64,000 nucleotides of DNA, from contig BDIU01000110.1 of assembly GCA_002118135.1 (NCBI GenBank), forward strand, positions 186,001 to 250,000, in the 5' to 3' direction. This stretch comes from Trebouxia sp. TZW2008 (Eukaryota; Chlorophyta; Trebouxiophyceae; Trebouxiales; Trebouxiaceae). The notes beneath the pieces were generated by a model that was not told the origin of the DNA, searched no databases, and saw nothing but the letters and a program-made list of their open reading frames with translations. Both the position numbers and the translations under genes were made by a program. The stretch's first letter is position 1. Each line of letters opens with the position of its first letter. This document shows positions 1-64,000 of this stretch, one piece after another.

Positions 1-1040
1 GTCGCTGATCACAAACAAGTATGCGATGACTTTGCTCAGAGTAAGCAAGTTGCGCGCTTACGCCGCTTAAGTGCCAGATCAGGTGTCAACGGCGGTTAGT
101 TTGGCACACTGGTAGCGTGTGCTCGAGTGAGCGGAAGCGCTGCTACTTATTGTCAAGCTAATTTTGGTATTGTTTGCCCACCGTGCGTGCGACAGATTGC
201 CGCTGTGGCCGTGCATTAGCTCGCAGGAGCTTCCAGAAGAAGAGGTTTGCCAGGAGCCCAGAACATTGCAATTCACATGAGCTGGATGTCTGTGGCTTCA
301 GATCATGGCAAAGCTGATTACGTGCTTCACATTTGCCGAATGTGTTGGAGCATGCTAGTCACAGGCCCCTGCATTTTATCAGTACACACATGGTGGACGT
401 TGCCCCGGCATGCCCGCTTGACTAGAACTCTGGACCTATGCTTGTCATGTGTCCAGTTCCAGTTGATTCACAAGCACATGTCTAAAAGGTTATCGTTTGT
501 GCAATTCTGGAAAACTTCCAATTTCGCAAGCAAGGCTGCAGCAGCATTTAGAGCCGGCTTCAACCAGAAAGGTTTGCTTACAGCTCCTGCTGGGCATGCC
601 TGTTGGGCTTTTGCACCAAAAAGGCTCAAGATCATGAAGGTACAATGAAGCAAGGGCTATGTGCCTCAACATTGACTTGTCAACCAGCAAGCAATTCTGC
701 CTTCTTGCAGAAAACAAAAGTCACATGCACTAGGCACATGCAAGTCGACTCAGTGAACATCCTTTACAATAGACTTTCGGCGCGCGGATCCGGCAAGGTT
801 CAGCCGAACCGGTCTGCGCGTAACCTCGCAACTTTACAGATGAAGCTATCGCGTCCTTCGCATCGCTGAAGCTGGCTCGACTACGGCTCTGAACCACTGA
901 TCACCTACATGCTTCCCGTTCAAGCGAACATTGCCGGTTTGGCCTGGCGCCGCTTTCTTGACTGCTTGAACTCGCACTTTTGGTGTCAAAAGCGAGAGCT
1001 CAGGGTGCCAACGCTGCCGTAGACCCCAGGTGCCAAGGTC
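1..1040. other. Region upstream of the DGAT2 gene; no gene recognised
   Basis: Several short open frames occur on both strands (for example 79-276 and 846-1130 on minus, 247-648 on plus). None has a recognisable domain, a supporting splice chain or a convincing start. The last part presumably holds the promoter and 5' UTR of the acyltransferase starting at 1041. I see no RNA gene and no clear repeat here. Confidence 0.4.
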
Positions 1041-3933
1041 ATGGCTTCCCAAGTCCGCTTGTTCGCGCGCTTGCAAGAAATGGCCGTGATAGCAGCTATT
1101 TCTTTCTGGGTTGCTCAAATTATCGGGCACTCGATGGGCACCGTGCTGGCGCTTTGCCTACTGTGCCATCACTGGGCGTGGCTTCCTGCCAGCACCTTTT
1201 TGCTGATCCAGGTAACAAAGCTGTATGTACAAATCCATGACGGTGCTGCCAGCACAAGCTGAATTTGACAGCGTTTCATGTTGGCATTGTTTGCAGCTCA
1301 TCATTGTGATTCTACCGGTCGGAGATGCTCCAATAGGTGCGCAAAGGTCAGACTGCCTCACAAGTTAGGCAGCCTAAGGAGCCTCAGCAACACCTGACCA
1401 GAAACCATCTGCTGCACTGTTCTAGACAGCGCACATCAACAGGCTATCCATGGAAGCAAGCGTTCCCATTTGCAATGCAGCAGATACTGCACAGCAATAG
1501 GCATACACAGAAATATTGCCATGTGCATCACAGCGGCTACTGCACAACAACAGGCTATACACAGAAATGTCACCTTCTGCACTGTAGCAGTCAGAGCACA
1601 GCAGCAGGTTACACACACAAGATGTTGCCCTCTGCAGGGCCATCAAATTTTCAGTCAAATCGGCATTGACTTACTTTTCATGCAAAGTGACTGTGGAGGA
1701 TGATGAAGCGTTGAAACCTGGCACAGCCTACATAGTGGGTACGACACAAGTGTGACACCTGTCTCAAAGCTCAACTCCTGATTGCTCAGGCTGGTTGTCT
1801 CACACTTCAAGTCTCAAATCATGATCTTGCTCTTCTGCTGACATCATGCTTCTGCATGGTCTTTTGCCCTCTCACAGACACCAGCAAGTTTGTGACAAGG
1901 GAACAATATTGTCAGTGATGATGTCTATGTGGACCCTTATTGGGGCCCTTTAGTTGTGACTATACAGGCACGAGTCGCTGGAGTACCTCAGCACAAGCAC
2001 TAGCACTGATCGATTGCATGTTGATTGTAGGGCTAGAGCCCCATTCAGCCCTGCCCTTGGCCCTCCCAATGGTCTTTACTGATCACTGCCCGCTCCTGCC
2101 TAAGGGCCTCAGAGGCATCAGGATCTTAGCTCACACTGCGGTGAATCTCCTTCTCCAATGCAGCAGCAAAGTTGCGCTCGCTGCAAGCTAAGTCTTTCTC
2201 AGGCTGTCATGTCAGACAACTATATACTGCTAGCAACATTGCGCCCAAAGAATGGATGTGAATGTGCGTGTTATTCTTAAATGTACTACAAATTGATTTT
2301 TGCTGCATGCATTGCATGCCAGTCACATCATGGTCTGGTGCAAACAATCATGCAATCAGCTTGCCTGGGAATGCGGCATACACAACACACAGTTGCATTG
2401 TACATGTAACTCTGTTCCACATGGGTGATGTCAAAGACAAGTGTCAAGTGGTCCTTTATGATCTGATGACAGCCCCAATATGCATGTGCAGCGTTCACTC
2501 AACGTGCTGGATAAATCACTGTGATCATGCTGAGGCTAACACCATGAGCACCTGCCACAGCCCTTCATGACGCTCCGTTATGCCATGATGCTGTTGCCAT
2601 ACTGCAGTCGCTTTACATGCCTGCAACACGGCATTTCTGGTGGTGGTTGGGAGCTCGCCGAATAGATAAAGCCAATATCCACAAATTGCTGGCAGCAAAA
2701 AACAGTGTTGTGCTGGTGCCTGGAGGCATCAAAGAATGCATGGCTATGAAGCATGGTCAGGAAACCCTGTACCTACGCAAGAGGCTGGGTTTTGTGCGCT
2801 TAGCGTTGGAATCTGGAGCCCCTTTGGTGCCTGCCTTTGCTTTTGGCCAGAGCGAAGCATACTCGTAAGTCTGCCACCAGAACATGCGTTTGGTCCTGCC
2901 CAACAGTGTTGTGAATTCTGCTTGCTATGCAAGAGGCTTGGTTTTGTGCGCTTGGCATCGGAAAGTGGAAGGCCTTTGCCGCCTGCTGTTGCTTTTGGCA
3001 AGAGCAATGCGTACTAATTAGTCATGCATGTGATGATGCATGGGCAAATGCTTGGTACTTGTGGTTTTGGTGGAGTTCCGCTGACTTATGATGCAAGTGT
3101 GTTGCACCAATGTGTTGGTGCTCGGTTTGAAACCATTTCTCACTCATCCTCACTCAGTACTCTCTCATTGTGCACTCCTTATTCATGCACATCCACCTAT
3201 CAATGTCTTGATAATCACACACAGCTCATTTATACCTTACTCATCACTCACTTTTGACTCATTCATTACTCAACCATGACTCATGCAGGTGGGCGAGGCC
3301 CGGTCCCCCATGGGCAATGGACTTCTGCAGGCGGGTGCTGGGCTTTGTGCCCCTGCTCATGTGGGGTATTTGGTATTCCGCAGTCCCACACAAGGTGTGC
3401 TGCTTTGTTGCTGCTGGCAGTGCTAGCCAAGTCAGTGAATTCTTCCATGGTATTTGACGATTGATGAATCACTTTGTCAGCAGCATGTGATGGAGAGTCG
3501 ATCAACACTGCAACGGCACCAACCTGCAGAGTAAGTAATGTCATTGTTGATCAAGATATCACCAGCTTCAATTGCTGTGCCTCTCCTCCCTGCTGCCTTC
3601 CCCGTTTTCACCCTCAAAATACTAGAGACTGCCTGACATCTTTCATGACATGGACTTGCAGAATGTGTAGCTGGCTTGACAAAACAGACCATCACACATG
3701 TCGTTTTTTCGTCGGCTGCAATCAAACAGGTCATTCCATGCAGCGTGCTGTGCTGCATGCAGGTCCCAATCCATGTGATAATTGGCACTCCACTTCATGT
3801 GCCTCGGATACAGAATCCAACTGATAAACAGGCACAAGTGTATCTCGACATGTACATTGAGGCAATGGAAGGTCTTTGCAAGCGCTACAAACATGAGACT
3901 GGCCATGGTGGCATGCAGTTCCAGATCATTTAG
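1041..3933 (+). CDS. DGAT2: Acyl-CoA:diacylglycerol acyltransferase 2 (plant-type DGAT2), 7 exons
   Basis: Model: exons 1041-1211, 1297-1336, 1655-1738, 2031-2140, 2608-2864, 3289-3394, 3763-3933; 939 nt, 312 aa, all introns GT-AG and phases continuous. Enzymes of this family transfer an acyl group from acyl-CoA to diacylglycerol in the ER membrane, the last step of triacylglycerol synthesis. The N-terminus is hydrophobic (membrane hairpin, residues about 10-70). Exon 3 reads YFSCKVTVEDDEALKPG. Exon 4 carries EPHSALP, the plant and algal version of the catalytic HPHG block. Exon 5 has VPGGIKEC and RKRLGFVRLALESGAPLVP, both family hallmarks. Exon 7 has VPIHVIIGTPLHVP, typical of the C-terminal domain. 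The length fits the family. The start is the first ATG in frame and precedes the hydrophobic segment; exon 1 is the least certain part. The intron after exon 5 holds a decayed second copy of that exon's end. Confidence 0.9.
2929..3014 (+). repeat. Decayed duplicate of DGAT2 exon 5 end, inside the next intron
   Basis: This stretch aligns with 2777-2862 of the real exon. Its translation, KRLGFVRLASESGRPLPP followed by AVAFGKSNAY, parallels the real RLGFVRLALESGAPLVP and AFAFGQSEAYS. Where the real exon is followed by the donor GTAAGT, the copy reads GTACTAATTA, so the splice donor is gone. It stays open but looks non-functional. Confidence 0.85.
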
Positions 3934-5504
3934 CGATTATTTCCACGCCAACAGCTCGAGGCCCTGCCATTCTACAACAGAATATAGATGGCAGGCCAAA
4001 GACATTGGACTCGACCTACTGCTGGGCCCCTGCCGTGCACCAGAATGTGTGCAACAAGCCCTGTCTTTGCTCATGTGTTTTGATATGTTCCAGAGTGCTT
4101 GCCCTGAACAAAAGCACATGCTCATGATGGTGTACCAAATGTGTGTGGTGCATCAATGATGAATGTAGTGTACAACATGTTTGTTTGGTGAAAACTACCC
4201 TCAGATTCAGTCAGATGTGATCAGATATTTGACAACAGCGCTGTTCTGTGCCAGCCTTGGCATTTAGTTGCAGCTGTCGGTCCTCTCAGAAGTGTCTGTT
4301 GTGTTACTGTTTTGTCATTTTCTGAACACAATGAAGGAGGACACAGCTTTGTGTCTTTGTGTTCTTCGCCTGCCCGCCAGAGGTTTCCAGACATAGCAGC
4401 ACCTTTCCTAGGTTTGTGTGGATTTGCAGACTTTTCCCTTTATTGCATTGTCTCCACGAAAATAACGCTGATACAAGTCAGGCAATGCTGAGAACTTTGC
4501 CTAATAACGTTGGTGATGACGGCATGTTGCCTGTTTGATTATGGTCTAGTGGACTCAAACGTTCAATCAGTCTGTAACTGTGTAGAGCCTGGACAGTAAG
4601 TGTGACTGCATGCCTCAATAGTGGCCATCCGTCCATGGCTTGTGCCTCAGTGGCCGACAAGTTTCAAGATTGGTGTGATGCTTTCGTTGAAAGCCTGAGC
4701 AGCATCTGCATGCTCAGATACTTATGACACTTGCCCATTTCAGATTCTGCAATTCAAAGCAGCATACACAGTGTAGCTGGTTTAGCTGGCTGAAGGCGAA
4801 CATGAGTCACATTGGCAGAGCACATCTGTGTTGATACGAATAACGACTGTGCACTTGTGGCAACAAGAAATGCCATACTTAGCCACTCACAATTGAGAAT
4901 CTGGACCTCAGGAATTTGAGCAAACACCAAAACTCACATAGTCTGCTTTCTCATGAGACGCTGAATTCAAAGTCAAGCTATCTACTCGCTACGTATGCCT
5001 TTTAACACATTCTACTGAATTTGCACCACCTTCCCTGCTTAGACATTACATGAAAATGCATGGCAAACATGTCTGCCCTCAAGGGCTGCAGGGCTTTTCT
5101 GATGCAGCTGCCTTTTGCAGCAAGAAATGGATTTATTGAGCAAACACATCTACACATCTACGCTCCTCACTGGTCAGACCTATGGTTTCTGGTCAAAAGA
5201 GATTGCCCCAGACTCGTCCTGCTGCACACTAGCTTGCCTGCAGTTTGGGATGCAGGTCATGTCAATGGTTGATTTGACACCTGTGCCCGAGCAAACGCAA
5301 AGTAGGTCACAGGTCTGCCTCACCCTGTTCCTGTAGGCCATACGGCCGTTGTTGCCCAATTAGCGTGTCTCAGTGAGGTCTTTGATCCAGCCTGCTGCTC
5401 ACTTCAGCTCATTGTTTAGTCAGCCAGCATGCATCTGCTTTCAGGTCGGCTTTGCAGACGTCCATCCTCATTTGCTGTCGTGGGCTTCTCCTCATGTGTT
5501 AGTC
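3934..5504. other. Convergent intergenic region between DGAT2 and the methyltransferase
   Basis: Two genes end towards each other here, so this should hold both 3' UTRs. I recognise no coding exon. TGTAA, the usual algal polyadenylation motif, occurs near 4573 on the plus strand, but I cannot say that it is used. The part adjoining 5505 passes into repeated copies of the methyltransferase's last exon. Confidence 0.4.
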
Positions 5505-5883
5505 AGGGTCAAATTCAGCAGCCAACTCTTGTCCAGTCCACCTCATTCTGCATCCTCTTCTGCCTCTAGCTGCTGAATTGCGCCAGTGCTACGATGACCA
5601 TCCACATAGTTGGCGGTCATGGTCAGACTCACAATCAGGTCCATACTCAGGCTCTTCCTAATCCTCTTCTGCCTGTATTTGCTGGTCTGCGCCACTGCAC
5701 TCGCTGCTCTTCTGCCCACTGCTTCACATCTCTTAGTCGTGGTCAGATTCAGCATCGAGTCTTGACTGTAGCCCTTCTAGCCCAGCTAGCCCTTATGCAT
5801 TCTCTTCATCGATTTCTGTCGCTGTTTGCTGACCTGCACCGTCTGACCAGAGTTCTGCCTGAGCGCATTCAACTTCACAAATA
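5505..5883 (-). repeat. Tandem partial copies of the methyltransferase last exon, in its 3' flank
   Basis: Roughly three diverged copies, period about 120-140 bp, resemble the end of the last coding exon (about 5886-6010). On the plus strand each shows a GTCAGGGTCA-like or GGTCAGATTCA-like start, then a CTCTTCTGCC-like block, then GCTGGTCTGC or GCTGACCTGCACC followed by GTCTGACC. They lie just downstream of the stop codon in the methyltransferase direction, so they probably form part of its 3' UTR or flank. The copies are not in a continuous reading frame with the gene. Confidence 0.65.
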
Positions 5884-8800
5884 CTAGTCAGGGTCACTTT
5901 CAACATCCAGAGTCAGTTCGAGTCCACATTCTTCTCCAGCCAGCTCTGCTATTATTTGCTCATCTGCACCGTCTGACCGAGATTGGGCTTGAGACTGTTC
6001 AACTGCTGAAGAGACACACCCTGAGCTTGTGCAGGAGTCCATGCCAGCATGTGAAGCCTGCTGCACCTCATAGACTTGTATCGTTTGAATCTCTGGTTCT
6101 GCTGCCTTTATTTGTTGCTGTTGAGCAGACTGCTGTGTGTATGTCTGCAGCCCTTCAGCACAACTTTGACGCCAGCTCTGCAAATCAGAATGTCAAATGG
6201 GAGGAGACTTGTCGCATTTGCAAGCAAGAAGAGTGCCATTTGTGTGTCATTGTGCGAATGCCGTGCATAGAGCACTGAGCGCTACCCTGGCTTCGTGCAA
6301 AGGATGGGGTCACAAGATATTGCTGCTTGTAAAAAGTAACAACAAAGCTGCTCTGAGGCAGGATCAGGGACAGTTGCAATAACACATGTTGACATCAGAC
6401 CAGCATGCCTGCCTTGTGAGAAGTAGCTGTGCTCCGACACGGACATGCGTCATTGCATTAACACCATCTACCTTTTTAACAGCAGGGATTGAGGGCGGCA
6501 GCCACAACGGTATTTGCAAGTATAGCACAACATTTGCATGTGACAATGCACTGCTCACACATGCACTTGTACCACCAATACTTACCTTGATCACAGCAGG
6601 ATCAGGAACGGCCACCACAGCATGATTCAAATCTCCCATCGTGCCTGTACCCTCAGGGGCTGTTTCACGCGTAGCAGCCAGGGCTAGACACCGTCCTAGG
6701 GCTGATGCCACACATGGTGACACAGCATTGCCGATCTGTTGATACCTGTATACACACAGCAGTCAATGTTGCAATACACAGCTTTGGAACTTTGCACACA
6801 GCAGCGCCTGGATGATAGGAAGATATTGAACAACATTGTTTTGTCTGATTTTTGCATGTTGAACATCAACCGTCCTTATTGTGACGCTCAACCGTAAAAC
6901 CGTAAACCGCAAACAAGCCGGCCTGGCAAGATAGGACTTGGGCCACACACCTAGCACATGTGCTGGACATGGTGATCATTTGCTATTTTCATTATTGCCA
7001 ATCTGTTGATAGCTCTGCGGATAGCAGTCCATGTTGCAGCGCATGGCTTTGCGCACAGCATTGCCGATTTGCATATGGGCATGGATGACATGCTGCAAGC
7101 GGATGATGCAACTCAGGTATGCATTGACACAAACACAGCCACGACTGTCTGTCACAACCTGATGCAGTGTCTTGCAAAAGCATACCTGGCCCAAGCCTGC
7201 CATTGCAATCCTGCAGTGAAATTCATCGGATTTCATTGCCCACCACAGAAAGCGCAAAAAACCCTTAAAACCTTACAAGCTAACCAATTTCCCCAGCAGA
7301 AACAAAATTTGTATCATTTTTTAGGGGTTTTTGATCGCCCGAAATGCAATGAACTATAATGTCAGGGGCCATTGCACGGCCACAACAATTCAGGCACAGA
7401 TCAATGCAGACACAGTCAGGGGAGCGCTACACTCCACAGACTAACCCAATTTGTTGTAAACGCACACCTGACTTTGAATTTGCTGTTGCATGCTTGCTGC
7501 AACCCAGGGATTGATTGATGCTGACATACACACAAGCGTCTGACATAGGACAGTCCATCTTGCTGCTGAAGCACGCTTGGCCTTGAATGTGCTATTGCAT
7601 GCTTGCTGCAACCCAGGGAGTGATTGATGCCGACATATTCACAAGCGTCCAACATAGGACAAATAATCTTGCTGCTGAAGCATACCTTGCCTTGAGTGTG
7701 CTGTTGCATGATTCTTGCAAGCCCGGCATGGATTGATGCAGACACAGTGACAAATGCTGTTTACAGACTAATCCATCTTCTGGTGATAGCATACCTGGCT
7801 TTGAGTGTGCTGTTGCGTGAATACGCTCCAAAGCTCTCAGGCTGCTTTCCCAACCCAACCAGGGCAAAGTAGTCTGGGAAGCCCTGCACACACAATCAGA
7901 CCCTCTGCAACATTTGCTGGTGGTAATGAGTTTTCCATCAGTGCATAATCCTGCAGCTTGTTGACATCAGCTTGAACCTGATCTTGCAAATGCCGACTTT
8001 ATAAAGGAAAGTTGGGTCATCAGATGCATGCTGATGCTTGCCTTGATACTTTCTGCCAGAAATTTTGCAAAAGTTTTAGCAGGCCACCTGATCTCCATCG
8101 ACTGCAACTATTGTCTGTCTGGTATATTGAGCAATCCCTGATGCGCTTATGCATGTCTTCATGCATGAATGGCCATGTGTACAGCTTGTCGCCACCCTGT
8201 TGAGTATCAATAGTGCACGTCAGTGCAAAATTCGGATCACACCAGAGCCATGACTGAATGTGGATGGTATTATTTAGATTACTTCACCCAACTGCAGATG
8301 ATTTGACCTGTTAGCTGATATCTCAAGCCTTGTGCCAGACACCAGTAGTACCAGACGCTCTCAGGCGCAGCGAGTGACTGCAACTGCCTGGCTGTGGCAA
8401 ACAACTGCCACTGCTATTCATGACGGATCAACTGCCTCAAGACCAACAGCATGTTATGCAGGTCAAAGCATGAAACTGATTCCAGACAATTCTGCCATGC
8501 TACGTGATGCCACGGGTTGTCTATACCTGCATTCGTGCATTCTCCCGAACAGTGACCACTCTGTCTTGGTCAGGGTGTAAAAGGGATAAGCTGTGGGGCT
8601 CAGCGCGTCCAACTACCTGCAAAGCAATTGGTACAATCTGGACGCAAGCTGTTGAAAACACGCAGTGCATGATACAATCATTGTGCAAACCTCCTGGGCT
8701 GCTTCTTGACACAAAGCCTTCCGACGCCGAACAGCACATCAGCAGGTCATACGGTGAACCTTGACAACAGAATGATCCCAAAAGCAACGTCAAGGGCTGT

Positions 8801-11800
8801 CTACAGTAGACTTGAAGGAGATGAGAATTGCAAGCAGACCCTTTGCCCCGTTTGGACATCGAGTGGCAGGACTTGACCCTGCTACAACGAATTGAGCCAT
8901 ATGCTAGTTCATGTTGAAAAAGCAAAACCTGCTGAAGACAGCCTCTGCTTACTCAGGAGCCTTGACTGGTTTTGCCTCTAGCAGGCATGCAGCACATGGG
9001 TATGAGTCTCAGGTAACACTTTCCATGATGGCGAAAACATCTTGTAAACAAGTTTGCTCTGCAGATGCCAAGCAACAAGTGTGTCATTGTCAAGTGGCTG
9101 GTCTTTTGAAACGCAAAGCGTTGGAAGATTGAGACAGTCTAAAGGAACATACAAAACTTCACAGTATGCTTGGTTACCATGCAGCATAGTCCATCATGCC
9201 ATGAGCTGCCAAAGCAAGACTTGTTATTGCTGTTGCTGTTGCTGCTGTCCTAATTGTTGGCGCTTGTTGCTGCTTGCTGCTTTTGCTGCTGGTGTTGCTG
9301 CTGCTGTTGTTGCTAAAGAGCCAAATCCTTTACCGTGCAGCGCAGCTCGTCATGCCACAAACGGCCATAGCAAGCCTTATTGCCTGAGGACCTTCCTTTC
9401 CTATAGGTGAAGCAGAAGCGAGGGCAGACAGCGGCTCCAGTTGGCAACAGCACATTCTGGGAAGGGCAATCTGCGCCCGGGCACTGGGAACGGCCCTTGA
9501 GCTTAGCAGCATGGGTGTGCCCAGCACAGCAGGTGCCTGTGCAACAGTCAAGAGTCTGACAGAATCGTTGTCTCACAAGGTAGGAGGGTATCAGACGAGG
9601 CTTGCAATAGTCCTTTGCTCGGTCAGTGAAGGCAAGCAGCAGCTCCAGTTGGGAACGGCACATTCTGAGGGAGGCAATTTGGCCCAATGCATTGGGAATG
9701 GCCCTAAAGCTTGGCAGCATGGGTGTGCCCAGCACAGCAAGTGCCTTTATATATATTTTCAGCGTTTGACAGGGTTGTTGTCAGATTCGTTGTAGGAATC
9801 TTCCCATTCTGACTTTGCTGTTGATGACTACAATCGATGGGCAGCCTATCATCACTGCGAGGCACGCAAATCTTTTGCCAGCATAACATACCTGTGATGA
9901 CAGAGCTTTGCACAGGAGCCTTTAATTGCCGTCCTCTCAGCTGCACTCCAGGCCAAAGTGGTCACCATGCTCAATGACCGTTGCATGCTTTCTCGGTCAA
10001 CAGCAGTATGCAAGGGATGCTGGTAGTGACTGACCATTCTTCCAGGTACAGACGCCAGGCAAGTCATGAAACGAGGCTCCTCGCTGCTTGGGTATGAGGC
10101 ACATTCGCAGGTGGTCATCTAGGTGTGGCACCAAGCTGCGGTGATCTCTGACTGGACCTTCAGAACAATAAGCTGCCTCGACACTGGCCAAAACCTGCAT
10201 GAATCGCAGTCAAGCCAAGTGTTACAAACAATCTGGCACAGAACACGCATCAACGCTGCAGTGCTCCTTGATTGGGCCTTCAGAATGACAGGCTGCCTTG
10301 ACACTAGCCAAAAGCTGCATGCATTTTCGTGTTCTTGAGCTAGTTGAGCATTCAGGACTAGAATGGCGTTCAAGACAAGTGCAGCGTCACAGCCACAAAG
10401 GTCTTTTACCAGTTTGTCAACAGGCTAAGGGCCTCAAACATTGATGAAAGGCATCACATGTGACACAATGCCTGTTACTTGCAGAATGGTTGACAACAAC
10501 ACGCAGATAAACCTTTCAGATGCTGAAGACACTTGAATGGGCTCGCTTGTCCAAAACCCACATGATACATGGCACTGACAAGTTTCTGATGCAAAGAACA
10601 CACCTGCTTGCCTATCTCATAATGCAAAGCCTTTGTGGCAGCTAGTAACTCATCTACCCATTCCTCCACATCTTCAGGGTCACATTCCTCTCCGCACTGC
10701 TTGTGTACGGCCTGCCGTGCAGAACTTTTCATCTTCTTCTTCAGCTGGATGTTGACCTCAGCTGTGTCCATCCTCTTCCTCTTGCAGTTGCCTGCTTTGA
10801 CTGGTTGCGGACCTGGGTCATGAATGCCTCTGTGGGTGGCAAACTTCCGACCAACCTGCAGACACATATTTCAGCAACTGATATACTACTCATGCCTTGC
10901 TGAACACGCTTTGCTTTATTTTGACATGTACAGTGCCTTCTGACAGCTGACTTTTGTCACATCACTGTACAAACATTGTTTTGATACTGTAAGTTGTGAT
11001 AATGAGAACAATGCATGCTGACTGCAGTGCTTTTTTGAGTGGAACAAAGTCATAGGAACAAAGACAATTAGGACAACAAGAACCGCAAATGGCATTGTGG
11101 CAATCTCATCTGCTCAGTCCCACCCAACAGCCCGCACCATTCACACGCTTTCCTTCTTGCAGTCTGCTGACCAATCTGCATCACCCTGTCATGTTCTGCG
11201 CTATCCAACTGTCGGTGTTTGTACTATCAAGCAGTTTGCATTCAGAGTGAAAAGTGCTTACTTGCTCAGTCCTGCCCAACAGCCTGCACCCCTCACACAC
11301 TTTGCTCCTCTCAGCCTGCTGACTAATCTGCATTGCCCTATCAGCAGCTGCAGCTCTGCATGCCTGGGATGACTCATGAAAGGGCGGTGGCCGCCGTATG
11401 AAATGCTGAAAGGGGGTTTGTGGTGGGCTTTTGTAGTCCAGGCTCTCTGCAAAGCTGAAGCTGGAGACGTCTGGCAAGTCACTCAAAGCGTCCCCAATCA
11501 TTGGCTGCAACATCACAAGCACAGTCTTGGACAGAACAGAGAGGGAAAAAAAAGGATGCTAGGCAGTCTCTGCTGTTTGCTGCATGAGGTGCAAAGCTGA
11601 AGCTGTAACCTCAGGCGAGTTACTCAAAGCATCAGTGAAGTGATTAGGAAGAAGGCAACAAACCCAATGACTGGCAGAACTGGCACCAGCAATAGTGATT
11701 GCAGTTGTGTTTCAGAATAAGTAGAGGGCAAGACAAAGCAGCCCTTGAGAATACTTAATCAGGGAATCTGTACAACTACAGTAGGTCCTGTGTCAAAAGC

Positions 11801-14800
11801 CAGTGCTCCCAGAGACAGGCCAGGGCAGCCATTAGGGCATTGACATTTGTATGGGCAAAGGATCCAGATCAAGATTAGCTTTGATTGCAGTGCTTGCCGC
11901 AAACATGGAGCTGAACGCATGTCAAAGAATGCTGCAAGAATCTCCATGCAAACAGAATGTAAAGCAGCTGTGGCAGTGGCATGAAACATGTTGATATGAG
12001 TCAAGGTAATGAGAATCCCAAGCAACGCAATGCACCATGAACCCCCTCGAGCATTATTTGATGAAATGCATGTCTGGACAAATTCAAGAAGACATGGTCA
12101 TACTGCTCCAGCAGCGTTGCGCTATGTCTGAGCAAGTGATGTTGTATGACGGGCAATCTTTTAGCAGGCTTGTAGCCATCAGATGTCAGTGAAATCATCT
12201 CCCCACAATAGGAGAGTCCCCTAAAGGGAAAATCACCAATGGCAGAGCATTTCTACGGGATGTCTTGCTTGTGAAATTGACAACACAGAGATCTTGACAG
12301 AGACAGGCACTGTGTGGCGCCATTTGGTGGTTTCATCAAAAGGCTCAGGACAAGGGGCTTATATTGCATTACCATGGCAGCAAGTTGACTACAGCAGAAA
12401 TTAAAATGACAAAAGGACCGCGACAGCCTTTGAGAACTCACCACTGGCAGAGCATCACAGCGAGATGCCTCGCTGGCAAAGTCCACGACACACAGACCCT
12501 TGACAGAGACAGGCACTGTGTGGCGCCATTTGGTTGCTTCATGGGAAGGCTCAGGAAATGGGGGTAGCTGCTCAACCCCTGATCTAGCCCCCCACACAAA
12601 CATCCTGCACCGCAATCTACATTCATTGTGTTGCAGGAACAGGAACAAGAATGGAATACACAAACAAGTGTCTTCGCCTTTTGGATGTCACAACAGGAGC
12701 CTGCATGAATGAAAGCAGCCCAGGACTGTCTTGACACTTGAACAGCAAGTGTTGATAAGCAGCAACAGCATGCTGCTGCTCTGCACCTGCCAGCAAGACA
12801 TGCTGACGTGTCTTGTGCGGCACAGTGTCAGGATAGCTTGCCATGCTAGCTGGCAAATCACCTGGCTTGAGGCACTCGCTGGTCACATGCTTCCATAATG
12901 CCTCACAGCCAGTTGTTGTCTCAGCCAAAGCAGTGAATAAAATGAGCACATTGTTGTGGGTGACACATCACTGACCTGTGTCTAGCTTGAGACACACCCT
13001 AATCACAGGCTTCAATTATGCCCATGCACCTTTGCTGATAACCTCAACACAACGACATATTTGATGTCTGTGCTAATACATCACAGCAACAGCACCAAGA
13101 GCAGATGACATAAGATGGCACATCTCAAGCTGACACATTGCTCGCTAGTACACGGCCTGCTACGTATAAGTAATGTTGTATACAATTAGGATATACAAGC
13201 ATGGGACAGACTGAAATAGTGTGACCAGTGGGTCAACTGACCTGTTTCTGGCTTGAGGCACTCCCTGGTCACAGGCTCCAATGATTCCCATGCGCACTTG
13301 ATAGTTCAGCTGAAGCAGCGAGCCCATGGCACTTTTGGCGTACATGCCGTCCTCCTTTATAAGAGAGTCCACGACATTCTCCATCAGTACGAAGCCTGGC
13401 TTGAACCAGTCAACCACATCATAGAAAGCCTCCAGCTGCCGGTTCCTGCAACCAGGGAGTCACCAGATGTATCACTGTAGCATGCAACAAGCAATGCACA
13501 GCAGTCGAGTGTTTGATAGCATGGGTCACTGAAAGTGTATTTTGCAACTTGCCACACAGTAGCTTCAATGCATCAGACGCAGTATGCAAGTATGTCAGAG
13601 TATCCAGCACTGAAGTGAAGGGTACGTTGATTTACTGCCTGCTGTGTGTGATTCAGGACAGAATGCCTGAAACACGTGCACACAATAAGTTTGGGACAGT
13701 TGCTCAAAGCTCTGCTGTTGGAACACAATGACAACAACAATTGAGTCCGCGCAACAGGACAACATGCAGCAGCGCGTGAATGGTGCAGCGTCATACAGCG
13801 TTGCACGGTGCATGCGGCGAAGGAATGGAGCAACTCGACAGTTCGCTTGCGTTGGCACAAAATGGCTCTGGACAGAAAACAATGGAGCAGTTCATTGCTT
13901 CTGTATGCACCTAGCTGGGTGATGGAACCTTGCTAGAGGCTTGTCAATGATGACTTTGATGCAGCCAATGTGGCCTCCTGTGACCAACACAATGGAGTGG
14001 ATGAGTGCTGCATGCTAACCTGGAGTCATCTCTGATGTCAACACGCAACGCATGCCGATTGTGGCCTGACAGTCCCTGGCACGGTGGCCCTCCCATTACA
14101 ATGTCTATGTCCCCTGCAATGCGCACAGCCAGGTTACCTCACCTTGCTTGATACTGCTGTCTTCTGCCAGATGCAATCAAAGGATATTTGTGCAATCAAA
14201 CATCCTTTGATTGCACACTGAAATCACACATCAAGTGACTCAACATGTTTGCAACTTGGGTAGCGACCTGTTACAGGTCTACCTAGAATCAACATCATGT
14301 TACCTTACAATACAGTCTGCATACTGAACTAGCCAGAACCACTGCAAGCAGCCAAATGCAAGTCACCTGGATAGAATGCAACAGCTGGAGGGCTGTGAAG
14401 CTCAGCTCACCTGATGCCCTATTTAGCAAGCTGCATGCAACCAACACACATGCATCTCATTGCAGCTGGTAGCGTCATCAGACCAATTGGGTCCCTTTTC
14501 TCTCCTGGATTAGCCTAGCTTGCCTTGCATGATTGCAGTCAGAGGTTAGCAGCAGGACAGCTGGAATAGCACCTGGGAAGGGAACACGCTTTTGTTGCCG
14601 CACGCTCTTGACAAAGTCAAAGAGCAGCTCATCACAGTTCAGTTTGTCTTCATCTTCCCAGGTTGTGCCGTCAGGATGATCACGATCTGCCCAGTTCTGC
14701 CACTTGACCTTGAACTGCAACCGGCAGTTGTTCTGCCTCAGGCCTTCGAGCAGATTGCCCTTGTCCTGCCCTGCATCATGCACTGTCCCGATGTAACCAA

Positions 14801-17800
14801 GATGGCAATGATGACAACAAGAAGAAGAGTATAAAGGTGGTAACCCTCAGGGCATCTAGCAGATTGCCCTTGCCCTGCCCTGAACTACGCAGCCCTCACT
14901 TGACTCTGCTGCTGGTGACAAGGAGCAGAAATGCACAACTGAAGTGCCTTCACATTTGCTCAAATGACTTGCCTCTTGCTGCATACGCTGATGAAGTGAT
15001 GCGACTGCAGCAGGCAGCTGCACTCAATGGCACAATGTGAGCGTATTTTAAAACATTTAGCACTTTGATTTGATTTGACTTGACTTTGTGATAGTCAGCT
15101 ACAGTACAGTCTTTATGGCCTTACATTGGGTCTCTAGTTTGAATGATGTCCTGTGGACCCCCTGTGGGGTCTCTGAAAGGACGCAACAGGGGGCCAGTAC
15201 GCAGTGAACAATGGCTGTCAACAGCACAGTCGGTTCTGACTACTACTGGGACAGGTGTCACGACAAAAGAGCCCAAAATTGGGCAGCATATCTGAATGTA
15301 CACTCAAGCAAGCCTTTCTGATAAGTAAGCAGATCTGGGACATTACCAGAAGTGCCGCGCTCGGCGGAGTCAGTGATCCGTACGTTTTCTATCGCCTCCA
15401 CATCCCAAGCCTCCTCCTCTTCTGCTTCTTCATCCCCATCATAACGCTCAGCATGCCTGTTGCCTCTGCTGCTTTTTGCCTGTGATGATGAGCCCTGTTC
15501 TGCTCTGCTTCTGCTGCGTTTCCCCGGTGAAGATGTGCCCTGTTGTGTTGTGCTTGCAACAGGCCTTGTGAGCTTGCTGCTGTCTGATGCTGCTGGGATT
15601 CCCTGCCTATCTTGAGCTTGGCTGCCTGCAACAGCAGCCGCTTTGTTTGCAATCCAAATGTATAAGTGCTGAAATACAGCTCAAAGCATGATGCAACAGC
15701 CTGTTGTGTTGTGTTTGCAGCAGTCCTTGTGTTTGCAGCAGGCCCTGCTGTCTGATGCTGCTGGGATTTGCTGTCTATCTTGAGCCTGGCTGTCTGCAGC
15801 AGCAGCTGAAATTGAAAAACTCGGCCAATCAAGCACAGGGCCTGACGTCTCAGCCTGTCCAAGGGTTCCTATTGTTGCAGGTGATATTCTGAGCAGGCCA
15901 GATTTGAAATTGTTTAACAGGAAAATTTCTGCTACGGAGCACGCAGCCAGAAGTAATTATCATATGAGTATAGATTGATTACACATTTCAGCACATGTGC
16001 TAGGTGTGTGTGGCCCAAATCCTATCTCGCCAGGCTGATTTGTTTGAGCATCACAGTGAGGACGTAATAGAGCAAGGATGATCTGTGTCACTACATGTGG
16101 TGTACAGTTGTACTTCAGTGCAGTGACAGCAGCATTACTGTGTGTCAAGTTTGTTGATTGGGCCAACAACAGGCTTTGGCTTTTGTGGGTGTGAGACCAA
16201 CCTTGTGGGGCCAGCAACTTTTGTCTGTTCATGCTGTCTCAAGCAGAAAGCAGAGCACCAGCAAAGAAAGGAGCCATGTACACGTCTTGTGTTTCAGACA
16301 GCTATACAAGTGGCTTTGCATATTGCAAGCCAACAGCGTTGTCTGTTCTTCAAGCTTTGCATCTTTGTCATATTGTGACAACAGCATGTGACAACAGCAT
16401 GTGACAACAGCATGTGACGACAGCATATGACAACAGCATGTGACAACAGCATGTGACGACAGCATATGACGACAGCATGCGACGACAGCATGCGACGACA
16501 GCATGCGACAACAGCATGTGACAACAGCATGTGACAACAGCATGTGACGACAGCATGTGACGACAGCATGTGACAACAGCATGTGACAGCAGCATGTGAC
16601 AACAGCATGTGACAACAGCATGTGACAACAGCATGTGACAACAGCATGTGACAACAGCATGGATTGACTCACCCTCATCAGGAGCCCAAGTATCAGGAAA
16701 GCGGTCAGATAGCTTCTTGAGCTTGATGCACAGCATCAACCATTCATCCACTCCCATGCAGTTCACCTGCAACCAAAATGTGCCGAGGTTGGTCATAGTC
16801 AGTGCTGTGCTCCCATGCAGTTGACCTGCGACCAACATGTGCCAACCTTTGTCAAAATCATTGCTATGCTAACTTGGTCATCATAACAATCGCTTTGCTA
16901 CCTTGTTCCCAGTGTGCTCAACAAGCATAGCTTTGCTTACAAGTGTAGTGCAGCAAGGCGCATCATTACTCCCATGTGGTTGACCTGCAACCAAAGAGTG
17001 CCGAGGTTGATCAGAACGACTGCTACGCTCCCATGCAGTTGACATGCAACCAAAATGTGTCAAGCTTGGTCTAATAATTGTTACGCCAAGTTTTCCTGGG
17101 TGTGCCCAACAACTGGAGCTTTGCTTGCAAATGTGGTGCAGCAAGATGCATAAGCCATTGACTGAATCTGTTGCAGATGATCTGCAGATAACATACGTCA
17201 ACTTTGCTAGGACAAAAATTGTTGTGCTGTACAACCCCTAGAGTGAAAGTGAGAAAAGCCTTTGCTTGACAATTGCTACACAGAGGCGCAACCACACTGC
17301 TCAGCTCAAGGCATAGGCAATCGCAAATGATTTTCTGCAAGCTGCGATTCGCTATCAGTACTGCAAAGATGTGTCAAAGCTTTGAGTCTGGATGATGTAT
17401 AGCAAATTGTATTGCAAATAGTGTTTTGTCTGACTTCCAAAAGTTGAATATCAGACGTCCCTACAAAGACGCTCAAGACAAGCTTGCCTGGCGAGACACA
17501 CACCTGGCACATGTGCTGGAATGTATAATTTCACTATTGATTATCGATGTCAAGTCAACTGCTGGAGGTGTCACTGTCTACAGTGACAGAGCTTCAATGG
17601 CAACTCACTGCAGCATCTGGGTAGTTGACACGGAAACTGCAGCATGCAGACTCCTCATTGTCCACTGCCCAATGCGTGTTGATGTGAACTCTGTCAGTCT
17701 TGTGGTCCACGAAAGACATGCCTCCACAGCCGCAGTAGAGGTCCACTGCATTGAGTACCTACAGAAGTAAAGGCAAAGCTGTTAAACGCTGCAATGCGTC

Positions 17801-20329
17801 AAAACAATAAATCAGTCTGAAAAGGCAATAGTTGCTCACAAGGTACATCTGTACCTGCAGTGATGTCAGACCAAGGTATGCACAGCGTCACAGTAAAATG
17901 CGATTTGTACACTGCGCCTACAGGGTTGATGTGAAGTTCTTGAACACTAAAGCGCTGGACACAACATGCAAACAGGCTTACCCGTGGCAGATGAGTGCCT
18001 GTGCTTGCAGCTGCAGGAGAACAGCCCTCAGGATATCTGTCAATGAAGGTGAAGAAGCGGCGGTCATGCTCCTGATTGAACCAGTAGTCACAATTGCCAG
18101 GGTCTGTACACCCTGGAGGTACATGCTTCACTGTCACCCTCCTGCCACAACACACAATCTCAAGAGTGTGACCTTGCTTGAGGGGGCAAGCGTCTGCAGT
18201 CTAGCTGGACAACATCAAGCTGTGAACTGCCAGTGCCTGAGAAACACAAGGGAAGCAAGCATCTTCTGCATGGCTTACAAAGGGCGGTCTTGCAGGCCTG
18301 ACAAGAATGTTATTGTCAGTTCTCAGTACTGGCAGTGCAAAAGCAAAGGTAAGGATGACGCAGTCAGCTCAACGACCAGAAGATGCACAATGGCAAGCAG
18401 CTTTTGCATGCCATTATGCTTCCCATGAGGATTGCGCTTGCTGCGACATTCTTGCCTTGCATATGACAGCAGACACTGCCATGCGTGCATGAGGCATGCA
18501 GAACAGGCTTGCTGTTGAGCATGCATAGCTTGCTGCATCATTCTAGCATTTGCTTTGTCAAGCCAGGATGGCGAACAATGACCTGCATGCATGAGATGTG
18601 CATATGCAGTTGCCGTTGTGAATGTATTGATTGTCATGATTGCTGCACCATTCTTGACTTGACATTTGGGGGAGAGAACTGACAGTGCTGACTCAAATGC
18701 AACGAGGGTGTCCCTTGAGCTTTGCAGACTGGTGCAATTTGTGATCTGAAAGCGCAGGCAGCAATGCCATGACTAATCACCTGATGATTGTCTGCAGTGA
18801 CTGCGTATTGCCATGGGCATTGGCACCCTGGTCATATATTTGATTGTCATGATCAGACGCACGGAATACGCGCTCCCGCTCCAATGAGACAGGGTCCTCT
18901 TTGGCGCCATTTGTTTGCACAACCAAAGCAGTGTTCCACAAGGAATAGAACCAGTGACCTGAGAAGTACCTGCCGCCCTGCAAGGGTAGAAAGAACTTGA
19001 CAGCATTGGTGTCAGCTTGAAGTTGGTAGCGCCTTGGGAAGCGTTAGATGCCAGAAAGATGATGGGGATGGAGTCTGCAACATGATGATGTTTGATGTGG
19101 AAGCATTTCACTAGTGTAGACAACAAGCAGGCATGAGCTGGGCCTAGCAAAAGCGCATCCCCTGTGGCACCCATGTTGAAGCAATTTCTCATCAACATTT
19201 CACCTTTTTTGTAATGCCCATTTGCATCTTTGCACTTGGGCATGCACATTTGTATGCCAAATTTGTCTGGCATCATGCATACATGCTGAAGTGATCGCAA
19301 CGAAGTGAGCACCTTCACATCTTCAAACAGCTCAGTCACTTGCATGATCCAGGGTCTGCTGATGTGATTTTCATCTTCAGCTTCATCACTGTGAACTTCC
19401 ACAAAGTCTCCCAGATATACCTGAGGCGCATTTTGACATTGACTGAATTGACATAATGTCTTTGCAAGGCAAAATGGCACCTTTGCAGGGCAATACGGCA
19501 TCAATGCTGTGATGCAGAGAAAGCAACATGAAATGCAGAAACGGCTTCAACCAACTGCAGGCAGCTGGATTAGCAGGACATGCTGTGACTTGTGGTGCTG
19601 ATGTGCAGCCATTTGTGAGGCTTGGCCCCTGCTGGCAGCTCAAGCTACATCATGCTATAATGCCAGAGTTGCTTGGTGTTGAGTGCTTGCAGCATTGACG
19701 GTGCCATGCAACATTGAACGACTGTCCACTCACATGGCCCAGACCCACAATCTTGACCTTGTTGTAGTGGGCCACAACCACCGCCCCATCATACTCCTGC
19801 ACATTGCCTTGAAAATCTGGAGCATTCGTATGCCAAAGGGAGACGGTGACTTTGCTTGCAAAGCTGGACCATCATTACCTGCAGCTTGCAGTAGACTGCT
19901 GTCTTCTGTACATTGCCATACTTCCGATTCCACCTCTGGCTAGCTATGTCCTGCAAGGGATCATCAGGTGAGCAACTTGGTGCAACATATGCTGGACCCC
20001 AGAGACCTTAACGCCTAAGGGAAACTTACTGGCTGTACTGGCTGTCCGCACCAAGACGACTCATCTCCGTCAAATTGATCATTCAGACTGCGCGAGACTT
20101 GCTCTGACTTAACGCGTGACTGTTTTGCGCCTGCAAGCGGCGCTGCACAAGGATAAACGAAAACGTCGTTGCAGAGACTCTTGGCAGCGCACATCTGCAG
20201 CACGATCCCACCTGAAGCAATTTGAACCTTCGACGTTCTCCATGGCGTATGTGACATGCTGCCGTAAGTGATCCTGTCTGCCGCTGAAGCGGCCTGCAGA
20301 GATTCGGGCAACGCGGATGGGCTCGCCAT
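5884..20329 (-). CDS. CMT: Chromomethylase-type DNA (cytosine-5) methyltransferase with BAH and chromo domains, 21 exons
   Basis: Exons in transcript order: 20030-20329, 19879-19950, 19734-19796, 19313-19420, 18827-18977, 17982-18193, 17609-17758, 16673-16766, 15347-15625, 14573-14770, 14020-14113, 13242-13445, 12442-12604, 11262-11504, 10604-10855, 10035-10194, 9334-9470, 8527-8616, 7795-7883, 6586-6745, 5884-6177. Total 3513 nt, 1170 aa, every junction GT-AG and phase-consistent. The family methylates cytosines, mainly at CHG sites, in H3K9-methylated chromatin. BAH domain at about 125-300 (YLGDFVEVHS; GHWFYSLWNTALVVQ). Motif I DLYCGCGGMS near 307. A charged linker (about 384-476) leads to a chromodomain (FKVKWQNWADRDHPDGTTWE, about 490-520) placed between motifs I and IV, as in plant CMTs. 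Motif IV GGPPCQG with the catalytic Cys near 554; motif VI LMENV near 597; QARNR near 641; RAEPHS near 965; motif X YQQIGNAVSP near 1021. The exon 5/6 junction and the region between exons 13 and 14 are the least certain. Confidence 0.9.
6835..6965 (-). repeat. Dispersed intronic element, copy a
   Basis: Read on the minus strand it starts with CAGCACATGTGCTAGGTGTG, continues with CCAAGTCCTATCTTGCCAGG and ends near ATCAGACAAAAC. Clearly related copies lie at about 15991-16075, 17420-17525, 30385-30465 and 61610-61690. All five sit inside introns. No coding capacity is visible; a short non-autonomous transposon or SINE-like element is possible. Confidence 0.65.
6989..7080 (-). repeat. Duplicate of the methyltransferase exon 20 start with upstream intron sequence
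   Basis: Read on minus, a GCAATGCTGTG-like block and TATCAACAGATTGGCAAT repeat the start of exon 20 (TATCAACAGATCGGCAATGC). The upstream intron context is partly shared as well. The copy lies upstream of the true exon in transcript order and leaves the frame quickly. It looks like a duplication across the acceptor junction. Confidence 0.65.
7478..7838 (-). repeat. 109-bp tandem array derived from the methyltransferase exon 19 / intron junction
   Basis: The block TGCTGTTGCA or a close variant starts at 7481, 7590, 7699 and 7808, giving a constant 109-bp period over four units. The 7808 unit includes the real end of exon 19, with the donor at 7794. The other three lie downstream in the intron in transcript order and keep recognisable exon sequence plus donor-like ends. 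The copies differ by substitutions and small changes, so the array is not recent. Confidence 0.85.
9225..9310 (+). repeat. Low-complexity TGC/TGT-rich stretch in a methyltransferase intron
   Basis: An imperfect run of TGCTGTTGCTGC-type triplets lies just downstream of exon 17 in transcript order. It gives long open frames on both strands that I do not regard as coding. Confidence 0.7.
9480..9735 (-). repeat. Partial duplicates of methyltransferase exon 17 and its acceptor region
   Basis: On plus, TTGGGAACGGCACATTCTG at about 9650 matches TTGGCAACAGCACATTCTGG in exon 17. The flanking block GGCAGCATGGGTGTGCCCAG appears twice, near 9506 and 9713. The copy lies upstream of the true exon in transcript order and duplicates acceptor plus exon start. 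It cannot substitute for the exon, because its frame decays. Confidence 0.75.
10250..10330 (-). repeat. Duplicate of methyltransferase exon 16 start
   Basis: On minus, GCAGCCTGTCATTCTGAAGG in the copy parallels GCAGCTTATTGTTCTGAAGG in the true exon, and AGCACTGCAGCG parallels GATCACCGCAGC. The copy precedes the exon in transcript order and so repeats the 3' splice region and exon start. Confidence 0.7.
11105..11200 (-). repeat. Duplicate of methyltransferase exon 14 end with donor
   Basis: The plus-strand text from CATCTGCTCAGTCCCACCC to about 11195 matches 11261-11352, for example CTTGCTCAGTCCTGCCC, with a few substitutions and an indel. It lies downstream of the true exon in transcript order, so it repeats exon end, donor region and flank. 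Confidence 0.75.
12240..12353 (-). repeat. Duplicate of methyltransferase exon 13 end with donor
   Basis: The block TGACAGAGACAGGCACTGTG, continuing through TGGCGCCATTTGGT, is identical in the copy (from about 12295) and in true exon 13 (from about 12500). Flanks also align, down to GGCAGAGCAT at the donor end. In the copy the exon frame is interrupted. It lies downstream of the real exon in transcript order. Confidence 0.85.
12845..13035 (-). repeat. Two duplicates of methyltransferase exon 12 end with donor
   Basis: CTTGAGGCACTCGCTGGTCA at about 12869 and CTTGAGACACACCCTAATCA at about 12987 both repeat CTTGAGGCACTCCCTGGTCA of true exon 12 (about 13252). Each is preceded by an ACCTG-like donor context. 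Both lie downstream of the real exon in transcript order. Confidence 0.8.
14840..14885 (-). repeat. Duplicate of the chromodomain exon (exon 10) acceptor and start
   Basis: The plus strand AGCAGATTGCCCTTGCCCTG near 14859 repeats AGCAGATTGCCCTTGTCCTG at 14751. Neighbouring CCTCAGGGC matches CCTCAGGCC. The copy lies upstream of exon 10 in transcript order. Confidence 0.75.
15700..15810 (-). repeat. Duplicate of methyltransferase exon 9 start (linker exon)
   Basis: Read on minus, CAGCCAGGCTCAAGATAGAC and CCCAGCAGCATCAGACAGCA of the copy match CAGCCAAGCTCAAGATAGGC and the same CCCAGCAGCATCAGACAGCA in exon 9. The copy lies upstream of the real exon in transcript order. The ensuing AACACAACACAACAGG block is repeated as well. 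Confidence 0.8.
15991..16075 (+). repeat. Dispersed intronic element, copy b
   Basis: It contains CAGCACATGTGCTAGGTGTG followed by CCAAATCCTATCTCGCCAGG and CATCACAGTGAGGACG. It matches copy a nearly base for base in the first 45 positions. It is located in intron 8 of the methyltransferase, opposite in strand to that gene. Confidence 0.65.
16375..16660. repeat. 13-bp minisatellite, 22 units
   Basis: The unit GTGACAACAGCAT is repeated 22 times over 286 bp with few variants (GACGACAG, GCGACAACAG, ATGACAACAG). It abuts the donor of methyltransferase exon 8 (donor at 16672), so the intron opens almost directly into the array. Long open frames of MLLSHAVV type over this stretch are artefacts of the repeat. 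Confidence 0.95.
16805..17060 (-). repeat. Three duplicates of the methyltransferase exon 8 acceptor and exon start
   Basis: The plus strand CTCCCATGCAGTTCACCTGC at the true exon start (about 16751) recurs as CTCCCATGCAGTTGACCTGC at 16810, CTCCCATGTGGTTGACCTGC at 16970 and CTCCCATGCAGTTGACATGC at 17029. All three lie upstream of exon 8 in transcript order. Two keep the AG acceptor; the 17029 copy has lost it. Confidence 0.85.
17420..17525 (-). repeat. Dispersed intronic element, copy c
   Basis: On minus it reads CAGCACATGTGCCAGGTGTG, then GTCTCGCCAGGCAAGCTTGT, and ends with GTCAGACAAAACAC. It shares both ends with copy a (6835-6965). It lies in intron 7 of the methyltransferase. Confidence 0.65.
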
Positions 20330-20769
20330 TACACTTATCGCAGCACGGTCTGATACATTGCTACATCACGGCTTTAGCGGCAGCCTTCTTGATGAAAGGC
20401 AAAGCCGTTTTCGTCATTGCCGCTTGGGGCAAAGCGTTTTGCTGCTTCACTCGGGAGCTCGGTCAACCCGGCTTGGCGAGCATGCTGTGCTGCGACCTCC
20501 TCGTTCACATTTCAGCATAATACAGTCAGTTCCTCTGACAGAGCTCAGGTTCTGTTGCAGACGTCTGTGATTAATGCGTTGCGCAAGCGCATTGGTGCCT
20601 GCATCTGCTGTGCAGAGAAGTGCGCAGGTCGATCTCGGGAACGCACTTTGAGCATCGAAGCTAACAAGCTCTTGATGTCTGGCTTGGCTGCGCTCGTCTT
20701 AGCTGTAGCCTAAGCTAACAGAGCTGAACCCTTTTTAACAGCAAGCGCGGCAATCAGTTTACGCCTGCC
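20330..20769. promoter_or_regulatory. Shared upstream region of two divergent genes
   Basis: The methyltransferase (minus, start 20329) and the coiled-coil gene (plus, start 20770) diverge from this 440-bp stretch, so it should contain both promoters and 5' UTRs. I see no TATA-like box or other motif that I can defend. The base composition is more GC-rich than in the introns on either side. Confidence 0.45.
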
Positions 20770-23700
20770 ATGAAGCATGATGACAGTGCTATTGAAGCTG
20801 CGAAGAGCCTCAAGGTGAATATGTTGCGCCTTTGCGCCAGGATGTCTTGCTGCAAGTCCAGATGGCTTGCAGGCTTTTAATCCTTGCGTGACTGTCATCA
20901 GCTGCTTGCCTGCAGGCTGTTCTGGTATCGAAGCTGCAGGCAAAGGACGCAACTTCGCAGACAAGCGGGAGCTTGATGAAGGCTGTGCAGGTGTGTGACA
21001 AATTTCTGACAAGAGCTCACGGCACTCAAGCAGAGCTAGACGTCCTGAAGTCAGAAGTCCACCTGATTTTGGCACAGCAGGTATATCTGTGGCCTAGCCT
21101 TCACACTTGCTATTCATTTCAAGTACAAGTGTAATTGAGATGCTTGCTTGACAGCACATGCTGCAGCATCTTGCAGTGGCATGCTGTTGCATGACTTGCA
21201 TATAGCGCTTCTCTTCAGGCTACCCATATGCTACGCGTGACTATGCTCTTCTGTGTCACAGGCTTCTGTCAAGCATGGGATTCCTCGGCCTTCAGTTGCG
21301 ATGCCTCAGCCAGTTGCTTCAAGCCGCACAACTTCATCTTACAAGGAGTTGCAACGGCAGGCGTCAACTGTAAGTAGGCTTTGTTTGTTTCCACGGCTCA
21401 CACATCTTGCAGCTGCCTTGAAACACAGTTGCATGCTCATTCATGCAGTCCTTGAGGCTGTTGAGGTCTACGCTTTTCAATCTTGCTCATGACACCAGCA
21501 TCACATGCTAAATAGCAATTTGCACAAATTACAATTCAATCATAAAGAGGGAGCAAAAGCCACAAGACCGTCTTGTGTTTGCTGCCAATGATCTCTGATG
21601 CGTGGTTGAGTTCCAAGGCCCTTTGGCACAATCGCTCATCAGGCATCAAGCCCAAAAGTAGCTCTCACTGTGGCAAACAATGCCAGGCATTTACTCCTTA
21701 CCTTGAGTGTTGAGTGCTCAAAAGCGAAAATGATCCCGCTGAGCGGACCAAGTGTAGCTCTCACAGCCCTCTGTAATGCAGGTCAGCAATCAGTCCTCAG
21801 CTTGGCCGCCATTGGCAAGCATCCTTGTGGAGCCAAAGGCGCATGTGCGCTGTGGTGACTTTGACAAGATGGTCATCATGCAGGTAGTAACATTGCTGAC
21901 CTTTTCTATACTTTTTTTATATAAAAGGGTGTTCCGTCTGTAAGCTTGGCAGACTTGAGCATGCCTGCAATGTCCAAGGGCATTGCAGGCATGGGCATCC
22001 TATATGTAATTTACATATGCAAAAGCTGCCTGCAAGCGCTGTACGGCTTTATACAAATCATTGATTTTATCCGCTATCTTTCTGTACATGTGGACAAGTT
22101 CATGACTGAGCTTGCCAAGTCGTGGCATGACTTGAGCAGAATTATGTGTACAAGGGTGCTTTGCGGCACAGCAAAACACCTCCTGTGCTGCCAAGCCTGC
22201 ATGACAAACAAAAACTCCCAACTTGACGAGTGTACAGGATGCGGCAGCAGCAAGGGAAGCTGAGCAAGCCAAGCAGCAGGCTCAGAGCAAGCAGGCAAGA
22301 GTCAGGAAGGTGCTTGCAGATCAGCGCAGCCAAGCCCAACAAGCCAAAAACGCTCTTCTTGAAGTCAGAAAGAAAGAAGCTGCTGAGTTGAAGGACTCCA
22401 TCAGGCAGTTTGAGCAGGAAGAGATGCAGAAGTGGCAGCAGCACAAGCAGCAGCAAGCTAAGACCAAGCAGATGTACAGTCAGCAGGTGATCCACCTGCT
22501 GTGACACTGTCACTCTGAACATCTTTGCTGCACCCTCGAGCGTACATTGAACCTCTGCAATGATTCAATTGTGAACACAGCAACTATTGACACAGCAAGC
22601 GAACACAGTAGTATTTGGTGTGCACTGTCAGCAACAAAGCAGTGATCACAACTGAGAAGATATGGCTCGATCTCAGAGCATGCAACCTCCTGTAGACGAC
22701 TGAGTGTGTGCTATTTGCAAAAAGCTTTGCCGCTTCAAGCTACTAAGCTGCAGATCCAAGTCTGCAAGCCTGTCAGCAGCCAACACAGTGCATTTAGCAC
22801 ACAGAACCTGCTCTTGAGTGCATCTGGTACCTGTCTCAGGTGGCTGAGGCTCGAGCACGGCGGCAAGCTGAGCAGGAGGTTGTTCAGCAAGAAATCGCCA
22901 CAGAGCGACGTCGTCTGGCAGAAGAGGAGCGACAAGCTGCAGCTGAAAGGGTAAACCCTTGCTAGTGGTGTCATGATCAACTTGCCCTCTGTTCTCTCTA
23001 ACATGCGGCATTGCAACAGCACCTTGCATGATCATGGCACTACATTGGTGTATTCAACAGGCACATGCAGCATCAGACAGCCAGTTTGAGACATAGGCAC
23101 AGCTGACAGGTACAGCCAACAGGCAAAGCCAACAAGCGCAGCCAACAAGTACAGGCGGCAGCCAGATGTAGCACGGGTCAAAGTCAGACAGCACCAGCAT
23201 GTTACTCCAGCCAGAATCTGCTCAAGACACAACCACCTTGCAGCGCGGACAGTGGGGTCCTTCTTTTGAGTGTTCACAGCATGTGGACAGGGGCTGGCAA
23301 GTGAGCACGTGCTGCAATGGCTCCAGCTTAATGCAGCTATGCAGCGCCCCAAATTTAGCCAAGCACTACTAGTGCAGCCAAATGCAGCCATGCAGCAACA
23401 ATCTGCAGCTATGCAGGACTGCTGCTGCTGGTGTGTATGAATTCCAAAGCTCTTGCAGGAATCTGCAGCTTTGCACTTATACGCGCTTACCAAGAAGATT
23501 ACACTTGTCCACGGACTCCTCCTCGATGGCCTGCAGCTCAAGCCTCAGCCATGCATTCCCTGCAGCTGTGTCATTGTGCAGGTCAAACTGCAATCACTTA
23601 GTCGTGTCAAAGGATCAGATCCTGGCAGCGTTCACCTCATTGCCTCAGAAGTGGCTGTCAGATGGCAAAGGATTGGCAAATTGCGCTGGCTGCGTAGCTC

Positions 23701-26347
23701 ACAAATCAATCAATTGCAGCAGCAGCTCTGCAGCCTGTGTTCCAAGACCTTAAGCCATTTGGCAGACAGAGCTATGCACAACGAGCCCAGCTCTGCAAGC
23801 ACCCAACAGCAAAAGTGAAGGTCGCTTCCAGGCTGTGTGTTTATTGTGACCAGTCAACAGGGACCAACATGAGCCAGTCAAGCGCAGCTACAAGCTGTAG
23901 GAAATGTGAAGTACTTCTGACAGCTGGAAACCGCCTGCAATTGCGCTCTAAATACCACAGGAGAGGCTCATTGCAGCAGGATTGCCGTGCGCGGCAGAAG
24001 GCCCAAGCCTGTAGTTGCTTTAAATGTGCAGTCTGCGGGTCTCCTGAATTGTGCAGATCAGGCTCCTATGCCAGGCAAAGAATGCGCAAACAAAGCATCC
24101 AGCACAGTCGAGCAGTGCGTTCAAGTCAGCTCTAGGCCGTGAGCGGCTGTCTGAGATTTGCAAGGACCTGTCATGTCTCAGTTGCCGAGCATGACTTGAC
24201 CCTTCTTTGTCGTCATCATCCTTGTTGTCTCAGCTCAGCAGGGCTTGAGCTGCTGATGTGTGATTTGCCCATCACACAGTGTTGCAGTTTGTTACAGAAC
24301 TTGATCTTGCCATCAGGTCATACAAGACAGCTATGCTGTCGCAAAACACAGTGTGCAGAGTCCTAGATCGTACATATGACAATCGTGTGCATTAGTATCT
24401 GATGGCGCTTAGCAACACCCTTCTGGACTGTTTCAGCTGGTCAAACAAAGCTGCCTGTCTTTCGCTAGCAGCAGACATCTTGGATGCCTGTCACCATTGA
24501 ATGCAGACTGCAACGCACGCTGTTCCCTTGCTCAAGTGCAAATTTGCCACGACAGGTGGCCAAGATCGAGCAGTACAAAGTGATGTTGGCTCAGGTCACA
24601 AAGGACAATGACTTGCAACTGCAGCAGCTGTGTTGCCTTGCTCAAATGCAACATTGCCATAACAGGTGGCCAAGATCGAGCAGGACAAGGTGATGCTGGC
24701 TCAGGTCACTAGAGACAATGACTTGCGACTGCAGCAGAAGGCTTCAGCAGCACAGCAAGCCAAGCTTGAGGAACAAAGGCAAGGGCTGCTCTTCCTCCCT
24801 GGCTTGCAGCGTTATCCTGCATTGGGACAGAAGCAAAGTGACATTGAGAGCTCAGCATCCCTCAGATGTTATACCACTCTGCAGGCTCCATGTTCATAGT
24901 TACAACGCTGATTGATGCCATGAATCTGCCTTGTTCAATACATAGGCAGCACACGCAACATTTTAGTGCTGCTGTGAAACATATGTGCATTCTGTGCACC
25001 TGACTTGACAAATCCACCCCTGGACAAGTATCAGGCAATCAATTGTTGTGCCAAAAAAACTGTTGCAACAACCTTTTCAAGGCATGTTGTTGCTGAGTTG
25101 GCATGACAGGGTGCGTGTTCATATGCAGACTGAATGCTGAGTACCAAAAGGAGCAAGATAGGCAGGAACAAAAGCGGCTGGATGATGTGAAAGCCAGAGA
25201 AGCAAAGTCTCGCAAAGCCTTTGAGGTGAGTCCATCTGTGACAACAGACAATTTAGCACTTCAAGTCAGTATAATCTGCAACAGATGTTCATCATGGCTG
25301 TTGCTGCTGGATCTTGTAGCGCATGATCAAGCATCTGCAAACTTGCTTTCTGCAGTCTCTGTGGCTTTTGCACTCCAGCAATAGCTTTGTATTGGGGCAT
25401 ATGATATAGAGTGCCCTCCAGTGCCTTGTTGACGGCCGATGTTGACTACAGCAACCCACACTGCAACCCATGTGCTGTTGCCTGATTTGGTGTTTGATAG
25501 GTGACTTCATCAATGTTGATAGACAGCTTGACACCTGTGAGTGGTCACATTGCATATGGAAATGTACTGTAACGTGTGTAGATGACCCCCTTTTCTGGCA
25601 TCTATGATAGATAGCAGCCTCAATTCTGGGATGCATTGTGTGCAGATGGCAGGCGGAAACGCCTTGTCTCGGCGTCTGTCAGAGATAGCAGCCTCAGATG
25701 AGGCCAAAGCCATCAAGATGCAAGCTGACTTTGAGGCCCAGCAGGTGGCTGCGCTGCAAAAGAAGAAGAGAAATCAGCAGCATCAGCAGCAGCAGATTTT
25801 GCACACACGGCAGCAGCAGGTGAGCACCACACTTGTTCTTATGGCAAGGAAAGCAAGTTGCCCTGTCAGAAATATCAGCCTCACTGTCTGCGACCTTTTG
25901 CTCCACTGTTGACTTGGCAAAGCATGAGGTACAGCCCCTGCTCTCTTTCAGCGCGCCCATGCTCACACCAATGCATGCTGCTGTGCGAGACCTTCAGGCT
26001 GTACCAAGGTGTACATGCTTTCGTCCTGCGTGACAGAACTTGGCAAAGCAGACTTTGGCTATTTGATGACACAGGTGCAAGAGCGCAAGCAGAGAGAGGA
26101 AGAACAGAGGGCTGCTGATAGGAAGCTGGCAGAGCAAATGAATCAGCAAAAGAAGCAGTATGATGAGGAAATCAAGGCAAACAAGGCAGCTTCAAAGCTG
26201 CAGAAAAAGTCACTGCTGAAGGAGCTTGAGCAAGGCGTGAAGGCTGAAGCAAAGCAGAGGTTTGAGGAGCAGAGAGGCATGATCGATCAGAGGGACACAT
26301 GGGTACACAAGTCGATACTTGAGGGCAAAGCCACTGCTTTTGTCTGA
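20770..26347 (+). CDS. Coiled-coil protein rich in Gln, Lys, Glu and Ala; function unknown, 9 exons
   Basis: Model: exons 20770-20814, 20916-21080, 21262-21369, 22238-22486, 22840-22950, 24666-24778, 25129-25225, 25646-25819, 26075-26347; 1335 nt, 444 aa, phases consistent. Residues 1-70 look globular; 71-106 form a Ser/Pro linker. From 107 to the end the chain is almost entirely charged coiled coil, for example AREAEQAKQQAQSKQ, ERRRLAEEERQAAAER and RKQREEEQRAADRKLAEQMN. It ends in DTWVHKSILEGKATAFV. No catalytic motif is seen. A cytoskeletal, basal-body or flagellar role would fit such a protein but is only a guess. The intron after exon 6 has a GC donor (GCAAGG), needed to keep frame. The 1.7-kb intron between exons 5 and 6 could hide another exon. 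The start is the first ATG with a splice-compatible frame. Confidence 0.7.
24556..24660 (+). repeat. Duplicate of coiled-coil gene exon 6 start with upstream intron
   Basis: GTGGCCAAGATCGAGCAGTA and GACAATGACTTGCAACTGCA repeat the true exon's GTGGCCAAGATCGAGCAGGA and GACAATGACTTGCGACTGCA about 110 bp further on. The upstream flank (TTGCTCAAGTGCAAATTTGC against TTGCTCAAATGCAACATTGC) is duplicated too. The copy stays open for 28 codons but has no donor, so exon 6 proper begins at 24666. Confidence 0.85.
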
Positions 26348-26952
26348 CTCTCTGCACTGACTTGCAAGTCGCATGTCTGATATTCAGCTGGTGTTTGATG
26401 TTGATGCAGCAAAAGACAACATTGTTGCAGTATGCATATCATGTGGCACAACAATTGGCAATTGCAGGTGACGTGGCAGAAATCGTTCTGTGTAATGCCC
26501 TTACTATGCTGCTGTTTAGGCAACATGCTGACATCCAGAGCGATTCGCTTCTTGCACATTTTGTCACCATGCGCCTCATTCGTTGTGTCATAGAGGAGAG
26601 AGGGGTTTGCAAAATCAGGCCAGCCTGGTTAGGCTACTCAGTTGTGCTGAGGCAGCATGTACTCTCAAAAATGTAGGACTGAGACATTGTGACAAGCGCT
26701 GCAAGATGAAAACCTTTGAAAGCGTTGGTTCCGGAGCCGTTTACCGGCCACGACTTGGCCTCACAAATCGGCTGCAGCGAAATATTCTGCTAACATCCGT
26801 CTACAAGCGTCATCATCGACTTGTACTGTTGCTGCGTGTGAATCAGGCGAACGATCTTGACGTTGGCTGACTTTGCCAGGACTGCCAAGTCACCTGTTAT
26901 TATAGACTGAACAAACCACAATACCTTCGTGCCGCGCTGACGGCTTATTGTC
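26348..26952. other. Intergenic region between coiled-coil and ABCF genes
   Basis: About 600 bp between two plus-strand genes. The first half should be 3' UTR of the upstream gene (TGTAA at about 26491). The second half, richer in CG dinucleotides, should be the promoter and 5' UTR of the ABCF gene. No coding exon is recognised. Confidence 0.4.
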
Positions 26953-28497
26953 ATGGCGATCTGTCCTCACACATGTCCAACAGGATCCTCCACGCTGCTG
27001 AGTAGACAATCGATTCCTCAGCGTTTTCGCTCAAACAACACTGGTTACAGACAGCAGTTGCATTCCAGACCAACCGCTCAGTCGCTCGATAGCTTTGGGA
27101 GGAAGAGGGCGTCCATCAGCCATCGCGGGTTGATTGCACAGGCGCAGCGCCCCTGCATCTCGTGCGCAGCTGCTACGGCAGAGGCTCCTGAAAGCACTGT
27201 AAAGCTTGAAAGCGTACCAAGAGGGGAGACAGACGGTGCCAACCTGGTCTTGGAGAATGTGACAATACAGGCTGGACATCGTGATCTTCTTCAGGTCAGA
27301 CTGGATGCGTCTACTATGTTGGTGTTGTGTTGATATTGTGGCATTGCTGGCAAGTTCAGTTGCTCATAGCTTTTGCTGCATGCATTGCAAACAGTATTGG
27401 CAACCTGCACAGTGGTGGCGGCTTCTTCAGGTGCATGAGCTGCAACCATCGTTGCAGCAAAAGCGCCAAACTCAGCATTGCTCTGCTGTGACTCAGGATG
27501 TCTCATGGCGCCTCATGCCAGGCAAAAGAGTTGGATTGGTTGGCGCAAACGGCTGCGGCAAGTCTACACTTCTGAAGTGCCTTTCAGGCCACAGGTTGGT
27601 AGACAAGGGCACATTGACTGTCGACAAACAAGTTGAGTTGGGCTACTTGGAGCAGACTGCCGTCTCTGGATCAGAAAGGACTGTTTGGGAAGAGGTCAGG
27701 TCCCGTATGACTCAGCTGATTGAAGCTGAAGCAGCCATTGCTGCTGCATCTGATTCCTTGCAAACTGCAGGTATGATCATCAGACACTGCCTCATGATAC
27801 ACTGATGCATTTTGTTGCTTTTGCTCTTGCCAAGTAAAACATGCTGTCATTAGGGCTCTGGCATCAATGATCACATAGCAACATTGCACAAAGTTGACAT
27901 GATATCTGACTTCATCTGAAGGATCGTGTATGTAGTGCTGAGGTGTCAAAGCATGTGTTGAATTGTACAGCGGCTCAGTCATGCACTCAGTGGCCATGTA
28001 TGTGATGCTCTTTCAAGCAACAACCCTGCACAATAGGCTACGCCACAACTACTGCAGATCACTGTGTCATATACACATGCAACTTGACTCAATTGCCAAT
28101 CTCAAGTCTTCAACTGCCCATCAAAGAAAATTTGCAAGCCATACTTTGAAGTTTGATATGGACATGCTTGTCATTTTAGCTGGTCACACCTTCCTCTGTC
28201 CTCATCAGCTTTGTCCAAATCTAAAGAGCCCTGCCAAGGGACATGAGTACAAGATCCGCTATAACTCAGGCATAGTGTGCTGATGCCGCTTCTTTTGGCT
28301 CAGGTAAAAAAAGCCATGCAGCAGCTCTACAGAGGGCCATGGATCAGTTTGAGGCAGCAGGCGGGTACGACGCTGACAAACGCATCGCCATTGTGCTGAC
28401 TGGCTTGGGCTTCAAGCAGGAGCAGTGGAACAAGACCTGCAATGAGTTCAGTGGAGGATGGCAGGCATGTTCTGCCCTTCTGCCCTTCTTGCTGCTG

Positions 28498-28554
<57 letters not shown>

Positions 28555-31500
28555 GATTACTGTGGTCATTCTTGTGCAGTCTTATTGCATGATGGTTGAC
28601 AGAGTGATGGAGCATGCAGATGCACATTGCTTTGTCCTGGCAGCAGCTGGGCCTGGCAGAGCAGGCTGCCTGTTCCCTCTGCGACTTGATGTCACTGCAC
28701 ATAAACTGCAACATACTCTGTGCCAGTTTGTGATTGCTGATTCAATCGTGGATGCATGCAGATGCGCATTGCCTTGGCTCGGTTGCTGCTGGGCCCCGCA
28801 GGGCAGGCTGCCAGCAGTGGGGGCCAGGGGGGGCTGCTGCTGCTGGATGAGCCCACCAATCACCTTGACCAGTACGCTCTCAACCCTGGCTTCTTGCAAA
28901 CGACGGCAGTCTGTCTTCTGAAGCAAACAAAGGCAGTCTATCTTCTCACTAAGAAAGGAAACTGCAAGAAGTGTGTGGTCTGTTGTCTTGGCTACATGTT
29001 CTGTTGCCAGCTGTAAGGGGAAGGGGTGTTGCTGGTCCTTGTTGAGCCCACTAATCACCCTGACCAGTATGCTCCAAACCTGATGTTGTGCCTTCTGTTG
29101 TATCATACTGGCTGAATGGCTCACTTGTATGTGTTGTCTTTGTGTGATTGAGTCTGCCAGCAGTAAGCGAAAGGGGTGTTGCTGCTCCTTGTTGAGCCCA
29201 CTAATCACCTTGACCAGTATGCTCCAGACCTGGTGTTGTGTCCTCGGATACATCATGTTGGCTGAATGGCTCATGGATTCTTTTTGCTTTGTGCGCTCAA
29301 GTCTGCCAGCAGTAAGGGAAAGGGATGTTGCAGCTCCTTGTTGAGCCCACTAATCACCTTGACCAGTATGCTCGAAGTTACTGCTTCACTTCTTGTCACA
29401 ACCTCTCAGCAACAGAGTTTCCATGTGGCACAGTAATAATGTGCTGCTGCAGTCTGCAGCAAACACTGAGACATGCGTCCATATGCTTGAGTGCCTTGAT
29501 GTATAGGGCATTCAAGCTGCAAGTCAAGCAGACTCGTGAAAGCCTGAAGTCTTAACCTGTTTCTGACAGCTGTTGTGGCGGCCAAGTGCCCATGCTAGAT
29601 TTGATGCAAACTTTCTGCGAGTCCATATGACGGGTCTTGTGTCTACACATCAGCCAGCCTTGAAGCGCAGCTACAACAACTTTCCAATGCTCTTGCGGAG
29701 AAAGTTCAAAGAAGTGTCAAATTTGACATGGGCCACCCGCCCGCTCTAATGCGTGCACAGTTGCTCAGTGTTTAGTCAGCAGATGACCAGTAATCTTATA
29801 CATAATCAGTGGCTTTGCGCAAGGCAACATCCACTCCTGACCAGAAGATGTTGGTCTATGCAGTGCAGAGAATGCAATACATCTGAGATGTTGATCTCAT
29901 AAAATATGCCTGTGCAGTGCAGATTGTGCAGTGCAGCATTCTGTTCTGCTCTCTGTCTGTGCAGTGCAGCATGCAAGTGGCTTGGTTCAGCCCTATGCAA
30001 CTCCTCAGGCGGAGTAATCATTCTCTTGCGTGACGAAGACCTGCTTCAAGATGCCTGTGACCAGATACTCAAATTCTGATCACATGGTTTCTGTTTGTGC
30101 AGTGCGGCGTGCAAGTGGCTGGGGTCATTCCTTCGCAACTCCTCAGGTGGAGTCATCATTGTGTCCCATGACAAAGACCTCCTTCAAGATGCATGTGACC
30201 AGATTGTTGAAGTACGTGGGCGTCAACTACACCTTTACGCTGGGGATTACAACCTGTTCCTGGAGCAGCGCGAGCTCCGAAGCCAACAGGCTGCATCCAT
30301 GGCACTGACACAGGTGGACTTCATTTGTGCCTTGTCCCTCCTGAGTGAATTGATAATGACAATGGATTACAGATTCTAGCTTGCATTGCTAGGTTTGTAC
30401 GGGACAAGTCCTGTCTCGCTAGGCTTGTCTTGCGCATCAGTGTCGTCTTTGTGCATAATTGCAGTCTGTCTCTGACACAGCTTACGCCAGCAGCAAATTG
30501 TGCACAAGGTCTTGTCTGCCTTGTATCTCCTATTTGAATGGTTCGAACAGCTTGTGACAGACTTGAATGGCAAAAGTAGGTCGCGCCTGTTTATGCCTAG
30601 TTGCTGGCTTGCAAAGCCTGCCCAGCAAGCGCGCTTACTTGCTTTATTTACTGCCTCCCTCTCTCAAATACTACTCGCTCACCCACTCACTTACTCATTG
30701 ACTCGGATTACAGGGGAAGAAGATTGCACAGCTGGAAGATTTCGTTGCTAGATTTGGCGCTGGCACAAAAGCGTCACAGGCTCAGTCGAGGGCTAAGCAA
30801 TTGGAGAAGATGAAGAGCAGTATTTCAGTTGCACCTGCCCCTGCCTCAGGGGCTGGCCCTGGGGACGCCAAAAAAGTGAGTGCAGTGCAATTTCGAAACC
30901 ATCCCATTATGCAATTACTATGCTTGTCGGTAATGCCTTCCTTTTGGATTTTGCATAGACATCGTCAGATGCAGCTGACCTGCATGCTGTGTGACCACAT
31001 CTTAGTTTGCAAGGACCATAGTTTTGCAAGTCAGCGTCTTCCCCCTTCATAGCGACTGCTTTGGTCACCAAAACGATTCTCCTTACACCAGTTTGCCTTA
31101 ATCAGAAATCCTGCTGCAGTCAAAATGCAGTGATTGGTTCCCACTTGCCTTGTTCCTGCGTCAAGAGTGCCCTAGTATTGAGTGTCCCCAGAAAAGGAAA
31201 TTACTGTACGACAGAGTCAAAGAGCACTATAAACAAAATTATCACTTTCCAAAGACCATTTTTGGAATGGTGCAGGTGAGGCTATACCTGCCAAAGGCTC
31301 CGGCGTGTGACCAGCTTGTCCTCAGGATGGAGGTTAGCCTCTTCTTCTCTTACTGCACTGCTCAAGCTGCATTTGCTTGCTGTTGGGGAAAGTCGCTTGC
31401 TTGCTGCCAGACCTGCAAGGACAAGTGCTTGCTGCTACAGCTGCTGTCATGAGTCAGATGGTTCTTCGCTGCTGAGCTGACCTGATCAATAATGCACTGT

Positions 31501-34500
31501 TGCTGGCATGATTAAGTTGCTGCAACCCTTTGCTGTAAGGGTGACACTTGCTTGCTTGCTGTAAGACCTGCTGTCATCATACAGACAGCTGCTTGCTGCT
31601 GAACTGCCTTGGTTAGACAATGCACTGTTGCTTGGATGATAAACTTGCTGCACCTCTGTGTTGCTCTAGTGACACTTGCTTGCTTGCTGTAAGACCTGCT
31701 GTCATGATACAGACAGCTGCTTGCTGCTGAATTGCCTTGCGTCGACAATGCACTGTTGCTTGCTTGACAAACTTGCGGCATTCCCTTGCTATCAGAGAGA
31801 CACACTTGCTTGCTGCAACACCTGCTGTCAGCATACAGATGGTTGCTTGAGCTGAAGTCAGCGCATCAGAGTTGCACAAACCGTCAATGGATCAAGCGGT
31901 GGATGCATTGACGTTGACTGCACGCATGCTCAACTACTTATTCAAATGGTTTTGATGGTGCACAAGGCTAAAACATTGAATTTGCTGTTGCAGAAAGCGT
32001 CAGTGGGGTGGGGGGCCCCAGGACAGGGTAAGGAGCCCCTGTTGCAGGGGGTTGATTTCATGGTGTCAAGAGGCCATCGTATCCTGGTGCTAGGAGCAAA
32101 TGGGGCAGGCAAAACAACCCTCCTCAAAGTTCTGGCAGGTCAGTCCTGCCCTTATGTCACAGCTAGTTGCCTTTTTGCCTGATACATACTTAGCTATCAT
32201 GCTAACTTTGCCTAGTATAGTGCTTCACTGTTTCCACCCTTGCAGACTGACAAATGTGTTCTCTACAGGGTTGTAGTCAAGGTGTACAGCTGCTTTATGT
32301 TTGACAGTCAACAGCGGCTGTCAACAGTCCTGTGTATCAATCTGCTTGCTGGTGTCATGTTTGCTCACCAGTAATTTAAGGTTGTTGGAGTGTGAGCAGG
32401 TAAATTTATTTGACAGCGTTGACGCCTCGGGGTAGGCATAGCCTCACTACTGCCATGTGCATCAAGATTTCCGGGCATGCTTGACGCATTTCCTGCACAG
32501 TCATTATCTGGGAGTGTTCATTTGTGAGGGCAAATGTCACTTACTTCATGAATTATGTGCTCGTGAGAGTCTGGTCTGTGTAAGTTACCGATAAACGCCC
32601 GTCTACTGTTTTGCAGGTTCTGTGAAGACTTGGGCAGGCAAGAGGAAGCTAGGGGAGAATGTCAAGATATCTGTCTTCTCTCAAGATCTGGCCCAAGTAA
32701 GTTGGTTCCTGCATCATTGAACACTTGTAAGGCACAATATGAATGTTGCAGCAACACAGGAACTTAAGTGTTCAAGACTGTTGCATTGCTGTGGCTCTGG
32801 CTCTTGATGGCAGACATCATTTTGTCCTTCCAGAATTGTTTTCAGTCTTGACTCTAGACATTCATTGTCTGCCCTTCAAAGATGGCATGCAATGTCTCTC
32901 TACCCAATATCAGCTGTGCTTGTGTAACTTTTTGCTGTTGGTTCTCAGGATGTGTCAATAGATCAGGGAGCTTTGTATTCTGTACTAGGGTAGGCTAGAA
33001 AAGGCGCATCATCTCCTGTGTTTTGCCAGCTGCAAATTGGATTCCAGGCCCTAAGCTGCTTGTGCTGAAGTGTTTTGCTTTTGGTTCTCAGGATTTGCCA
33101 ATGGACCAGCGAGCTTTGGACTATGTTCTGGAGAAGGCTAGGGAAGATGATATCTTTACCACAGAAGAGCAGGGGCGCAAGTCTCTGGGAGCCCTAGGGC
33201 TGACTGGTGAAATGGTCAAGGCCAGAATAGGTATGTGCCTTCAGCTTTTTCAGCAAGACTAAGATAGGCAGGTGCCCCTATCAACAGAACTTGCCATCAG
33301 TCATCAGACACTTGAACTCGTTTACTCCGACCAAACTGTACTTTTTAGTTTAAAAGTGCACGCAATGTGCTCTTGTATGACTTTATTCTGTTTTCTCTGC
33401 AATGTTGATATTTGATGCAGGCTTGTTTTGGCAGTTGCAAATGGTCTCTAGCAGACGCTCAGCTTACTTGAGTGGGGGCAGGAAGGCCCAAGGCTTCTGG
33501 CAGCCTTCTATTGGATTTCACCCATGCTTTGCGCTATAGCAGGTTTCATTCCAATGAATCCCACCTGCAGCCATATCTTGGTTGACTGATGCCGACACAC
33601 CTTTCATAACGGCAAACAAACACGATCTCGAGCAATGTTCTAGGTGACTTGAGTGGAGGTGAAAAGGCCAGAGAGGGGCTAGCAGCCTTTGCATTAGTGC
33701 CCTGCAGCCTGCTGCTACTGAATTAAGCTAGCAACCACTCATGACTTGCCACATGTTAGTAGACAAGCTGCAAATGACTGTGTTTCAGGTGACTTGAGTG
33801 GTGGTGAGAAGGCCAGAGTGGCGTTGGCAGCCTTTGCACTGGTTCCCTGCAACCTGCTACTCTTGGACGAGGCCAGCAATCACCTGGATGCTGCAACAAT
33901 CAACGCCCTCACCCTAGCACTGCAGGCAAGTCACTCTCCCTGGGCGCTATCACTGTTACTGTCACCGCCATCATCATCACTATCACTGTCACTCTTGCCT
34001 TGCAAGCACCTCACGGCCATTGCTGCTGCCACATTCATTGTCACTGTCACTTTCACTGAGAATTTTGTAAGCTCACTGGTCTTGTCAAATTACAACTCAC
34101 CAGGCGCCATTGTGCCCTTCACATTGTGCATGACTGTGTTATGAAGCAGCTATAGCGTTTGAATTGTCTGCTGTGCAAGCAGGTGTTTGACATTACCATT
34201 GTGTTCTTCAACCACGCTTGGAATGCAGAACTGCTATGTCTCATGTTGTGCTTGCTGTGCAAGCATAATTTTGGGGCTGCCACTCAGACCTATATCACAG
34301 CACAGCTACGGACCTCATGTCTTGTTGGCTCGCAGTTGTTTTGTTATGCATGCAGGTGTTTGAGGGTGCCATCGTGGCAATCACTCACAACAAAGCCTTT
34401 GCTGAGAGCTTGCTTGCCACTCACGTGCTCAGAGTTGAGGTGAGTTCAGCACATTTCGCTGCTTTGTGCTGTGTCAACTTGACCTCAGGATCCACTGCAT

Positions 34501-35941
34501 GTACCAAGTCGACAGTCAATGACCTGCATGGCTCCACGTTAGCTCAAACTAGAAGTCAACATTGCATCAGCAAGCATAGATTCAGAACGTTGAGCATCCG
34601 AGTGAAAGTGTGTATGCTTTTGCAAGATGAGACAACAGCTGCACTCACAAGCATGGATCATGACGGCTGCCTGTGTCTGAGTATCGTGTGTGCATTATAG
34701 GGTGGACGACAGGACAACAGCTGCACCGATAAGTCTGGGTCATCAAGACCTCCTATGTTTGAGTAATTATGTGTGCACCACAGGGTGGGACAACAGACAT
34801 AGCGCCCCTGTTCACTTCGCTGGAAGACAGTGACTTCACCTATGATGACACCAAAGAGGAAGAGCAAAAGGAAAAGCAGGCCAAGCAGTCCTCAGCCAAA
34901 CAGGTGAGACTTGCAAAAGCAGCAGAAATGACATTCTGTAAATGCATTTATTTGGCATGACAACATTGTCCGCTTTACAATGTACATCGTTGTTGCAAAG
35001 CTCAGAAGTAAGAGGCGTGGCAAACCAGCACCGGGCTGATATACATCTGGCATCCTCGGCGGAATGTGCAGGCATGATTACTGATTCAGTGAGAACCAGT
35101 CTTCTTAGAGGCAGTCAAGATTTTTTGAGAAGCTGCACACCAACACTGTTGAGTGTGTTGGCTTCATTCTGCCTTGAATTTGGTGTCTGAACATGCAGGA
35201 TAAGGAAGAGCCCAGCGCTACATCCCAGACTGCAGCTAAAAGCCCTCCTGTCCAAACCGCAAGCCCTGCCCCTGTCAAGAAGAAGACTAAACTGAAGCTT
35301 GGCTACAGGTGAGTTGGCTGCGATCTTGAGCATTTGGTCAGGCACCTGTACAGCGTCTGTCTTTGTGCCTGTCTGTCTGCCTGCCTACACGCCTGTCTCG
35401 CTGTATGTCTGTCTGGCTGTCTGTCAATTTGCATCTCTGTGTGTGCTTTGGAGATGTCCCCAAGCAGGTGTATTAATTCGAGACCAGGGCTACAAGATAC
35501 ACAAGTCAGATGTGCCATCCAGAATCGTGTGTGGTGGTATTCAGTGTCATGCTATTGCAAGCCTGCTTGGTGGTTGCAAGGCACAGCAATGCTCGTGGCC
35601 AGGGTGATTGATCGCACAAGCTCCCTATGCAATTCACTGTTGACTTTGAGCCTGCTCAGACTGACACACATCTAGCCTAAGATGTGCTACACCAGGTTGC
35701 CTGTGTCTCAAGACATGTTCAATGCAGGGAAAAAGATGAACTGAAACGGCTGCCTGCTGAAATTGATGCTTTGACAGCCAAAAAGGCCAAGATAGAGCAG
35801 ATGCTGGAATCATCACATCATCAAACCGACACCAATCACCAAAAGGTTGATGAGGCGTGGATTTTGTTGGCCAAGGTGGTTGATGAAATTGATGTCAAAA
35901 CTGAAAGGTGGCTTGAGCTTGAGGATTTAGCAGAGCAGTAG
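26953..35941 (+). CDS. ABCF: ABC-F family ATPase with two nucleotide-binding domains and a probable organelle-targeting N-terminus, 15 exons
   Basis: Exons: 26953-27294, 27497-27770, 28304-28464, 28762-28871, 30103-30313, 30714-30875, 31276-31332, 31994-32138, 32617-32696, 33092-33230, 33789-33925, 34356-34439, 34784-34903, 35199-35308, 35728-35941; 2346 nt, 781 aa. ABC-F proteins lack membrane domains and act on ribosomes as translation factors. Residues 1-75 are rich in Ser, Arg and Gln without acids, like a plastid transit peptide. NBD1: Walker A GANGCGKST, signature FSGGWQMRIALARLL, Walker B LLLLDEPTNHLD, switch His in IIVSHDKDLL. The linker KIAQLEDFVARFGAGTK matches the ABC-F interdomain motif. 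NBD2: GANGAGKTT, LSGGEKARVALAAFAL, LLLLDEASNHLD, AITHNKAFAE. A charged coiled-coil tail (about 711-781) resembles Uup/ABCF5-type C-termini. Introns 3 and 11 use GC donors (GCATGT, GCAAGT). Many introns contain duplicated exon edges. Confidence 0.92.
28498..28554 (+). repeat. (TGC)19 microsatellite in ABCF intron 3
   Basis: An uninterrupted run of 19 TGC triplets starts 33 nt after the GC splice donor at 28465. On the minus strand it would read as polyglutamine, polyserine or polyalanine, but it is intronic in the model. Confidence 0.95.
28608..28680 (+). repeat. Duplicate of ABCF exon 4 acceptor and start
   Basis: GCATGCAGATGCACATTGCT with CAGCAGCTGGGCCTGGCAGA repeats the true junction GCATGCAGATGCGCATTGCC with TTGCTGCTGGGCCCCGCAGG at 28754. 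The copy preserves the AG acceptor and loses the frame after some 50 bp. Confidence 0.8.
29020..29380 (+). repeat. Three further copies of ABCF exon 4 end (Walker B plus donor), period about 150 bp
   Basis: After the real Walker B exon (to 28871) the downstream intron holds three copies of CTTGTTGAGCCCACTAATCA followed by CCTTGACCAGTATGCT or a near variant, at about 29038, 29188 and 29337. Each translates partly as a LLVEPTNHLDQYA-like peptide. The catalytic Asp-Glu pair is changed to Val-Glu in all three. Each keeps a GTATGC donor where the real exon has GTACGC. Sequence between the copies is also repeated, indicating tandem duplication. Confidence 0.92.
29970..30068 (+). repeat. Duplicate of ABCF exon 5 start (switch-histidine exon)
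   Basis: TGCAACTCCTCAGGCGGAGT and GACCTGCTTCAAGATGCCTG repeat CGCAACTCCTCAGGTGGAGT and GACCTCCTTCAAGATGCATG of the true exon about 125 bp downstream. In the copy, TCCCATGAC (switch His) has become TTGCGTGAC, so the catalytic residue is lost. Confidence 0.88.
30385..30465 (+). repeat. Dispersed intronic element, copy d
   Basis: GCTAGGTTTGTACGGGACAA, GTCCTGTCTCGCTAGGCTTG and CATCAGTGTCGTC place this with the other copies. It lies in ABCF intron 5, on the gene's own strand. Confidence 0.55.
31394..31860 (+). repeat. Tandem repeat, about 127-150 bp unit, four copies, in ABCF intron 7
   Basis: Blocks ACTTGCTTGCTTGCTGTAAG with ACCTGCTGTCAT, CAGACAGCTGCTTGCTGCTG and GACAATGCACTGTTGCTTG recur at about 31394, 31546, 31673 and 31804. 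The unit bears no clear relation to an exon. The intron is otherwise unremarkable. Confidence 0.85.
32914..32990 (+). repeat. Duplicate of ABCF exon 10 acceptor and start
   Basis: TGTTGGTTCTCAGGATGTGT with CAATAGATCAGGGAGCTTTG repeats TTTTGGTTCTCAGGATTTGC with CAATGGACCAGCGAGCTTTG at 33079. The acceptor TCTCAG is intact in the copy. An in-frame stop (TAG) replaces the codon for Met-Asp. Confidence 0.85.
33450..33725 (+). repeat. Two duplicates of ABCF exon 11 start (ABC signature exon)
   Basis: The copy at 33645-33717 has GGTGACTTGAGTGGAGGTGA and GCCTTTGCATTAGTGCCCTG, against the true GGTGACTTGAGTGGTGGTGA and GCCTTTGCACTGGTTCCCTG. It still encodes an LSGGEKAR-like peptide but breaks before Walker B, where CTGAATTAAG introduces a stop. 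An older copy at about 33468-33520 begins TACTTGAGTGGGGGCAGGAA. Both lie upstream of the true exon. Confidence 0.88.
34180..34245 (+). repeat. Duplicate of ABCF exon 12 acceptor and start
   Basis: GCAGGTGTTTGACATTACCA with TTGTGTTC and CACGCTTGG parallels GCAGGTGTTTGAGGGTGCCA with TCGTGGCA and CACAACAAA at 34352. The acceptor is retained. The frame diverges within 40 bp. Confidence 0.7.
34620..34745 (+). repeat. Two duplicates of ABCF exon 13 acceptor and start
   Basis: A block of about 80 bp ending in a GTGTGTGCA(T/C)-(T/C)A(T/C)AGGGTGG acceptor and ACAACAG exon start appears near 34690 and again at the true exon (34784). A third partial block starts near 34625 (GAGACAACAGCTGCACTCAC). Intervening CATCAAGACC-like sequence is repeated as well. 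Confidence 0.7.
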
Positions 35942-36261
35942 TGAGTGTCATTTGTAGTCCTTTTGCATGCTCTGAAGTCTGTCCAGATATTGGTTGTCCT
36001 GCTGGTGAAGTTCCCGTCTGCAGCTCATTTACTGCACAAAGATCAGATACAACTTAGTAAGCTGAGGTCTACTCATACTTTGCTATACAATGTAGTATGT
36101 GGTGTTAGCACAGGTAAGGAAGGCGAGGTTTGATTGCACAAGACTCGAGCATTCTGTGTCTACAAGCTCAGGGAAGCATGAATTACATGGCACTGCACTG
36201 ACAATCAACTATCAGGAAACTCTGCTTGACTTGGGGGTTCACCTTGACCAGACGTGCTGGT
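35942..36261. other. Convergent 3' region between the ABCF and F-box genes
   Basis: The plus-strand ABCF gene ends at 35941 and the minus-strand F-box gene ends at 36262. The 320 bp between should be the two 3' UTRs. No feature is recognised. Confidence 0.5.
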
Positions 36262-37326
36262 TCAGAAATGCGGAAGGCTGCCTCCTGTGGTTCCAAGGTC
36301 CTTTGCCACACTATATGCGACATCTGCTGTAGCGTCCCAGCTGTCATCAGCTATGATCAAATTGCTGACGCTGCAAGCAATACTGTGAACTAAACCAGGC
36401 TTAGTCAACTTTGCTGTCAATCGGATCGGCCCGTGCGGTATTGTCAGCATCAGGCACTGTAGCTCACTGCTTGGACCAACACTGAGAACTGGGGTCACAA
36501 GATCATTGTCAATGTCATGGTACAGCCTCAAGACTAGTCCTTGCAAGTTGGGCAGCTCAGCATAGCTTTGCACATCGCTTTCATGCGCAATCAAGTGCGC
36601 AAACCTAAGATTGGGTTTTAGCTGGGCCAATGGAATACTAGGGTAACGCAGTGGCCATGGCAACCGAAGACCTTCCAGGCTTTCAAGACCCTTGTTGCCC
36701 TTGAACACAAACATTGGTGATGACGCCCGATAACCCGTGTCTAGAGAGCACTGCAGATGCAGCGACTTCAGCCAGCGAAGGCGATGGAAGCCTGAAAGAT
36801 CAAAATCTTTGGGAGATTGAGCCTTGGTGTCAAAACTCAGTTTCAAATGCTGGATCGTGCTCGGCATCAGCATCAGCAAGTGCTGAGGGTCTCCATCGTA
36901 GTGTATGTGGCATATCTTGAGCAGGCACAGGCTTGTAAGTGTAAGCACAGCCAGCCTGAATGCTGTAAGTGTTTCAGTGTACCTATCGTCTCCGCAAACT
37001 TCTAAAGCTATAGACTCCAGATGACAAAAGCTCTGCTGTTGGTACTTCAACCGCATCCACTGCAGAATGCTCTGGGGTCCAAGCTCGTTTATGTAGGTAA
37101 TTGTGTGAGGGATCAGCAAGGACTTTGGCTGGACTTTAGCAGAGGCAACCTGCCAGCACTTGTTGATAGCAGCGCATCGGATCATGTCCTGTATATCGTC
37201 TATATGGCTTAAAATGCATGCCACAAGCTCCTCATTTTGCAAGACATGTGCAACAGCCTGCAGAGACAGGAAAAACTTTTGCATAGTGGAAGACAGGCTA
37301 GCTGTCAGATGCGCTGAGCTCTTCAT
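36262..37326 (-). CDS. F-box / leucine-rich-repeat-like protein, intronless
   Basis: A single 354-aa frame with an ATG start at 37326. Residues about 27-65 (LQNEELVACILSHIDDIQDM followed by IRCAAINKCWQVASAK) have the pattern of an F-box. The rest is leucine-rich, with irregular LRR-like strands such as HLKLSF, WLKSLHLQCSL, GLESLEGLRLPWPL and LQGLVLRLYHD. F-box proteins bind SKP1 and bring substrates to SCF ubiquitin ligases; the LRR part would choose the target, which is unknown. It is one of only a few intronless genes in an intron-rich window, which fits either retroposition or membership of an expanded intron-poor F-box family. The C-terminal 40 residues lack repeat character. Confidence 0.8.
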   Translation of the reverse strand: MKSSAHLTASLSSTMQKFFLSLQAVAHVLQNEELVACILSHIDDIQDMIRCAAINKCWQVASAKVQPKSLLIPHTITYINELGPQSILQWMRLKYQQQSFCHLESIALEVCGDDRYTETLTAFRLAVLTLTSLCLLKICHIHYDGDPQHLLMLMPSTIQHLKLSFDTKAQSPKDFDLSGFHRLRWLKSLHLQCSLDTGYRASSPMFVFKGNKGLESLEGLRLPWPLRYPSIPLAQLKPNLRFAHLIAHESDVQSYAELPNLQGLVLRLYHDIDNDLVTPVLSVGPSSELQCLMLTIPHGPIRLTAKLTKPGLVHSIACSVSNLIIADDSWDATADVAYSVAKDLGTTGGSLPHF

Positions 37327-37923
37327 TGAATCTGATCATCATTGAAAGCCCTCTCCATTAGCAGCTTGTGTGGCTCAACGCACGGCATATGTGTCTCAGA
37401 AAATGTGAATGCCGATTGGCTACAAGTGTGCTAGGCCAATACTTCTGGTACTGTACTGCCAGTCTGTTGCTTATGCATTGCCAATGATAGACGGCGCTTC
37501 TTAGCTCTGCAGTGCTTGACTGATGGCCTGCATAGACATGACACTGACGTGTGGGCACTAAACGCAGCGTCCTCGCAAACTCTTAGAACCCCCTCCGACC
37601 GGACTTCTTTTGCTACCTGTCACACCCTCGGTATGTCAAGCCCCTGGCTCCCAAACGGAACAAGGTCTCTGTTGTGATCAAGCAGCCGTGCACGAGCGCA
37701 AACTTTCACTTGTTTGCCGAAAGGGAAAGACGCCTGGAAGGCCTTGGACTTGGTGAGTGTGCTACGTCTAGCTTTGGCTGACAGAGAATGCAGGGGCTGA
37801 CAGGGGCCACGCCCGCGCTAGATCAGCTGAGAAGAGCTGTGAGAAGACGAAACGTTTCAACACCTTCGCTCGGACCTCGCGGGCGATGTCGCGGGCAGCT
37901 CACACTCCAATTCCTGCATCACT
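37327..37923. promoter_or_regulatory. Shared upstream region of F-box and small membrane protein genes
   Basis: Two genes diverge from this 597-bp stretch. It includes an open frame at about 37567-37752 without ATG that ends at a GTGAGT; this may be a 5' UTR exon. An ATG at 37788 starts an overlapping out-of-frame 105-codon frame upstream of the chosen start. No promoter motif can be defended. Confidence 0.35.
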
Positions 37924-38382
37924 ATGCTTGCAACAACGCGCGTGACTGCAAGTGTCCAACCGTGTCATCGTCTTGCATATGGCTCAGGAGCTGCGTTCAG
38001 ACCCGCCCAGCAAGGCTTAAATCAAAGGACTGTACGCTCAGCTTGCCCACGCCACATTACAAGAGCAAGGGAGGACAGCGATCAGAACCAGAAGCGCGGT
38101 CTTGATTGGGACAGTGCGTGGTCAAGTTTCAAAGAGGGCCTGAACAAGAACATACCTGAAGTTGAGGATCGCTCAACCAGATCACCAGAACCTCAAAAGC
38201 GGACAAGCAGTAAATCGCCGCAGTTCGCCAAAGACAGCAGAAGACAACTACGAGAAAATATCAAGAAGCAAGAAGATGTTGTGCTGGACTTTTGGAGCCA
38301 AGAGCTTTTCTTCAAAGCTGGAGGGGCGTTTATTGCAGTGTTGCTTGTCATCTTTCTAATCATTGGTGGCCCCAACCGATAA
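37924..38382 (+). CDS. Small membrane protein with a probable plastid transit peptide, intronless
   Basis: 152 aa. Residues 1-50 are rich in Ala, Arg, Ser, Thr and Gln and nearly free of acidic residues, as in chloroplast or mitochondrial presequences. Residues 55-120 are charged (DWDSAWSSFKEGLNKNIPEV; RRQLRENIKKQEDVVLDFW). Residues 129-147 form one hydrophobic helix (AGGAFIAVLLVIFLIIGG), after which the chain ends in PNR. I infer a single-pass organelle membrane protein with its basic, amphipathic part exposed. I do not recognise the family. The Met at 37924 is chosen because the targeting-like region begins there. A longer frame with an ATG at 37788 overlaps in another register but lacks any protein-like feature. 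TGTAA occurs near 38523 as a possible polyadenylation signal. Confidence 0.7.
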   Translation: MLATTRVTASVQPCHRLAYGSGAAFRPAQQGLNQRTVRSACPRHITRAREDSDQNQKRGLDWDSAWSSFKEGLNKNIPEVEDRSTRSPEPQKRTSSKSPQFAKDSRRQLRENIKKQEDVVLDFWSQELFFKAGGAFIAVLLVIFLIIGGPNR

Positions 38383-40698
38383 ACTCAAGGCTTACCAATT
38401 ATTCAGGCAGCATCTGAGAAGCTGATGCCAAAGCTGGCGCATATGCTGCACAATTCTGCATAAACAATTTTGTCTACAGGTTCATGCTGCGTGTGTGTAA
38501 CTCCACAGCTTGAGCTGAAGTTTGTAAAACATCTGTGCTGATTTGTTGTTTCAGAATGCTGGCAGCAAGCAGTATTTGGCACTCACAACTGTGAGGAGAT
38601 CAGCCAAAAGCAAAGTTTAGTTTTGTTTATTTTTGGACGTTCATTTGAGGCGCACGCTCACGACTGATGGCAATGAGTTGAGCAATGATGCATTAAGAAC
38701 ACTTAGAATGCCTGTACTCAGGATTTGACTTGATTGCATTGTAGTTGGACAAGCACTTTTGGTCTGTCGTTGAGATCTGCCTCAGCTTGGTATGGTTTGT
38801 CTCTGCTCAGCGTAAACAAGTATGGTATGCAATTTGGTAAGCATCATAAAATCAACAGCTTGATGCGGTAGCATGTCAGCAATCTTTTCCTTTTCCTGCA
38901 TGGTCAGCATTACATGTGTGTGCTGACAATCCCATGAGCCTGTACATACTTCTGCTTCGCGAAAGCACACTGCAATCTCATCAATGCACATCTGGTGCAT
39001 GCCTTGTGGTGACGTCAGCCTTGTCTGTTGTGACTGGTCCAGCTATTATAGCTCATGTGCAGCCTGATGTCCATGAAAGCACTGGTAGCAAACGAGGGTG
39101 TCTTCCCTGTGGTACCAGCAGGAGGGTCAACAGACAATGTCAACAATAAATTAACGCAAGACAGACACCTAAGCTAAAATAGGCATGCACTCAACTTTCT
39201 CGGCGTTCGTCACAAAGCACCTAGATAGCTAGGGAGATGAAGGAGAGGTGCTAGTGCTGCGATGCCACTCACATATCACAACACCTTGATGGTGTTTGAT
39301 GTTGTAAATAAAGCATCAAGAAGTGCTGGGAATAAAATGAAGGAAGATGCCAGTGCTGCAACATCATTACCACCTTGAACCCTAGGTATGAAAAGCTGCA
39401 TTTAGCCTGCTGACATGCACTAGCCAGCATTGCTAAGCCCATGCCCTGAAACAGAGTGAAGGGTGTTAGGTGCAAAGCTCAGAAGGTGAAGCCTCTGGCA
39501 CTTTCTGAGAAATCTGCCCAAACGGCCATGCTGGTCAGTACTGAGAATGGATGTGACTGTGTTGGGGGTGTGCTGAAAAAGAGGAGCATGACTAGCGCGA
39601 ATGTGCGCATAGGCAGGACAAGCAAAGAAGACGCAGTGGAGATCCCCAACAACACGTTTACAGCATCCAGTGCAAACCCAATGAAGATGGCCCCAGAGGT
39701 CTCATGTGTTTGAACAACTCAAGCTCATGGGATGGTCAAGCAGATCTAGAGCCTGTCAGTCACAAGCATCATGATCATGCTCAGCACAGGCTCTTGTAAG
39801 TGCGCGCTCAATGGCTTCTCGCATGCTCGTTGCTCAAGTCCTGACACTCAAGGTCTGCACAAGATTCTGACAGCCCTGTCTCACAGACAACGAGGACTGG
39901 CACCCCAGCGGCACTGTCAAGCAGGGCTGACTGCTAAGTATCACCATAGACAATGCAGGCTTCTGTTGCTCTGCCATGAATATACACGATGCACGACCAA
40001 GCGAAGACCGAACGTTAAGACTCTGCAGTGTCAGCTGGACCGGTCAATACGTGACAGATCGGGCTGCGTGAGAATATGCACCGCCCTACTAGACGAACAG
40101 CTGGTGATTGCCCTGATAGCACAGCTGCCGCACCGCTATCACATGCAACCGGCATGTCACATCACCCCCACAAGCAGATGTGAGCGCGGGATGGTGCTCG
40201 AAACCGCAAGCTCGACCTGTGCACTGAGCGCTCGAAGTCGGCCCTTGCTTGACACCAGCTTGCTGCCACCAAGACCGCACTGCCTCAAGCATTGTATACA
40301 CAAGTGTTGATCGAACGTCATCGTGACTCTGATCTCGTGTGTAAAGTCGACACCGAACCAATGTCGCCATAGCAACTGCTGCAGCAACTTCCAGCTGTCT
40401 TGCGCAGCATGCAAGCTGTACTCTCCTCCTCTGTCCCTGTCAGGAAGCTCCAGCAAGACTGCCAAACTTCCTTCCTGATAGGCATGTTAGCAATCATTAG
40501 AGTCATTTGCGGCCTTTGACATCGGTCACCTGTGGCGATCTCGCAAACCGTCGCCTCATGAGCCACAAGTCGGCGCTGACCTTGGGTGAGCGAGGACCAA
40601 TCGATGTGCTGTCACAGTAGTGTTCGGCACCTTTATTGTGTTTCCTTCTGACGCGTCGAAATTCTGCAGCTGAAAGCACGTTCTGCAGGCTGCCTCAT
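38383..40698. other. Region without a confident gene
   Basis: The first part is presumably the 3' UTR of the small membrane protein. On minus, about 39475-39700 contains an open stretch whose translation is strongly hydrophobic (TSGAIFIGFALDAVNVLLGI, then LLVLPMRTFALVMLLFF). It could be a transmembrane exon, but I could not chain it to others with matching phases. Three overlapping minus-strand frames at 40089-40566 are mutually exclusive and have no domain. Confidence 0.35.
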
Positions 40699-41937
40699 AT
40701 GTCCAGCGCACCGCTCTATTGCTGCAACAACAGGACACTGAGGAACGGAAGTTCTGCAAGCAACTATGCAAAAACTTCGCAGCGCCTCTTCAAGCGTAAA
40801 CTACACACACTCCTGCGCCCATTAAGCAGCCTTCAAGGTGGGCATTTGAGGGTGGCACACAGAAATATCCTGTGCCAAACTTTAGGACTGCTGACTGCGT
40901 GTGAGATCCAGTCTGCATCAGGTTGGCACTGGACTAGGATCAATGCTGTGATCATACCTGCAGGTCACAGTAAGCCCCACTTCCAGCCAAACTGGCTTAG
41001 GCCCAAGGTGTTATGTCAAGCCAAGGCACAGCAGCACATACACGGTTTGGGGCCAGACATCAGCCAACTGAAACCCCATCTGCAGCGGCAATGGGATGCA
41101 GCTGCAAACAGCGATCTTGGCGACATAGTCATCACTCCGCAATCCAACAAAATTGTGCAATGGTCCTGTCAAGAATGCCCTGATGGGCATGCACATGTGT
41201 GGCAAACAAAGGTGCAAAACAGATCCAATGGCAATGGCTGTCCATACTGCGCTGGCAAGATGGTGTGTCAGCACAATTCTCTTGCTACCAGAGCCCCCCA
41301 CATTGCTGCAGAGTTGGACTTGCAAGCTAATGGCCGGACCCCGGATGACTATACTCACCACAGCAATGCTAAGGTTGCTTGGAAGTGTTCTACTTGCCAC
41401 CACGCATGGGTAGCCCCCATCAGTCGACGCACCATACAAGGCTCTGGATGCCCCATGTGCGCCCGTGAACGAGCAAAGAAGCAGCAACAGCAACCTTCCT
41501 TGGCAGCTTCTGGTCCTGCAGTGATGGGATTTTGGGACTATGAGGAAAATGAGCTTGCCGGTCTTGATCCTGAGCGCATCACCATGGGCAGTGGAAGGAT
41601 TGTGCACTGGATGTGCAGCAAATGCCCTCTGGGTTTGAAACATAGTTGGACAGGTCCTGCTGCCCGGCAATGCAACACAAGACAGCCTGGATTGCAAGGG
41701 TGTCCATGTTGCGCGGGCCATAAAGCGTGCAAATGCAACTGCTTGCAGACACTATACCCTGAGGTTGCTGCTGAGTGGGATTTTTCAAAGAACAGGACTA
41801 CTCCTGTTGACCACACTGCATCTTCTAGATTTGTAGCTTGGTGGCTGAATAGCAAGCGGGGAAGTTGGCAGCAATCAATTAGCGTACGTACTAGAAATGC
41901 ACTTCAACTCAGCAAGTACTCTCCAATTGTGTTGTGA
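40699..41937 (+). CDS. Protein with tandem zinc-ribbon (treble-clef type) modules, targeting-like N-terminus; 3' end uncertain
   Basis: Continuous frame of 412 codons from the first ATG (40699). Residues 1-60 are basic and Ser/Asn-rich, like an organelle presequence. Three modules follow, each with a W-x-C-x-x-C...H-x-W core and a C-P-x-C close: WSCQEC/HAHVW/CPYCAGK near 155-195, WKCSTC/HAWVAP/CPMCARE near 228-258, WMCSKCPLG/HSWTGP/CPCCAGHK near 304-348. Inter-module spacers read AAELDLQANGRTPDDY or AAEWDFSKNRTTPVDH, as in the plant and bacterial zinc-ribbon repeat family PF14311. A fourth module starts (WWLNSKRGSWQQSIS) but lacks Cys and runs into a GTACGT donor at 41884. The last 18 codons may therefore be intron and the protein may continue. 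Nucleic-acid binding is inferred, not shown. Confidence 0.7.
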   Translation: MSSAPLYCCNNRTLRNGSSASNYAKTSQRLFKRKLHTLLRPLSSLQGGHLRVAHRNILCQTLGLLTACEIQSASGWHWTRINAVIIPAGHSKPHFQPNWLRPKVLCQAKAQQHIHGLGPDISQLKPHLQRQWDAAANSDLGDIVITPQSNKIVQWSCQECPDGHAHVWQTKVQNRSNGNGCPYCAGKMVCQHNSLATRAPHIAAELDLQANGRTPDDYTHHSNAKVAWKCSTCHHAWVAPISRRTIQGSGCPMCARERAKKQQQQPSLAASGPAVMGFWDYEENELAGLDPERITMGSGRIVHWMCSKCPLGLKHSWTGPAARQCNTRQPGLQGCPCCAGHKACKCNCLQTLYPEVAAEWDFSKNRTTPVDHTASSRFVAWWLNSKRGSWQQSISVRTRNALQLSKYSPIVL

Positions 41938-43159
41938 CTGACTGCAGTGTTTTATCAAATGCTGTTTTGGGCCAAGAGCTGTCCATTATGAGGCAGCAAC
42001 TTTACATGCAGCGTATTTAAGCAGCTGCATGCATCTTTGACGTAGCGGTTGCTTGCACACAAGCCATACTATATGATATTTGATACGAAGTGGTGTGAAA
42101 GTTGACATCGTGAAGTGACACATTTGCCTATCTGACTGCCTATCGTTGTATAGGGTTACTTGCAAATGCAATTGACTTAGTGAATTGAGTTGCATCGTCG
42201 TCAACAAGTCGACACCACAAAGTTGGCTGCCCATTTCAAAATTTGGCAGGTTTGGTGAAAAGGCTGCAAAAATTACATGGCTCTGGCAGAAGCCTTGATC
42301 TAGAAGGTCAGGAATTTGAAACACTAGGGCAGCATACACAATTGCTTGCCTGCAGCACGCATCTGGCCATTCAAACAACTGTCAACTGTGCCGCAGTGCA
42401 GTGTATGCGCAGCATCAACATTGATCAATTGAATATGATCCTCTGACAGCGCTTTTGTCAGCTTGCTATGGTTTGTACCTTGTGCGTCCAGCAGGTCAAC
42501 ATGCACAGCCAAATGAGAAAACTTATGACGCACACTCAAGCTGTTGCAAATTGCTGTGGGCATATGAACGGCTGCTCCAAACTTACACTTAACCTTTACT
42601 GTTCAATTTTGGAATCAGGCATGCTCCTGGGTAACGAACTTCTCTCTAGAGAGTCTCACCCATCCTGGTTGCTGCTGAGAGACAAGCTGCGTCTGCCTCT
42701 CTGTTTGCTGTTGCTGCTAGTCTGGGCAACTTGTCACAGGTGTCTACTCAGCACAATGGTCATCCGCCGCATTGCCAAAAAGCTGTGTTAGAGCCAGCAG
42801 AGTATTCAGGAAGCAGCCATGGCAATCCATTCTGTATAGCTGTAACAACCTTCACACAATAATCGCAAGAGCACTGAGAGCATTTCGCAATGGTTGTGTG
42901 TAGATCATACAAGAGCATCTGCTGTTATCCAAGATGGACTGAGTGGCGGCTCAAAACTCAACCTGTAACGCTCAACTGAATCAGACTCAATTGCAGAGCA
43001 TTCTTGTCTGTGACTCGGCTCCTACGCATGCTGATTGCCGTGACCGGTGCTCAATCTGTTACAACAGTCCAACAGCAATGGCAAGGTGCCCTACCATGCA
43101 TTTAGCCCCAGTGACGGTGGCAAGCGCATCCTTGCATGCTTGGAGCCCAGCCATTCAAC

Positions 43160-43520
43160 AACACAAGGTGGTGCAGATGGGCAAGCTTGGATTCATCGAA
43201 GTCCAAATGCGCAAGCAGCGTGATAAGTTTCGTCATGTAGTGTCAGGTGACAACGGTGGCATCAACTGGTAAGCATGTACAGCATGTGTCACACCTTGTC
43301 ATGCTGTTAGCTTTTCACAAGACATAACTGCCGAGATCCTGAGACATTTGCCACCATCATTTGCGGGCAATAATGCAAGTGATGCCCCAAAAGTCTGATA
43401 TTTGTAGGGACTGACAAGGGCTGCGGTCAAAATTATGCCTGGCTTATCAGGTGTCATTCAGCCCAGCGCAGCAGGATCAAGTCAAGAAATCATGCCACAG
43501 ATGGGGCTCACAATGCTTCA
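43160..43520 (+). CDS. Possible terminal exons of an unidentified gene (perhaps the zinc-ribbon gene)
   Basis: Open text VVQMGKLGFIEVQMRKQRDK then FRHVVSGDNGGIN ends at a GTAAGC donor (43271). After the acceptor TTATCAG at 43448 it continues in a matching phase as WCHSAQRSRIKSRNHATDG to a TAG near 43520. I cannot identify the protein or prove a link to the gene at 40699; the intervening 1.2 kb shows no clear exon. Confidence 0.3.
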
Positions 43521-44355
43521 GGCAAAGGATAGCCAACAATCATATGTGTCTTCACTCTTCTCGCGGCAACTTGACCACAACCTATGCAACACATGAGTCA
43601 TGTGAGCTGGCAAAGCTTTGTGGGCTTGATTACAAGACCTTGAGTGGCTTCATGAGCTCTATGTGATGGGTGACACTTGCAATTTTGGCTGCGTTTCTTT
43701 GGCATGGCTGAAATAGGGGCTGCAGAAACAGTCACTGAAGAAGACGGAGGATCTTCGCTTCTGAAGTCACCTGCAGCAGCAGGGTTTGAGGTGATGGCAA
43801 CAGCAGCACAGCCTTAGCAGCATGCAAGAATGGCAAATGGAACGCTAAGTCATGTGTTCAGTCAGCTTGTACTTCAAGTATGAAATCCAGCTTTGAGCAG
43901 AATGGCACTGTTAGCACTGCATAGCTTCAGAAAATGCAAATGAGCAACCGTGGGCTTAGTCACTAAACACGGGATACAGGTGAACACAGAAAGGTCACGT
44001 ATCCCGTGTGTGACAGCTTGCCCAGAATTTAACAAATATGCTGTATAAGCAGAAATCATCCACTCTGACATCAAGGATGCTGTGACAAAGACTTTCTGAT
44101 GGCCATGCATTTGCATCCATGAACATGTTATGCAGATGATCAAGCCTGATACACCATTGCAACTGCACTTTACAGCGCATGCTGCTTCCCTGTTCGCAGC
44201 AAGTCAGAATGCACTCAAGGGGAACATAGTGTGAAATTTTTGTGGCACCCGAGCAAGCTCAGATGACCTTGACGCGATATGAGGCTTGGCAAATAAGCCA
44301 TACATTGCAGGTGTGCGCTATTGGGACAAGCCGACACTAGTCTGCCAGCACTCAC

Positions 44356-44587
44356 CTGTAATACGACGGTGGTAACAAAGACTTGCTTCTGAAAATCATA
44401 GAAGCAAAGCAAGTTGCTTCTCATCTTGCTTCTATGAACATGAGCTCCTTAAGCTCCTTATAGTGCACAATGACATGAACATATTTCTGTAGAGTCACAA
44501 TGTCACCTGCATGCCATTGCCTGGTCTCTCAGCAAAAATGATGTTGGCCAGTACAAATATTATCAGACACAGCCAGAAAGTGGCCAT
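44356..44587 (-). CDS. First exons of a possible secreted or membrane protein
   Basis: On minus, 44507-44587 encodes 27 residues from an ATG with an in-frame stop just upstream. MATFWLCLIIFVLANIIFAE looks like a signal peptide or anchor. The exon ends at a GTGACA donor. A 33-nt exon, KQVFVTTVVLQ (44356-44388), follows in phase between CAG and GTGAGT. A related stretch, KVFVTASLM, occurs near 44080 and may be another duplicated exon. The remainder of the gene could not be traced. Confidence 0.35.
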
Positions 44588-44760
44588 GTTTTACACAGGG
44601 CACGAAGCTGTCTACAGGTCAACTGCAAATGCTCCGCTGCATCTAAACCTAAACGATATCATCAAGTGTCACTCGCGCTTCTTTCATTGGCTGGTACTGG
44701 AATGCGTGTGAAGCATGCACGCAAGTGCAACGTACCAATAGTCACCGGCAAGACTGACGA

Positions 44761-44898
44761 TTAGAACTTGCCGTTGTTTGACCAAGAGATTGATGTTGTC
44801 TTCTGGATCCGTGCTGGGATCTTGACGATGTCCGGAAGCAAAAGCAGACCGGCAATAACGACGTACGCTGCAGTCATCAGCACGCAAAGAGCAATTCC
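44761..44898 (-). CDS. Possible terminal exon with a membrane helix
   Basis: After a TTCAG acceptor at 44899 the minus strand encodes GIALCVLMTAAYVVIAGLLL followed by LPDIVKIPARIQ and a TAA at 44761: one strong hydrophobic helix and a short basic tail, 45 codons. I found no upstream exon that joins it convincingly. An open frame just upstream (from about 45116) runs in another register. Confidence 0.3.
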   Translation of the reverse strand, partial: GIALCVLMTAAYVVIAGLLLLPDIVKIPARIQKTTSISWSNNGKF

Positions 44899-45204
44899 CT
44901 GAAGAGTATAGCAGACACGGCTGTCGCACCGCGTTGGCGCAACTGGGCTTCAGCTCTTTGTGATGCAGCTTCTGAATCAGTTGCTACCACAAGAACATCT
45001 GGCTCACGTGCGCGAGATGAAGAGAGAGAAAGGCACCCTAACCCAGCGTCAAATGCTCCCATAACTGCCCTGTTTCCTGCATCAGCACAATCATACTTAT
45101 ACAGCGATAGTGACATGCACCTGGACTTCCAGCTAGAGAGGGGGGCAGAGTCTGCCCTCAGGGCAGTGTTCTGGAGTCAGCCATTGTTAGAGCTGCTGTG
45201 GCGC

Positions 45205-45330
45205 ACCAAGATGACATGATGATCTTCGACAGAGATCACGCAATGTTCGTCGACCGTCTGGGGTTTTTTTAAAAACTTTATCGCTGAGTCGAACGTTGCG
45301 TGCAAGACATTTCTCAAAAGCAACGAACAT
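45205..45330 (-). repeat. Three-copy dispersed repeat, copy 1
   Basis: On minus it contains GTCGACGAACATTGCGTGAT then CTCTGTCGAAGATCATC. Related copies are on plus at about 45795-45890 and 49995-50095. The core GATCTCTGTCGAAG is identical in all three; flanking TGCAACGA and GACGAACG words are also shared. Confidence 0.6.
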
Positions 45331-45794
45331 GCAATGAAACATACCAAGCTGTCCATCATACAGCATGCCGCCCGCAGAAATGCAGTTGCAATTGCTGATC
45401 AGGTCATGACTCGTCCAATACCAAGCACTTACTGTTGTATTTGGGCATCAACACATCGTTGGTGACTTTATGCTGTTAGTGTCGTGTCATGCCGACTCAA
45501 CTACTTGCCATATGGATGTCAAAGCTTAAAAGTTGTGCTGAAAGTTTGTAACACTGCCATCTTTGTTCGGTGTCAACTCATGAGTCGTGATTACACTGAG
45601 AGCCCTAGGCACATGGGTTCAAGATACGTAGTGATAGTCCGCCATTGCCCCTTTGACTTGATGAGCGCTTTGTGAGAACAGAAACCATGCATCCATATGC
45701 ATACAACAGGAAGCGCCACAACGTGGGCAAAGGTGCCATCAAGCATGACGTAGCTGACTCGTACCTGGTTTTGTAGATGTGTCCGATTGGTGGG

Positions 45795-45890
45795 TCTTGC
45801 ATGCAACGAGCTGTCCCCCGCAGCAGGGTTGAGAGACCCGTCCGACTGGCGCCACTCGTTGCTTGATCTCTGTCGAAGATCATCGGGCCC
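45795..45890 (+). repeat. Three-copy dispersed repeat, copy 2
   Basis: It starts near TTGCATGCAACGAGC and ends with GATCTCTGTCGAAGATCATC at 45865. See copy 1 for the shared words. The element lies outside any gene model here. Confidence 0.6.
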
Positions 45891-46215
45891 AAGTACCTAC
45901 ACGAGCAACACACATACACAGATGCGGTTCTTGAGTGACTGCAATTCGCTTGTTATCCTGCCTTGCGGGTCGACCATCAATAACATATATCGCGTGCTTG
46001 CAGTAAATGGACTGCGAGGAGTATGGGAAGAATACGAAGCTTCAATTAAACCCATGAGGGTTTACGACGTGCATGCAGTTGTCCCGGCAGTTGCATTCAG
46101 CGTTGCAACGCCGTATTCGCCCTCCAGACAGAACCGAGATCTCATCTCCCCTTATGACGGCTTGATTGCCCTTCCCTTAATCAGTTTTGTGCGCTGTTTC
46201 ACACAATGCAAACGT

Positions 46216-46700
46216 TCACTGTGCTGAAGCAAAGACGATGCATCGTGCCCTGTCCACCCGCAGCGAGCAGTGTTGGTATGTCATACAGGGCATACATACA
46301 GCGTGACTCATCGAAACATGTTGAAATGAAATCTTTGAGCTTTCCATTCCCAACCACACATCGACACTGTAAACCACACAGGCAGATGCAGCAACGATAA
46401 AAGCCAGGTGAATGGCTCTCTTTGCGTTTCCCTGAACATGCTCACATGCTTGTGACTTAACCTGACTGATATGTGCGAGTTGCTGCTGCTGCTGCTTGCT
46501 CATCAGAGGGCTATGCTCATAAGTAGCAGTCAAAAAACAACTTTGGAGTTTACACACCTTGTGACAAGCATCATTGATGCCTGTCAGGGGTGGGCATATC
46601 CTTGTGACAAAATCCAGAGGCGTCATTGGGAGGCTGTGAATGTCACCCACGAGGAAGGTACGTTCGTCTGTGTATCGCAACTTTGAGCTTTCTGGAGCAC
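46216..46700 (-). CDS. Two exon-like segments of an unidentified membrane protein
   Basis: On minus, an open segment ends TGINDACHK at a GTGTGT donor (exon end 46558). After a TTCAG acceptor, 46216-46431 continues in phase as GNAKRAIHLAFIVAASACVV then YSVDVWLG, a likely membrane helix, to a stop. The upstream boundary and start are unknown. No family is recognised. Confidence 0.25.
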
Positions 46701-47056
46701 AGCATTCTGCTCCCACATCATAGATATTGCTCACGTCTGATCTGTACTGGCAGTCTGTTGCAATTGACTGGTAGATGCAACATCTGCTGTGAAAGCTATC
46801 TTGACAAGCTTTCAGATGCTAGCTGTTGCAATGATTAGAAGGGTACAGCTGTCACAGTGTTGTGCAAAAACGTTTGCAGCAGCATTAACATTCACTGTTC
46901 AGCAAGCTTGCTTGTGTGCTCATTGCATTGTTGCATTTGCTTGTCTGTAGGTACATCTGATCGTTCATCTGTGCCTCTGTGTGTCTGTTTCCTTCTGTTG
47001 ATCATCTGTCTGATGTGTTGTACTGTGTGATGCTCATGTTTTACAGCTATTCAATG

Positions 47057-47116
47057 TCATTCATTCATTCATTCATTCATTCATTCATTCATTCATTCAT
47101 TCATTCATTCATTCAT
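47057..47116 (+). repeat. (ATTC)n microsatellite
   Basis: About 14 uninterrupted CATT/ATTC tetranucleotides in an otherwise gene-poor stretch. Confidence 0.95.
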
Positions 47117-49994
47117 CATAAACGTGGGCTAGGCAGGCTCAGCAGGCCCAACTAAGTACGTACAGAAGCAATTAACTGTCTCCAATCAGTTCGATCATGT
47201 GCTAACCTAAATCAATTATATCCTATCCAGCGCGCATGCCTGTCTTTACCTTCTTCAGAAAATGTGACACGCTTACTGCATGCTGTGTTCACTGCTGTGC
47301 AGCATTCATGTTTTGCAAAATGCTTGTCTTGCTCAGTCCTACTGTTATTGGGGAAAGGTCAAGGATGTATTGAGTGAACTGTTCTCCCATGAGATCATGG
47401 TCAGGTTTTTTGCTATGCTTTGCCTTATGTTGAAGCTTTTTCTGGCAAAGTATCCAATGTGCTTTGTCTTGCACATATTTTTCATGCTTTTGTGCAGATT
47501 CTGGCTTTGACCAATTTTGTTCAAGGATGATGATAAGCCAAAGGCTGAAGTCAGGAGTTGCTGTGTGTTGCCAGTGTCAAGTCCAACACACCAGGCGTTC
47601 TCGGACGATGATGCACACTGTACCCAGTTGCCAAAGCGCAGGTTGTGCAAAGTTGCACTGACACTCATTGATGACGGCCTAATTTTTAGTAAACGGCTGC
47701 TGAGCATGCTTTCCATGCTCAGAACAGTCTTCTCCAAGTTGCGTCAACATCAAGTGCTGAACAAGGCATCAAACTGTGTTTAGGGTCAGAGTGCACTGAT
47801 GTGTCTATACAATGATCCGTCTTCTGTCTAATTTGCCGAATACCATCTGTTGTTGGTTGACCCACTCATGTCTATCGGTGCAATTTCCAGCAATTTTGCA
47901 TCCATTGATGTCATGATTAACGATACATCCAATAATACGCTGGAGCTAAAGTTTGACTGACTTGAGCAAACAGACATTCATACTAAACCGAATTCAATTA
48001 TTGCAACCTCACTTTCTGAGAACTAAGCCGTACACTCACTTCTTGTGCTGTGCTGTCATTGCCTGAGCCAAGCTGAAACGCTTGTATATGATGCTTCAGG
48101 CTTTGATCTTGATTCTGTTCATCCCAACCAAATGTGACTTGTTGCCCGCCATTTGGACGACTGAAGGACGTCTATTGCAAGAAAATACGTGATCAGGCAG
48201 CAAGAGCTTCCAGCTACATTTGAGCTTTGTGAGCCTTTCACTGCCATGTCTTATCAGGTGAGCTGTTTATGTCACCAACGTGTAAGCAAACACCTGTTTT
48301 GAAAACAAGCCACTGTCTTAAAGCATCAAGCGAGCAGGAATGAGTATTGACCTCTGCTCCTTTTCCTTTACAATTAAGGCTTGTGTCAATGCAGTGGTGC
48401 CGACTTGGAAAGCCATGGCCCTGGTTCTGTTTTCTGCAATGCTTTGCTTGCATGTGTGATGGAACAAAAAGGCTGCTGAGACATGTGGTAAAACTTCTTC
48501 GTTCCTCTGCTTCCGCTGCTGACTGTGCTGTGTCAGCAAGTCAGAAGCGAAAAGACAGTAGAGACTTTCCTGCTTCAAGTGCAGAGTTTTGGCAACCCAA
48601 GGGTGGCAGTGGTGGTCTGCAGTTGGCTGATGCTTCACCCTCTTCTTCTTCTTCTTCAACAAACAGTGTTGCTGCTGGTGTTGCTGTGAATGAAGAGCTA
48701 CCTCAGCAAGTTGCTGGGCAAGCTTTCTCATACAGACTCAACAATGTCAATGTCTGTCATTGATGCTCTTATTGAGGCTGATGTTGCCCCTTCTTTGCAG
48801 ATGGGAAGGACATTGCAGGTGTGGCTGTTGTTCAGGGTCTGTGCCAGGTGCATGTTTGTTTTGTGTTTCCCAACACTGGGGAGCCCAAGCACAAGATCTG
48901 ATTTCAGGCAAGCTCTGACCCTCCTTTAGCAGGTTGTCTATGTATGCATACATTACTGTCACAAAGGCAAGCAAGGCCATGTCAGGCGTTGAAGACACGC
49001 TCATTGGGAGGTGCTTACTTACAGCTGCCATAACATCACATCACATTACCCATCCCAAACGATGCGCTCTGTAGAGCTCACTGCTGCATTTTCTAGCATA
49101 GCGTACTGTTGTTGCAGACTGCATTGACCACTCTTTTGTCAGTAATGACTTCATTGCCATTGCTCTTTGTGGACGATGATTTCAACCATGTATGTTAGTA
49201 CAGCACAATGCAGTGACAATGCCCTTGACTGGCAAAGTTGTATGTTGAGCATTCACATAGTGCATGTTCACCTACGTGTATATACACGGTGTGTGCACAC
49301 AAGGTTTGATGCAACCATTGTCTTGCTTGTATATGCAGTTGCAACTGCATTGCCTTGAAGGTGGTCACCAAACCCCCCTGATCTGTGGCAATGCTCAAAT
49401 CAACCGGTAGTCACAAGGCAGTCACTGTGCAATGCCCCATGACTATGCTGTTTCATCTCCATTTGCTGCATCTTAGCAAGTTTCTCAGCACTGCAGCAAT
49501 CAGCTCCTGTATACCAACTGGGTTGACCTCAAGGGGGGTCTATTGCTTGCATCAATTGATGCCTTTCTTTGTACTGAAGTTCACGAGCTGCTTACTCGGT
49601 GTGCTCTTGAGGTATACCTTGCGTACTTCTTTCTGCAGGTTATCAGTTCATGAACTCGTGACGGTGTTTCGTTTAACACTACCAAATTTGGAAAGCTCAA
49701 TGGCAATGTACATGCAACAATACTGAATCAGATTAATCCGCTGTAGCTAAACATGCTCGTGAGCGGCATCGCATGCAGTTGCAATATATTGACGTATGTA
49801 CTGCTTTGATTATGCAACTTGGAGCGCTTGCAATTGAATGCTTATGTTGGGATAACTCTACCGATGGAGTATTACAGGTATGCATCAAAGCAATGCTCAA
49901 TTGTGTGGACGTAAATGACGCTCACAAGCAAGCAATGCTTGATACGTACCTTGTGTGCCACCCACCTGAATCTCCCGCCCTTGGTCAAGCTTCA

Positions 49995-50095
49995 CTGCTA
50001 TTCTTGCGTGCAACGAACGAGCCTCCAACTCAGTGTAAAAACAACCTCCAGAGTGGACGAACGCTGCACGATCTCTGTCGAAGGTCATCGGTCGC
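49995..50095 (+). repeat. Three-copy dispersed repeat, copy 3
   Basis: GCGTGCAACGAACGAGCC, later GTGGACGAACGCTGCACGAT and CTCTGTCGAAGGTCATCGG. It lies about 330 bp upstream of the gene starting at 50422. Confidence 0.6.
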
Positions 50096-50421
50096 CACTG
50101 ACGCCGGTGACGGTGAACACGAGGTCTGCATCCTGTTGCACTGTAATGCTACCGCCTCAGGAGTTGTCATAAATACCCATGTGCGACTATGGGATAGACC
50201 GAGACTCTAAACCCTGATCAGGTTTCATCGCGAACTGATGGTGGCCGCCATCAGGTTAGCAAGAAATGACTAAGCATGTGATTCTTACGTAACGAAGAAG
50301 AGGACAACTGGTGTGTACCACGCCGTGGTAACCACGGCTTGTGGCCTGTGGTAGATGTGAGACTAGATTGCAGTTTGGTCCCAGAGCTCGGAAGTTATCA
50401 GGGTTGCTTAGTTTCACAAGA

Positions 50422-53400
50422 ATGGTAAGCTCAGCTGCCTCATCAGGCTTGTACGCGGATCCTGTGACGCCGCTGCTAAATCTGCAGAAACGCCTGTCCT
50501 GCACTTTGGCCACGTTTCAAACCGCATCTTACAAGACTTGTGACGTGCAGGTTGGCCGTGCAGCCCGATTGCAGGCTGTTTTGCGTCGTGTGGGCCCGCC
50601 TCAGCCCGTTCAATCGGCTCTTGTCAGCGGCAGTTTTGATGACAACTCAGACAACCTGGCAGCCAGCCTCACGAAAGAGGTTATACCAGCAGCGGTGCCA
50701 GGGAGCTCTGTTTACGAGCTACGAGAGTACTTCAGAGCAGTTCCTTCAGACATCCTGATAGATATTTGCAACGACTTGCTGTGGACGGAGAATGACGAGC
50801 CCGAAGGTCCCTCAAAGAAGGACTTGGTGAAGGCAGTCATTGTCTACATCATGCAGGTAAGTCTGTCCAGCAATTTTTCTGACTTCAGTAGAACTGCTGT
50901 GTGTAGGATGCAGTCACGGCCTAGCTATCTCATGTGCCATGTGCCAAAACATCTGTATGGTGACGCCCTTGAGCAATGCTGCTGCTGTGCATCAGGGTCC
51001 AGATGACAGCCTTGCTTCACAAGGTCAGGGCGGATCACCCCCATCTCTTGCAGACAAAAAGGACAAGGTACAAATCACTCTGTAGCTTTCAAGCCTGCTG
51101 TCTCTGGCTAAATGCTTCTGCAGCCAATGCTGCATCATTGTCTTATGAAGAGCAAGCAAAATGTGTAAGAATAGCAGGTGCGACCGTATCTTTTGCATGT
51201 TGACCTGAACAGGGTTGTTCAATTCACCGTGCATTCTTGCAAAAAAAGTGTTGCACTCTTTTGTGTCCATAATGACATCCCTACGACACATGTTCATTGG
51301 CTTGTATGCTGACAGCAGTATATGTATGTGTGTGTGTGTATGTCTGTATGTGTGTATGTGTGTATGTATGTATGTATGTATGTATGTATGTACTGCCAGC
51401 GAATAGCTCAAGCTGTGTGCTTTTATCTGCCTGATCCGATTGTGTAAATGCAGGTTGGTGATGCAAATGAGCTCGCTGCGCGAGAGCTTGAGGACAAATA
51501 TCTCGCCAGCACACTCATCAACATCAGTGTTGATGCTTCTTCCAGTCGTCAGAATGGTGCAGGCTTGGCATTGGTAAGAAGCTGACTCATTCATCAGAGT
51601 TATACTCCTGCCAATGTGCATGCGCCTTTTGCATTGTCATGTCTTCAGCTCAAAAATTGCAGCTGCTAGTTTAAGAAGCAAGTTGTCTAGCTATCGGTCA
51701 AAATGACTACACTCTGCACTGTCTACCATCAGAGTTGGATGGGTTGGCCGCAGATGTCTAGATTTTAACAATGTATCTGGATTTGTATTTGCATAGTTCA
51801 AAAGAAAGACAAAGACTGCTGTAAGGAGCGCTCGTTGTAACATTGTCATCAAGCTATCATGGCCTTGTACATGCGTGACAAGATGACAGGTGTACATGGC
51901 TGCATCTGGATGCTTGCATTGGTTTATCAATCTGTCAATTAGTTTGCTGTAAGGATATTCTTGGCAATGTATGCTTGAAGAATTGTTAAGAACGTTGAGG
52001 CAGTGACTTCAGTGCTTGCACAACGTTGATATCTCAATGGTAGGTTCTGCTCTGGTGCAGGTTGATGTGCTGGTCAGCCTTTCTGATAGTTTCAGATGTA
52101 AAGGTAACCCTGTTACTCAGGCTTCCTTGATCAGTGCTGTGTGTTTGTATCAGGAGTCACCGTTTGCCAACGCGACAGTGCAGGCAGGATTGCTGAGGCC
52201 TTTGAGTGCAAGCTTGCTTCATGAGGTCGACCAGCAGCAGGTGCTGATTCTATGCCAACAAAAGCATTGCGTTTCTTCTTGTTGTTGCCTGGGTTTGTCA
52301 GCTTAGGTGCAGTCAGCTGCAAAAGCATCAAGTATGCATCACCTTTGCACTGCATGACTTAAGAGACAGGTAGCAGCAGGTCATAATTTCCTCAAGTCAA
52401 TCGCTGCATGTACAAAGCTGACAACATTGGCGTAGCTTGTAACAGAGCTCTGCACACCACCAGCAAACATCACTGGTTGCCATATGTACTGCCTTTTGCG
52501 GGAGACACAGTCAAGATCAAGAGAGTAAGGCGTTTGTCAGCTGCTGTATCTGTCAGGAGCAAAAACCTAGGATTTTGTTGGGTTTAGCCTGGTGCATCCT
52601 TCATGTATCGCCTGCATTGCAGCGACTGGCAGTCTGCATCTGCATTCATCTGAATCGATCTGCATCTTAGATCTGCATATCAGGATCAACAACCCCAGTT
52701 CAAGTTTCTTCTGTCCAGGGTGATGAGGTTGACTTGGGTCTGGTAAGCCCTTATGTGCGTTTGTTGGACCCAAAGTACTATGCCTGCCTGGATAACCATT
52801 TTCCCACCAAGCGCGCTGGCAACCCTAGCAGGCCAACACTGAACATGGGCTTCTTCAGCTCTGTGACAACCCTGGGCATACCTACTAGCCCAGTGACAGA
52901 GACTGAGCAGTCTGGTACATCCAGAACTGCCAGTCCAGTTGCAAATGGTGGGCAATCTGGTGGTTTCGACGCTGCCAGCCCAAGGACAGAAGTTGGGCCT
53001 TTGCGTGACTTCCTCACCACCAGCCCAGTGGCAAGCGGTAGGCAAACTCACGGTTCATGGACTGCCAGCTCAGTAGGGAGTCCAGAGTCGCCATTTGCAG
53101 ATAAGGAGGCTGCTCAGGCAAGCTTCTCACTCAATGACAACAAGCTTCTGACCAACCTAATCTGTCTCAAGGTCAAGCTTCTGACTCACCTTGTCTGTAT
53201 GTTGTCTGTGCATGCTCAAGCGTTTTGTCAATCTTGCTTGCTGCATGGTACAGCTGGGACTGACCTGTTTGGTTGCATCGGCATCATCTAGGTGTGGACT
53301 TCATACTGAATTTGAGCTTGCATTGCCATGCAAGAAATTGATCTGAATTGTTGATGGCTTGTACTGGCATATGCAATGTGCAAACTTATGCAGCATGATG

Positions 53401-56077
53401 CCTGCCCAAATGCAAGTGTTTCATGTTTGAGCTGCCCTGCTTATTGCTCACAGTGAATCCTACGTCAGGAACAAGCATGACACTGTGTCTACCTGTACTT
53501 GCAGGCACTCCTGGGCTTGCGCATGGACCCTCACCCAGTTCGCTCACCACAGCTGTGGGACATGACTCCCAGTGGGTATGTCCCGCAAGACGGCAGTGGT
53601 GACTTCATCACTCACTGCAACACATCCGACATCGGCACAGACTCAGAGGATGGTGCGGATGATGACTCCTTGGAGCTGGTCTTTGGCATGAGGGGCACCC
53701 CTTCCCCCCAGGCAAGTGCCCTGGGATGACATCTTGGGCTGCCTGACACATGCATATTGTTGCCAAAATGTCTGTCATCTTCTGATGTTGCCTGAGAGGC
53801 AGTGGCTGTATTTTGCATAAGCTCTTGCAGTCAGTCAGCAGCAATGCTTTGTGGTGGGTGTTCGCTGTTGCCCCACCTTTGTGTCTGTACCAGGATCGAC
53901 TGCTGTTCATGCTGCTTTCTTGTGAACTTGAAGTGCCATCTATGCATCTTGGCCAGATTCAAACATCAAAGCACTGCCATCTGGGTTGCACATGTCATTT
54001 GGACCAGTGCGTTCAAAACTTTGCACTGACCATTCCTGATGCAAACGTTGTCTGCCAACAAGTCAAACCACTGGTGAGATAGCTCTGGGATTTGCCTGTA
54101 GGCGCCACCCAAGAAGCTTGAGGCCCGGCATCATCTTGCCGGCGTCATCCCTGGGCTGATAGCCCAGATGCTTGAAAAAGCTGGCATGACACTGTCTGAG
54201 TCAGCCCCTCCACAAGTGAGTGTGCACTTCCCTCTTCCTGCTCTGCAGTTGAGATGTCCCGCAATCACCGTTTCTGTCATGCGAGTGGCTTGCTGATAGC
54301 TGTTGCTAACAGTTAGTGTTGTTTTGCACTTTGTGTTTCAAACAGTTTGTGACACGTGCAGCAGCAGGCCAACTCAAGGCCGATTCAAGCTAGATTTGCA
54401 TGCGTCTACGCTCTCTTTAAGTGTGCTATTGCAATCTGACAAGGACATGCAGCATCTGTCATTTGATGGAGTTCATGACTTGTCTGTACGCGTCATCAGC
54501 CATGCGCCTATCCGCCATCACCCACGCCACCATCAACAAATACAGTACAGCCTTGCCTCAGGTTGCTTATTTTACCTGTCACTTCTGGTCCAATTAAGCT
54601 AGATGGACGCCACGCAACACAGCAGTACAGATGAGCTCCAGTCTGACTTGGCTCAAATTGGCAGTGTGCAATGTTTACTGCTGGCGCCAACCCAGGGAGC
54701 TGTCTTGTTGCTATGTTGAACAAAAAGACTGCAGTTGTTGTGTGGGTTGTATGACCCAATACACTAGCGTTGCTGGCCGGCTGATGCAGGTGATGCTGCC
54801 TGTCATGTCACGTCATGTTCAGACTCTACATTTGCACTGCAAATCATGGCAATACTGCATTGCTGAAAATCCTTGTCCTTCCTGCAGTTGCCTTCTGACA
54901 GAATGCAGTATCCAAGTTCAAACTACAGCTGCCGTCAAGGTGCACCTAACTGTCAAAATGACATGCTCCTAGTTCCAAGCAAATTGACTTTTGACTGCTG
55001 TTGTGTGGACACCCCTGTGAGGTCAGCATCACAAGTGCATATGCAGCACCAACAGCAAAGCCACCATGTCAAGACAGTCTCAGAGCAAGACTCTGAGCAC
55101 CTGACTGAAATGCCTCCTGAGAACTCATCAGCAGATGCCAAGGGGATGGATGCCTTGAGCGCTGCAGTCAATCTCAAAGAAACAGCCAATGCGAGCAATC
55201 AGAACTTGACCCTGAAAAAGCATGCCATTGACAATGAGACAAACACAACGGTGAGAAATGCTGCTGCTGCTGCTGAAGGCCATGCAGATTGCAAGTGTGG
55301 CTATGCATGTTGCTGCATAGCTCATGCCCTCATGCAGAGGATGCCATGTTTGCCACAGCAAGTGCTTATTTCGTGTTGAGCACAGCATGTGCTTGTGTTG
55401 ACAAGTCTGACTGGTTCAGCAGAGTTGCATAGGTCCAGCTTGCTTGTAGCATGCAAGAACTTTGTAACAACTGCAGTCTGTCTGCAGACTCCGCACAAAG
55501 TCCTGGGAGAACTAGAGACTTCTGCAAAGACCTACCACCAGCCTGACATGGTGTCTTTGCCTGACAACGAGTCAGCCAAGCATGTGAAGACTATCCACAG
55601 CCAGGTACAGGACCATGTGCAACTTTCTTAGACCATCTGTTGCATGCTCACAACATCTGCATTTCATTTGTAGTTGACTGCTGGGAAATTCTGCTTTTGA
55701 AAGGCTGCCATGACTCAGTCCAGAATGGACTCTGAATTCTAGCTAAGAATCATACAGCTAGCCAACAGTCAACACATTGTCATTGCCCAGCGTCATATTG
55801 ATCTGCATGTGTGCATTCACAAGCTGTGGACTCTGTACACCTTGCTAGGCTTGTACATAGTGCTGTATCTTTGCAGCTGTGGCTTTCATGCTGTACATGC
55901 CACAACGTCATATGAGCACAGCTTGGGTCTCTTCAGCTCAGATCTGGCACACATGCGCAGCCTGCACACGACAAGCTGCCTTTATGGTCTGTGAAGCTGC
56001 TGTATGCATAGCATCATGCCAAGATAGGCTTTCTGTCTGTGCAGGTCATTGGCAAAGACCCTGATGCAATTCCTTGA
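50422..56077 (+). CDS. Largely disordered protein of unknown function, 10 exons, two GC-AG introns
   Basis: Exons 50422-50856, 50996-51067, 51454-51573, 52154-52240, 52719-53117, 53505-53711, 54102-54215, 54888-55250, 55488-55604, 56045-56077; 1947 nt, 648 aa, phases consistent. Residues 95-145 look folded (SSVYELREYFRAVPSDILID then LLWTENDEPEGPSKKDLVKA), a helical module somewhat like a small DNA- or protein-binding domain. The rest is Ser, Pro, Gln and Asp/Glu rich. Residues about 290-365 hold imperfect repeats of about 20 residues built around TSPV/TASPV followed by GGQSGG or GRQTHG. Near 420 there is an acidic stretch (TDSEDGADDDSLEL). The introns after exons 5 and 6 start GCAAGC and GCAAGT. 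An exon between 51573 and 52154 cannot be excluded. I chose the first ATG at 50422; upstream codons are open but lack ATG. Confidence 0.65.
51318..51391 (+). repeat. TG/TATG-rich microsatellite in an intron
   Basis: TATGTGTGTGTGTGTATGTC passes into a run of GTAT tetranucleotides ending about 51391. It lies in intron 2 of the gene at 50422-56077. Confidence 0.9.
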
Positions 56078-56665
56078 CCCGATGACATCTTGAGAAGAGT
56101 TTGTTGTACGTACAGACTGATTAGTCTTTCAAGGTTTTCTTGTCAGTATGTCAGTTACACAGTGGTCAGTGATTGTCTTGTATGCAACTCATGCTATAAC
56201 AAAAGTTGTAAGACTTTCAGGTGACATTCGCCAGTGCCGCTAGCGCTGTGGTCTAAGCATGGCCAACATTTCAAATGAAAATAAAAGGCAAATGCTGTGT
56301 CGACAACATGAGCACAACATGAGTGGCAGAGAATCTGCTGCTTTTGAGCTTGCGTGACCCTGACTGCCAACTCCATGAAGATCATCTTTGGCCTGCTGAC
56401 AAAAGTCGCTTGAAGAGCTCATAATGACTCTAGCAAACTCCCAGGCCGATCAGTAAACCTCAGGTACACAAGTGCAACTGTTGAGCTTATAGACAACCAC
56501 AGGCAATCAATGCAACCTCATGTCTTGATATATTTCACACTACTAGCTATGCAGTATTGCAGATGACATGAGATGTCACTGCGCATCTGCAGACTGCTAA
56601 AACATCTAGCAGGCGAGAATCTATCCTGACCTAAACGCTCTTTGTTTCAGTCAATTTCAACTCAG
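56078..56665. other. Convergent intergenic region
   Basis: 588 bp between the end of a plus-strand gene (56077) and the end of a minus-strand gene (56666). It probably contains both 3' UTRs. TGTAA occurs near 56206 on plus. No coding exon is recognised. Confidence 0.45.
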
Positions 56666-59399
56666 TCATCTTCTGCGCTTCTTCTTGCGTTTCTTCTCTT
56701 TCTGTTTCAGTCTCTGCTGCTTTTTGGCCTTTTGTAGATCGTGAGGGTGAATCATTGGAGGCAGTTGATCCTGAGAAGCTGATGTGCTCATCACTTGTTC
56801 AGGTGTGTGATGAGCAGCGATGAAGAGCTCTGCAAATCTGAGAGCTTCATCTAAGGGCACCTGGCATGGCTCGTTCTCAATGACCTACACACAGCATGCA
56901 CAGTTGATTTTACAGCTCACAGCACTCTAGTGCTTGTGTCACACAGGCGGCTGTAAAACACATGGTTTGTATGTGCTTGCAGAATCTGACTATCGGCATG
57001 CAATGTCAATCTTTGCAACCTCATGTCGCAGCAACAGCTTGTATGTTGTGCTAATGCAGACTGCGACTGTGCTGAAGAGGACCCTTGGTGTTCAGTGACA
57101 AATGTGAATTTGGCAAGCTCAATTTAGAAAAGCTGGCATGGCATATCACAAAAGCACCAGTCAGCTGCAAGCCAGAAACACTCTTCAGCAATCATGCATA
57201 TGCTCAGGGCATTCACCTGATCACATGAGAGAGTTTCAATGCAGAAACCTCATGATCAGTCCAGACTTGTTCTCCATGGAAAAACAATTGACAGCCATTA
57301 CCCGCACCTTAGCTCTGCGGGCCCATTCAGCATTAGAGTACTCCCCCCAAATCCATTCTTCAACTTCCTCATCTGTCCAGCCAGACCCTTGCACACTGCC
57401 AGCTGCCTCGACAGCAGAGTCTGAGTCAGCAGTGCCGAGTTGATTCCTGGCCAGCAAGGTGTCAGAAACATCATCTGCTGCAGGTACTGCCGTCGCTCGT
57501 GTGGTTTGGGAGCTATTCCATCTGGGCTGTGTGTGAGCTGATTGTGCGTTGGCGCCTAGGACAAGGGCAGCTTGTGGCCAAGACGCCCTGTGACCTGCAA
57601 ATGGCTTTACTTGTCCTGCACACACCTGGCACCTGTTCTAGATGTGCAAACTCTCAATACAATCAATACGAGTTGACTTTTGCACATCCTGTCCAACATG
57701 TGGCACAGCAGCACGGGTAGAAAGGCCTGATGAGCGCCAGATGATGGTCATTAAACGGCAAAATGCCAGATGCATGCTATGCATGGTATGGCGACATGTC
57801 TCAAGGGCTGCTGTATGCAGAGGCAGCACTGCTTGATGGACTTGTGTCTGTGTTAGCAAAGCATGTGATGGGGCAAGAGGGCAACTGGCAAGCAAATGCA
57901 ATGATGCTGACCTGTCTGTACGCTCAGCACTGTCTCCATGACTGCAAGGCCTGCATACAGGGAAACCATTGCGCTAGACACCTCAAAGTGGATGCTTGCA
58001 CTGACTGTCAGGAGTCTGCTGTCATTGGAGACACATGAAATGAAATTGTCAGGGCAGTTGTCATGCACTGACTCAAAGGAGGGTGACAACAATGAGAGCA
58101 GGCAGCAAGGCTGGTGTGAGTTGTCATTGCTGCTGACCACGCATGTAGACACACAGCAATTGAGCAGATCTGAGGCTTCACACATGCACAGGCTTCTTGC
58201 ATTGCCTGTTTCACAATCAGAAGGCTCAGACAGTCGCGCAATTGATGCCATGTACCAGAACATCATGCCAGTCATGAAGTATAAGTGGGCAAGGGATATA
58301 AGATACGCAATTCAAAAATATGCCGCAGACTGCTTTTCTTGCAGGTCACAACAGGCAGAGAATCATGTACCTGCAGCTGTGATGACACCTGCCATGGCAG
58401 CATGGCTGAGGTCTCCTGTCAAAGTGTGGAGTCCTGCTGTTGCAGTTGCAATAGCTGCAGTGTAGCGGAATGCAAGCCCTGCTGCCTGTCCAGACGCCAC
58501 CTCTGAGACATATTCAATCACAAAATTGGCTGCCCTGTCTAGACCTAGCTGTTTGCTGGACTTGATGTTTGCTGAGATTGACTTTGTTTTGCGGGCTTTT
58601 GTCAGAGGGACAAAAGCTTTTGCATCTGCCATGGACTGAAAGCGTGTTTGCTTTGGCAATGTAGAGGACCATTTGGTGTCATTGCTATGTGTGGAAGAGG
58701 CTGTAGCGTGTGTTGAAACATGTGTGTGGTGCCTGGGCCCTACGCCAGCGGTTTGTGGCAACACGCGAGGCCTGCAAGCAGAACTCAAAATGATCACACA
58801 AGCACGCGCTTTCGATCTGACTGATCAGGGGAGAACTTGAGGAAAATCGAGAGACAGTTGCCTTGTGAATCTTGGAAACAGGTTGGGCGTCCGTGTTGAT
58901 GGCAAAGTAGGGCATGCACTCTGCATGTAGCGCTGTGAGTTTCCAAATTTTAAAAAGAAGGAGTCCTGCAATACGCTGGCGCTGTGTCTGCCACCGCCGA
59001 GTGCTACTTCTCACACAGACAACGCAGACGAGGCAAGCATTTCAGGAACGCATGATCAGCATCGGACAGCGGGATCGCCATGAGTACCTGTTTCACAAGA
59101 TCTTCAAACCATGCAACCCTGCTTCGTCTTCTCAAATGCCCTCCTTGCCTGCCTGGCTTCCCTGGAAGCCTCCCTGCGCTGTCAAAGTCAGGCGCAGGTT
59201 GGCCTGTGGGGGTGCCAAAGCTGGTCAAGTGCAGGACAGTAGCACGCTTGTGCTTGAATGTTATCTGAAACGCGGTATGCGTCTGTTTAGCCAGCTCGGT
59301 ACAGCTGATTGACACCCGCTCTGCTGTGTCGACTTCGCACCTTCTGGTCCGGCCATTTAGTTGCAGCTTGAAAGGTCTGACCTGAGTGGTCCCGACCAT
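56666..59399 (-). CDS. Protein of unknown function with a lysine/arginine-rich tail, 6 exons
   Basis: Model in transcript order: 59088-59399, 58862-58965, 58501-58771, 58307-58370, 57308-57615, 56666-56884; 1278 nt, 425 aa, phases consistent. The second intron needs a GC donor (GCAACT). Exon 5 has an acidic, Trp-containing segment, GWTDEEVEEWIWGEYSNAEW. The last exon has a helical stretch, VPLDEALRFAELFIAAHHTP. The chain ends in a highly basic tail (QRLKQKEKKRKKKRRR), a likely nuclear or nucleolar signal. No family is recognised. The 64-nt fourth exon is the weakest, as it rests on phase fit alone. The presumed ATG (59399-59397) shares its CCATGG palindrome with the start of the opposite gene, so the true start may lie further in. 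Last two exons: confident; first: less so. Confidence 0.5.
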
Positions 59400-62336
59400 G
59401 GGCGCCAAGGTGTGGCAGCGGGACTCGACAGGCTCGGGCACGAGCTTCAAAGTTGGACCTGCACCTCCTCAGTACCCTGCGAGACCTGGCAAGCGCAAGC
59501 TCGTCTGGACAAAAGACCAGCAAGGTCAGCCAGCTACGCCTGCTGTGTCTGCGCCTGGTTTGCAGCGGGCCAGCGAAGGACCTTCCACCTCTTACAGCCA
59601 GCCTGACCATTTTGAGAAGCGTGCCAGGCTCAGTGGCAGCTACGCTGAGAATGGATACCATGATGGCTGTGAGAGCCACGCGTCAAACAGAAGCAATGGG
59701 GCAAGGCAACATGTGGCAGATAAGCGCCAGCAACAGACCAGCTCAGCTTTAGCATCTAAGAACCCTGCTGCTGTGCAAGCACAACAGCAGAAGGCAGCAG
59801 AACTGGCAGAGCTGAAAAGGCGAATACAGCAGCAAGAGGATCAGCTTCTTCAGCAGAAGGTACACAGCAAAGTCAGACGACCTTACACTGATGCACAGTT
59901 GTCTGTGGTGTTTGCCACGCTAGTTGGGCCTCTCCACCGCATTTTCAGCATGACATGTAAATCATCATAATAGGCTCTGCACCTCAAGCTCTTTGTGCCA
60001 TCTGAGTGTGCTGACGTCATGGCATGCAGCATCTGTCACACAAAGCTGCATTGCTGCAAACATCTCAGCTGCTGAGTCAGTGCTGACCTACGTTTGACAA
60101 AGTATTGAACTTGCAGTCCTGACGGTTGCTGCAAGCCTGAAAACTGTGTCAGGCTAGCCTTGATGAGCCGATCTTCTGCTTGACGCTGATGCAAGTGTCA
60201 ATGTGCATGCATGCATGCATTTCCTTGCAGGCATTCACATCAGGCTATGTATGCCAAAGTAATGCTTGACCCTTGAAACAAGCCTGACCATCAACAATTT
60301 GGATATAACCGCAGACTTGTAAAAAGGCTATGCCGGCAGTCTATGTCACAGCACAAACAAACCTGCTAGGAAGCGCATGTGTGACCTGCAGAAGCAGAAA
60401 GAGGCACAGGAAGCGCAAGAGGCTCAGGAAGTGCGGCATGAGCAGGGCAAACGGCGGGCCAAGCTAGAGGCTGGCTTTGCAGAGGTCAGTAGATACACGC
60501 TTGCTTATCTTTTGTAGGGCCTGCACAGCGTCAACTTGTCCTGGCACAAAGCCCACTTGCTTGTCTACAGCAACACTTGCGCCCTGTCTTTAACTGCCTG
60601 TGCAGACATGGCAGAGCCCAGCTACAGTAGACGCATGATGGGCAGACACTTGTTTACTTGCCACCTGTTGTGCTAGCACAGCATCAGCCCCTTTGCATTG
60701 AAGCGGTACGGTATCTGTCTTTCATGCGCAGCTGGGCTAATGATGCATGTCAACATGTGCTGTGTCAGCTGTTATAGGCATTTGCTATTGATTTCCATTG
60801 CTCTGTTTCTGCTCACATGGCTGCTGATGGTACACATACTGTGTACCTAAGTCTATTGCAACACATGGCTTGTTCGTCACACACTTCAAGTTTGATGCGT
60901 AGCATCCCTCTTGAGGTTTGAAAAATTGACCATATATTTCAAGCAGTCGCTATGTGTTGTCAGGCATCCAGACCTGCTTGCCTGCTGTTTGAATTTACAC
61001 ACTACAGCTGCATCAGAGAATGTCTGGAAGGATGACAGCACCTTCAAGGGCTTTGTTGTATGTTGCCAGGCTTTCAAGCGGGCCAAGCAAGTGGCAGATG
61101 CTGAGTTGGCACAGAGCAAAGGTCCTGTCAAACTGGCTTCCGCAGATGAGATACGCCGAGTTCTCAATGCCAAGACAGACTATGACTGTCTTCAGGTCTG
61201 TTCTGCTGCCTTATCATATCTTGCGCTGCATGACAGCATGCACAGATCTGCATCTTGTCACATGTGTGCAAAACGTGTAGGTCTGCACAGCTTGCATGAG
61301 CTTGCTTTGTGCCCGTATGGTATCAGCATATTTCCCTAGATTGTTGGCATTCATGCTTGATCCATGTTACTATGCGTGCTGAATGCATGCAGCTCATACA
61401 TAACGTGCTGTGATCTGGAGCCCTTGTTGAGCATGAACCTTGATTAGCAGCATTGTTGGTCCTTCAAGCCAGCTGCCAATTGTATGCCACTGAGCCATGC
61501 TTTTGCACATGCCAAACGCATCAGCTGCCTGCATGCAACAGGGTAGATCTATGCATTCTTTACAGCACTTCACTTGACTAGTACCAATCATGATCAGCTT
61601 TATAGCTTATATTGTTAGGTGTGCATGGCACAAGTCCTGTCTTGCCAGGCAGGCTTGTGTTAGCTTCCACTTGACTGTCTTTGACGATTCACAGATCTGC
61701 CAGCATGATGTAAGTGCTGTTGTTTTCCCTCTGGTGTTGAGCAAGCCCAATAGCAGTGCAGCACATTTCCAGACTTTGCCAGACACTGCAGCCATGTTGA
61801 GCTGGGCAGCTCACTCAATCGTCTGTTGCAGGTCCAAGTTGGTGCAGATGCATTGACCATCAAGCGCAAATACAAGGAGCTGGCAGTTGCATTGCATCCA
61901 GACAAGTGCAAGGTCAGCAGCTGCTTGTTGTCAGTAACACGTCAATCGTCAGCTATGAAATCAAATACCAAGCACCTCAGTGTGGCATCCATGCAGCAGT
62001 AATGTGCATCACAGAATTGACATGTCTCCCGCTTACTTGCAGCAGCGCCAAACCTTCACAATATTCTGCACATATCTATGCTGCCCATTGCTAAACTGCC
62101 ATAGCCTTATTGTCTTTCACATGTCAAACGCGAATCCAGAGGCATCATCCTCGCTGCATTTGTTCAAAACTGTGCCATTGCAGCAGTGAGCCAACATGCA
62201 AATCAGCACACTTTGGTTCTGCAACAGTCTATGCTGACAATCTTCCTGATGTCTGCAGGCAGAAGGAGCTACAGACGCCTTTCAGCGGCTGGTCAAAGCA
62301 TATCAAAACCTGCTGAAGTATGTCAAGCAGCAATAG
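59398..62336 (+). CDS. Protein with a C-terminal J-domain (DnaJ-like co-chaperone), 5 exons
   Basis: Exons 59398-59859, 60392-60484, 61070-61195, 61832-61912, 62259-62336; 840 nt, 279 aa, GT-AG introns, phases continuous. Residues 1-110 are disordered and rich in Pro, Gln and Ser. Residues 115-190 form a Gln/Ala/Glu/Lys coiled coil (AELKRRIQQQEDQLLQQK; KQKEAQEAQEAQEV). The C-terminus is a J-domain: helix I around DEIRRVLNAKTDYDCLQV, helix II KRKYKELAVAL, the invariant HPD at about 249-251 followed by KCK, and helix III DAFQRLVKAYQNLLKYVKQ. J-domains stimulate the Hsp70 ATPase through HPD. The C-terminal position resembles auxilin-type and some DNAJC proteins, but no specific client domain is visible. 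The start lies in ACCATGG, with an in-frame stop four codons upstream of the ACC codon run. Confidence 0.82.
61610..61690 (+). repeat. Dispersed intronic element, copy e
   Basis: GTTAGGTGTGCATGGCACAA, GTCCTGTCTTGCCAGGCAGG and GACTGTCTTTGACG match the other four copies. It lies in intron 3 of the J-domain gene. Confidence 0.55.
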
Positions 62337-63116
62337 CTGCCGTTCAACTTTGTAACACTGCCAATCATCCTGGTGAATCTGATGATCTCACATGCTGCGT
62401 GGTGTCAGCGCATCTCAGCTACTACACAATGCATCAGCTGTTGATTTGATATCCATACATTTTGACTTTTCATGGACAGCATCTCGAATAGAAAGCAGCG
62501 CTGCTCGCATGCTAACCATCACTGCAGCCCAGAAATCGACTGTCACAGAGATGCAATCTGCAAAATTGCGTTCTTTTGCTATGTCTACAAACACGACATG
62601 CATAAGGATGCACAACTTGCGTACAGCTGTGTCGAGGTGTCCACCTTCCTTGCTTTCATTCAGCTGCCTTTTGATCGGTAGCTGTTGCATTGATGTGGCA
62701 CCCAGTTTGACACCTGAGGGAATCGGGCATCAAGTTTAGTCAGTTAGTCAGACATTATGCAATGACCATGTTATCTTTCGGCAATTCGACCCGCCGAGCG
62801 CAGGAACCTGTCGTATGCGGAAGCTGTCAACAGCCTCTTTGCTAGAAGCAGAACTCAACTTTGCAACAGCATAGTGTTGTTCGTCTTGCCGGTGCCTTCA
62901 AGCTTTCTGTAGCCAGCAGAGAGAGGCTTGCCAGGATCGCACAGGTGATCACTTGCCAGAATAATATACACGCCCATCGTCAGTGCCGATGTTCCAGGCT
63001 CCAACTGTCGGATTACCGGGTTGCAAAATTAAGAGCGCGTGCCGACATGTTTGCTCGCGCAGGGTGCCCGCTGATCCTTGCAAGGTGTTGCACGATCTGC
63101 AGACAGCGCTAACACT
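62337..63116. other. Intergenic region upstream of the RTA1-like gene
   Basis: 780 bp between two plus-strand genes. The first part should be the 3' UTR of the J-domain gene (TGTAA at 62352). A stretch ending at a CACAG/GTGATC junction near 62942 is open without ATG and might be a 5' UTR exon of the next gene. From about 62760 on the sequence is richer in CG dinucleotides, like other promoter regions in the window. Confidence 0.4.
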
Positions 63117-63654
63117 ATGGCGACTGACTGGCCAGACAACACCGTTGAGAGCTACTTCCAATACAAGCCAAGCCTTGCGCTCAACATTGTCGCCTTCCTG
63201 CTATTTCTTGCCATCACCGTCATCATCGCAGCTCAGACCTTCAGATGCCGTCCGAAGAGCCAGTTCATGTGGGTCGTTGTCTTCACCGGAGGGCTAGAGG
63301 TAGCCGGATACATCAGCCACTTCGTTGCCACCGAGACAGTCGATAGCTCGGCGTACACATCGTTCCTCGTTTTCACCATCCTGGCTCCCAACTTCCTCGC
63401 ACTGGCCAACTACATTGCAGTTGGAAAAATTGCACAACAGCTGCAGTTGAAGGGGCGATTCCTCAATGCAAAAAGCATTGCTGGCACATTCTTCATCATT
63501 GACCTGATCTGCATTGGGATCCAAGGCGCTGGATCAGGCATCCTGTCTTCAGCAGTCACAGACACAGACAGCGATGTGACCACAGGAAAGACTGTCGTAC
63601 TGATAGGATTGGCTGCTCAGCTGTTCTTCTTTGCCAGTTTCACTTTTGTGGCAG
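63117..63654 (+). CDS. RTA1-like multi-helix membrane protein, first exon (gene continues beyond the window)
   Basis: 179 codons plus one base from the ATG at 63117, ending at a GTGAGC donor. At least five membrane helices are visible: LNIVAFLLFLAITVIIAAQ, WVVVFTGGLEVAGYISHF, SFLVFTILAPNFLALANYI, AGTFFIIDLICIGIQGAGSG and VVLIGLAAQLFFFASFTF. The patterns FTGGLEVAGYI, LAPNFLALANYIAVGKI and IQGAGSG are typical of the RTA1/RTM1 family (seven helices, lipid-translocating or resistance proteins known mainly from fungi). Codon use favours C at third positions more than in neighbouring genes, and this exon is far longer than most here. The remaining helices are not visible up to 64000, so the gene is truncated by the window. 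Substrate unknown. Confidence 0.8.
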
Positions 63655-64000
63655 GTGAGCTGCTGAATGCATTGCACCATGCCACTGCATCTGCGCCACA
63701 AGTGTCACCTTGCCAAAGAACTTGGAAGCTGTTGCCTTCAGCACTGCAGATGTATCTTCAAGGTATCTTGTTACTTCAGCAATAATGTCTGTGCATATGT
63801 TAAACTTGGTTGTCAGGTCATGAACACATGTACAAGTGTACACAAGGTATGCATGTAGGGCAGCCTGCAGCATGCTTACAATGCCACTGCCTTCAGCATT
63901 GGGCATCAAATGGCGTTACAACACCTGTGTGTCAGATGTGGATGACCAAGTCGTGGTTAATTTTCATGATGTTGTCACTTTATCTCATACTTTCTAATTT

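Follow-up and report, generated by a model that had tools for sequence, protein, structure and literature searches.

Several comparable systems are known. In the potato RdRp gene an intron was gained by tandem duplication across an intron-exon boundary, part of the duplicated DNA becoming intron (PMC4974935). In internal gene duplication (Gao and Lynch 2009, cited in PMC4974935 and PMC3443670), short intragenic duplications are a source of intron sequence. In vertebrates, proximal duplication mediated by repair yields local copies with a median length of 147 bp, exons and splice sites included (PMC2671141), and break-repair insertions in rice comprise tandem, partly tandem and non-tandem duplications of nearby DNA of 10–1000 bp (Vaughn and Bennetzen 2014, described in PMC7407515). 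Introners add intron sequence genome-wide (PMC9860276). The copies found in a window of 64,000 nucleotides from Trebouxia sp. TZW2008, the whole stretch analysed, are like each of these in the respect just named. The initial annotation did not recognise such a mode from the literature, yet local duplications that cross exon boundaries are published in the potato and vertebrate reports. In this genome, the one examined, introns have probably grown through a known kind of local duplication, at what appears to be an unusual density.

The models of the ABCF-type ABC protein gene and the chromomethylase (CMT) gene were built by hand. The reading frame is kept through all 13 modelled exons of the former, and its protein matches PF00005 and PF12848 in Pfam. 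The CMT gene has 21 modelled exons with a single phase break, between exons 5 and 6; its protein matches PF00145, and the chromodomain scores 24.6 bits, slightly under the cut-off of 25.1. The best matches of the CMT structure search are 9mvy, 7ubu and 4fsx/4ft2/4ft4, listed under the name DNA (cytosine-5)-methyltransferase 1; we take 4fsx to be maize ZMET2. The DGAT2 gene is placed at about 1041–3933 from its Pfam positions. Its exon end was set at 2864, with GT next; the scripts took 2863 or 2866, so the row with 2863 is uninformative on the splice dinucleotide. The features are as follows, in window coordinates.

2608–2864, plus strand: DGAT2 exon, real copy (Pfam PF03982 match C107:188605-188874; GT after 2864)
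2925–3023, plus: relic of the DGAT2 exon end (79% to 2773–2871, offset 152)
5500–5874, minus: decayed 3′-flank copies of the CMT C-terminus with its stop codon (local alignments vs shuffles)
5884–20329, minus: chromomethylase gene, 21 modelled exons (hand model, Pfam, structure matches)
6994–7051, minus: relic of acceptor and exon start, real edge 6745 (75%, offset 267; the cluster overlaps a dispersed repeat)
7436–7711, minus: 109-bp array, relics of exon end and donor, real edge 7795 (self-comparison)
9625–9746, minus: relic of acceptor and exon start, AG lost, real edge 9470 (81%, offset 208)
10247–10324, minus: relic of acceptor and exon start, real edge 10194 (79%, offset 119)
11111–11191, minus: exon-end relic, donor GT changed to AT, real edge 11262 (81%, offset 152)
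11590–11633, minus: relic of exon-internal sequence close to the acceptor, real 11448–11492 (84%, offset 142)
12230–12357, minus: relic of exon end and donor, real edge 12442 (80%, offset 205)
12862–13027, minus: two relics of exon end and donor, real edge 13242 (84–85%, offsets 266 and 386)
14845–14882, minus: relic of acceptor and exon start, real edge 14770 (89%, offset 109)
15700–15806, minus: relic of acceptor and exon start, real edge 15625 (83%, offset 161)
16968–17151, minus: relics of acceptor and exon start, real edge 16766 (79–89%, offsets 218 and 277)
24521–24627, plus: near-complete tandem unit, relic of acceptor and coiled-coil exon start, real edge 24666 (88%, offset 110, 107 bp aligned)
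26953–34903, plus: ABCF-type ABC protein gene, 13 modelled exons (hand model, Pfam)
28608–28670, plus: relic of acceptor and exon start, real edge 28762 (81%, offset 141)
29005–29373, plus: three relics of the end and donor of exon 28762–28871, array of about 150 bp (79–80% to the exon, 86–90% mutual)
29938–30066, plus: near-complete tandem unit, relic of acceptor and exon start, real edge 30103 (81%, offset 135)
31426–31856, plus: 127-bp intronic array without exon part (75–79%)
32930–32998, plus: relic of acceptor and exon start, real edge 33092 (81%, offset 143)
33636–33738, plus: relic of acceptor and exon start, real edge 33789 (80%, offset 145; protein search match, 3 internal stops)
34631–34712, plus: relic of the acceptor region, real edge 34784 (75%, offset 82)
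36000–64000, no strand: stretch nearly without local duplications (direct-pair counts)

The first 35 kb of the window contain 33 pairs of local direct repeats, grouped in 19 clusters, and no inverted pair (E≤1e-3), with offsets of 59–495 bp. At the looser E≤1e-2 the whole window gives 33 local pairs in direct and 3 in inverted orientation. Shuffled DNA gives 0 pairs, both in six 10-kb window tiles and in one shuffle of 1–35 kb at E≤10. The region from 36 to 64 kb is nearly free of copies: direct pairs number 0 (E≤1) and 1 (E≤10), versus 46 and 49 in 1–35 kb. An edge copy at BLAST level stands beside 17 of the 44 modelled exons of the four genes, and weaker copies at 9334 (score 33 vs 21) and 34356 (30 vs 28) beat shuffles, in agreement with the at least 18 exons in four genes reported initially. 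Most copies lie inside the reported span of 5505–34745, with those of DGAT2 outside. In the 3′ flank of CMT, copies of the C-terminus score 39 and 36, where the highest of 200 shuffles reaches 25, and two further ones at 22 are within shuffle range; these 3′-end copies contain the stop codon and no splice site. Nearly complete tandem units are those at 24521 (107 bp, offset 110) and 29938 (129–132 bp, offset 135), and also at 34631.

The genome sample consists of 16 stretches of 10 kb at fixed places on arbitrary contig numbers, which is not a random draw. Sixteen of 24 ABC-family loci were used in addition; L018 (plastid-like), L029 (inside the window) and L033, L034, L036, L039, L040 and L041 (overlapping or adjoining others) were dropped. 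Codon usage alone was without power as an exon label, its positive control in the window having failed, and a spliced exon-chain finder was therefore written for labels outside the window. It found 13/13 and 19/21 exons of the held-out window genes, tests that were in view when its settings were picked. With the final settings it predicts 0.5 exon per 10 kb in shuffles vs 14.8 in real sequence.

Direct pairs are present in 15 of the 16 arbitrary stretches, in 52 clusters with a median offset of 146.5 bp, and in 0 of 16 shuffled stretches. The claim that junction-spanning copies recur genome-wide and lengthen introns is supported. Inverted pairs occur in 2 of the 16 stretches (3 HSPs). Source DNA within 5 kb and a length near 150 bp, as in repair-mediated proximal duplication, were found together with a near absence of the second orientation that this process would allow. 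Matches between stretches number 39 among 17 sequences; 2 of the 71 clusters overlap one, and none of the 49 edge events does. The copies go with the DNA beside them rather than with a dispersed family; kindred copies spread over many unlinked genes, which characterize introners, were not found within the 17 compared sequences.

In 27 of the 52 clusters one of the copies crosses a single predicted exon edge, vs 11.4 under random placement (maximum 21 in 1000); predicted exons are touched in both copies by 9 clusters and in neither by 13. Edge relics adjoin 34 of the 237 exons predicted in the arbitrary stretches. Copies of acceptors are upstream in 38/39 events and those of donors downstream in 28/28, together 66/67, which is the arrangement first described; the 67 events were selected for carrying one edge, and the geometry is partly built in because a relic was required to be non-exonic. 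The copies are direct, adjacent and in the same gene, as in tandem duplication, and the frame is kept by the copy beside the exon body, judging from this geometry and the 13 ABCF exons. The exon share of the unit ranges from 0.07 to 0.84 with a median of 0.45 (59 events); the distribution differs from a uniform one over 0–1 (p=0.002) and not from one over 0.05–0.85 (p=0.28). Intron flanks past the splice consensus are related in 39/67 events (p<0.05 vs other flanks), as tandem units require. The flanks look unrelated (p>0.5) in 15/67 events, some with exon parts 82–95% identical, and this is not expected of a plain tandem unit.

The statement that copies span splice junctions holds for the one-edge clusters and fails for the array at 31426–31856, which is wholly intronic, and for the CMT 3′-end copies. 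A mode of intron growth peculiar to junctions, as the initial annotation saw it, is not borne out in view of the wide exon share, the non-exonic clusters, the copied stop-codon end and the probe counts: 17/82 junction probes have local copies vs 37/148 intron probes, about equal, the intron probes including relics themselves.

We consider it probable that generic local head-to-tail DNA duplication acted genome-wide, that junction-crossing copies were silent and that their relics became intron, i.e. intron growth by internal tandem duplication. A unit, mostly of 60–300 bp with a median of about 147, would be copied head to tail. A copy within an exon would alter the protein and mostly be lost, and a copy across exactly one splice junction could be silent, the splice site beside the intact rest of the exon staying in use and the other edge copy turning into intron. 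Silent crossing of this kind would put the relics of acceptors upstream and those of donors downstream. A relic would then drift and the real exon would be held by selection; because selection holds the exon copy, pairs at edges should stay recognisable for longer than equally old intron-intron pairs. Relic sites are presumably unspliced, the source may be error-prone break repair or slippage, and the duplication process is probably slow now.

The bias to edges persists at ≥83% identity, where 11 of 18 clusters have one exonic copy vs 6.1 expected (p=0.016). A detection model with a single age, at the settings that best fit the identities observed in 46 events (0.822 on the exon side, 0.625 on the intron side), predicts 1.0–1.4 non-exonic clusters per exon-edge cluster. 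In the arbitrary stretches the observed ratio is 13 to 30, and in the ABC loci it is 3 to 18, so that an edge excess of 2–3 fold or more remains at the best-fitting settings. With older settings (d 0.22; about 0.5 predicted) the excess vanishes, but the identities are fitted worse. Selection and visibility explain the bias in part, and the leftover excess weakens the proposal that faster decay of intron pairs is the sole reason for the dominance of edges.

The substitutions comprise 140 transitions and 95 transversions, with relics of one exon counted separately, and all four bases change, A least. This ordinary spectrum rules out repeat-induced point mutation, which gives nearly only C:G to T:A, and a diversity-generating retroelement, which alters template adenines only. 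Comparison of real exons with their relics gives a dN/dS of 0.28 (0.23–0.34), lower than the 0.39–0.44 of a freely drifting relic; synonymous differences are in excess, and 8 stops are observed in relics vs 16–25 simulated. The low ratio and the few stops weaken strict neutrality of the relics. No copy pair is clearly above 95% identity: the best pair in each of the 52 clusters is ≤95%, and 0 of 43 arrays of period 50–400 reach ≥95%.

Other origins of the copies were weighed against tandem duplication. Capture of nearby DNA during repair (synthesis-dependent strand annealing) could insert a copy near its template, not strictly head to tail. It would account for the 11–122 bp by which the unit is longer than the stretch of similarity in most of the 30 best-preserved events and for the unrelated flanks in 15/67, and proximal repair duplications of matching size that include splice sites are published (PMC2671141). 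Inverted copies are nearly absent, however, and wrong-side relics number 1/39 for acceptors and 0/28 for donors, though insertions in the far intron should be silent too; we regard this origin as unlikely, with some chance left to it. Exon edges may also be preferred targets via splicing or transcription (e.g. R-loops, breaks at splice sites, nascent-RNA-templated repair). The one-edge class beyond the random maximum, the excess left by the detection model, the bias among the clusters at ≥83% identity and the ≤12 bp of intron shared in 13 of the 30 best-preserved events argue for such targeting. The broad range of exon share, the non-exonic clusters and stop-codon end copied alike, and the junction probes, which find copies no oftener than intron probes, argue against it, and we hold it rather doubtful. 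Equally doubtful is a now quiet genome-wide wave of about 150-bp copies, truly concentrated at exon edges and possibly from diverged homologous templates, that built a large share of the intron sequence, with blocks like 36–64 kb untouched or later entrants.

The relics may have been different at birth, either as once coding alternative or duplicated exons or as copies from a diverged homologous chromosome. The synonymous excess with few stops, the lack of pairs above 95% and the minority with unrelated intron flanks agree with this, but a closely related second ABCF locus, which could be a present copy source, is absent from the assembly (ABCF was searched; other contigs reach 29–67% at the protein level). 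Gaps occur in 37/66 events, and 67/81 gap runs have a length not divisible by three, with end effects counted in. Among three relics of one ABCF exon, a single family, the differences at ancestral codon positions show no third-position bias. Mutually exclusive tandem exons would be whole exons with both splice sites and an open frame; relics of the events selected for one edge contain gaps and stops, and in 9 of the 52 clusters both copies touch predicted exons. We consider a different start slightly less credible than edge targeting. The splicing buffer of decoy sites under selection, proposed in the initial annotation, could draw on the splice dinucleotide retained in 56/67 relics, GC donors included. 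AG is kept in 32/39 relic acceptors and GT in 19/28 relic donors (GC in 5 more, one row uninformative), and per-base change rates predict about 70% and 68% under drift; the dinucleotides survive about as drift predicts, and the buffer is therefore unsupported. Nor do the copies of the stop-codon end or of intron alone have any part in splicing, and such a buffer is very improbable. An assembly artefact, for which no evidence was found, is scarcely conceivable: the copies differ by 10–30% through ordinary substitutions, the assembly has kept arrays of short period, one of 193 bp (95%) and one of 288 bp (94%), and the 16 stretches and six window tiles contain no N.

Intron growth, probably by internal tandem duplication, is here a countable process, with datable relics beside about one exon in seven. 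The duplication rate, the selection on splice-site choice and the decay of unused splice sites could be measured within one genome. Gene predictors may take the relics for exons.

The potato RdRp case is one recent event that made a new intron (PMC4974935), whereas the events here number dozens, are old and mostly lengthen existing introns. The density of clusters here, about one detectable cluster per 3 kb, may set these copies apart from internal gene duplication (Gao and Lynch 2009). The vertebrate set, as its selection is described in PMC2671141, omits copies ≤50 bp from the template and includes one or more inverted examples; the copies here are nearly always direct. Exon-edge relics are unmentioned in the passage of PMC7407515 on the rice insertions and are present here. 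Introners are copied into many genes, whereas here the copy matches its neighbour and not other stretches.

The exons referred to below come mainly from two genes of the window that were modelled by hand:

26953-34903, + strand, ABCF-type ABC protein gene, 13 exons; Pfam agrees with the model
5884-20329, - strand, chromomethylase gene, 21 exons; Pfam and DNA cytosine methyltransferase structures agree with the model

One phase break remains in the chromomethylase model, from exon 5 to exon 6, and its chromodomain scores slightly below the Pfam cut-off. The models of DGAT2 and the coiled-coil gene are partial and less certain than these two. GC in place of GT apparently opens two ABCF introns, at 28464 and 33925. 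A 13-bp minisatellite (16374-16661, 22 copies, 94% matches) starts about 11 bp past the donor of chromomethylase exon 16673-16766.

The initial annotation claimed that single exon edges had been copied, across the splice junction, into the adjoining intron or flank. The claim is upheld at BLAST level, where 17 of the 44 modelled window exons have an edge copy outside the exon. The 3' flank of the chromomethylase gene holds copies of its C-terminus, including the stop codon.

Self-comparison of the window, which is bases 186001-250000 of contig C107 in a 68.5-Mb assembly of 527 contigs, gave 33 local direct pairs and 3 inverted ones at E≤1e-2, the direct pairs being confined to 2773-34796. A stricter setting left 33 direct pairs, in 19 clusters, against 0 inverted. 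The first 1-35 kb hold 46 pairs at E≤1 and 49 at E≤10. The block at 36000-64000 has none at E≤1 and only one at E≤10, yet it carries 29 predicted exons and introns of up to 1.6 kb; it continues beyond the window to about 67.8 kb, the next pair lying at position 3828 of L042. When window probes were compared, same-strand local matches scoring at least 40 were found for 17/82 junction probes, 37/148 intron probes (some of which fall on the copies themselves), 2/23 mid-exon probes and 0/68 probes from 36-63 kb. The only inverted match belonged to a 36-63 kb probe, with none for the other three classes.

Local direct pairs also occur in 15 of 16 arbitrary 10-kb stretches, and inverted pairs in 2; dinucleotide shuffles of the window and of these stretches contain no local pairs. 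The stretches hold 52 clusters, one per 3.1 kb, with a median offset of 146.5 bp and a best-pair identity of 75-90% in 42, 70-75% in 8 and 90-95% in 2. Among the 17 sequences compared with one another there are 39 matches, which overlap only 2/71 clusters and 0/49 edge events (a real edge with its decayed copy, or relic). Therefore, the local copies do not belong to a dispersed family in these sequences. Dispersed repeats common to several stretches are separate from them; the first 15 of the 39 matches place such repeats, at 66-80% identity, in L005, L008, L010, L016, L017 and at window 13844-13937 and 31114-31209. With a GC of 0.42, one ABC ATPase frame and 22 pairs of inverted repeats within 3.4 kb, L018 (contig C17) resembles a plastid contig rich in repeats. 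On contig C73 (131817-132422), two adjoining kinase-domain matches both start at model position 118, and are possibly an exon and its relic.

Outside the window, exons were labelled by a spliced exon-chain finder trained on the window genes, which recovered 13/13 and 19/21 exons of held-out genes and called 0.5 exon per 10 kb in shuffled sequence. We counted clusters in which one copy covers a single exon edge and its partner no exon, and compared them with 1000 random placements. In the window, with hand models, 16 of 19 clusters qualified against 4.5 by random placement; the figures were 17 of 26 against 5.2 at loci around ABC-domain exons and 27 of 52 against 11.4 for the arbitrary stretches, each with p=0.001. 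The initial observation is confirmed and reaches across the genome. Acceptor relics lie upstream in 38/39 events and donor relics downstream in 28/28, a geometry partly built in by requiring the second copy outside exons; copies in the intron past the opposite exon end were admitted, and one such copy turned up. The exon share of the duplicated unit ranges broadly, from 0.07 to 0.84 (59 events), and splice sites are therefore not fixed breakpoints.

Near-complete units are found at 24521 (107 bp, offset 110) and 29938 (129-132 bp, offset 135). Past the splice consensus, the intron flanks are related (p<0.05) in 39/67 events. The flanks of 15/67 are apparently unrelated (p>0.5), and 13 of the 30 best-preserved events share at most 12 bp of intron; this minority with little intron similarity would be consistent with break repair that captures DNA from close by.

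A head-to-tail unit within an exon would alter the protein, and one within an intron would be silent; a unit over one junction could be silent while the splice site adjoining the exon body stays in use. Exon-intron pairs would also stay recognisable for longer. Identity beside the junction is 0.822 on the exon side and 0.625 on the intron side (46 events with at least 40 bp of exon). Under a uniform model, 34% of units would cross a single junction, 56% would lie in introns and the remaining 10% elsewhere. The detection model, which assumes a single age for all duplications, predicts 1.0-1.4 intron-only clusters per edge cluster at its best-fitting settings and about 0.5 at older settings of poorer fit. 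The observed numbers are 13 intron-only against 30 edge clusters in the arbitrary stretches and 3 against 18 at the ABC loci. By this modelling, selection and visibility therefore account for part of the edge bias, and edges may truly be preferred, by 2-3 fold or more.

Exon-to-relic changes show an ordinary spectrum (140 transitions, 95 transversions). Comparing exons with their relics gives a dN/dS of 0.28 (0.23-0.34), lower than the 0.39-0.44 expected for a relic under free drift, and the synonymous difference exceeds the drifting-relic prediction (66 edge events, window and loci). Relics contain 8 stops against 16-25 simulated; third-position bias is absent among three relics of one ABCF exon. 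The splice dinucleotide is retained in 56/67 relics, GC donors included, near the drift expectation. The initial interpretation, intron growth or a buffer of decoy splice sites, is partly supported, without its decoy part.

None of the 43 arrays of period 50-400 bp in the arbitrary stretches, 16 ABC loci and window reaches 95% identity, as if the process had ended; a single 64-bp sub-pair, at ABC locus L032, stands at 95%. Assembly collapse is not the obvious reason for missing young arrays, since 13/52 short-period arrays reach at least 95%. The duplication process seems to have slowed. The edge excess, the missing young copies, the excess synonymous difference and the nearly clean 28-kb block are loose ends.

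Our literature search, largely of papers outside subscription, found no report of exon-edge relics at such density in one genome. A tandem duplicate over an intron-exon boundary created an intron in potato RdRp (PMC4974935), intron gain is reviewed (PMC3443670), break-repair insertions in rice are summarised (PMC7407515), and proximal repair duplications in vertebrates have a median of 147 bp and include splice sites (PMC2671141). The Trebouxia relics are local duplications of a type already described. Their density is unusual, and selection on exons filters which of them are seen.
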